A stretch of 37,679 nt of DNA from Desulfobacteraceae bacterium. GTDB taxonomy: Bacteria > Desulfobacterota > Desulfobacteria > Desulfobacterales > RPRI01. This document shows positions 1-37,679 of the stretch, in pieces. The stretch's first letter is position 1. Every line of letters begins with the position of its first letter. The notes beneath the pieces are model-generated. The model saw only the letters and a program-made list of their open reading frames with translations, did not search any database and had not been told where the DNA came from. Where the stretch lies: contig RPRI01000037.1 of assembly GCA_003818505.1 (NCBI GenBank), positions 1-37,679 of the forward strand. The letters are read 5' to 3'. A program made the position numbers and the translations under genes.

Positions 1-1247
1 AGCGTTCCATTTTGACAGTTGAAGAGCCAGGGATCTTGATCGAGTTCTTCAGTGCGAACAGGAACCTCACTTTCGGCAAGTTTTATCATTGCATTGACAT
101 TGTAGCTGGATTCCGATTTCCTGGCATGTTTTGATATTTCCTGGCGCTCGGTCGTATCGGTTGCCTGCCCGGCTTCAAAATAGATTGACCGAACCACCTC
201 TTTGGCTAACATTTTGATCTTGTCAGATTTATCCTGAACCCAGCGCTGTCCGTCCCAAATCATCCAGCTTTTCCAGGTGTGGCAATATCTGATGTCTTGT
301 CTGTGTCTATAAACCAGACGCTCGGAATTCCCCAATTCTGTGAGGTTAAATTTTGGTTGCTTACTTTCGGTTTGAGGAGAAGGCCCAACGGATAAATTAT
401 TGTTTGTTAAAGCTTTTCTTATTGTTGCCTGACCGTATGTTTCTCCATCAGAATATCGACGCTCATCAAATTTGGGACGAAACAACCCTGATTTCCGAAA
501 CATGCTGTCGATTATCCTGCTGTCTCCCCTGGTCCAGAACGATAGCATCTGACATAGAGCCAAGTCTGCTTCACTCTGCGAGGGATAGCCCGAATAATCG
601 CCTTTCCAAAGCTGATCGAACTTTTTACCGTTTGCAGCCTTTCGAGCCATCTGGATGATAGGATCATCCTCTCCATCCTGCATGACGCCTTGGTCAAGTT
701 GCTTAACCTGCACGCCAAAGTGTTGTTGATGAAACAATAGAAGCTCGTCCCTGCGGTCGGCAATTTCTGATGGGGCTTCATCTGGTACATTTCCAGTAAT
801 GGTAAAAAATCTTCCATAAGCATACATCTCGATACTGCCGTTTTTCCTCCCCTGCGCTGGAAGAGACCCTTTTACAATGATATGTAAACCCTTTCCTGAA
901 GGGCTGATTTCCGTATAACTTCCGAAATGTTTTATGGTTGACAGGGCTTCCTGGCTGAATGAATGCGTCGCCGGATCAAGACAGTCATCCAGATCTATGC
1001 CGACATAAGGGCTGTCCTTCTTAAATACGAACCCTATGCCTTGAAGTCCATTCTCGTTATAGCGCAGTAGCGCCTCTTCAAATGATCCCCAGCTTCCATT
1101 TTCATTCACTTTTGCATATTTTCCTGTATTAGGATTTATCGGAATTTTTGTTGTCTTGCCGTTTTCTTTCGGTTGAATTTTCCATGCGACCCACTGATTT
1201 AATTTTTTTAGTTCCTCTGGTATTCTGTCGATACAAATATTATTCAT
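1..1247 (-). CDS. Phage/plasmid-type primase (PrimPol-like), partial, runs off left edge
   Basis: Reading the minus strand from the ATG at 1245-1247 gives about 415 codons with no stop before the window ends, so the protein is cut by the left edge. The start follows an AAAGGAGG ribosome site. The N-terminus has archaeo-eukaryotic primase (PrimPol) motifs: GIDLDDC with acidic residues 85, 87 and 88, then SPSGKGLHI (the sGxGxH-type motif), then IEMYAYGRFFTITG. Near the left edge LFNCQNGT resembles the D5_N segment that precedes a superfamily 3 helicase in P4-type primases, so the missing part probably holds a helicase. It would prime replication of the mobile element. Family assignment is from motifs; the helicase is an inference. 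Confidence 0.85.
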   Translation of the reverse strand, partial: MNNICIDRIPEELKKLNQWVAWKIQPKENGKTTKIPINPNTGKYAKVNENGSWGSFEEALLRYNENGLQGIGFVFKKDSPYVGIDLDDCLDPATHSFSQEALSTIKHFGSYTEISPSGKGLHIIVKGSLPAQGRKNGSIEMYAYGRFFTITGNVPDEAPSEIADRRDELLLFHQQHFGVQVKQLDQGVMQDGEDDPIIQMARKAANGKKFDQLWKGDYSGYPSQSEADLALCQMLSFWTRGDSRIIDSMFRKSGLFRPKFDERRYSDGETYGQATIRKALTNNNLSVGPSPQTESKQPKFNLTELGNSERLVYRHRQDIRYCHTWKSWMIWDGQRWVQDKSDKIKMLAKEVVRSIYFEAGQATDTTERQEISKHARKSESSYNVNAMIKLAESEVPVRTEELDQDPWLFNCQNGT

Positions 1248-1288
1248 TTTACATAATGCCTCCTTTAGTTGATTGTTGCTGAAAAGCG

Positions 1289-1310
1289 CCCGCCCCGGTT
1301 AAGAGGCGGG
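1289..1310 (-). terminator. Intercistronic hairpin upstream of the primase
   Basis: CCCGCC (1289-1294) pairs with GGCGGG (1305-1310), and on the minus strand the stem is followed by a T-run. It lies between the 58-residue gene and the primase, 42 nt before the primase start. It could be a terminator or an mRNA-processing or stabilising hairpin. It belongs to a set of similar hairpins in this module. Confidence 0.5.
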
Positions 1311-1320
1311 TTTCTTACAT

Positions 1321-1497
1321 TTACTTCCGATTGGGATCTAACCATTGCTTGAGCCTTTCTTGAACAAGGTATAAATTGTATGTCATTAAACCCACCTCGC
1401 ACCGCTCAAATTTCTCGTTGAAGATTGCGCATTCATTCGTCACGCAGGATTTATTTATAAAAGGGCACAGCTTTCTCAAGTCAATTTTATTACGCAT
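1321..1497 (-). CDS. Small cysteine-containing protein, unknown function
   Basis: A 58-residue protein starting at the ATG at 1495-1497, which has GGAGGTGG just upstream; longer in-frame starts lack a better site. It contains cysteines in LCPFINKSC, TNEC and RCEVG, a spacing that could bind a metal. The start overlaps the end of the upstream MerR-like gene by 8 nt, so the two are probably translationally coupled. I do not recognise the family. It could be a co-regulator or an element-maintenance protein. Confidence 0.6.
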   Translation of the reverse strand: MRNKIDLRKLCPFINKSCVTNECAIFNEKFERCEVGLMTYNLYLVQERLKQWLDPNRK

Positions 1498-1765
1498 TAT
1501 TAACCACCTCCATTTTTGATAAAGTCTCGCCGGTTGCTTTTTGAACGGCACTTTTAAGTGTAAAACCCTGTTCTTGATACTCTTTGATTTTGGCTATCAA
1601 ATTGATCTGGTCCTGGGTATAGCGCCGATAGGCTCTTTCACCGCATACAATGCGTTCCGGCTCCGGAATACATTTACCTCCCCAGCTCCGTAGCTTTTTC
1701 TGACTGACGCCGGTTAGTTCAGAAGCGTCGCCAATCGAAAAAGTTTTTTCATATTTCTCAAACAT
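1490..1765 (-). CDS. MerR-type helix-turn-helix regulator
   Basis: A 91-residue protein. The N-terminal half fits the MerR-like HTH: FSIGDASELTGVSQKKLRSW followed by the wing-like RAYRRYTQDQINLIAKIKE. There is little C-terminal sequence beyond the DNA-binding domain, so no effector-binding region; small excisionase-like or MlrA-like regulators of mobile elements look like this. The ATG at 1763-1765 is chosen because GGAGGTG lies 6-8 nt upstream; a GTG three codons earlier is part of that site. The upstream region carries nested inverted repeats that could be its operator. Confidence 0.8.
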   Translation of the reverse strand: MFEKYEKTFSIGDASELTGVSQKKLRSWGGKCIPEPERIVCGERAYRRYTQDQINLIAKIKEYQEQGFTLKSAVQKATGETLSKMEVVNNA

Positions 1766-1773
1766 AAAAAACA

Positions 1774-1892
1774 CCTCCTATAATTTATTGGGGATGAAAA
1801 ACTAACCCCTTCTGTATTTAAGACAGGTTAGTTTATTCCTATGTCTGGAATATAGGTTTGAGAAAAGGTATTCGTTATTAAATTATAGGAGG
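1774..1892. promoter_or_regulatory. Regulatory region with two inverted repeats upstream of the MerR-like gene
   Basis: Outer arms CCTCCTATAATTTA (1774-1787) and TAAATTATAGGAGG (1879-1892) are a perfect 14-bp inverted repeat. Inner arms AAACTAACC (1799-1807) and GGTTAGTTT (1826-1834) are a perfect 9-bp inverted repeat with an 18-nt spacer. The outer arms contain the ribosome site of the MerR-like gene and a mirror-image site on the plus strand. The inner repeat is a candidate operator or hairpin. The plus-strand mirror leads into an ATG at 1907 whose frame is antisense to the acidic gene and is probably not coding. Confidence 0.45.
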
Positions 1893-1947
1893 ATACATAA
1901 TTAACAATGTGGGGGAGAGTGATTATGAAGAATTTGGATTTAGCTCA

Positions 1948-2199
1948 TTACAGATTTTCCTCATCTTCCTGCTTATTCATTTCGCGCTCAATTCTTAAAC
2001 GTTCTCTTTCATCATCAGCTATTTCTTCTGACAAAGCACCCAGCATGGCAATCTCTTGCCACCCGATGTCGATTGTATCGTCATTGTCTGAACTATCCAG
2101 CATATCTCCATTCAGGCCGTCATCATTTTCAATATTGCCATCAGGGTTGTCATCAAAAGAATTGTCATTATCAAAGCTATCGTCCATAAAATCATCCAT
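1948..2199 (-). CDS. Highly acidic small protein, unknown function
   Basis: An 83-residue protein dominated by Asp, Asn and Glu (for example MDDFMDDSFDNDNSFDDN), ending in a charged helix-like tail. The ATG follows AAAGGAG at 8-nt spacing. The central motif DTIDIGWQEIAMLGALSEE is the most conserved-looking part: a degraded copy of this segment, recognisable at DNA level, occurs near the other end of the window (36119-36274). Strong acidity suggests a DNA mimic or a partner of a basic protein, but no function can be assigned. It follows the SLOG-like gene by 32 nt and may share its transcript. Confidence 0.7.
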   Translation of the reverse strand: MDDFMDDSFDNDNSFDDNPDGNIENDDGLNGDMLDSSDNDDTIDIGWQEIAMLGALSEEIADDERERLRIEREMNKQEDEENL

Positions 2200-2231
2200 T
2201 GATTTTCTCCTTTCGGTTTATATTCTATCAC

Positions 2232-2696
2232 TTATGAAAAAGTTTGTCTAAAGAACGCCTGCCAGTTATCCGAAAATGCAGGTGGGTTCATAAAGGGAAA
2301 TTGATTTTGATAAATAGTCTGAATAATTCCGTTCTCACTGCGAAGTTGTGTAGGTATTCCTGCTTTTACAGCATATGCCACTTCGAATAAGGTTCCACCG
2401 ACAAGGCCATCACGGCTTGTAAAAGCGTATAAAACATCACAGGCTTCTATCAGCTCGCGATTACGCTGATAATATCTTTTCGGGATATCGAACCACGAGC
2501 GTATGTCTTTGAGATCCGGCGCGTAAATCTCGACCTTCATATTTCTTTCCGCCGAAGCCTCTATTGCCCAAGAGCATACCCCCTTGCATTTTGAGGTTAT
2601 TATTTTTACCTGTGTATCAGCAGAAAGCGCGTTTACAAGATTTATTACAGATTGACGGTCCTGATACTTTCGCGAACCGACTATTCCGATATTCAT
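2232..2696 (-). CDS. SLOG-like / DUF2493-like Rossmann protein
   Basis: A 154-residue protein. The N-terminus NIGIVGSRKYQDRQSV and later AWAIEASAER-like and GGTLFEVAYAVKAGIP stretches fit the SLOG superfamily (DprA, LOG, YspA/DUF2493), Rossmann-like folds thought to bind nucleotide-derived ligands. Such proteins are common in plasmids, phages and nucleotide-signalling conflict systems. The ATG has AGGAGG 8 nt upstream. A hairpin precedes it at 2720-2754 and the acidic gene follows. The specific ligand cannot be told from sequence. It could be a plain mobile-element accessory gene rather than a defence sensor. Confidence 0.65.
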   Translation of the reverse strand: MNIGIVGSRKYQDRQSVINLVNALSADTQVKIITSKCKGVCSWAIEASAERNMKVEIYAPDLKDIRSWFDIPKRYYQRNRELIEACDVLYAFTSRDGLVGGTLFEVAYAVKAGIPTQLRSENGIIQTIYQNQFPFMNPPAFSDNWQAFFRQTFS

Positions 2697-2719
2697 ATCA
2701 TGTCCTCCTATAAATGCGA

Positions 2720-2754
2720 AAAGCCCTCACGATTTTAATAACCATGAGGGCTTT
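2720..2754 (-). terminator. Hairpin after the DUF932 gene
   Basis: AAAGCCCTCA (2720-2729) and TGAGGGCTTT (2745-2754) form a perfect 10-bp stem with a 15-nt loop, flanked by A- and T-runs so it could act on either strand. It lies between the DUF932 stop (2786) and the SLOG-like start (2696), only 24 nt before that start. Confidence 0.6.
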
Positions 2755-2785
2755 CAGTTTGTTGTTGCCGGCAAATAATTATTTG

Positions 2786-3724
2786 TTAATGCTTCACCAT
2801 AGAAAGTATCGTTCCTCCGGCTTTCTCAAGCCTGTAGGCTCCTGACGCTGTCAATGAAGGGTCCTGTGCTCCTCTGGTAAAGGCGTTTATGACATGGAAC
2901 ATAGTTGCCCCTTGCTCCAGGAAAAACGCCTGCTTGACGATTTGAGCCTCTTCCTGGCTGATTTGGAACTGACGAGCGAAAGCTTCGATTGTACTTTCAG
3001 GATTAGACACTGGCGTTTGAGCAGATATTCTGAACTGCTCCTGACCGTTATGCGATTGACTGACAACGCCTGAAAGAATTTGAGGAAATTCATCCATTAT
3101 CTTTCGTGAGATGTGCTTGTATCTGGCATCGACAGCTGTCTTCGCAATCATTCCATTTGTACATACCAGGCGGTAATAGAACGCAGAAATTTGCAGGCTG
3201 AGAATTCCTGTTTCAGAATTGCAAATGCATATTCCAGGAATTATCTTGTCGTTTTCAGACAATCGAAATGCCCGCTCGTACTCAGGAACTTTTAACAACA
3301 TCATCTCGTTGTCCAGAGAAAGATGCACTTCTCCGGAAGGATTGAAACCGTAATCGAGCATCTTCGTGAGCACCTCCATATGATCGATGGCGGTATACCG
3401 CTCGGTAAAGACCGCACGTAGATTGTTTCCATCAAACCGGCAGAACAGTGTCTGACGGTTCTTGATTTCCTCCTTAATCCAGTAATTAAGGTTTTCAGCC
3501 TGTAATTCCCTGGAACAGCGTGAAAGATAAGAATGAGGTACATGTAAACGGTTGGCGAACAGTCTTTGAGCACTTGGGAGTATCCCGAACGATTTACCCG
3601 CTATGTCAATTTGTGTCAGGCTGTTAAACAACATGTCCTGAACAGGTACGATCATGTCATAATTGCTGGCTGACAGTTCATGCACTTTGCCGATGGCGTT
3701 TTCTAATGTGATTTTTTCTCTCAT
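2786..3724 (-). CDS. DUF932 family protein
   Basis: A 312-residue protein matching the DUF932 phage/plasmid family in length and pattern: a central segment around LFCRFDGNNLRAVFTERYTAI, then a GICICNSETG-type strand and an SAFYYRLVCTNGM segment, all hallmarks of this family. DUF932 proteins are frequent in plasmids, integrative elements and large phages; their biochemical role is not established. The ATG follows AAAAGGAGAT. The zinc-ribbon gene ends 26 nt upstream with no hairpin between, so the two are probably co-transcribed. Its presence supports reading 1-5.4 kb as a mobile-element module. Confidence 0.85.
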   Translation of the reverse strand: MREKITLENAIGKVHELSASNYDMIVPVQDMLFNSLTQIDIAGKSFGILPSAQRLFANRLHVPHSYLSRCSRELQAENLNYWIKEEIKNRQTLFCRFDGNNLRAVFTERYTAIDHMEVLTKMLDYGFNPSGEVHLSLDNEMMLLKVPEYERAFRLSENDKIIPGICICNSETGILSLQISAFYYRLVCTNGMIAKTAVDARYKHISRKIMDEFPQILSGVVSQSHNGQEQFRISAQTPVSNPESTIEAFARQFQISQEEAQIVKQAFFLEQGATMFHVINAFTRGAQDPSLTASGAYRLEKAGGTILSMVKH

Positions 3725-3750
3725 GGTACGATCTCCTTTTAGTAGTTATG

Positions 3751-3966
3751 TTAGATTGTATTAAAAACAGAACAGGTGTTGATTTCCTGATGGGATATTC
3801 TTGCTGTCTTTTGTTCCTCCTCCATCTGACTTTTTCGTTTATGCAATTCATCCCAAACCTTTTGCGCGCACTCAGGGCAGATGCCGTGGGATACAGAACA
3901 AAGCGCTTCACCTTCCTTCGTTCCAATATCCCTTCGGCACCAGGCGCATACAATTTCGATTGGCAT
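3751..3966 (-). CDS. Small zinc-ribbon protein
   Basis: A 71-residue protein with two Cys pairs: CAWC near the N-terminus and CPEC in SHGICPECAQKVWDEL, spaced as a zinc ribbon. The second half resembles the zinc-ribbon tail found in some signalling proteins (SHGICPEC), but the rest of such proteins is absent. The ATG has AAGGAGG 7 nt upstream. Preceded by a hairpin at 3988-4021 and followed by DUF932. It may bind nucleic acid or a protein partner; no specific role can be assigned. Confidence 0.65.
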   Translation of the reverse strand: MPIEIVCAWCRRDIGTKEGEALCSVSHGICPECAQKVWDELHKRKSQMEEEQKTARISHQEINTCSVFNTI

Positions 3967-3987
3967 TGTTGGACCTCCTTGAAATGG

Positions 3988-4021
3988 AAAACCCCGGCTA
4001 CCATGTGATAGCCAGGGTTTT
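3988..4021 (-). terminator. Hairpin between the 313-residue gene and the zinc-ribbon gene
   Basis: AAACCCCGGCTA pairs with TAGCCAGGGTTTT with one mismatch and an 8-nt loop. It sits 15 nt past the stop of the upstream gene (4036) and 22 nt before the next start (3966), leaving no room for a separate promoter downstream of it. Confidence 0.55.
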
Positions 4022-4035
4022 CGGGTTTGAATTAA

Positions 4036-4977
4036 TTACCGGCTTTTTAGCCATGCGATCAGACTTGAAGCATCAGCACATGAGATGTAGCTCACTTCCG
4101 AACCGTAAGCCTCGACACAGTGAGTGTTCAATTCTTGCTCGCTTCCCCCGGCTTTTTCAGTCAGGTCTATGATGTATTTGTATTGCTTTGCTGTGATGCG
4201 GCCGTTGCCGGAACCCTGACCGTTCCCGTTGTGGTTGGTTTCTCTTTCAGTCTGGGTTTGGTTGGACGGCTCTTGTGAAGCCGGTATTTCTGTCGATTGA
4301 GATTGTGGAGCCGGTCTGCCGATATCGGGCGAAATGTTGTCTCTGGCAGCACTGGTCATGTCTTCCAGGTCCTGCGTGAAGAGTTCCGAAAGGCCTCCCA
4401 CTCGTAAGGTGGCGTCGATGTGCGCGGATTTCTCCGCCATCTTCAGGCTTTTGTTGATGTCCCCGCTATCCTGGGCAACGCGCCTGGCTCCTGTGCCTTC
4501 TGCAGCCACGAAGCCGTTTCCCGTGTGAAGTTCGCACTTGAGGATAATTACTTTAATGTCTCCTCCACGAATCACGGCATTTTCATACTCGCTCAGATTG
4601 GGGAACCGGGGGATCAGTCCGAGCATACCGCAGATTTTTTCAGCACCAGGCTTCCAGAGTGAAGGTTTGCTCCAGTGCTTCGGATTGGTGCATTCGTTAA
4701 TACGCCCATCTTTAGCAAAACTGCACTTGTCCTTTCCGAAAACATGAATCTGACCATAATCGGTGCCCATCTGAAGATTGGATTTTATCCATTTCAAAAG
4801 AGCATTACGGTTGTCTTCACGGCGTATGAGAGCCTCGGAAAAACGCTCTGCCGGCATATCCATTGGATACCTCGGCATTATGATGGGAATGGCTACAGCG
4901 CCTTCCTGGTTTGATTCCGGGGGTAATAGAACTTCCGCGCTGTTCAATCTCTTGGTGTTTTGATTTTGATGTAACAT
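4036..4977 (-). CDS. Phage/plasmid DNA-metabolism protein, single-strand-annealing neighbourhood type
   Basis: A 313-residue protein. The N-terminal ~200 residues follow a pattern common in phage and plasmid proteins found beside recombination genes: LLKWIKSNLQMGTDYGQI, KPGAEKICGMLGL, a GG-containing beta stretch with CELHTGNGFVAAEGTGARR, and KMAEKSAHIDATLRVGGLS followed by LFTQDLEDM. A Gln/Ser-rich linker (about 215-250) leads to a C-terminal module (GRITAKQYKYIIDLTEKAG ... ASSLIAWLKSR) that also occurs at the end of Rad52/RecT-like phage proteins. A role in ssDNA binding or annealing is inference. The ATG has AGGAGG upstream; hairpins flank the gene on both sides. Confidence 0.7.
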   Translation of the reverse strand: MLHQNQNTKRLNSAEVLLPPESNQEGAVAIPIIMPRYPMDMPAERFSEALIRREDNRNALLKWIKSNLQMGTDYGQIHVFGKDKCSFAKDGRINECTNPKHWSKPSLWKPGAEKICGMLGLIPRFPNLSEYENAVIRGGDIKVIILKCELHTGNGFVAAEGTGARRVAQDSGDINKSLKMAEKSAHIDATLRVGGLSELFTQDLEDMTSAARDNISPDIGRPAPQSQSTEIPASQEPSNQTQTERETNHNGNGQGSGNGRITAKQYKYIIDLTEKAGGSEQELNTHCVEAYGSEVSYISCADASSLIAWLKSR

Positions 4978-5017
4978 GGTGTGTCCTCCTGATATATTTA
5001 TGGGTTTTGAAATGACA

Positions 5018-5050
5018 AAAGCCCGGCAAGCGTAATGCTCACCGAGCTTT
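5018..5050 (-). terminator. Hairpin upstream of the 313-residue gene
   Basis: AAAGC (5018-5022) pairs with GCTTT (5046-5050), with CGG/CCG and AGC/GCT pairs inside and a GTAAT loop. It lies 48 nt past the stop of the 75-residue gene and 41 nt before the next start. Confidence 0.5.
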
Positions 5051-5097
5051 CATTGGGTTATTGGTGATCAAAGATCACCGGCTATATTCTGAATGAT

Positions 5098-5325
5098 TTA
5101 TTCTTGTGCAATCACCTCCTTTTCATTTTGTCTTTGATTGTTAAACGAGCACTCTGAACATTTTGATTTGTCACGGCATTCCTGACAGATCAGTTCCTTA
5201 TCAAGAATTTTCGGAAGATAATCGAACACGAACTCAATACCCTGGGTCATTGGAACACCCAATGCCCAGGAGATCCTTCTCAAACTGCTGGATGACTGCA
5301 TAGTTAATTCCGGCGTGTAAGCCAT
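5098..5325 (-). CDS. Small Cys-cluster protein, unknown function
   Basis: A 75-residue protein. Residues 1-45 could form helices (SSSSLRRISWALGVPMTQGI); the second half has two closely spaced Cys pairs, CQEC and CSEC, likely a small zinc or metal site. The ATG has AAAGGAGGTG upstream. It is the first gene of the minus-strand module and is preceded by a hairpin. I do not recognise the family; a small DNA-binding or regulatory protein of the mobile element is plausible. Confidence 0.6.
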   Translation of the reverse strand: MAYTPELTMQSSSSLRRISWALGVPMTQGIEFVFDYLPKILDKELICQECRDKSKCSECSFNNQRQNEKEVIAQE

Positions 5326-5351
5326 ATTAATTCACCTCCTTTCAAAAGCAG

Positions 5352-5388
5352 TAAAGGGCAGGAGCTTATGACGGCTCACTGCCCTTTA
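5352..5388 (-). terminator. Hairpin at the head of the minus-strand module
   Basis: TAAAGGGCAG (5352-5361) and CTGCCCTTTA (5379-5388) are perfectly complementary, with GAGC/GCTC extending the stem inside. It lies 27 nt upstream of the 75-residue gene's start, in its 5' leader, so it cannot end an upstream gene here. Confidence 0.55.
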
Positions 5389-5740
5389 TTGCTGGTTTAT
5401 GAATTGTGGTTAATTGTTAGTTTGCTAACTACACGCAAACACTGGGTATACTGGGGGGGCTATAAATCTTCATGGATTCAATGGGATACGCTCTAATTCA
5501 AAATAGGCAGAGGCGATAAATTTTTGGAGGATGGAAGGATCACCATGATAGGGAGCCGAACAGATTGATAAAATAAAGAGGTCTTTATTAAAATTTGGAA
5601 GTGTGATAAGTGATAAATGTATTTTTGAACCCCGCATTTTATTAAAATTGATATTATCTCGAAAAAATGAGAAGCTACTTAATATATAATGTTCGGCAAC
5701 TAATTACGCGTAATGATGGCATAAAATAAAGGATGTAATA
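5389..5740. other. AT-rich intergenic region between the mobile module and the PIN gene
   Basis: No convincing gene is seen in this stretch. It separates two divergent transcription units, so it should hold promoters for both. GTTAG (5416-5420) and CTAAC (5425-5429) form a short inverted repeat near the minus-strand side. A run of eight G residues falls within CTGGGGGGGCT near 5451-5460. The plus-strand promoter side is listed separately. It may also hold the boundary between mobile element and defence island, but no attachment-site repeat could be identified by eye. Confidence 0.4.
5685..5714 (+). promoter_or_regulatory. Candidate -10 box and palindromic operator of the PIN/antitoxin pair
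   Basis: TATAAT at 5685-5690 is a good -10 hexamer, though no clear -35 lies 17 nt upstream. A perfect 12-bp palindrome, ATTACGCGTAAT, lies at 5703-5714, between the -10 box and the ATG at 5741. Toxin-antitoxin operons are usually autorepressed through such sites, so it is a candidate operator. Confidence 0.4.
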
Positions 5741-6211
5741 ATGGAGTCTGTCTATATTGAGACAACGGTGATCAGTTATTTGGTCTCTCGACCGAGCCGT
5801 GATATTCTGGTCGCAGCTCATCAGCAGACGACATACGAGTGGTGGACTTCACGACGTCAGGAATTCGAGTGTTATATTTCGCAGGTTGTGATTGATGAAA
5901 TACAGGCTGGTGATAATACGGCAGTAGAGAAAAGAATGGCAGAAATTGGCAATCTTGCAGTTTTAGAGGCGACTATCGAAGCAGAGCGTTTGACCGAAGC
6001 GATCATTGACGGTGGAGCCATTCCTAAAAGAGCCATCCGTGATGCAGCCCATATCGCTGTTGCTGCGGTGAACGATATCGACTACCTTTTGACATGGAAC
6101 TGCAGGCACTTGGCGAACGCACAAATCATTCGCAGGATATCAGTAATATGCAATACACGAGGATACAGCATGCCGGTGATCTGCACTCCGGAGGAATTAA
6201 TGGGGGTTTAA
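5741..6211 (+). CDS. PIN-domain protein, VapC-like toxin
   Basis: A 156-residue protein of PIN-domain length and pattern. It starts with a beta-strand carrying an acidic residue (SVYIETTVISYL), has a second acidic site in VVIDEIQAGD, and the strongly conserved RDAAHIAVAAVNDIDYLLTW followed by NCRHLAN. This matches the VapC-family subgroup annotated as putative toxin with Glu in place of the first Asp. PIN proteins are metal-dependent RNases. The next gene starts 5 nt after its stop and is the probable antitoxin. Toxin activity is known for the family, not shown here. Confidence 0.85.
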   Translation: MESVYIETTVISYLVSRPSRDILVAAHQQTTYEWWTSRRQEFECYISQVVIDEIQAGDNTAVEKRMAEIGNLAVLEATIEAERLTEAIIDGGAIPKRAIRDAAHIAVAAVNDIDYLLTWNCRHLANAQIIRRISVICNTRGYSMPVICTPEELMGV

Positions 6212-6215
6212 CGCT

Positions 6216-6425
6216 ATGTATGAAGATCCGATAGTTGATGAAGTTAGAAAGACACGGGAACGTTTGGCGGAAAAATATAACTTCGATGTAGAAGCTATAT
6301 TCGAAGCTCTGCGGAAGCAACAAGGCGCCCTGGGAAAAAAGCTCGTACGCCGAGTGAGGAAACAAATTCCCGAACAAGTGGCTGCATCTGAACGGAATTG
6401 CCCTGCACTTCATTCCGGCAGGTGA
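6216..6425 (+). CDS. Probable antitoxin partner of the PIN protein
   Basis: A 69-residue protein following the PIN gene by 4 nt. MYEDPIVDEVRKTRERLAEK and FDVEAIFEALRKQQG resemble the small helical proteins encoded next to this PIN subgroup. The order toxin-first is unusual for classical VapBC but frequent for this subgroup. The C-terminus (after about residue 50) looks less conserved and may be altered by mutation. There is no obvious DNA-binding domain, so which protein would bind the operator at 5703 is unclear. Confidence 0.65.
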   Translation: MYEDPIVDEVRKTRERLAEKYNFDVEAIFEALRKQQGALGKKLVRRVRKQIPEQVAASERNCPALHSGR

Positions 6426-6542
6426 GCCGCAGCATAAAAAAAGTTTGTTCCCAAGTACCCGGCTTCATCCGTTCAGGGTAGCCAACCCGTAAAAAAACTG
6501 GGCACTCTTTCAAGATGCTCATGTTTTGTTGACATATGTGAG

Positions 6543-7346
6543 ATGATCCTTCATATTCCACACTCTTCTTGTGTCATTCCTGAAAAGTTCAGAGATCAGA
6601 TTGTGCTTTCTGATAAAGAGCTTTTAGCTGAACTACTGTTGATGACCGATGCGTTCACTGACAAGCTTTTTGCCTTGCCGGAGGCAACAATACTGCGGTT
6701 TCCAATTTCCAGACTTCTTGTAGATGTAGAACGATTTTCTGACGATACCAAAGAACCCATGAGCAGTGTCGGAATGGGAATGATTTACAATCGGACGGTC
6801 TATGGGAATGAACTGAAGCGCGAACTCCAACCGCATGAGAGGCAAAGTCTTGTGCAATACTATACAACTCACCATGAGAGATTGTTTGAAGAAGTGAATA
6901 AGGAGTTGGAGAATTATGGTCAAGCTTTGATTGTCGATTGCCATAGTTTCCCGAGCATTCCTTTGCCATGTGATATGAACAAATCTATTCCGAGACCAGA
7001 TTTCTGTATCGGCACAGATTCCTTTCACACACCGGATTCATTAATCCGGATAGCAGATCAGAAAATAAAAGATATGGGCTACACTTTAGGAATCAACCAG
7101 CCATATGCGGGATCAATAGTGCCAATGGCTTTTTATCATAATGATCGCCGAGTATCGTCAATAATGATCGAGGTCAATCGCAAGCTCTATATGGATGAGA
7201 TGACTGGAACAAAAAAGGATGCATTTGAAGCAACCCAAAAAAATATACAAACTATTTTGAGTTTATTGGCTCGGATCAAGGCTGAAAGAGAAAAGAATAA
7301 ACCGGAGAAGAAGATAAAAACTAAAAAGAAATTGGGAGGTGAGTGA
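6543..7346 (+). CDS. N-formylglutamate amidohydrolase-like protein
   Basis: A 267-residue protein with the family's N-terminal HIPHSS motif (residues 4-9), RFPISRLLVDVERF, VDCHSFPS and, near the end, a SIMIEVNRKLYMDE stretch. The family (PF05013) contains zinc hydrolases that split N-formylglutamate in histidine breakdown, yet no histidine genes are nearby. The C-terminal 20 residues are a Lys-rich tail. The start has no strong ribosome site. Its stop codon overlaps the next gene's ATG by one base, so production is probably coupled to the DUF262-HNH protein, suggesting a role in defence or in processing a modified substrate. That role is inference. Confidence 0.8.
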   Translation: MILHIPHSSCVIPEKFRDQIVLSDKELLAELLLMTDAFTDKLFALPEATILRFPISRLLVDVERFSDDTKEPMSSVGMGMIYNRTVYGNELKRELQPHERQSLVQYYTTHHERLFEEVNKELENYGQALIVDCHSFPSIPLPCDMNKSIPRPDFCIGTDSFHTPDSLIRIADQKIKDMGYTLGINQPYAGSIVPMAFYHNDRRVSSIMIEVNRKLYMDEMTGTKKDAFEATQKNIQTILSLLARIKAEREKNKPEKKIKTKKKLGGE

Positions 7347-9028
7347 TGAGTAAAATTTCGTCTAAAGTTATTTCATTCTCAACGCTCAAAAGAAACTTTG
7401 AAGATTGCATCTATGCTATCCCGCAATTACAGCGTAACTATGTTTGGGATAAAAAACGGGTATGTCTGTTGCTTGACAGCATCTATAATCATTACCCAAC
7501 AGGAATTTTTCTTATTTGGAAAGCAAAAAGCAATATGGTTGCAGAAATCCGTCCGAACAATAAAACTATCCTCCCGGCTTTTAATTTAAATCATGGAAGG
7601 GTAGATTTTATTATTGACGGGCAACAGCGCTTAACCTCGCTCTATGGAATTATTGCCGGCATCAACGAAGCGCTGGATTTCAATTCAATATTTGATTTTC
7701 GCAAAATATACTTTTCACTGAACAGCAAAAATGCCGAGAGATTTGTTTTTCTCAAGCTTTACGATAGTGCAAGGAAGGAATATATCCCTGTATATGAAGT
7801 AATAAAAAATAGCCAAAATCAATTAAAGCGCCGTTTTAATTTGAATAACACGCAGTTGAGAGAAATAACAAAATTAAAAGCAAAAATTCAATCGTATAGA
7901 TTCTTTTTTATGTATATGGAAACTGATTCAAAGGATGAAGTTGAGGAAACATTTATACGCATCAACTCGCAGGGGATGACTGTTAGTCAGGCAGACGCTT
8001 TGTTTACAAAAATGGCAAGTATCGGGTTAAGGGATTTGGTAAACAGCACTAGGAGAGCTTTAATAAAGCGGCAGTATAATGAAATGAAACCGGAAACATT
8101 TATTTATACCTTATCATTATCAAAAGGACAAAGAACGGTAGGTAAGGTAGCGTTGAGAGGATTCGTAAATCAATTTAAGGAAGATGAGCAACTGAAATCC
8201 GATTTCAAGGATGAATGGAAAAAGTATCATAATGCATTTTTACAGACCGTTGATTTCATGTTTGAAAATTTTGGTATAACATCCTACTACCAGTTGCCAT
8301 CAGATAACATATTTACAATTCTTGCACTTTTCTTTTACTTAAATCATGGCATGCCCTCCTCGCAGCAGAAAAGGGAGATTAAAAAATGGTTTTGGCATAC
8401 AGCTCTTGGTGAACGGTATTCCGGCAGCAGGTTTAACCGTAACATTCCCAGTGATATTCAGTTCTTTAAAAAACTGGCACGCAAAAAAAACCATAAGTAT
8501 ATAATTACTGATAAAATTAACCCTAATGATTTTTTAAGATATGATTACAGGAGAACCAACTCATCTGCAGTTTTAGGATATTATCTCTTTCTGAAGAAGC
8601 TGAAGCCACGATATCTTGAAGTAGGCTATACGATGATGCTGGATGATGCAACTGCACATATCAATAAAAAGGACCGACATCACATTTTCCCAAAAGCCTT
8701 GTTAAGCAGGAAAGGAATCTCACCGAGATGGAAAGACTCTTTTTTAAACATATGTTTTCTCGCTAAAAAGGAAAATGACTACATTAAAGATGATTATCCA
8801 CATAATTATCTTGGCGAATTTGAAAAAAAATCCTTTTTCGGCAGCGTGATGAAATCCCATTTAATTCCTGCCCATTCATCATCCGGTGTGTGGGAACAAA
8901 GTATTGGAAATGGGTTTAAAAAATTTTTAAACCAAAGAGCAGACCTTATTCTCAATAATATTGCAAAAGTAGCTGCAATTAGGAGAAGCCAGTTATTTGA
9001 AAAATACGAGGAAATTAAACGAATATGA
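7346..9028 (+). CDS. DUF262-HNH protein (GmrSD / SspE-like type IV restriction type)
   Basis: A 560-residue protein starting at the ATG at 7346, with GGGAGG 7 nt upstream. The N-terminal DUF262 domain has QRNYVWDKKRVCLLLDSIY and the catalytic-type DGQQR motif at residues 91-95, the NTP-hydrolysing signature of GmrS and SspE. The C-terminal DUF1524/HNH-type nuclease has DRHHIFPK (443-450) and a later NICFLAKKEND. GmrSD cuts modified cytosine DNA; SspE senses phosphorothioate DNA. Because a PAPS-reductase operon follows 4 kb downstream, an SspE-like role is attractive but unproved. It is shorter than SspE. The WYL regulator converges on its 3' end. Confidence 0.85.
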   Translation: MSKISSKVISFSTLKRNFEDCIYAIPQLQRNYVWDKKRVCLLLDSIYNHYPTGIFLIWKAKSNMVAEIRPNNKTILPAFNLNHGRVDFIIDGQQRLTSLYGIIAGINEALDFNSIFDFRKIYFSLNSKNAERFVFLKLYDSARKEYIPVYEVIKNSQNQLKRRFNLNNTQLREITKLKAKIQSYRFFFMYMETDSKDEVEETFIRINSQGMTVSQADALFTKMASIGLRDLVNSTRRALIKRQYNEMKPETFIYTLSLSKGQRTVGKVALRGFVNQFKEDEQLKSDFKDEWKKYHNAFLQTVDFMFENFGITSYYQLPSDNIFTILALFFYLNHGMPSSQQKREIKKWFWHTALGERYSGSRFNRNIPSDIQFFKKLARKKNHKYIITDKINPNDFLRYDYRRTNSSAVLGYYLFLKKLKPRYLEVGYTMMLDDATAHINKKDRHHIFPKALLSRKGISPRWKDSFLNICFLAKKENDYIKDDYPHNYLGEFEKKSFFGSVMKSHLIPAHSSSGVWEQSIGNGFKKFLNQRADLILNNIAKVAAIRRSQLFEKYEEIKRI

Positions 9029-9048
9029 GCAACGAATCCAACAATACA

Positions 9049-10038
9049 TCAAGTATTATCAGCAAAGTATGGTCTTTTTGTAATACCATGCCTGATGACG
9101 GCCTTCTCCTGTTTCTTTATCCACTGTTTCATATCCTTAAGCAGGCTCATTTTGAAATCTTCCGGCGCCAGAATGAGAATGTGTGGAATCCATGATTTTA
9201 GCATGCTCCGAATAGCCTCATACTGACCAACCCGGCAGGAAACAACCAGAGATCCGTCCGGCCTTTCTTCCTTGATCTCCTGGTCGGGAAGCATCTTCCG
9301 GCGTTTGAAATAGTTGCTGCAGGAGGCATCCACCAGAACGGTAACCTCAAGGTTTCTATCCTCAGTAAACCAGATGTTGACGCTGCCTTTTAGAAGCGTG
9401 TCAAGGTTTTCGGGAACGGACTTGAAGCCGGTTTTTGATAATTTGAAATTACCGATTTTATCCATGGCATATCGCTTGATAATCCCTGTGCTTGGCTCTT
9501 TGCCGATGAGATACCAGAAACCGCCGAAATATGCGATTCGGTAAGGCTCAATAATTACCGGATGAGATCCTTTGCCGGAGTCGTAATGAAAGCCGGCCTG
9601 CTTTTTCTCCCTTATGGCCTTAACTATCCGGTTTAGCAGTAAGCTGTCCATGGGTATGGCATCATCGATCTTCACGAACACCGGCATGGTTGTGACACAT
9701 TCATGCAGACGGTCAAGAACAGCATCAGCCGCCTTCTGAAAAGACTGCCCAAGTTGTCCGACCATATTCTTCAACGCAACTATAAGAGCCAGCTCCGTGT
9801 CATCAAAAACCTCCAGATTCTTCACCAGGTCCTTGCTCATATGATAGCTTCCTTTCTGAACCTCATGAAGAGGAAAACCTGATTCCTTAAGAAGCTGCAG
9901 GTCTCGCTGGATAGTACGGGGCGTCGTATGGAACTCTTTGCTGAGCCAGGAGCTTGATACCTTCTCCTTTTCCATGAAAACCCTGAGTATCTGGCCCAGG
10001 CGTACCAGTTTTGTTCGTGCGCTTTTTGTACGGGTCAT
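9049..10038 (-). CDS. WYL-domain helix-turn-helix regulator
   Basis: A 329-residue protein. Residues about 8-65 are a DeoR-type winged HTH (SSSWLSKEFHTTPRTIQRDL); residues about 140-215 hold the WYL-type domain, here with GFWYLIGKE and IEPYRIAYFGG; a WCX-like C-terminal region follows. WYL regulators sense nucleic acids or nucleotides and often repress defence operons (BrxR, CapW). It is divergent from the ARPP-1/ADP-ribosylglycohydrolase genes and only 20 nt from the 3' end of the DUF262-HNH gene. The ATG has GGGAGG upstream. It is a candidate regulator of either neighbour or of the large operon. Confidence 0.85.
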   Translation of the reverse strand: MTRTKSARTKLVRLGQILRVFMEKEKVSSSWLSKEFHTTPRTIQRDLQLLKESGFPLHEVQKGSYHMSKDLVKNLEVFDDTELALIVALKNMVGQLGQSFQKAADAVLDRLHECVTTMPVFVKIDDAIPMDSLLLNRIVKAIREKKQAGFHYDSGKGSHPVIIEPYRIAYFGGFWYLIGKEPSTGIIKRYAMDKIGNFKLSKTGFKSVPENLDTLLKGSVNIWFTEDRNLEVTVLVDASCSNYFKRRKMLPDQEIKEERPDGSLVVSCRVGQYEAIRSMLKSWIPHILILAPEDFKMSLLKDMKQWIKKQEKAVIRHGITKRPYFADNT

Positions 10039-10190
10039 CGCTTCTGCCTCCCTTGAAATAATTGCAAATATAAACTTTTATCTGAAGGAAAATAATGCGA
10101 CGTACGGCTGTCGTCCGGGTCTTTATTTATCAGCAGAAGGCTTATAATATCAATGCAAATGATAAAACGATTTCATAAACAGCAGTCGGG

Positions 10191-10316
10191 GACGGCAAAG
10201 TAAAAAGCTCATTATGCAAGGCGCGCGAATCTTGAGGAATGAAGCGTACTTTATGGTACGCTGCAATGACGAAAGATGAAGCGCAACAAAGCAGAATGGC
10301 TTTTTAAGAAGCCGTC
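10191..10316. repeat. Long imperfect palindrome, REP/MITE-like element
   Basis: The ends GACGGC (10191-10196) and GCCGTC (10311-10316) are inverted, followed inward on both sides by TAAAAAGC and TGC..GCGC blocks. The centre is a perfect GCGTAC-TTTATG-GTACGC hairpin (10244-10261). The whole 126 bp folds as one imperfect palindrome. Its position between divergent genes, just before the ARPP-1 ribosome site, means it would fall in a promoter or leader. The pattern resembles dispersed palindromic elements in deltaproteobacterial genomes, a memory-based match. Confidence 0.65.
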
Positions 10317-10330
10317 AAAGGAGGGAAGAA

Positions 10331-11317
10331 ATGGAAGCGATCATAACAAGCCATCTGGAAGGAATAAAATTCGGAGAGATTCAGACCCACAAACATGTAT
10401 CAGTTATGCCCATGTTGAGCAATAACGGTTCAGGACCGGTTTATCTTACCATGAAAGAGGCGATAGAGAGCGGTCTCCTTACAGTAACGGAGGTTTCGGA
10501 GGAAGGCCATGTCCCGGAGCTCAAAGTCATAAACAGTGCGGATAAGCCGGTTCTCTTGATAGACGGCGAGGAGTTGGTCGGTGCCAAGCAGAACCGGGTG
10601 CTCAATACCACCATCCTGCTCAAGGAAAAATCGGAAACAGTCATACCGGTAAGCTGCACCGAGCATGGACGCTGGAGTTATAAATCAGGTCATTTTGAGG
10701 AATCGGCATACATGATGTCTGCAACTCTCAGGAATATAAAGAATGTGTCAGTATCGTATTCACTGCAAAATACAGGGGAGTTCGCCTCGAATCAGGGTGC
10801 CGTGTGGGATGGTATCAGTGAACAGGCCGAAGCTGCCGGTGTCCGTTCAAAAACAGGAGCAATGAGGGATATCCACGAAGCAAGGAAAGAGGACCTTGAT
10901 GACTGGCTTGAGCATTATCCACTCGCAGCGGAACAAAAGGGTCTTCTTGTCATGGTAAACGGCAAAGTTGTCGGTCTTGACATGGTTTCAGATACCGGTG
11001 CTTTCAGGGTCATATATCCGAAGCTTATCAGGAGTTACCTCATGGACGCCATCCTGGAAAAGCCGGGAAAAGGAAAAGCGGCCTCTTCACATGGAAAGGC
11101 GGAATCCTTCATGAACAAAATTCTTGAATGCACGGAGAGGAGATACGACTCAGTCGGCCACGGTCAGGATTACCGCTATGAGGGCAAGAAGATTGTCGGG
11201 TCTGCCCTTATTCATGAAAATACCGTGATCCACATGGCATTCTTCGGCATCACAGAAGCTGAAAAAGCCGGCCATATGTCGCCATTATCCAGAAGAAAGA
11301 TGAACAGGACACGATAA
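10331..11317 (+). CDS. ARPP-1 domain protein
   Basis: A 328-residue protein matching the ARPP-1 family (associated with ADP-ribosylglycohydrolases): an N-terminal region ending in KPVLLIDGEELVGAKQNRVL, then VIPVSCTEHGRWSY and a C-terminal region with YPKLIRSYLMDAI. Function is unknown; the family was named for its gene neighbourhood, and here the next gene is indeed an ADP-ribosylglycohydrolase, 38 nt downstream. The ATG follows AAGGAGGG. A role in ADP-ribose or NAD-linked stress or defence is inferred from the pairing only. Confidence 0.8.
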   Translation: MEAIITSHLEGIKFGEIQTHKHVSVMPMLSNNGSGPVYLTMKEAIESGLLTVTEVSEEGHVPELKVINSADKPVLLIDGEELVGAKQNRVLNTTILLKEKSETVIPVSCTEHGRWSYKSGHFEESAYMMSATLRNIKNVSVSYSLQNTGEFASNQGAVWDGISEQAEAAGVRSKTGAMRDIHEARKEDLDDWLEHYPLAAEQKGLLVMVNGKVVGLDMVSDTGAFRVIYPKLIRSYLMDAILEKPGKGKAASSHGKAESFMNKILECTERRYDSVGHGQDYRYEGKKIVGSALIHENTVIHMAFFGITEAEKAGHMSPLSRRKMNRTR

Positions 11318-11355
11318 ATGCAGTTTGTGATATTTCTTTTAGAAAGGAAAATACA

Positions 11356-12126
11356 ATGATAGGCGCAATTGCAGGTGACATCATTGGATCTGTGTACGAG
11401 TGGAACAACATAAAGACCAAGAAGTTTGAGTTGTTTTCCGACAGGTGCTTCTTCACGGACGACACGGTTCTGACAGTTGCTCTGGCGTACTCTATCCTTA
11501 CGGACACCCCCTATGTCGATAACCTGAAGAAATTCTACCACCTGTATCCCGACAGCGGCTACGGCGGGGGCTTCCATCGCTGGGCAAAGAGCGTGGATTC
11601 GGAACCATATAACAGCTGGGGAAATGGCGCGGCAATGCGCATCAGTCCTGCCGGGTATGCATACGACGATCTTGATACCGTCCTGCAGAAAGCAGCGGAA
11701 TTCACTGAAATCACGCACAATCATCCGGAAGGAATCAAAGGAGGACAGGCGACTGCCGCAGCTATATTTCTTGCCCGAAAAGGTAAGTCCAAAGACGAGA
11801 TAAAGGATTTCATCGAGACAGAGTTTCAATATGACTTAAGCAAACACGTTGACGAGATACGCCCGTCCTATAAATTTAATGAATCATCGCAGGAAACTGT
11901 CCCGCAGGCAATCCGCGCATTCATAGACTCGACCAGTTTCGAGGATGCCATCAGAACGGCGGTCTCTCTGGGCGGGGACACCGATACGCTGGCCTGTATT
12001 ACCGGAGGAATAGCCCAGGCGTTCTACAGTGGTGTTCCTGACCCAATTGCAATTAAGGTTTACGACCTTCTCGATAAACGCCTCGGGAAGATCACGAGAG
12101 AGTTCATGAAAGAATTCTGTAACTGA
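11356..12126 (+). CDS. ADP-ribosylglycohydrolase (DraG/ARH family)
   Basis: A 256-residue protein with the family's metal-binding motifs in order: GAIAGDIIGSVYE at the N-terminus, FTDDTVLTVA (about residues 33-42), GNGAAMRISP, and SLGGDTDTLACITGGIAQA near the C-terminus. These Asp/Thr residues hold the two magnesium ions that catalyse removal of ADP-ribose from proteins or nucleic acids. Length is normal. It is paired with ARPP-1. No ADP-ribosyltransferase such as DarT is visible in the window, so its substrate is unknown. The ATG has GAAAGGA upstream. Confidence 0.9.
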   Translation: MIGAIAGDIIGSVYEWNNIKTKKFELFSDRCFFTDDTVLTVALAYSILTDTPYVDNLKKFYHLYPDSGYGGGFHRWAKSVDSEPYNSWGNGAAMRISPAGYAYDDLDTVLQKAAEFTEITHNHPEGIKGGQATAAAIFLARKGKSKDEIKDFIETEFQYDLSKHVDEIRPSYKFNESSQETVPQAIRAFIDSTSFEDAIRTAVSLGGDTDTLACITGGIAQAFYSGVPDPIAIKVYDLLDKRLGKITREFMKEFCN

Positions 12127-12159
12127 TTTCTATAATATAAACACATATAGGAGCGAGAC

Positions 12160-12275
12160 CTTTGAAGAACATTCAATTTTGCTCAAGTACAAGAAAGGCG
12201 ATAATTTTAACCGCAGGAATACATTTGAGTATTTCGAGGAATGAAATTTGAGCCTGACGCGGTAATCAGGCAAAA
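12160..12275. repeat. Hairpin-rich repeat-like segment before the ERCC4 gene
   Basis: Two small hairpins are seen: AATAC/GTATT (12218-12222, 12229-12233) and a perfect GCCTGA/TCAGGC stem (12252-12257, 12266-12271). The phrase CGAGGAATGAA also occurs in the palindrome at 10.2 kb. It looks like dispersed repetitive intergenic sequence, but a second copy is not present in the window to prove it. Confidence 0.35.
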
Positions 12276-12307
12276 GGGGGTATTATGCAAAGCGTATCGG
12301 AGGTAAT

Positions 12308-12883
12308 ATGCAGCAAAATAGTTATTATGTTGATCCAACTTCCAGTAGATTGATTATCAAGCGCGATGGACACAGCATTACCCGGCAAATTCCCAAGCCT
12401 GTCATACTTATAGATACCCGTGAAAAGCTACCTTTTGACTTCGAAAGATTTCCCAACTGGATCGCCGAAGAAAAAAGGCATAAACTTAAAGCCGGTGATT
12501 ACAGTGTTGAAGGCATGGAAAAGCTTCTCGCTTTGGAACGGAAAACGCTCTCTGATCTGGTCACGACATTGATGCAGGATCGCCCGCGTTTTTTCAGGCT
12601 TTGTGAACAGCTTGCAAAATACCGGTGGCGTGCCCTGCTTGTAGAAGCCAGCTACGAAGATATCAAGTCGCCATACGACGCGGACTATACACTGGCTCAT
12701 CCCAATGCTGTTTCAGGAACGCTCGATGCCCTGGAAGCCAAATTCGGTATTCCGGTTATTTATGCCTCTCAATACAAACCGTTAGCCGAAGAGAAAGCCG
12801 CAAGCTGGCTTTCCAAGCACTTTACATACTGGTACCTGGAGAAGAATGGTTTTGGTAGAGTGTTGCAGGAGGGAGATTTGTAA
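12308..12883 (+). CDS. ERCC4-domain nuclease
   Basis: A 191-residue protein with the XPF/ERCC4 nuclease signature: IDTREKLPF (Asp36, Arg38, Glu39), KAGDYSVEG (Asp near 66) and ERKTLSD (residues 77-83), together the GDXn-ERKX3D metal site. No helicase or HhH domain is attached, so this is a stand-alone nuclease core of the kind found in phages, plasmids and islands. The ATG has CGGAGG upstream. It stands alone, about 260 nt before the large operon. It might process branched DNA for the element or act in defence. Confidence 0.85.
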   Translation: MQQNSYYVDPTSSRLIIKRDGHSITRQIPKPVILIDTREKLPFDFERFPNWIAEEKRHKLKAGDYSVEGMEKLLALERKTLSDLVTTLMQDRPRFFRLCEQLAKYRWRALLVEASYEDIKSPYDADYTLAHPNAVSGTLDALEAKFGIPVIYASQYKPLAEEKAASWLSKHFTYWYLEKNGFGRVLQEGDL

Positions 12884-13080
12884 ATATTTCAGACGCGAAC
12901 AGCTTTGTTCCAGCCTGTCTTTTATAATTACCGGGAATTCTTTGCTGTGGAAGCTTTCGGAGAGGGCTGTTTCACCATGCACGCTCTGCATCAATTGACA
13001 GGTTAATTAATAAAAAACCTTTAGACCACTACATGTAGCTTTCAACAGTTTTTTAAACACAATATAACGTACGATATTAG

Positions 13081-13109
13081 TTGACAAAAACTGGTGAAAA
13101 TTTTATGAA
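13081..13109 (+). promoter_or_regulatory. Candidate sigma70 promoter of the large operon
   Basis: TTGACA (13081-13086) and TATGAA (13104-13109) are separated by exactly 17 nt, about 34 nt upstream of the DUF4007 start. The region upstream (12884-13080) holds no clear gene. This is the only good promoter seen before the 20-kb run of plus-strand genes. Confidence 0.5.
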
Positions 13110-13142
13110 GAAAATTAATTTATCTAAACAAGATATGGATCA

Positions 13143-14063
13143 ATGGAACATGACATAACGATTCACCCTATTTTTGCTCGCCATGAGACCTTTCATCCGA
13201 GATTCGGTTGGTTGAAGAAAGGCTTTGAAAAGGCCGATAAGGATAATTCGGTTTTTTCACAGGAATCTGCGCCCGCCGTTTTGGGTGTCGGGAAAAACAT
13301 GGTCAAGGCCATAAAGTACTGGTGCATAGCGTTCAAAGTCGTCGATGAATCCAGAGACAATGGTAAATACCTCCATAAGCCAACTGAATTTGCAGAAAAG
13401 CTCTTAAAAGATGGCGGATGGGACCCGTTTCTTGAAAACCCCTCATCTCTATGGCTTCTTCATTGGAACCTATTCAAGATGCCCTGCTACGCTCCTGCAT
13501 GGTATTTCACGTTCAATGAGCTCAACAAGATCGATTTTTCTGCTGATGATCTCCTGTTTTGGCTTAAAGAATACAAAAACAGGAAGTTCCCGGACAAGAA
13601 GATATTTGATTCTTCCTTGAATAAGGATGTCAATTGCCTGCTCAGGATGTATGCACAAAGGATTGGTCAGAAAAACTTAAAAGAAGATTCGCTTGACTGC
13701 CCATTCACCGACCTTGGAATAATCAACGCATACTCTGATTCAAAAAGATTCACCTTCAATTTCGGAAATAAACCGAGTTTGCCTCCTGAAATAATTGTCT
13801 CAGCCTGCCTTGAGTTTGCTGCATCCTTTCAATATGATGCTAAAACGATGGCGATTTCACGGTTGCTTTATGATGCCGGAAGCCCCGGCCAAGTCTTCAA
13901 GATGACTGAAAGCTCGCTTAGCGAGGCAATCGAGACGATTTCGAAAAAGGAAAAGCATATATACCTGACTGACACAGCAGGGATGATTCAGTTTGCTTAT
14001 GACGATGATCCATCGGTTTTATCTGAAAGAATTCTAAATAGTTATTTCAGAAAAAGGAACTGA
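13143..14063 (+). CDS. DUF4007 family protein
   Basis: A 306-residue protein matching DUF4007: FARHETFHPRFGWLKKGF near the N-terminus, then VLGVGKNMVKAIKYWCIAFKVV and LLHWNLFKMPCYAPAWYFTFN. DUF4007 genes are typical neighbours of PAPS-reductase-like genes in defence islands, including BREX type 4-like loci. Its biochemical role is not settled; the fold may include winged helices that bind DNA. No strong ribosome site precedes the ATG. The BrxC-like gene begins 1 nt after its stop. A divergent relative is encoded at 28178-29026. Confidence 0.85.
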   Translation: MEHDITIHPIFARHETFHPRFGWLKKGFEKADKDNSVFSQESAPAVLGVGKNMVKAIKYWCIAFKVVDESRDNGKYLHKPTEFAEKLLKDGGWDPFLENPSSLWLLHWNLFKMPCYAPAWYFTFNELNKIDFSADDLLFWLKEYKNRKFPDKKIFDSSLNKDVNCLLRMYAQRIGQKNLKEDSLDCPFTDLGIINAYSDSKRFTFNFGNKPSLPPEIIVSACLEFAASFQYDAKTMAISRLLYDAGSPGQVFKMTESSLSEAIETISKKEKHIYLTDTAGMIQFAYDDDPSVLSERILNSYFRKRN

Positions 14064-14064
14064 T

Positions 14065-17000
14065 ATGCCAATCCTATCGGATTTTGTGTCAGTAAAACGA
14101 AGGTATTCACGATCTGTAAATCTTGAACGCGATTTTGGAATCCCCGACAGCCTGATAGGTTATATCCCAACTTCAAGAGCTATCGACTGCATCGAAAGGT
14201 TTATGAGGTCAGTAGCGCTCAGCAATTCCGTCCGTGCCTGGACACTGACAGGCGCATATGGAACAGGAAAATCAGCATTCGCAAATTTTTTGTTAGCACT
14301 ATCTGCGCCCAGAGACGATGAGAATCATCAAAACGCAATCCAAATAATAAAACAGACCGAAAAATCCAATTCCCTGCAAAGGCAGATCAAAAGCAGGCTT
14401 CCCGAATCAGGACTGATAAGAGCCGTAGCAACAGCGCAGCGAGAGCCCATAACAAGGACAGTCATCCGGGCCCTCAATAGCGGTGCGACGATGTTCTGGC
14501 AGAACATAAGAGGAAGAAAACCGGATGCTTTGGATGAACTCAATTCACTCTTTATTAAATCCCAGCAAGGCGCTGCAATCGACAACAGTCATCTGCTTCA
14601 GGTGATGGACTCATTGGCTCAAGCATCAAAGGCCGGAATATTGCTGATAATAGACGAACTTGGTAAGAATCTTGAATTCTCAGCGCAGAACCAACGCATA
14701 GATGACCTTTATCTGCTCCAGCAGATTGCTGAACTGCCGTCTAACAGAGATGGATTCAATGTGTCCATTTTCGGCCTTCTGCATCAATCATTCATTGACT
14801 ATGCCCACGGGATAGCTTCAGCACAGAGGAATGAATGGGCTAAGATTCAGGGAAGGTTTGAGGACATCCCTTTTATAGAATCTCCAGATCGGATGATGCG
14901 GCTTGTTGGGCAGGCTATTGACCAATCAAACGATAATTCATTCAAATCGAGCGTAGACCAGTGGGCTACAAAGTGGAAAGCGGCTTTGTCAGATCATGAA
15001 ATGTCGAATCAATTTTCAAAAGGCGACCTTGAATCGATCTATCCTCTTCATCCGCTTTCTGCACTGATCCTGCCAATCCTCTGTACTAAATATTCACAGA
15101 ACGACCGGACTCTTTTCACGTTCCTCGCAAGCGCTGAACCTGATTCTTTTTCCACGTTCCTATCCCAAGCGATTTTCAGCAACGAGAAATTGCCAAGCTT
15201 CAAGCTGCACAAAGTATATGATTATTTTGTGGAGTCCGCCGGGATGTCGATCTCGGCAAGGCCGCAATTTCAGAGATGGGTAGAAATTCAATCGAGATTA
15301 TCTGATGCAAGTCATCTTGATCCTGATGTTTTACTGGTTCTTAAGACCATCGGGCTCCTGAATCTTGTCTCGACAACAGGTACTCTCAGAGCCTCTAAGA
15401 GTATAGTCGCTCTTGCGATGTGTAATCATCCGGATGATCGGAATGAACTCCAAAACTGGAACGTTAAGATTAATGAGTTGTTGAACAAAGGATTCTTGAT
15501 CTGGAGAAAGCGGATAGACGAGCTTCGGATATGGGAGGGGTCTGATTTTGATATCGAAAAAGAGCTCTCTGAGCAGGTCGAGATACTCAATATATCCCTT
15601 GCTGATTTGCTCAACGAATATGCCCCGTTAAAGCCTCTTGTTGTGCAAAGGCATAGTTATGAGACCGGGATCCTGCGTTATTTTGAAAGGCAATACTTCG
15701 ATACAACCAAATCCATTAAATCTTTGGAATGCCGAAGCAAAGACAGCGACGGACTCATCTGCTATTGGGTTGGGAATGAAAGAGATATCAAAAAGCTTGA
15801 AAAAATTCCGGAAAAGACATCAGATGGCAAGCCTGCATTAATAATCTGTGCATCTGAACTTAGTGCGCTTCAGATCGCATGTCATGAGTATGTCGCTCTA
15901 AGAAACGTAAAAAAGAACGCAACGCAGTTGCAGACCGATGGCGTTGCACGAAAGGAAGTCAGCCAACGGATCCTATATGCGCAAAGACTGCTAAATGATG
16001 CTCTGTCGAGGTCGTTTGACTTTGCTTCTGGAAAGGTTAATTTCTACGAGCCCGATGAAAAGGTTAAGTTTAAGAACGGGACCTCTTTCCAGAACTATCT
16101 ATCGCTTACCTGCGATAAAATCTATCACCAAGGCCCGTGTCTCTGGAACGAGTTGATAAATAGAAGAGAGCTGACAACTCAGGGAGCTTCAGCACGAAAT
16201 AAGCTGCTGAATGCAATGCTTGAGAATGCCGGCCAGCCAAGACTTGGAATTGTGGGAAATGGGCCGGAATACAGCATGTTCGAATCCACTCTCATTCAGA
16301 CGGGCCTTTATATCGAATCAGAAGATGGTTGGGTATTCTCAAGGCCTCCAAAAAAATATGAGGGCGTTTATCACGTATGGATAGCAATAGAGGATTTCTG
16401 TAAGTCAGCCAAGACAGAATCAAAGAACATAAGCCTTTTATATGATTTGCTTGAAGCTCCCCCTTACGGTGCAAAGAAAGGTATCATTCCGATCCTTTTG
16501 CTCGCAGTTCTACTTTATCATAATGAATATGTAAGCATCTACATCGACGGAAGCTTCATGCCGATTCTCGGCACGGAACATTTTGAACTTTTACTAAAGA
16601 AACCAGAGCGATTCGCTGTTAAATATTTCGAAGTGTCGGGTTTGAGAGCTGAAATTTTTCGAGAACTTGGAAAAATCCTTTCTGGTGACCGTTCCAGGTT
16701 AGACATAAATTTTAGGAATACGACGATTCTAAGCATTGTCAAACCTCTAGTCGGATTTGTAAAACGATTGCCATCCTTTACATTGACAACAAAAACTAAG
16801 GTGACTGAAAGGGCAAAGGCGGTAAGAAAGGCACTTCTTGATGCAAAAGAACCAGATGAGCTTCTTTTTAAAGCACTTCCACTGGCATGCGACCTTCCGG
16901 ACATATTGGACGACAAAAACGATTACAAAAAATCAGTCAAAACATTCAGAGAAAGACTAGTACAGGCTCTAAGTTCTCTTCAAGTTGCCTATGATGACCT

Positions 17001-17580
17001 GCTCGGCCAATGCGAAAACCTAATTAAGCGTGCTTTTGCAATTAAGATAGATTCTCCTGAATTTCGAGGCAACCTCCGTTATAGGGCGATGAATCTTTCT
17101 TCCCAGGTGATTGAATCACGCCTGAAAAGCTTCATTTCAGCATCCACTGATAAAGAATCAGATAATAGATCTTGGCTTGAATCGCTATTGCTAATAATAT
17201 CAAATAAGCCTCCAAAATTATGGACGGATGAAGATGTTATAATTTTTGAAACAAAACTAAGCGATATCGCAAGAAGGTTCATGAATATTGAGTCGCTGCA
17301 AAAGGAAATCGCGATTCCAAGTGAAGGGATCGATGCAAGAAGGATCACCATCACATACCCTGATGGCGATGAGATACATCAGGTGCTATGGATTGACCGT
17401 GATAAGCAGGCAAATATTGAACGGATTGCCGATCATATAATCGAGAGTCATAACCTGAATGACGATATGAACCTAAAACAGGCTGTGACAGCCGCTTTAA
17501 TAGAAAAAATATTTCATAAACGAAGCGAAAAGACTGAAACCAAGAAGCAGGAGCTGAAAAAGGAGCGTAAGGTTGTCTGA
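14065..17580 (+). CDS. BrxC/PglY-like large P-loop ATPase (copy 1)
   Basis: A 1171-residue protein. The N-terminus carries a Walker A motif GAYGTGKS at residues 63-70 and a Walker B motif ILLIIDELGK with Asp197-Glu198. The rest is a long helical region without recognisable catalytic motifs and a Lys/Glu-rich end. Length and motif spacing fit the BrxC/PglY ATPases of BREX systems, large AAA+-like proteins thought to assemble on DNA. It sits between DUF4007 and the PAPS-reductase-like gene, whose TTG start overlaps its end by 8 nt. It probably drives or licenses the modification step. Identity as BrxC proper is uncertain. Confidence 0.8.
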   Translation: MPILSDFVSVKRRYSRSVNLERDFGIPDSLIGYIPTSRAIDCIERFMRSVALSNSVRAWTLTGAYGTGKSAFANFLLALSAPRDDENHQNAIQIIKQTEKSNSLQRQIKSRLPESGLIRAVATAQREPITRTVIRALNSGATMFWQNIRGRKPDALDELNSLFIKSQQGAAIDNSHLLQVMDSLAQASKAGILLIIDELGKNLEFSAQNQRIDDLYLLQQIAELPSNRDGFNVSIFGLLHQSFIDYAHGIASAQRNEWAKIQGRFEDIPFIESPDRMMRLVGQAIDQSNDNSFKSSVDQWATKWKAALSDHEMSNQFSKGDLESIYPLHPLSALILPILCTKYSQNDRTLFTFLASAEPDSFSTFLSQAIFSNEKLPSFKLHKVYDYFVESAGMSISARPQFQRWVEIQSRLSDASHLDPDVLLVLKTIGLLNLVSTTGTLRASKSIVALAMCNHPDDRNELQNWNVKINELLNKGFLIWRKRIDELRIWEGSDFDIEKELSEQVEILNISLADLLNEYAPLKPLVVQRHSYETGILRYFERQYFDTTKSIKSLECRSKDSDGLICYWVGNERDIKKLEKIPEKTSDGKPALIICASELSALQIACHEYVALRNVKKNATQLQTDGVARKEVSQRILYAQRLLNDALSRSFDFASGKVNFYEPDEKVKFKNGTSFQNYLSLTCDKIYHQGPCLWNELINRRELTTQGASARNKLLNAMLENAGQPRLGIVGNGPEYSMFESTLIQTGLYIESEDGWVFSRPPKKYEGVYHVWIAIEDFCKSAKTESKNISLLYDLLEAPPYGAKKGIIPILLLAVLLYHNEYVSIYIDGSFMPILGTEHFELLLKKPERFAVKYFEVSGLRAEIFRELGKILSGDRSRLDINFRNTTILSIVKPLVGFVKRLPSFTLTTKTKVTERAKAVRKALLDAKEPDELLFKALPLACDLPDILDDKNDYKKSVKTFRERLVQALSSLQVAYDDLLGQCENLIKRAFAIKIDSPEFRGNLRYRAMNLSSQVIESRLKSFISASTDKESDNRSWLESLLLIISNKPPKLWTDEDVIIFETKLSDIARRFMNIESLQKEIAIPSEGIDARRITITYPDGDEIHQVLWIDRDKQANIERIADHIIESHNLNDDMNLKQAVTAALIEKIFHKRSEKTETKKQELKKERKVV

Positions 17581-18349
17581 AAAAAAAGTTCGTCACATAT
17601 TGGGGCTCTCAGGGGGGAAAGACAGCACTGCATTAGCTCTGTATCTAAAAGACAGAGTGCCTGATATAGAATATTTCTTCTGTGATACACATAAGGAATT
17701 GCCTGAAACCTATGCTTACCTAAAAAAGCTTGAAATCTTGCTTGGAAAAAAAATCGCGTTTCTTGAACCTGAAAGAGGCTTTGATCATTGGCTTTCTATA
17801 TATGGTGGCTTTCTACCATCTCCTCAAGCAAGATGGTGTACAAAACAGCTCAAAATCATACCCTTCGAAAAATTCATTGGAGAAGACGAAACCATCAGCT
17901 ACATTGCGATAAGAGCTGATGAGGATCGAGCAGGTTATATTTCCACTAAACCAAATATTAAACCAGTATTTCCTTTTATGAAAGAAGGTCTTGTAAAAAA
18001 GGACATATTCAGGATCATCGAAGAAAGCGGAATTGGGATGCCTGATTATTACAAGTGGCGTTCAAGATCAGGCTGCTACTTCTGTTTCTTTCAGCAAAAA
18101 ATTGAATGGGTGAGGCTATCAGAAATACACCCAGACCTATTTGAAAAATCAGTCAGATATGAACAGGAACATGCTGATGGAAGAAAATATCTTTGGAATC
18201 GTAGAGAATCTTTAATAGATATTGTATCAAGAAAAGAAAAAATTATAGAAGAACATATAAATGCTATAAACAAGAAAAAGCTGAGCCAGCCCAACAAGAC
18301 GTTAGTTGAAGTTTTCTCCGATGACTTCTGTTTTGTATGCCATCTGTAA
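17573..18349 (+). CDS. PAPS-reductase / DndC-like sulfur enzyme
   Basis: A 258-residue protein of the adenine-nucleotide alpha-hydrolase (PAPS reductase) fold. The PP-loop SGGKDS is at residues 13-18, followed by FFCDTHKELPETYAY. Cysteines likely to hold an iron-sulfur cluster occur at RWC (Cys89) and CYFC (168-171); a further CFVC pair ends the protein (253-256). DndC, the related phosphorothioation enzyme, uses this chemistry to activate DNA for sulfur insertion. The start is TTG with GGAG about 8 nt upstream, overlapping the ATPase gene. No DndA-like desulfurase is nearby, so a host desulfurase would have to supply sulfur. Sulfur insertion is inferred. Confidence 0.85.
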   Translation: MSEKKVRHILGLSGGKDSTALALYLKDRVPDIEYFFCDTHKELPETYAYLKKLEILLGKKIAFLEPERGFDHWLSIYGGFLPSPQARWCTKQLKIIPFEKFIGEDETISYIAIRADEDRAGYISTKPNIKPVFPFMKEGLVKKDIFRIIEESGIGMPDYYKWRSRSGCYFCFFQQKIEWVRLSEIHPDLFEKSVRYEQEHADGRKYLWNRRESLIDIVSRKEKIIEEHINAINKKKLSQPNKTLVEVFSDDFCFVCHL

Positions 18350-18370
18350 AATATTTTTTGGAGATTTGAA

Positions 18371-18745
18371 TTGAGAAAGATCAAAGAAGATACTCATTTT
18401 TATCTCGATAACGCCCCGCCAGAAGAAGTCACTAATGTCTTAACCGTCCTATCTCTTGATTATGATCTCACTCCAAAAGAAATATCAGATACACTCAGAG
18501 ACAATTATGTTTTTGAGAGGCAGAAACATTATACCTATTCTCTCCAAAAGCTATTCAATTTAGGCCTATCAATCCAAAGCAGGAAATGTTCTGGTATTTA
18601 TAGGTTGTCTGAATTGAGTTCAAAAGTTCAAAATATTATAGGGGTAGATACTGCCATATTGATGGATCTTATTCATTATCTCCACTATATTCTGATACAC
18701 AGGAAAACCGACAAAAGAAAATATCTCTGGAGCTTTAAGCGATGA
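18371..18745 (+). CDS. Small wHTH-like protein after the PAPS-reductase gene, possibly truncated
   Basis: A 124-residue protein with a TTG start and TTGGAG about 10 nt upstream. DYDLTPKEISDTLRDNYVF and HYTYSLQKLFNLGL look like winged-helix segments. The protein ends abruptly in RKYLWSFKR. It occupies the last position of the AT-rich modification block, just before the change of module, so it may be the N-terminal part of a longer ancestor. I do not recognise the family; a DNA-binding partner of the DUF4007/ATPase/PAPS-reductase set is plausible. Confidence 0.6.
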   Translation: MRKIKEDTHFYLDNAPPEEVTNVLTVLSLDYDLTPKEISDTLRDNYVFERQKHYTYSLQKLFNLGLSIQSRKCSGIYRLSELSSKVQNIIGVDTAILMDLIHYLHYILIHRKTDKRKYLWSFKR

Positions 18746-18772
18746 TTTGAACTGATCTGAACAGGGGACATT

Positions 18773-21082
18773 ATGAATACAGTTTTTGAGCAACTAAATA
18801 AACTGAGATTTGGTAAGCGCGATGAAAATGTCAGCCCTCATAAATTTGCTATGCTGTTAGCATTAGCCACGCTATACGAAGATGATCCATTTATAGAAAA
18901 TAAATTTTGCATTACTGATAAGCTTGAAAATATTTTTAAAGATTGTTTTCAAAAATTAGCTCCAACCTACGACATATCTTTGGCCACAATAGATCTCCCA
19001 TTTTATTATCTAAAAAATGATGGTTTTTGGTTTTTGAATATAAAACCAGGATTAGAGGATCAATATTATCAAATTGAAAACTCTTCTAATACTCGTTTTA
19101 CCAAGAAAAGGCTTATTTATATAGTTAGTCATGCACACTTGTCAGAACAATTTGACAAATATCTTCGGGATGCAGGTAATCGAGAAGTATTTTGTATGGA
19201 ACTGAAGAGGCTTTTTCATGCGGCTAATTGTTCCTTGGCAAGTGGAAATAAAAAAAACTTCGAACGAATTTTCATGGCTAAAGCGCGTGATGGGAATTTA
19301 AATCCTTTTGTGGGCTATCTTAATTCCCTGCAGCGGCTAAATGCTAACAATGATAACGCCCTTGCCGAGTACCAAGCCTGTAACCCGTTCTTTTCCTACC
19401 TTCACGTTCCGCATCCTCTGGCACAAGCCATTCTTGACGAGCTTAAGAAGCCGGGAGGGCGACATGTTATCCTCACTGGCCACGCAGGGGATGGTAAATC
19501 AACGATTGCCCTGGAAATATACAAGCAGTTGGCGAACATTTCGAATGAGCAGTCCCTGTCTCATCCTTTGCGGCCTAGGGAGGATTTGCCTGGGGCGGGC
19601 ATAAGCATAATGAAGGACTTAAGCGAGCGCCGCCGAGAAGAAGACCCGGCATTGGTTCAGGAACTGTTGGGTAACGAACGCCGATTTCTGCTGGTGTCAA
19701 ACACCGGTACGCTGCTCGACTTACTATGCGGACAGGCGGCAGCCTTCGGGATGTCCAAGGTGCAAATCGAGAGCGAAATTCTGAACTCCATAGGCACCGA
19801 GCGTGGCGAGGCTGAAATTGCCTTGATCAGCACCCGGTTTTGGGTTGTCAACCTGGCACGTATGGACAACCTAGAGTTCGCGCGGCAAATTTTTGCGCGC
19901 ATGGTCGCACCGGAACGGTGGGCGTTTTGTAAAGAGCTCTCCTGCCGTGTCAACTGCCCCATTTGTTTGAATGTCGATTTGATCAATAACAGGCAGAACA
20001 TCGTCTTCGATCGGATTTTTCTCGCGTACCGCCGCATGTATGAATACGGTACCCGGCTGACAGTACGCCAGATTACCGAACATCTCTCGTATATAGTGAC
20101 CTCAGGGCTTGAGGAGAGCGACATTGCTGAAATGAGAGAGAAGCACCAATCCCCACTCAAAGCGGAATTCATGTTCTTTAATCGCTTCTTCGGGGACAAT
20201 GGCAAGGAGGGGCATCCGGGAGCGCAACAGATGCGTGCGGTCTCGGAAATCAGCAAGCAGGGTTTTGGAGAGAGGCCATGCCCAATATGGGAACGGAAGC
20301 TTTGGCTCAAGTTGAGGGACCGCTATTTTCGACTGGGCGTGGAGGATTGCAACAAGGAGTTCGATTTGCTTCGGGAGCACGGGTCAGGTCCAGGCAATGA
20401 CAATAAACCTGGTTTAAACCCTGACCAAGCGCGAGAACAGGTCCGTCGTATGCTCTACTTCCTTTATGATTTCCCGAATGAGGATGTATCGTTCTTGAAA
20501 CAGTTCCTCAACTCTTCAACCATCCTGCGCTGGCAAGAATGGCAGAGCCCGAAGGTACGACTGGAGATGTCGGAAAGGAACGTGCTCGAGCTTCGCATCT
20601 TTCACGTTTTACAGGAGCACTTTACTGGTGTCCGCCTGCCTGAAGGGGTGACAGAGCACGACCGGCGTCTCTACATTACCCTGAGCCGCGGAAGGAAGGG
20701 ATTTCGGCAGAGTGCACAGGTAGTACTGGCCCAGATCGATTGGAGCAATGAAACAGCGCTTGAGTTGACACGGAGTAAAAACGCTTCCGGGAGGGCCCGT
20801 ACCGATCTGGAACTTAAAGGACGTGGCCGCATTCATGGATCAAATCTTGTACTGACGCTGCCGTTCCTGGACTATGTGGTAATGCGCCATTATGGCGAAG
20901 TGGGCGAAATACTTCAGCCCGCTTATGTGGAAAGGCTGGAACGCTTCAAGACGCAAGTTATACAACACGCCAAGGAAAACCGCTCCGACGTCATGCTGGT
21001 TCGCTTGAAAACCGACCATACGTTCCGCCGCCAGCAATACGCGGTCCTTGACGGAATACTGGAGGTAAATGATGTGCTGTGA
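18773..21082 (+). CDS. Putative sulfur-binding domain fused to a DptF-like P-loop ATPase
   Basis: A 769-residue protein of two parts. Residues 1 to about 165 resemble the DNA sulfur-binding domain of ScoMcrA-type enzymes and related HNH-nuclease N-termini: KLRFG, SPHKFAMLLALATL (21-34) and LPFYYLKNDGFWFL (75-88). Residues from about 168 form a DptF-like ATPase with Walker A GHAGDGKS (236-243) and a Cys cluster CRVNCPIC. An internal Met168 may be the ancestral DptF start. The DNA is AT-rich in the first part and clearly more GC-rich in the second. DptF is one subunit of phosphorothioate-dependent restriction; the added domain would read sulfur directly. No nuclease motif is evident in it. Confidence 0.7.
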   Translation: MNTVFEQLNKLRFGKRDENVSPHKFAMLLALATLYEDDPFIENKFCITDKLENIFKDCFQKLAPTYDISLATIDLPFYYLKNDGFWFLNIKPGLEDQYYQIENSSNTRFTKKRLIYIVSHAHLSEQFDKYLRDAGNREVFCMELKRLFHAANCSLASGNKKNFERIFMAKARDGNLNPFVGYLNSLQRLNANNDNALAEYQACNPFFSYLHVPHPLAQAILDELKKPGGRHVILTGHAGDGKSTIALEIYKQLANISNEQSLSHPLRPREDLPGAGISIMKDLSERRREEDPALVQELLGNERRFLLVSNTGTLLDLLCGQAAAFGMSKVQIESEILNSIGTERGEAEIALISTRFWVVNLARMDNLEFARQIFARMVAPERWAFCKELSCRVNCPICLNVDLINNRQNIVFDRIFLAYRRMYEYGTRLTVRQITEHLSYIVTSGLEESDIAEMREKHQSPLKAEFMFFNRFFGDNGKEGHPGAQQMRAVSEISKQGFGERPCPIWERKLWLKLRDRYFRLGVEDCNKEFDLLREHGSGPGNDNKPGLNPDQAREQVRRMLYFLYDFPNEDVSFLKQFLNSSTILRWQEWQSPKVRLEMSERNVLELRIFHVLQEHFTGVRLPEGVTEHDRRLYITLSRGRKGFRQSAQVVLAQIDWSNETALELTRSKNASGRARTDLELKGRGRIHGSNLVLTLPFLDYVVMRHYGEVGEILQPAYVERLERFKTQVIQHAKENRSDVMLVRLKTDHTFRRQQYAVLDGILEVNDVL

Positions 21083-22685
21083 GTCTTTCCCCGGTGGAGC
21101 CACTCGTGCCAAGAACCCGGCCATACAGATGTATGGAAATCGACTGGTTAATGATCAGTCCCCAATAGAATTGCTGGTCGAATTCTTATTAGTGATGGCC
21201 TCCTCCAAACGGATTACCGATAGAGGCATACCGTTTTCCACCTCACTGCCAGACTTTAAAACACTGACAGGATGGCCGTACATGGGGACGCTTCAATATG
21301 CCCCGAAGGCGCGGCTCAACCTGAAACTATTCTCCTTCATGGGAGCATCACGGCTGGATTCGCGTCATGAAACGCACCGACTACACTACAAGGAATTATT
21401 GGAGCGGTTGCATACCAACATCAGGGTAATGGAAAGCGGCACCGAGAATGATGTTCTGCGGACACTGGAAAATCTGTTCCTCGGTTTCCAAGGGGCAGGA
21501 TCCGGCCGTACCTGGTGCGCTCAAAGCTTCCTCCCCGTTTGTCCTGGTCTCATAGCCGGAGAAACCATTTGGAATGAGACAGTCGCTCGAAGGAATCCTC
21601 CCTCAGATTGGCACTATGCGATCGAAAACCTCAAGACATATTTTGCAATGGATAAACATAATTTTCTCGCCCGTGGGGGCGAGGTGTTGTATTTGCAATT
21701 ATGCAATGCCCTGCGCCAGAAGCCGGAATCAGTGAGTGAGTGGGTTAGCGAAAGCGGGATTGAGATCGAACCGCAGGAACAAGAACCAGCGTGGCTGCAT
21801 GCTGAATTGCAGCGGGAACTGGGACTATTGCTTACCCATTGTCCGCAGACGGTGACCGATATCGCCGAGTTCATTGACGCTGGTGTTGACCATGTAACTT
21901 CTAAAAAAACAGACGGCAATGATTCCGAACCGCGTTTTGTTGATTCCGGTTGGTGCCCAGCGGACAGTTGGCAGGAAGGCTATCTCTTTGCTGTTGAACT
22001 GCTCCGCCTGTGCTTGGCCGATTTGGATGTAATAGAGCGTCTGCAATTGTTCGAAACTGCCTGTGCTATGCAGGTTTTGCGAAGTCTTGCGGTGCAAAGC
22101 GTCCGTCATTGCCCGCCTGAACGCACAGTCTCATGGCCTGGCTACCGCATAGCAGTATCAGCCCCAGATGAGAAGCGGTTAGCGGTCAAGCGTATATCTC
22201 AGCACACGGTCAAGACTATAGAGAAAATTATCTACCGCGCCATCCGTTGCGTTGAGATGAAACCGCCACCTTCTGATAATGATAGAAACAAGATTCTAAA
22301 GGAAGCTGATACGAGTTATGGCGGGAAGTTGTTCGTTAGCACGGCGAAGCGTATTGGCATGATAGTGCCGCGGCGCGGGGCTGGAGTGCGATTCACTCTG
22401 AACGAACAATTGTTGCGTTTATTGGTTGTGACTACTGTTCCTGTAGGTGGCCGGCTTACCTATGACAGCTTCAAGAAACTTGTGAAGGCGAGGTGCGGGC
22501 TGGTGTTCGACGCTGATGGTTTCGCTCAGGCTAGCACTTGGGCGGACGGTGTGGGCGAGGTCCATCTTGGAAGTCACTGTGATGCATGGCTTCAAGAAAT
22601 GCTGCAGGCAGCGGGCCTGCTGATAGAACTCTCAGATTCCTGTGCACTGGTCGAAAACCCGGCAGCAAATGCTAATTCAGAATGA
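21069..22685 (+). CDS. DptG-position protein of the putative restriction arm
   Basis: A 538-residue, mostly helical-looking protein without catalytic motifs that I can recognise. Notable stretches are PFSTSLPDFKTLTGWPYMGT, KHNFLARGGEVLYLQLCNAL and a C-terminal winged-helix-like part (RLTYDSFKKLVKARCGLVFD). Gene order between a DptF-like and a DptH-like gene, and length near that of DptG, suggest it is the DptG counterpart. GGAGG lies at 21061-21065, so the second ATG (21072) may be the true start. It overlaps the DptF-like gene by 14 nt, implying coupled translation and a shared complex. Confidence 0.5.
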   Translation: MMCCESFPGGATRAKNPAIQMYGNRLVNDQSPIELLVEFLLVMASSKRITDRGIPFSTSLPDFKTLTGWPYMGTLQYAPKARLNLKLFSFMGASRLDSRHETHRLHYKELLERLHTNIRVMESGTENDVLRTLENLFLGFQGAGSGRTWCAQSFLPVCPGLIAGETIWNETVARRNPPSDWHYAIENLKTYFAMDKHNFLARGGEVLYLQLCNALRQKPESVSEWVSESGIEIEPQEQEPAWLHAELQRELGLLLTHCPQTVTDIAEFIDAGVDHVTSKKTDGNDSEPRFVDSGWCPADSWQEGYLFAVELLRLCLADLDVIERLQLFETACAMQVLRSLAVQSVRHCPPERTVSWPGYRIAVSAPDEKRLAVKRISQHTVKTIEKIIYRAIRCVEMKPPPSDNDRNKILKEADTSYGGKLFVSTAKRIGMIVPRRGAGVRFTLNEQLLRLLVVTTVPVGGRLTYDSFKKLVKARCGLVFDADGFAQASTWADGVGEVHLGSHCDAWLQEMLQAAGLLIELSDSCALVENPAANANSE

Positions 22686-22701
22686 TTAGGAGCGCCAAAT
22701 C

Positions 22702-25700
22702 ATGAGCTATTTTGCGGACTCCGCGTGGAAGTCAATCGACAAGAAGATAGCAAAGACGAAGCTGCAATCTGATATTGCGGTCGGTAAAAAACTGTTGGTA
22801 ATGGTGCCTGCATTGTCGGAAGGAGCTACACTGGACTTAGCTACAACGTTGGCCAGCAGATGTGCTGCCGACAATACGGTAGATCTGACTCTGAAAATAG
22901 CCCAAGTAGTGACGGCTTCCTGGTCTTCCTCAGGTTTTAATAATGCAAAAGACCAGAGATGGCTGGACGAACGAGGCAATCTGGCATACTACCGCAGCAA
23001 TCTACCCTTAGTGCCCGGGAAAGTCAGCTTGGTTGTGCTTTGTGGCGCTGACCGCGTGACAGATGCAGGCAGCCTTGACGATTTCTACCGGTGTGACTTG
23101 GAAACGGTCTGGCAGATTGAAATGAGGGGCAGTTTCCAATCATGGACAAGGGTCAAATTGCAAAGCATTGGCCTTGCTTATGACCAACCTTCAGAATTGA
23201 GAGAATTCGATCGTTTGATGAAGCCGCTGTTGGAGCAGGGCCGTGCGGATCTCTTGCAGATCAGTGCATGGTTCGAGGCTTTAGACTTGAACGCTGCGAG
23301 CACAATCCGTGAAGCGCAGCGTATAATGCTTGGTCGGTATCAGGCTTTTCAGCTTCCAAAGTTTAGTAAGTTCCAACTGGGACGCACGAGGGTCTCCTTG
23401 GGCCCATACATCGAAAAAGCACACGCTTTCTTTACATATGCGCTATTTCTCGACAACAAGGAACGCGATAAAGCAGATAAAGCCATCAGACAGATACTAT
23501 CATGCATTGACCGGCGAGAAGATACAGGACTTCCATTAGACGATGAAGATGTTCGTGGCCCGTATGAGACGAGGGAGGCCTTTCTGGAGGGGTTGAACAA
23601 CTATATACAAACTGAAGACCATGATGACCGAGAAAGATTGCGACAGTGCGACTTTGTAACGATCATAGATAAGATATTGAAGTTTCGAAAAAAAGGGGAA
23701 AAAAAGGACCCAGATCCTTTCCGTAAGCTCTCAGGAAGCCCTGTGGAGATGGTATTGTACTCTCTTTGGCAGACGTTCCGGGATTTCAAGCGCGACAAAC
23801 GATTTAACAATGCAGAGCTGCAACGCGTCGAGATCGCGTGTGACCACTTTAAACACGATTATGAAAGTGCAGCGGACGTATCTGACGCAACAATTGATCG
23901 CACCGATTCGGCACGACAATACTTAATGCGCCTTCTGGGAGGCGTTGACGGATTGGTCGCAGCGCGTGTGGAGGTGTCAGGCGCTGATGTGCAAAACGTG
24001 CCCGTTGCCTGCAGACTCGCCAGCGAAGAAGTTGCATGCAGCTATAGCAAGACTGCGGAACCACGACTTGAATTCTCCGTTTACTTCTTTCATGATGCTG
24101 ACGACAATCCGTACCGCCGTAAATTTGCGTGGCGACTGCCGGAAATCCAGACATATCGCCTATCGGAAGGCTTACTCCACTGGGCCAAGGATGCGCTGGA
24201 GGAAGATCATGGAGTGTGGAAATTACCTGTATTCCACCTTCCATACTATGAAGAACTTCTGCGCGCCACTGATGATGAAGAGACTCGCCGCGTAATGTTG
24301 CATTGTATCCGCGACGCGCATCAGGACGATGCCAAGTGGACCAACCTATTGGGGCGGGAATGGTTGGCAAGTGGTGATATTTTGCTTCCCCACCTGAAAC
24401 GATTGGCGGACAAGTATACTCGTTTCATTTCCGCAGCCTACATAAGCGGTTTGCATGTTGCGCTTTTCGGTGATGAATGGACACAGTTGAGGCAGGCCTA
24501 TACTGCTGCATGTGAATCAGTGGTCGATGACGGTTCTACATCGGTGTCCCAGATGTTGGCGATGTTGATCCGTACCTTTTTGGTTGTACAAAGACGCAGT
24601 GCGGAATTCGGTGTGGCTTGGGGGACGGAACCATATGAACGTTCCGCGGTTGCAACAGTATTGCACCCAGCAGTCTTAGAAATGCTGGAGGCGAAGATAG
24701 TATTTCTGTTCTCTTGCTTCAATGCTGCCGTTGCTTCGGAACAGCGTCGAGATGACCGTAGCAAGGCGTTCGCTGAGAAGATCTGGAATGGCTACGTTGA
24801 TCTCGCATCTATTCAATCACCAATCGCCGGTCTGCTTTACAACACAGACCTGAACTTGGATACCAACATTCGAGGTCAGGAATTGATTCATCGGATCGGT
24901 TCTCCTGAGCAAAGCGAAGCAACGCTTTCTACCCGCCTTCTTTTGCGTTACGAAAGTGTCAACGAGGAAGAAGAGGTAACGGACACCGAAATGTTCCGTG
25001 AGAGTCGGGAGTCCAAGTTGCTCTTTCGCCTGATGACAGATTATTTCCGGCTGCATCCGCACGCCCGAGATGGTCTGGCGATTGCGGTTTACCGCAACCA
25101 GGACATACAAACGGTAATTGCCGCTGTTCACCAGTATCTGAACAAACTCGCTGATGAGAAGGACCGGCGCTATTACGCCCTATCGCCAGAGCGTCAGAAG
25201 CCCTACGCCATCGGTGTGACTATCTTTACCGAATCGGGTGACGATGTGGATGTTGCACGTTGGATCGATCAATGGAGAGAACGATGGGAGGCGGCTGAAA
25301 CGGAGGGCAAGTTTCAGGCTTACCGTCGCTGCCGTTTTGCCGTAGCTCATCGGATTGTTCAGACCACACAACTTTTGTCCTTTCAAAGGCTTATCAATGA
25401 CAACCTAGAGGCTGATATCGTGGTGTTGTACGATTTCATCGGTGCAGGCCAAGGCGGCAACAGGTTTACGGAGGTCACCCCCTTTGACATCACCACAAGG
25501 ACGTTAAAATTCCCGATCTTGGAAAAGTCCTGTTGTGCGGTGCGCCATCCCACAGATAGTTATAAACGCTCACGGGTGATGAGCAATCTACAGTTCAACA
25601 TGGGTATGTTGCACACCCAAATAATGCATAGACTCAAGAATCAAGGAGTACAGCCGGGCAGGGAATTTGTTGTTCTTGGTATAGGTGATTTCGCACCTTG

Positions 25701-28185
25701 GCGCGGTGTCATTGATGCCTTGCATGCCAAAGCTGAATGGGTGATTTGCATTGATCCAAATATGGACGATCGTCTGATTAAGATTCCGGCTGGAGAAAAT
25801 AGGCGCGAACGGGAAATCATCGGATTCGGTTCCGGGGTTGGTTCCCATGGCGAGGCTAATTATACGATTTCAACCGAGCAGTTTTCGCTGGCCGACATTC
25901 ACGTTCGCTTAGCCGCATCCATTCAAGAGGTTTATGCAGCATGTAACTGGAGTGGCGACGACTGCGAGGCAGCGGCGAAGAGCGTGCTGCACGAAGCTCG
26001 TGAGCTTTCGGGGCTGTCCCTTGTGCGAGCAACCGGAGTCGGCCACTACATCCGTGATTTCATGGCCTACTCGTTGACCCGCAAGATATTGCGCGAAAAA
26101 CGCAAGGTGCTGTGCGACAATTTGGTTTCGTTGGACGCCTACCGGCACTGGTTCGACTTGTCGGACAACGAGCGCCGCCCTGATCTGATGTGGCTGACGG
26201 CATGGTTAGATGAAAACAAGCGCGTTTGCATAAGTATCCGGTTAATCGAATGCAAATTGGCACAGCAGTCGGAAGAGCACTTGATCAAAGCCCGAGCCCA
26301 AATCAACAATGGTCTGCGCGTGCTAGTCCCGGCCTTTGCCCCGCGAAACAAGAATGATGGAGCATTAGGGGAAGACATCCGACCCGACCAACGCTACTGG
26401 TGGCTACAGCTCCACAGGTTAATTGCCAGTAAAGCAGAAATTGAAAATCGCGAACAATTTGAGGTTCTTTCGGCTCTTGAGCGACTGGCTGAAGGCGATT
26501 ATGAGATCGAATGGGGCGCTGCAGTATTTGCATTTTGGAGTGACAGTGACGCAGCGTTCCCCACGCGAATCGGGAGTTGGACAGTGGGCGAAGCGGATGA
26601 GTTGAAAACTGACATCTACGTCATGGGCAACGAATTCGTGCGCAGGCTTGCATTAAACGGTACTGGGTTCCCAGTGACCTGGCGAGAGTGGGAAGACCTC
26701 GCTTCCACAGGGCATGGTAATGTATGTGATGGCCTCGAAGATATTGAGTTACCCCCAGGAGATGATGACGATGAAGACTCACCATTGTGGGCCGATCAAG
26801 ACGACGGTGAGAAGTCCGAAGATTTCGAACCATCTGAGCAAGGTTTGGAGAAAGAAGCACCGCAAGTCGAAATTCAAGAAACTGAGCTTTCACATATATC
26901 ACCTGATTCTGAATTCCAGCCAGTAGCAACAGATCTGATTCCTGATCAGACGTCCGCTCTCGATGAGCCAAGGGCTTTTCTTCCGATCATAACAGAGCCT
27001 GAAAAAGACTTCATAGCGGAGTTCCAGACGTTTCCCAAACGCATACTTTTGGGGAGAACACTCAGCGGAGGCAAACCGGTCTACTGGGAGTTTGGGCACC
27101 CGGAGCTTGCAAACCGCCATATGCTTGTGTTCGGAACCTCCGGCATGGGAAAGACTTATGCCATTCAATGCTTATTGAGTGAGTTTGGGCGTGTTGGGCA
27201 AAACTCCCTGATCATCGACTATACGGATGGATTCATTCCAAGTAAGTTAGAAAAAGCAACTGCTACATGTCTTAAGCCGAAGCAACACTTCATCCAGCAA
27301 GCACCATTGCCTATTCGGCCTTTCAAAGTACAGGTCAGCCATGAAGCCGGAATGGAATTTCCGGATAGCCCCATAACAATCGGCAAGCGGGTAGCTTCAA
27401 TATTCAAGAGCGTTTACGAGCTTGGCAATCAACAATTCCCCATTTTGATTGATGCTATCAGCGAGGGTGTCGAGAGGTTTGGCGACAACTTTAGCTTAAA
27501 TAGACTCCTTGAAATCCTTCAGACCTACATCGAGGATGATATTCATGGGACCGCCACAGTGCGGACGACAGTTAGCAAGTTGAAACCGTTTATCCAGAGC
27601 AACCCCTTCTCGGACGACGTGAATGGGATTGGCTGGCAAGAACTATTCAGCGATGTGGATTGCCGCTGTCACGTGTTTCAGTTCTTTAAGGTCGACAAAC
27701 ATTCGGCGCGCGCGTTGATTGAGTTCGTCTTGTGGGATCTGTATGCATTCGTCAGCAGCCATGGGAACGAGAACACACCTCGGGTGGTTGTGCTTGATGA
27801 AGTGCAAAATCTCGATCTCGGTCCCGATGCTCCTGTCGCTAAATACCTCACGGAAGGTCGGAAACACGGGCTTGCCATGATCACCGCCACACAAACAGTT
27901 AAGGGAGTTGGTGGAGTCAATGATGCCAGAGTCAGCCGTTTTTTTCAAGCTGAACAGAAGTTGTTTTTCAAACCGACTGAGAACGAGATGCGCGAACACG
28001 CTCAACTTTTACACAACGCTATCAGCAACGTCAGCGTACAGGATTGGGCAACTCGCCTTGCTTCCCTCCAAAAAGGTGAGTGTTGGTCCTTGGGCCGGAG
28101 CTTGAACGAAGCGACAGGGAAATTGGTCTTTCAAGCACAGCGCATCAGGATAACCTCATTAGAGGAGCGAGGGTTCAATGCTTAA
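22702..28185 (+). CDS. DptH-like giant protein with C-terminal HerA-type ATPase
   Basis: An 1827-residue protein of DptH size. The C-terminal ~350 residues are a HerA/FtsK-type ATPase: Walker A GTSGMGKT (1478-1485), SLIIDYTDGF, PLPIRPFKVQ, Walker B VVVLDEVQNLD (Asp1699-Glu1700), KYLTEGRKHGL and KLFFKPTENEM. A very acidic linker (about 1350-1420, including DDDDED) precedes it. In the centre, RPDLMW (Asp1161) and IECKLA (Glu1183, Lys1185) are spaced like a PD-(D/E)XK nuclease site. DptH belongs to phosphorothioate-dependent restriction complexes; HerA-type motors translocate on DNA. The ATG follows TAGGAG. The nuclease assignment is inference. Confidence 0.8.
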   Translation: MSYFADSAWKSIDKKIAKTKLQSDIAVGKKLLVMVPALSEGATLDLATTLASRCAADNTVDLTLKIAQVVTASWSSSGFNNAKDQRWLDERGNLAYYRSNLPLVPGKVSLVVLCGADRVTDAGSLDDFYRCDLETVWQIEMRGSFQSWTRVKLQSIGLAYDQPSELREFDRLMKPLLEQGRADLLQISAWFEALDLNAASTIREAQRIMLGRYQAFQLPKFSKFQLGRTRVSLGPYIEKAHAFFTYALFLDNKERDKADKAIRQILSCIDRREDTGLPLDDEDVRGPYETREAFLEGLNNYIQTEDHDDRERLRQCDFVTIIDKILKFRKKGEKKDPDPFRKLSGSPVEMVLYSLWQTFRDFKRDKRFNNAELQRVEIACDHFKHDYESAADVSDATIDRTDSARQYLMRLLGGVDGLVAARVEVSGADVQNVPVACRLASEEVACSYSKTAEPRLEFSVYFFHDADDNPYRRKFAWRLPEIQTYRLSEGLLHWAKDALEEDHGVWKLPVFHLPYYEELLRATDDEETRRVMLHCIRDAHQDDAKWTNLLGREWLASGDILLPHLKRLADKYTRFISAAYISGLHVALFGDEWTQLRQAYTAACESVVDDGSTSVSQMLAMLIRTFLVVQRRSAEFGVAWGTEPYERSAVATVLHPAVLEMLEAKIVFLFSCFNAAVASEQRRDDRSKAFAEKIWNGYVDLASIQSPIAGLLYNTDLNLDTNIRGQELIHRIGSPEQSEATLSTRLLLRYESVNEEEEVTDTEMFRESRESKLLFRLMTDYFRLHPHARDGLAIAVYRNQDIQTVIAAVHQYLNKLADEKDRRYYALSPERQKPYAIGVTIFTESGDDVDVARWIDQWRERWEAAETEGKFQAYRRCRFAVAHRIVQTTQLLSFQRLINDNLEADIVVLYDFIGAGQGGNRFTEVTPFDITTRTLKFPILEKSCCAVRHPTDSYKRSRVMSNLQFNMGMLHTQIMHRLKNQGVQPGREFVVLGIGDFAPWRGVIDALHAKAEWVICIDPNMDDRLIKIPAGENRREREIIGFGSGVGSHGEANYTISTEQFSLADIHVRLAASIQEVYAACNWSGDDCEAAAKSVLHEARELSGLSLVRATGVGHYIRDFMAYSLTRKILREKRKVLCDNLVSLDAYRHWFDLSDNERRPDLMWLTAWLDENKRVCISIRLIECKLAQQSEEHLIKARAQINNGLRVLVPAFAPRNKNDGALGEDIRPDQRYWWLQLHRLIASKAEIENREQFEVLSALERLAEGDYEIEWGAAVFAFWSDSDAAFPTRIGSWTVGEADELKTDIYVMGNEFVRRLALNGTGFPVTWREWEDLASTGHGNVCDGLEDIELPPGDDDDEDSPLWADQDDGEKSEDFEPSEQGLEKEAPQVEIQETELSHISPDSEFQPVATDLIPDQTSALDEPRAFLPIITEPEKDFIAEFQTFPKRILLGRTLSGGKPVYWEFGHPELANRHMLVFGTSGMGKTYAIQCLLSEFGRVGQNSLIIDYTDGFIPSKLEKATATCLKPKQHFIQQAPLPIRPFKVQVSHEAGMEFPDSPITIGKRVASIFKSVYELGNQQFPILIDAISEGVERFGDNFSLNRLLEILQTYIEDDIHGTATVRTTVSKLKPFIQSNPFSDDVNGIGWQELFSDVDCRCHVFQFFKVDKHSARALIEFVLWDLYAFVSSHGNENTPRVVVLDEVQNLDLGPDAPVAKYLTEGRKHGLAMITATQTVKGVGGVNDARVSRFFQAEQKLFFKPTENEMREHAQLLHNAISNVSVQDWATRLASLQKGECWSLGRSLNEATGKLVFQAQRIRITSLEERGFNA

Positions 28186-29026
28186 AGCAGCGGAACATAG
28201 TCGCATGCCGCGGAACTTCCACAAGACGTTTAAACCTGAACGTCACTACATCAACGCCATGTTACGATATGCGGCTTCCGGCGAAGAGGGTGACTATCAG
28301 GCCATTGCTGCTGCTACGGGAATTCCGACGGGTACATCGAGCGGCAAGGTCCCGGCCATTTTGGACTATTGCAGAGGAATGGGCCTGATACGATTTACGG
28401 GATCGGACCGGTCTTCAATCAAGAAGCCGGATTTGACACCTTTTGGCCGGATCGTATTGCTGGAAGATCCCTACCTGAAGTCCACTACCAGCCAGTGGAT
28501 AGCACACTTAAACCTATGCGGCCCTCTCACCGGAGCAGACGTGTGGTACCACACCTTCTTTGCCGGGACACAGGCTCTCGGTATGAATTTTTCTAGGTCA
28601 AAACTTGAGACCCATTTAAGTGTCATTTATGGGATCGAGAAAAGCGGAATCATAGGGCCACTGGTCGGGACATACGAGGAGGATGCTGCTTTTAAGATGT
28701 GTGGCGCGCTGTCTGAAATTGGTGGCACAATTGTGCGACGGCCAGCACCTATCGGAGTGGAGCTTGGGCTTGCTTATGGCGCTTGGATGCTTCAGTTGAT
28801 GAGCGACCATTTCCCGAAACTGCGTCAGGTGCCGATTACGGATCTCGATGCAACAGCCGGGTGGCGCACAATTCCCGGGTGGGATGTCTCCAGCCTACAG
28901 AGGGTGCTGGAACTCGTTGAGCGCAAAGGAATAATTGAGGTTGATCGACATATGGAGCCTTGGCTTCTGATCCCGAAAGCTGGGCCTGATGAGGCTTGGG
29001 GGCGCATCTATGACGATATGCTATAA
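28178..29026 (+). CDS. Divergent DUF4007-like protein (copy 2)
   Basis: A 282-residue protein that can be lined up by eye with the DUF4007 protein at 13143. TGTSSGKVPAILDYCRGMGL occupies the place of the VGKNMVKAIKYW segment, LTPFGRIVLLEDPYL the place of PTEFAEKLLKDGGWDPFL, and WIAHLNLCGPLTGADVWYHT the place of WLLHWNLFKMPCYAPAWYFT. A winged-helix-like end follows. Its ATG overlaps the end of the DptH-like gene by 8 nt, and the second BrxC-like ATPase follows after 12 nt. So the DUF4007-ATPase pair occurs twice in one operon. Its job in the restriction half is unknown. Confidence 0.65.
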   Translation: MLKAAEHSRMPRNFHKTFKPERHYINAMLRYAASGEEGDYQAIAAATGIPTGTSSGKVPAILDYCRGMGLIRFTGSDRSSIKKPDLTPFGRIVLLEDPYLKSTTSQWIAHLNLCGPLTGADVWYHTFFAGTQALGMNFSRSKLETHLSVIYGIEKSGIIGPLVGTYEEDAAFKMCGALSEIGGTIVRRPAPIGVELGLAYGAWMLQLMSDHFPKLRQVPITDLDATAGWRTIPGWDVSSLQRVLELVERKGIIEVDRHMEPWLLIPKAGPDEAWGRIYDDML

Positions 29027-29038
29027 AAAGGAGGCCCC

Positions 29039-32000
29039 ATGACTCAACGGCTTAATGACATCGTTCGCTTTCGAGGCGATCGCTTGTTCAATGGTGCGGT
29101 CAGCATAAGTTGGTTTGGCACGGATGAGGCAAAATTCAAGGCGGCCAGTCAAGCATTTATTTTCCACGGCCCGAAATACCACGGGGTCCAGCAGAAAGAT
29201 GTGGGCAGTGGACATGGGCATCGTCTCATGGATACAGCAAGTCTCGCCCACGCCGTGGTTCGAAGATGTTATGGGTTGGAGGATCAGCCGTTTACGCTGG
29301 CTATAGCCGGATATGGCACTGGCAAATCGCACTTGGGGCTAACGCTTGCGGGTCTACTCAGCGACCCTGATGGAGAGAGCGCCCAGAACGTGCTTTCAGC
29401 CATAGAGACCGCAGATGCCGAAATAGGAAGTGACATACGGGTATTGCTGCAGGAGGCAAGACAGCCGTGTTTGGCTCTTACCCTAAACGGAATGCAGAGT
29501 TTTGACCTTACCGCCGAAATCACAAAGCAGATTGTGCGGACCCTCAAAAATGACGGACACGACCCAAAGCCTTTGGATGATCTTCGGCCCAGATTTGGTC
29601 AGGCCGCGAGCTTAATCCGAATGTCGAATGAGGGAGTCGTCAGGGAACTTGAGGCGGCATTTGAAGCCATGAGCGTCAAAGATATTCTCACCGGCCTGGA
29701 TCAACATGATGAACAAACTTACGCGAAGGTACACGGTTTCTTTGCAGCACAAGGAATGTCTATTAGGGCGCTCAGTGGAGAATCCGTTCGGGATGTCATT
29801 GACGTCACGGTTCGCGAGTTTTGCGGTAAAGGGAAGCCCTATCGATGCCTTCTAGTACTGTTCGACGAGTTTGGAAAGTATACTGAATTCGCTACAGTTC
29901 GCAGCCAGATTGCCGGCAGCGGAGTTCTACAGGACTTGTTTGAGGCAATACAGGCGAACGCAAATAGCACATGTTTCTTGGGATTTATTCAGTTTGAGCT
30001 GAACGCATACGTACAGCGAGTAGCCCCTGAGCACAAGAATGAGATTCTGAGGTATGTGACTCGTTACCAGTCAGCCAATAGGGTCTACCTGTCCATCAAC
30101 CTTGAGACACTGATAGCGAGCCTTATTGAGAAGTATAAGCATAAGCTTTTGGATAAGTGGTTTGAGGGTAAGAAGGCTAAAAGCGATTCGGAAGTCACGA
30201 TGGCGAATATTGCCCGATGGTTCCCTCAATCTAAGAATCACAGGCTTTGGGGCGATTCCGATCAGTTTCATGCCGTGATCCGCAAGGGGTGCTGGCCGCT
30301 GTCGCCCTATTCTTCATGGCTTCTCTTCTATCTTGCTTCAGCTGGAAAGCACCTACAGGAAAGATCTGCCTTAGCCTTGTTGGGTGATGTTTTTCACCGT
30401 TACGAGAATGTCGAGGTATCCGACGATGGGAATTGGTCGCTATCACCAGCTGACTTGTGGTCGGATGCTCTTCAACAGGAACTCATCAGTTCTGAAGAGA
30501 CTGGCCAGCAAGGGTCCATAACGCTATCTTATGCATCAGTGATGGCAAGGCATGGATCACGTCTGTCTCAGGAATTGCAGCGCCTCCTCTGCTCTGTTGT
30601 CTTGGCATCGAAACTCGGACTCCAGGCAATAGACAAGAACGATGCAATCGAAGCGTTGGGGGAACTCGGAGGTCTGTCTCTCGGTGTTGCTGCAAAGGGT
30701 GTTAAACTCCTGCAGGAAGAGTATAACGTCTTGGAGTGGGACGAGGCCTTTAAAGCATTCTACATTCTCGGTGATGCGGTTCCACGCACTCAATTTCTGT
30801 CTTTTGTCCGCCAACGTGTTGCGAGTTCCTATGATGAAGCCGGGAAGGCAAAACTGTTTGCAAGCAAAGCGGCTGAATGGTGCGATCTGCTCAGTGACTT
30901 AGAATGTGATTTTGCAGAAGAGAACAAAATCACGACCCGAGAATGGCGTTATCAAGCCGTGACGTCCAATCTTGACTATCTCCCTCAACAGATCAAGATT
31001 GCCAGTGATCGTTGGTCGGGAGCCATAGCGGTGGATGATTCCCGAGGCACGATCGTTTATATCTATGTGGAGCAAAGCCGGGACCCGGATACTATTGTTT
31101 CAGACGCCCGGAGGCTTTTGAAGACCATGGCGCAAGAATATGGTGTGTCAGCTTTGCCAATCTTAATGGTACTCTTGTGCGACGAGAACGGAACATTGGG
31201 ACAGGCTTTGGCGGAGTTTGCTGTCCTTGAAGAATCACTCAGCGAAGAGGATCGTGTTAGGTTCGGCAATCTGATTGGTGCCCACAAAGAAAAGTTGCGA
31301 CAGGTGATCCGGGAACAAGTCGAAAGTTTGGTGAAACAAAGGCGCTATATTACGGGACTCAAAGAAGAATTGGAGACTCATAGACTTAGCCGAGCAGGTA
31401 CTGAGTTGTTTGCAAAGATATACAAGACTCCAATACCATTCCCTTTTGATGGCTTTAGCACTGCAAAAGGAAACGCCGCTGACACTTGTCAGGAGTTAAC
31501 TCTCGAGCTGCTTCTTGGCAAGCTCGACTATGACGGGGCTATTGCAAAGCCGATTAAGTCAAAGAACAGGGCTGTAACGGTATTGAAAGAAACGTGGGGA
31601 ATTTTCACAAAGAACGGTAAAGTTTCAAGGCGGCCTGCGTATCCAGTCGTACGTGCGATCACGGAAAAATGGGATGATGCTTTGGCCGCAAATGAACGGA
31701 GATTACCAGTTGCGGATGTTATCAGTCAACTATGCCGTCCCCCGTATGGCGGGAATATTGCTTCTGCGGGGCTTCTTTTGAGTGTCTTTGTTGCACCGCG
31801 CGCTGAAAAACTCGTTATCGTGCGCAACGGGCAGCAAATAGCCGTTTCTCAATGGGTGCAGGAAGGAGTTTTCCGAGGTAAATTCATCGACTTGTCAGCT
31901 CTTCATGGCATTGAACTTATTCTTCTCGGCGAGGTGTCCTCGGAATGGGAGACGCTCTTAGATGAATGGGAGCAGGCCGAGAGTCATCTTGCGCGCAAGA

Positions 32001-33331
32001 GCTGTCTAGAAAGGTCTTATGAGCTAAAGAACCGCGTACCAGTTCCCCCTTTATTGGGGTACCGAGAGGTGCATCTGCGTGAACAGGCGTTGGCGTCCGC
32101 AGAAGCCATGGAAAAGATGGAGAAATCTCAGGATGAAGCTATATCGAAAATAGAGCATGGAGGAAAATATCGTGATATCAGCAAGATGACGTGGGGAGCT
32201 GTATCTCTCAAAGAGCTCTGTGAGAAAATGGCTACCGAGGAGTCCCTTTGGACTGAGTCCCAGATTGCCGAAGTCCAACCACACTACGAGAGGGCTCGCC
32301 AGGGGACCATCTTGTTCTTCCCGGACTGGGTCACCCAACAGACACCCATAAACGATGCCCCCGAATCTGTGGGTGATTTCAAGCATAAAATGCTCCGCAT
32401 AGTGGGAGGAAACCTCAAAAAACTGGATCTGGAGCAGCAGTTTCAAGAATTGGAGACGCACACACTTCAGGTAATCCGAAAAGCAGAAACAATAGCAGAG
32501 GCCCATCAGCTTTTGCGAGATGTGAATTCCTGGTTGACCACAAAAGGCGATGCCATTCGCATTGTGCGGGTTGCGGAAATACGAGGTCTTGTTGAGGTTG
32601 GCAAGGACTATTCTAATAAGTTACAGGGCATTGCTGGGCGCATACAGATACCTGAGATTATCGAGACGCGTGCAAGGCTCTCAGGGTTCCTATCAAAACT
32701 GAAGAATACCGAAGCCGAAACCACCAAACGTGCATCTCGCCTCTGGCAAACCAAAATTCAAACCGAAGCGGACATAGATCCTATCCTCGGAGAAGTGGAG
32801 TCCTTGGTTGGCGCTTTTGAGAACTTACCCCGAGATCTTGAGGACCTCCAGCTTATGCGACGTGCCCTCAGGCTCTATCAGAAAGAATATACACGCCTCT
32901 CGGACGACAACTTGAATTGGGGCGAGTTCGAGACCTTAATCGAAGAGATTCGAAAGGAATGGGCCGTTACCCTTGGGGAAGAGGAGCCGCCCTGGCTACC
33001 TGACGACACAATGGATGGTTTCGTCCAGGCCATTTCAAAGCGTCGCAAGCTAAATAGCACAGCATGGATTGAGTCTATAGAAGCCCAAGTAGAAAGCATT
33101 CCGGCCATGCCGGCAGACGAAGCCAATCGTTTCCACAATCGAATCCTCACCCCTCCCCCTGTCGTGACAGATCCGCATCTGCAGCGCACGGCTGTTGTGG
33201 TTAGGAAAGTACGGGCGCGGTTAGATGCACTGAATGTTGAGTGGTTGCTTGAAAAATTTAAGGAATTACCGCCAAAGGCAAAGAAGGATTTTATGCAGCG
33301 AGCCCAAAAACTTGGTGGAGATAGCGCATGA
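29039..33331 (+). CDS. BrxC-like large P-loop ATPase (copy 2)
   Basis: A 1430-residue protein. Walker A is GYGTGKSH at residues 91-98 and Walker B is LLVLFDEFGKYTEF with Asp276-Glu277, the same arrangement as the ATPase at 14065 but with little other obvious identity. Residues about 1020-1330 are Glu/Lys/Arg-rich and probably coiled coil or long helices. The ATG has AAAAGGAGG upstream. It is the last gene of the operon and shares the GC-richer composition of the DptF/G/H-like genes. It may be an assembly or licensing ATPase for the restriction arm, paired with the DUF4007-like protein before it. Confidence 0.75.
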   Translation: MTQRLNDIVRFRGDRLFNGAVSISWFGTDEAKFKAASQAFIFHGPKYHGVQQKDVGSGHGHRLMDTASLAHAVVRRCYGLEDQPFTLAIAGYGTGKSHLGLTLAGLLSDPDGESAQNVLSAIETADAEIGSDIRVLLQEARQPCLALTLNGMQSFDLTAEITKQIVRTLKNDGHDPKPLDDLRPRFGQAASLIRMSNEGVVRELEAAFEAMSVKDILTGLDQHDEQTYAKVHGFFAAQGMSIRALSGESVRDVIDVTVREFCGKGKPYRCLLVLFDEFGKYTEFATVRSQIAGSGVLQDLFEAIQANANSTCFLGFIQFELNAYVQRVAPEHKNEILRYVTRYQSANRVYLSINLETLIASLIEKYKHKLLDKWFEGKKAKSDSEVTMANIARWFPQSKNHRLWGDSDQFHAVIRKGCWPLSPYSSWLLFYLASAGKHLQERSALALLGDVFHRYENVEVSDDGNWSLSPADLWSDALQQELISSEETGQQGSITLSYASVMARHGSRLSQELQRLLCSVVLASKLGLQAIDKNDAIEALGELGGLSLGVAAKGVKLLQEEYNVLEWDEAFKAFYILGDAVPRTQFLSFVRQRVASSYDEAGKAKLFASKAAEWCDLLSDLECDFAEENKITTREWRYQAVTSNLDYLPQQIKIASDRWSGAIAVDDSRGTIVYIYVEQSRDPDTIVSDARRLLKTMAQEYGVSALPILMVLLCDENGTLGQALAEFAVLEESLSEEDRVRFGNLIGAHKEKLRQVIREQVESLVKQRRYITGLKEELETHRLSRAGTELFAKIYKTPIPFPFDGFSTAKGNAADTCQELTLELLLGKLDYDGAIAKPIKSKNRAVTVLKETWGIFTKNGKVSRRPAYPVVRAITEKWDDALAANERRLPVADVISQLCRPPYGGNIASAGLLLSVFVAPRAEKLVIVRNGQQIAVSQWVQEGVFRGKFIDLSALHGIELILLGEVSSEWETLLDEWEQAESHLARKSCLERSYELKNRVPVPPLLGYREVHLREQALASAEAMEKMEKSQDEAISKIEHGGKYRDISKMTWGAVSLKELCEKMATEESLWTESQIAEVQPHYERARQGTILFFPDWVTQQTPINDAPESVGDFKHKMLRIVGGNLKKLDLEQQFQELETHTLQVIRKAETIAEAHQLLRDVNSWLTTKGDAIRIVRVAEIRGLVEVGKDYSNKLQGIAGRIQIPEIIETRARLSGFLSKLKNTEAETTKRASRLWQTKIQTEADIDPILGEVESLVGAFENLPRDLEDLQLMRRALRLYQKEYTRLSDDNLNWGEFETLIEEIRKEWAVTLGEEEPPWLPDDTMDGFVQAISKRRKLNSTAWIESIEAQVESIPAMPADEANRFHNRILTPPPVVTDPHLQRTAVVVRKVRARLDALNVEWLLEKFKELPPKAKKDFMQRAQKLGGDSA

Positions 33332-33432
33332 GGATGACGCATCTTTCATTATTTCAATAACTCGCTACTCTTTATAAGAAAAGGGGACCCGGGCTATAGG
33401 CTTGAGGTGAATCGAGGACGTAAGTCAAAAAT

Positions 33433-33476
33433 ATAAGTATAGCGTGAGCGGGACCTGCGTAACTTTCTATACTTAT
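33433..33476. repeat. Perfect 10-bp inverted repeat in the gap after the operon
   Basis: ATAAGTATAG (33433-33442) and CTATACTTAT (33467-33476) are exact reverse complements with a 24-nt spacer. They lie in the 293-nt gap (33332-33624) between the large operon and the HEPN-like gene, which otherwise holds no gene that I can see. The repeat could be an operator, a transcript hairpin or a scar of mobile DNA. Confidence 0.4.
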
Positions 33477-33624
33477 GAAGTTTCTTCGAACCGGCCTGTC
33501 AAGTTATTTACTTATTTATGGATATCCCGTTTTATTCAAATTGTCAGATGTTGGTGCAAAAGTCTATTCTTAACGAATAAAATATCGACTTCAATTATAT
33601 TTGTACATGGAGGGTTAAGGCTTT

Positions 33625-34677
33625 ATGAACCATCATAATGAAATTGAAAAAGCGATGGTGCAGTTAAATGCTTGCAACTTTAAATTATGTTCTATCCAAT
33701 GTGGCGTGATATTAGAAGATATACTAAAAAACACTTACAATAATAAAAAGGATGCCTTCAGGCGGTCATACTCATATAATGGAAAACTGACTTTAGGTAG
33801 TTTACTTATAATTTATAAAAAAAATGATGGGTTCAGCTTATTATCTGATTTTTATAAGATCGACAAAAAGAAATTGGATGCAATTGATTTTGATACGATG
33901 GTCAGTATTAGAAACAAAGCTTCACATGATGGGCAAGACGACAAAGATACCGAAACTGAAGCTGATGCTCATATCATCTTTGGATATCTTCTAAAACTAC
34001 TTACTATTATCAGTCCGTTTCAAAAGATTACCCCCAAAGACCCGGTAAAGTCATTACCGGTTCCAGAACCACAACCTCCCAAGCCTGACCCTCGCTTAAA
34101 GAAAATAATATATATTCCAGGTGCTGGAAAACCCGATCCCAAAGAACCCTTACCGCCCAAAGATACAGTTGAAGTTTGCAGGAATAATGAAACTGGAAAA
34201 TATTTTATATATCTTGGAGAAACAACAGATAAAAAATCTCGATACATTACTCCCGAAGGTAATATTAAAGAACTTGCATCAAATTTATTTCATCAGATAG
34301 AAGAACAAGACAAGGAATTTATTTTAACTAAGAAGTTGATAACGCGCGAACAACATGAAAAATTAATATTTTACAAAAAAGCATTGAGTAATGATGTTAC
34401 AAATATAATACCTCATCCACAAGAACAAGAAGAACCAGGCTATATTAAAAAATATCGGAAAATGATAGAAAATCCAGACTCCATTCCTTCAATAATGCTA
34501 AAATTAATAAAGGAAGCAGGGAAAATACCTTGGAAGGATTTAAAAAAGAGCCTTATCCAAAAATATAATTATAAAGATAGTGGTAGTTTAGGGGCTTCAA
34601 TTCGGGTATTGGAGATTGATGGACATATTAAAATTAGTGGAAGAGGTGACGATAGATCGATATCTTATTCAAAATGA
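33625..34677 (+). CDS. HEPN-like protein with winged-helix C-terminus
   Basis: A 350-residue, AT-rich gene. The N-terminal ~130 residues are helical and contain SIRNKASHDG, in which Arg96 and His101 make the Rx4H signature (RNxxxH form) of HEPN ribonucleases. A Pro-rich linker (about 140-185) follows, then a small beta-rich segment (GKYFIYLGETTDKKSRYI), then a C-terminal winged-helix-like domain (SLGASIRVLEIDGHIKISGRG). HEPN proteins are common RNA-cutting effectors in defence and toxin systems. No partner antitoxin gene is adjacent. Some HEPN-fold proteins are inactive, so RNase activity is inferred from one motif. Confidence 0.6.
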   Translation: MNHHNEIEKAMVQLNACNFKLCSIQCGVILEDILKNTYNNKKDAFRRSYSYNGKLTLGSLLIIYKKNDGFSLLSDFYKIDKKKLDAIDFDTMVSIRNKASHDGQDDKDTETEADAHIIFGYLLKLLTIISPFQKITPKDPVKSLPVPEPQPPKPDPRLKKIIYIPGAGKPDPKEPLPPKDTVEVCRNNETGKYFIYLGETTDKKSRYITPEGNIKELASNLFHQIEEQDKEFILTKKLITREQHEKLIFYKKALSNDVTNIIPHPQEQEEPGYIKKYRKMIENPDSIPSIMLKLIKEAGKIPWKDLKKSLIQKYNYKDSGSLGASIRVLEIDGHIKISGRGDDRSISYSK

Positions 34678-34761
34678 AAAAAACATCAGGATAAATCTCT
34701 TTAAAGCTTTGGATACACCTTTCTATCGGTGAAAGTACATAGAGAGATACGTGCAGAGTGT

Positions 34762-35038
34762 TTCTGGCGTTCTTGTTATGGAATTATCCATCACTCAGAC
34801 CGGGGCAGCCAGTACTGTGCGAATAGTTATCGGAAACTGCTTGAACAGTTTTGGATAAGGCATCGATAGAGACCTTCCGGTAGACGTTTAAGAATAAACT
34901 TGTGCACCACAGAATATATGTATCGTGGAAGACGCCATTATGATTCTCACCGAATACATTGAGATTTTCCATAATCGAAAAGGGCGACCGGCCATGCTAA
35001 ATTATTTATCACCAGCTGCCTTTGGGAAGCAGTTTTAG
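34762..35038 (+). pseudogene. Decayed IS3-family transposase (orfB) remnant
   Basis: Reading across frames gives HHSDRGSQYCANSYRKLLEQ (from 34789), then after a stop and frameshifts FKNKLVHHRIYVS, then TEYIEIFHNRKGRP and LNYLSPAAFGKQF. These are the DDE-region and C-terminal hallmarks of IS3-type transposases. The usual Arg-Arg-Gly-Asn segment between the first two blocks is deleted, and several stops interrupt the frame, so it is dead. No terminal inverted repeats or N-terminal half were identified. It fills most of the otherwise empty gap 34678-35104. Confidence 0.8.
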
Positions 35039-35104
35039 GCATGGCAAAAAGCGGAATAAACGAACAGATTGGCGTCTACTATTGACGGCAGGAGTTATTC
35101 AAAC

Positions 35105-36052
35105 ATGAGATTTATAGATGAGTTACTGAACACGGTTCCTCCACAGACAGAAGAAAAGGTTGAACGTGCAAAAACACGATTTAATCAGAATATAAGGAAG
35201 GCTCTACGGCGAGAGACAGGAGTTGGTCTCGCATATCAATTGGAGGATGAAAAAAAGAATTCTGTTAATATAGCCATTAGTGTGGTCTCAGGATATCCTG
35301 AAGCTGTTTTAAAAAAACAAGAGACTTCTGACCATCCTCAACTTGCCAAAATTATCGCAAGGTGGAAACCAGAGATTGAGAGTATGCAATATGTGTTGCA
35401 GTTTTTTAACTCTAATATTATTCCTGCAATTAGGAAAAGTAATTGTTCAGATGAAATATCTGAAAGTGAAGAAAGTGCTATTCGTACCTCAGAAGAGTTA
35501 TCTACCAATCTTTTAAGCATAATTCAGAAGTATGACATTGTAGACTGGATATTAAAAATTGATGCGGATGTCCTCGGAGCTTATTTTTTCAAAAGGCCAG
35601 CGCATATTGAACTTTACTGGGCTGTAATTGGACTTGTCGCTCAATCGATTGGAAAATCCGTTGAGGATTTAACAGTAGTAGTGCTTGCGCACGAATTAGC
35701 ACATGCCTATACTCATCTTGGCGCTGATATTGACGGTTCTCGTTGGCATACGCAAGAATTTGCACAAGCTGAACATCCACTTAGAGAAGGCTTAGCACAA
35801 TATTACACGAGACTTGTTTGTCAGAGACTTGCCTTTCAAATGCCGGACAGTTTAGGTACTTATGAGAAATTGCTTCAGCACCAACCGGAGGCATACAAAA
35901 GTCACGAGCCATGGATCAAGGAATACTCTCCCGAAGAACTTAGAATTGCTTTGCTTGAAATGCGCAGGAAAGGAGATGGCAAACTGACCACTTTTAACAC
36001 TTTTCTCAGTAAAGCTAAGACAACACTGAGGCGTGTTCACAAAAGCAGTTAA
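35105..36052 (+). CDS. HExxH metalloprotease-like protein
   Basis: A 315-residue protein. VVLAHELAHAYTHLG contains the HExxH zinc site (His196, Glu197, His200), and HPLREGLAQYY 28 residues later supplies Glu228, a likely third ligand as in gluzincins. No signal peptide is seen, so it probably acts in the cytoplasm. The ATG at 35105 is chosen because CAGGAG lies about 10 nt upstream; a TTG 12 codons earlier has no such site. I do not recognise a named family. Its neighbours are a transposase remnant and an acidic-gene remnant, so it could be cargo of a mobile element or a protease arm of a defence module. Confidence 0.7.
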   Translation: MRFIDELLNTVPPQTEEKVERAKTRFNQNIRKALRRETGVGLAYQLEDEKKNSVNIAISVVSGYPEAVLKKQETSDHPQLAKIIARWKPEIESMQYVLQFFNSNIIPAIRKSNCSDEISESEESAIRTSEELSTNLLSIIQKYDIVDWILKIDADVLGAYFFKRPAHIELYWAVIGLVAQSIGKSVEDLTVVVLAHELAHAYTHLGADIDGSRWHTQEFAQAEHPLREGLAQYYTRLVCQRLAFQMPDSLGTYEKLLQHQPEAYKSHEPWIKEYSPEELRIALLEMRRKGDGKLTTFNTFLSKAKTTLRRVHKSS

Positions 36053-36118
36053 GTTTACAGAACTAAGGCATGGGGGACATTCATGCAGAGCATGCATCGT
36101 GTCCCGCGCTTCGTTGTT

Positions 36119-36274
36119 CTTGGATGGCTCAGACAATGACAATACGCTTGACATCGGATGGAAAGAGATTGCCATGTTTGGTGCTTTATCAGAACATATC
36201 GCTTATTATGAAAAAGAGAGTGAAACAATTGTGAGCTCGAAATGAATGAGGAAGAAGATGAGGAAAACAAATAA
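36119..36274 (+). pseudogene. Broken copy of the acidic small protein encoded at 1948-2199
   Basis: This stretch encodes DGSDNDNTLDIGWKEIAM followed by FGALSEHIA, closely matching SSDNDDTIDIGWQEIAM and LGALSEEIA of the acidic gene on the other strand near the left end. The match continues at DNA level to the end of the gene (GAAATGAAT, then GAAGATGAGGAAAA and the stop), but a 2-nt insertion near 36231-36238 shifts the frame so that MNEEEDEENK is read in another frame. The Asp-rich N-terminus is missing. The copy is therefore truncated and frameshifted. Confidence 0.8.
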
Positions 36275-36323
36275 TGCGCACGCTGTTTCGGTTCAACTTC
36301 AATCGCACCACTTAAGAGAGACC

Positions 36324-36614
36324 ATGATTGACCACATTCATTATGTAAACAATCTTTGGCATATCTCGCTTGAAGTAGACGATAAAGACGCCACCGCCTT
36401 TTTCAAACGCAGAAAAACTACTCTTCAAAACGAGTTATTGGCTGAACATCGTAATGATATAAAACTCATAATAGATAAGGACGAGTCAGATAAACTCGGC
36501 TACGATATATACTCTATCCAGTTTAAGAGAAAAAAGGGGGATGCATGTCATATCCCATTTGATGATATTGATCCTGACATTTCCAAACAACTACTTAAAA
36601 AAGAGAACAAATAA
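36324..36614 (+). CDS. Small protein coupled to the ZorA-like gene, unknown function
   Basis: About 96 residues if started at the ATG at 36324; the frame is open back to 36246, but that part overlaps the acidic-gene remnant and lacks a ribosome site, so the later start is preferred with low confidence. The sequence is charged (DDKDATAFFKRRKTTLQNEL), with no motif I recognise. Its stop TAA overlaps the ATG of the ZorA-like gene by one base, so the two are probably co-translated and functionally linked. Confidence 0.5.
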   Translation: MIDHIHYVNNLWHISLEVDDKDATAFFKRRKTTLQNELLAEHRNDIKLIIDKDESDKLGYDIYSIQFKRKKGDACHIPFDDIDPDISKQLLKKENK

Positions 36615-37564
36615 TGACAGAGATTTTAAATTCAATAACTGAGCAGAAATACATAGATCAATTAATATTATGGATAAACCCGGATTATGCTAATTACTTG
36701 ATATGTGGTTTTATTGTTTTAATATTTTTCTATTTTGCAAGTCGATTAATATACAAAACAAAATATGTCACGAAAAACAAAATTTTTAATGAAATTGAAA
36801 GCGAATTCCTTGTTAAGGATCAACACGGTCAACCCTTAAAATATGGTAACCACAAAGTAATCAGTATCTTACCACATGATTATTTAGAAGAAAAGGGATT
36901 TAGTGATGTTGGTGGTGAGAATATTCCTGCAATCCTCACAGGACTTGGTATTTTAGGCACTTTCTTAGGTGTATCGATAGCACTCTATTCTTTCCCTCAA
37001 GATATTAGCAATTCTACCGTCATGCTTGCTGGGATGAGAAAACTAATTCCAGCAATGAAAACAGCTTTTGCAACATCACTATTCGGCATTTCATGCGCCT
37101 TGTTGTTCCAGGCTTTAGAAAAGGGTTTAATATATGATCTCAAAGATCTGCATAGCAAGAAAATTAAAGACTTAAAAGAGAAATATTTTACTGAATCACC
37201 CGAGTTCTACTTAAGGAAACAAGCCTCGCTAGAAGAAACGATGAACCGCATGGCTGTTGCTGCTGAAGGATTGGGTAAAACTGTCGAAAACATGCAAGGT
37301 AAGACCGGCCCTGAGATGCTAGCAAAGTTAATAAGGGATGGTCTCGAAGAATCGATTGCTCAGCACCTCGCACCCCCAATGGTGGTAATTGGTGAAAGGC
37401 TTGCTGTCTTAGAGGATTTCAAAGAAACTAGTCTAAGTATTCAAGAGAACTCAAAACAGCTCACACACTTCATCACACAAGATCTTAGTAGTATATTTGG
37501 CTCGCTGGAAGAATCGTTAAAAGCCTCCCATAACGCAATGAACGAAACCAGCAATGCATTATAG
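36614..37564 (+). pseudogene. zorA: ZorA-like MotA/ExbB-type channel protein, C-terminally truncated
   Basis: A 316-residue frame. It has a membrane segment near residues 28-46 (LICGFIVLIFFYF), then IPAILTGLGILGTFLGVSIA and MKTAFATSLFGISCALLFQA, the pore-forming helices of the MotA/TolQ/ExbB superfamily in the form typical of ZorA of Zorya anti-phage systems. ZorA normally continues with a long cytoplasmic coiled-coil tail, more than twice this length, but the frame stops at TAG 37562-37564 in a helical stretch. No continuation is seen in other frames before a new promoter. ZorB is not in the window. It may be a dead remnant, or a short variant. Confidence 0.65.
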
Positions 37565-37581
37565 CTAACGTCATAAATAAC

Positions 37582-37610
37582 TTGACATAATAAATGTTTT
37601 ATTCAATAAT
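37582..37610 (+). promoter_or_regulatory. Candidate sigma70 promoter for the gene at the right edge
   Basis: TTGACA (37582-37587), a 17-nt spacer and AATAAT (37605-37610) make a plausible promoter, 44 nt before the ATG at 37654. It begins 18 nt after the end of the truncated ZorA-like frame, suggesting that a separate unit was inserted here. Confidence 0.55.
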
Positions 37611-37653
37611 ATCTCCTGTGGATGAATATTAAATTCAAAAACAGGAGGATGGT

Positions 37654-37679
37654 ATGAAAGCACTGACGATAAAGAATGC
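37654..37679 (+). CDS. Start of a gene cut by the right edge
   Basis: An ATG at 37654 follows ACAGGAGG at good spacing and reads MKALTIKN before the window ends. With the promoter just upstream it is probably a real gene. Eight residues are too few to name a family, though ASCH-domain proteins often start in a similar way. Confidence 0.5.

Follow-up and report, generated by a model that had tools for sequence, protein, structure and literature searches.

Phosphorothioate (PT) systems in which SspBCD is combined with SspFGH were published in 2021 (PMC8092258), and in the available part of that source SspFGH on its own causes DNA damage; SspBCD restrains it, whereas dndBCDE does not. SspB is described in the published text available as a DNA-nicking nuclease required for marking. 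A further study, again as far as its available text goes, links HerA to Orc/Cdc6-type ATPases and SspB-like wHTH proteins, and reports DndF fusions to wHTH, NERD and kinase domains, with the sulfur-binding domain (SBD) equated with the wHTH (PMC10853773). How PT attack complexes find DNA and recognize self is not settled in the portions of the literature examined.

The window considered here is the whole of a 37,679-nucleotide contig from a Desulfobacteraceae bacterium, with genes past the contig ends out of view, and its positions 13143-33331 carry nine tandem open reading frames (ORFs), all on the plus strand, of 306, 1171, 258, 124, 769, 538, 1827, 282 and 1430 aa. Neighboring genes are spaced by -14 to +27 nt, which bears out the initial annotation of nine plus-strand genes mostly overlapping or lying within 30 nt of each other. 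Pfam and PADLOC profile scans found a family for eight of the nine genes, gene 4 being the exception, and a promoter scan upstream of SspB picked up two sites, both on the minus strand. Four other genomes of the phylum carry the eight family genes in identical order, and many loci of other phyla do so for the last five (SspF-SspG-SspH-SspB2-SspC2); the gene order is therefore more than chance.

The first three genes adjoin each other, as they do in the four relatives, and form the modification half. SspB (13143..14063) matches Pfam DUF4007 at 7.4e-97, the PADLOC SspB model at 2.3e-116 and the solved SspB structures 6juf/6lb9 at 3.5e-57 by phmmer. SspC (14065..17580), a BrxC/Orc-type ATPase, scores 1325 bits against its PADLOC model (E 0); in one of the relatives, G210, this gene is interrupted. 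SspD (17573..18349, with a TTG start) is a PAPS-reductase-type sulfur transferase that matches the PADLOC SspD model at 1.3e-109 and the DndC model weakly (1.3e-7), and its SGGKDS loop, C89, C168 and C171 are kept in at least 90% of 43 aligned rows. No cysteine desulfurase SspA lies within the operon; a NifS-type desulfurase on another contig of the genome (TIGR03402, 619.1 bits against a cut-off of 530.75) could, by homology, take the place of SspA for SspD. The initial annotation had proposed a BREX-like marker combined with a Dpt-like reader: the union of a PT-making set with a Dpt/Dnd-like restriction set stands, whereas the first half is SspBCD and not BREX. Nor is this composite undescribed, as had been thought possible, since it is the published pairing of SspBCD with SspFGH.

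Gene 4 (18371..18745) is a truncated relic of 124 aa with 62% identity to residues 7-128 of a 284-aa protein which, in genome G1168, heads a different module behind SspBCD. DNA homology between the window and G1168 ends at 18744, and 88% DNA identity to locus L030 starts at 19301, the start of the SspF core. A gene 4-like ORF between SspD and SspF is absent from the four phylum relatives, none of the plasmids matched, and the 96 genomes of the order hold one relative besides gene 4 itself. Judged from its sequence, gene 4 is probably not a working part of the system. The operon as a whole is a mosaic. Compared with genome G132, the window shares 84-86% identity in SspB2-SspC2 and 73-80% in SspBCD, but only 47-50% in SspFGH, and SspB2-SspC2 is therefore not tied to one particular SspFGH.

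SspF, SspG and SspH follow in a row beside SspBCD, with only distant matches to the PADLOC models. The SspF core (residues 177-769, 19301..21082) contains a P-loop with a conserved Walker A motif and matches the SspF model at 2.4e-28, the alignment starting at residue 177. SspG (21069..22685) matches its model at 2.2e-22, compared with 4.5e-200 and 5.6e-205 in G523 and G645, which we take as published-type; DndG has been assigned the role of DNA-binding subunit by published inference, and on this basis SspG may have the same role. SspH (22702..28185; PADLOC DndH 9.6e-46 and SspH 4.2e-20; Pfam TrwB_AAD_bind and DUF87) combines a PD-(D/E)xK-like motif (RPD1161 ... E1183-C-K1185) with a C-terminal HerA/FtsK-type ATPase, and both the nuclease-like motif and the Walker A/B motifs are kept in at least 90% of 51 rows. 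An AlphaFold2 model of SspH residues 985-1330 (pLDDT 82.6) gave no significant PDB match, so the nuclease prediction draws on the motif and the published inference for DndH. Searches against PDB sequences found no relative of SspH or of SspC. The HerA part of SspH has three plasmid matches and one weak match in phage records.

The window's SspF begins with an SBD (residues 1-176, 18773..19300) that matches SBDHga1 (8h0l) at 1e-12 by phmmer. Its H23, K24 and P76, which we equate by motif alone with H116, R117 and P165 of ScoMcrA, are kept in 26, 25 and 26 of 26 SBDs, respectively, and by homology the domain could be a reader of PT-DNA. It is found at the start of 26 of the 44 SspF proteins examined, and is therefore an optional part. 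The SBD as a constant feature was rejected: all 14 further SspB2-SspC2 loci lack it, with no match better than E 0.17 and with SspF cores that begin at residue 2-17. This absence, together with a divergence nearly independent of the other operon proteins (r 0.15-0.31), indicates that the SBD is not a general PT reader. No match in specificity between SBD and SspB was found, their distance correlation being r 0.15 over 21 loci and 0.22 over 16.

The initial annotation had correctly picked out a second DUF4007-ATPase pair, genes 8 and 9, which we identify as distant paralogues of SspB and SspC located in the restriction half. SspB2 (28178..29026) narrowly exceeds the Pfam DUF4007 cut-off (9.6e-7, 28.6 bits against 27), matches the PADLOC SspB model at 5.4e-5 and aligns to SspB by hhalign with P 98.8 and 99.1. 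Its AlphaFold2 model (pLDDT 93.9) has as top Foldseek matches the SspB structures 6lb9/6juf (E 2e-8, TMq 0.70), so that in its predicted structure SspB2 has the SspB fold. SspC2 (29039..33331) matches the PADLOC SspC model at 3.1e-12 and aligns to SspC over 759 columns (hhalign P 99.9), its C-terminal part falling outside the alignment; it has Walker A at 91-97 and Walker B at D276-E277, motifs kept in at least 90% of 64 rows. In a tree, a 100% branch has 16 of 16 SspC2 proteins on the same side. No second SspD accompanies the pair, and the specificities of SspB and SspB2 showed no correspondence, the SspB2 of locus L057 being 77% and its SspB 35% identical to those of the window. A search against PDB sequences returned no relative of SspC2 and one designed repeat protein at 0.0014, viral contigs returned no relative, and plasmids one weak match over 27% of the query.

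A pattern-based genome scan retained 80 SspC2 loci from 16 named phyla; with few exceptions, those on sufficiently long contigs repeat the order F-G-H-B2-C2. Under a strict stepwise rule, F precedes G in 40 of 41 testable loci, G precedes H in 44 of 45, H precedes SspB2 in 69 of 73 and SspB2 precedes SspC2 in 76 of 78, with median gaps along the string of -8 to 12.5 nt. Protein distances in 21 loci separate two co-diverging blocks, SspB-SspC-SspD (r 0.70-0.86) and F-G-H-B2-C2 (r 0.83-0.96), with r 0.51-0.63 between them. Among 34 loci the second block persists (r 0.89-0.95), whereas the marking genes no longer stand apart as a block (B-D r 0.75, when values between blocks are 0.72-0.81), and in 11 Bacillota loci every r is 0.84-0.98. 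By protein distances and linkage, SspB2-SspC2 groups with the restriction genes. The association has exceptions: the pair is missing from the three SspFGH loci nearest to the published-type model, and G708 has a window-type SspFGH and no SspC2 in the genome, a TIGR04096 methyltransferase occupying the SspC2 place.

We lean, with moderate confidence, towards an extended SspBCD-SspFGH PT restriction-modification system in which SspB2-SspC2 serves the attack complex as an ATPase pair for DNA recognition, a scheme whose every biochemical step we infer. From family membership, SspB, SspC and SspD, with a desulfurase encoded outside the operon, would place PT marks on host DNA. SspF-SspG-SspH would be the attack complex, to which SspH, judged by its motifs, would supply a HerA/FtsK-type motor and a possible nuclease. 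SspB2-SspC2, joining SspB-fold DNA recognition to an ATPase, would belong to this complex and not to marking: it may find or load on DNA and hand it to SspFGH, and in the window's operon the SBD of SspF, by its fold and residues, could read PT and veto attack. Homology of SspB2 and SspC2 to marking subunits could also suit a second modification pair borrowing the single SspD, such that two DNA motifs are marked, and one SspD might serve two pairs. We consider this quite improbable, as across the 21 loci SspB2 and SspC2 track F, G and H (r 0.83-0.93) and SspD only at 0.55-0.56, although the one SspD pair tested, B2-D, is also significant (p 0.002); moreover, the pair follows SspH in nearly every testable locus, and in three rearranged loci (L043, L062 and L063) it remains with SspFGH while SspBCD lies elsewhere.

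A brake would be useful to a cell that, according to the accessible part of PMC8092258, is harmed by SspFGH when unmarked, and SspB2-SspC2, which closes the same run of genes, might be a governor that keeps the toxic SspFGH inactive until infection rather than a DNA searcher. This is unlikely in our view, given that published-type loci and G708 retain SspFGH without the pair; a weak objection is that the SspB fold together with an ATPase points to work on DNA. That some SspFGH loci lack the pair would also suit an ordinary operon of the published kind, its SspBCD and SspFGH matched by PADLOC models, in which SspB2-SspC2 hitch-hikes without functional weight, much as gene 4 persists as a relic. 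Passive carriage is decidedly unlikely, however, for a pair held in place across 16 named phyla with its SspC2 Walker motifs so widely kept, and the window's SspF, SspG and SspH match those models only distantly. Against the DNA-recognition reading that we favor stand the defense of E. coli by SspFGH as three genes (PMC8092258, available text) and the three published-type loci without the pair, as well as G708, the low SspFGH identity to G132, the indistinct marking block in 34 loci, the SBD absences and the SspH model without a PDB match. A broader proposal, which we offer only tentatively and hold to be possible but doubtful, is that each half, marking and attacking, has a search engine of one shared design to steer it (SspB-SspC and SspB2-SspC2, respectively) in a widespread unnamed PT subtype, with an exchangeable sulfur-reading domain on SspF deciding attack in part of it.

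Several named systems were considered and rejected. In line with the initial annotation, no PADLOC model named DndA, DndB, DndD, DndE, PglX, PglZ or BrxL was matched by the 24 longer window ORFs that were scanned. DndABCDE-FGH was set aside on the missing DndB, DndD and DndE, and BREX of any type on the missing PglZ and, for type 4, BrxL. A relation to PbeABCD, which had been raised for examination, gave way in the same manner: DndCDEA-PbeABCD lacks support from DndD/DndE or from any Pbe-named PADLOC match in the nine proteins, and the available description sets Pbe apart as a different gene set beside DndCDEA, with a helicase-like PbeA, a PbeB of 66 aa, an SMC-like PbeC and a PbeD of 152 aa. 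In the PMC literature searched, comprising main texts and few subscription papers, neither an SspB2-SspC2 pair nor Ssp genes beyond SspH are described.

From the available parts of the sources, the closest known system is SspABCD-SspFGH of Vibrio anguillarum FF-93, which shares SspB, SspC, SspD, the SspF-SspG-SspH cassette and a desulfurase outside the operon (PMC8092258). Compared by description, the three-gene FF-93 cassette is enough in E. coli, whereas in the window SspB2-SspC2 brings the count to five genes and SspF bears an SBD. DndFGH/HerA-FtsK capture systems share the HerA/FtsK ATPase found at the SspH C-terminus (PMC10853773), and the fusion of an SBD to SspF may already be covered by that source; the window differs in having no DndB, DndD or DndE, and the roles of ATPase and wHTH partner fall there to paralogues of SspC and SspB, within a PT system that includes SspBCD. 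BREX type 4 shares DUF4007, a BrxC-type ATPase and PAPS reductase with the window, and BREX-related capture (BRC) systems share DUF4007, a BrxC-type ATPase and HerA (PMC12839542), but the window has no PglZ or BrxL match and its HerA is part of SspH. PT-dependent SBD enzymes (ScoMcrA; SBDHga1 of 8h0l) share SBD homology and the H, K/R and P residues (PMC6224610), whereas here the SBD is fused to SspF. What goes beyond the published description examined is SspB2-SspC2 in the restriction half, the optional SBD on SspF and a mosaic operon with a relic. This suggests an attack module of five genes in this lineage, with SspF-SspG-SspH accounting for only three of them. The subtype would equip the attack half with its own DNA-recognition ATPase pair and, in the group to which the window belongs, with a recognizable PT reader as well.

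The nine plus-strand ORFs at 13143-33331 are close-packed, with intergenic gaps of -14 to +27 nt, which bears out the description of nine genes mostly overlapping or less than 30 nt apart. Pfam, PADLOC and NCBIfam scans return, in order, SspB, SspC, SspD, a gene 4 with no family, SspF, SspG and SspH, SspH being DndH-like at its C-terminus. The final two ORFs match SspB and SspC weakly and are here termed SspB2 and SspC2, or together B2C2. SspB2 is homologous to SspB (260 columns, P 98.8; in a second comparison 262 columns, P 99.1). Homology of SspC2 to SspC extends across 759 columns (P 99.9). Against the DUF4007 cut-off of 27 bits the window SspB2 is narrowly above at 28.6 and that of genome G602 scores 35.1. 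An AF2 model of SspB2 was built from 52 sequences (pLDDT 93.9, pTM 0.92), and its three best matches in Foldseek are all crystal structures of SspB (E 2e-8 to 3e-7, TMq 0.68-0.70). Walker A and B are kept in at least 90% of 64 SspC2 rows, such row counts including two duplicates (L015 = G132, L045 = G296). A quick, unrooted tree of 34 proteins places all 16 SspC2 together beyond a single 100% branch, which argues for one family of old origin and against local duplications that happened again and again.

Within the phylum, five genomes out of 395 have SspC2, its own included. The nine-gene order for which the initial annotation proposed a neighbourhood survey recurs in part: all five carry B-C-D-F-G-H-B2-C2, and gene 4 falls outside this order. 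In one (G210, contig 7, L009), SspC (about 1172-5863) is interrupted by some 1.2 kb that carries a 270-aa ORF on the minus strand and may be an insertion element. A genome-contig scan with a five-sequence SspC2 alignment gave 130 stretches, 81 confirmed and 80 kept, a set that is not exhaustive as the scan reaches only contigs holding one of two short peptide patterns. Going by record titles, these 80 loci are all bacterial, from 16 named phyla plus one without a phylum, mostly from MAGs and many on short contigs. Scored stepwise and strictly, the order SspB2 then SspC2 holds in 76/78 testable loci, SspH then SspB2 in 69/73, SspG then SspH in 44/45 and SspF then SspG in 40/41. Four of the eight misses (L027, L039, L040, L059), where the absent gene is present in the locus ORF lists, are put down to overlap at ORF starts. 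Breakage, decay or rearrangement seems to account for L060, L064 and L092, and L041 has a short SspH without SspG ahead. About 1.8 kb separates SspH from SspB2 in L061 and L087; in L061 (7318-9143) two genes lie in the interval, with products of 402 aa (an AAA-type ATPase, by eye) and 217 aa. Among 50 genomes taken from the 80, 42 have SspD, and 37 SspD neighbourhoods were retrieved. Some Bacillota loci have the order D-B-C, with a longer (~550-590 aa), weakly matching SspD-like protein. L124, L125 and L131, among others, carry between SspD and SspF a 391-394-aa ORF, by eye cysteine desulfurase-like (SspA), which the window lacks.

By sequence divergence, B2C2 appears grouped with the restriction half, not the marking half. 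In the 21 loci that have the full set of eight proteins, protein distances correlate at 0.70-0.86 within B-C-D, at 0.83-0.96 within F-G-H-B2-C2 and at 0.51-0.63 between blocks; as all nine pairs tested by permutation are significant (p 0.001-0.002), the block contrast rests on the size of r. Two results count against that contrast: in 34 loci with SspC left out, F-G-H-B2-C2 gives 0.89-0.95 and B-D 0.75, not above the between-block 0.72-0.81, and in 11 Bacillota loci all correlations are 0.84-0.98. FGH-B2-C2 is intact in L043, L062 and L063 while BCD sits behind or on the opposite strand. Nor is B2C2 tied to a particular FGH. The window and G132 are 84-86% identical in B2C2, 73-80% in BCD and 47-50% in FGH, and DNA similarity over B2C2 (85%) begins at 28196, 18 bases inside SspB2, so FGH or its flanks must have been swapped at least once.

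The operon itself is a mosaic, with 71% DNA likeness to genome G1168 at 13161-18744 and 88% to locus L030 at 19301-33315. The L030 alignment begins at SspF residue 177, the start of the PADLOC SspF match, and the L030 contig also resembles 17508-18412 (78%), so only 18412-19301 is unlike it. Gene 4 shares 62% identity with residues 7-128 of a 284-aa protein after SspBCD in G1168 (contig 35, L174) and is read as what is left of such a module. There the 284-aa protein heads a different module, comprising a 170-aa ATPase-like protein, a 1368-aa BrxC/D-like protein, a 368-aa protein with a weak PglZ match, a 390-aa HerA, a 155-aa GIY-YIG protein (below cut-off) and a 429-aa DndB, perhaps another phosphorothioate (PT)-linked HerA system.

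Upstream, at 12155-12292, lies a dispersed repeat of 138 bp that is predicted to fold strongly as RNA (z -3.48) and matches no Rfam family at gathering score. It has at least 43 matches (E<=1e-5, itself and partial ones counted, 40 of 70 candidates scored) in the 4.43-Mb genome of which the window is complete contig C91, and the contig therefore probably belongs there; two more matches are in L030 (22460-22596, 24158-24262). The same flank (9049-12883) carries a minus-strand WYL regulator, ARPP-1, ADP-ribosylglycohydrolase and ERCC4-domain genes, preceded at 6543-9028 by two overlapping genes, one N-formylglutamate amidohydrolase-like and the other a GmrSD_N gene that matches HEC-05 and PDC-M55C and weakly resembles SspE. 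The left end (3-1247 and 2786-3724) carries D5_N/NrS-1 polymerase-like and DUF932 genes, suggestive of a mobile element; near the right end (36614-37564), a 316-aa ZorA-like gene (2.3e-19), shorter than the models, may open a Zorya-like locus.

Residues 1-176 of SspF match a solved sulfur-binding domain (SBD; 8h0l, 1e-12). This part of the window lies between the G1168-like and L030-like tracts and has GC 0.326 (GC3 0.25) against 0.525 (0.60) for the SspF core. Among 30 window-type loci, 26 have an SBD at E<=0.01 at the N-terminus of SspF (weakest noted G602, 0.0013), and G132, L026, L089 and L043 do not. H23 and P76 are kept in all 26 and K24 in 25; by motif they would equate to ScoMcrA H116, P165 and R117, the last reported as lysine in most homologues (PMC6224610). 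Fourteen further B2C2 loci (12 Bacillota, L062, L063) have the SspF core with no SBD, and the domain, missing from 18 of 44 B2C2-locus SspF, is therefore optional (26/44). Its divergence is nearly independent of all other parts (r 0.15-0.31). SspF of G132, G186 and G296 has an additional long N-terminal region, by eye a putative NERD plus tandem kinase domains, a pattern described for DndF in PMC10853773.

SspFGH without B2C2 was surveyed with one SspG model in the phylum and in the classes of G395 (the genome of L062) and G402. In the phylum it matches 5/395 genomes, identical to the five SspC2 genomes; one, G296, carries both an extended locus (L013/L014, contig 18) and a published-type SspBCD-FGH without B2C2 (L122/L123, contig 11; G296b), published-type being a label given here to loci that match the PADLOC SspG model very strongly. 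SspG occurs in 5/369 genomes in the class of G395 and 4/341 in that of G402, fractions biased by the choice of G395 and G402 as B2C2 carriers. B2C2 is present in G395 and G602 of the former and in three of the latter. It is missing from the published-type loci of G645 and G523 and from the window-type FGH of G708 in the former class, and from the weakly matching G966 in the latter. Whole-genome SspC2 searches of G645, G523, G708 and G966 gave no match, and SBD searches in SspF of G645, G523, G296b and G708 found none. In the SspG tree (54 rows), where long branches make the positions of G966 and G296b unsure, a long branch (4.12, 100/100) separates the three published-type rows from the others. 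G708 falls inside the B2C2 loci, so its absence of B2C2 reads as loss. In place of B2C2, G708 (L120 6088-8673) has a TIGR04096 PT-associated putative methyltransferase (5.1e-176), which a protein after SspC2 in G602 (L118/L119) resembles by eye.

Published SspFGH attacks and damages unmarked DNA and is held back by Ssp marks (PMC8092258). In the window operon the SBD on SspF would be the natural PT reader. Many B2C2 loci lack an SBD, and a different PT reader must therefore serve there. SspH combines a HerA-type motor with a motif resembling that of nucleases, and PMC10853773 describes HerA in linkage with Orc/Cdc6-type ATPases and with proteins like SspB; our preferred reading is accordingly that B2C2 would serve the attack complex as its engine for search or loading. 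As a governor of FGH, the pair seems an unlikely candidate. Homology to SspB and SspC would fit a second marking pair, a reading that grouping away from the marking half leaves more doubtful still.

The composite that the initial annotation thought possibly undescribed has already been described: SspBCD coupled to SspFGH is a PT defence in which SspFGH, three genes that are all required, damages unmarked DNA and is restrained by SspBCD marks (PMC8092258). The core of the system is thus known, and B2C2 is the part for which no description was found in the open-access (PMC) main texts searched. The wHTH-DndF fusions that appear in PMC10853773 may already account for part of what the SBD-SspF fusion shows. 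The window differs from the published SspABCD-SspFGH, whose cassette is presented in passages of PMC8092258 that mention no equivalents of SspB2 and SspC2, in having both genes.
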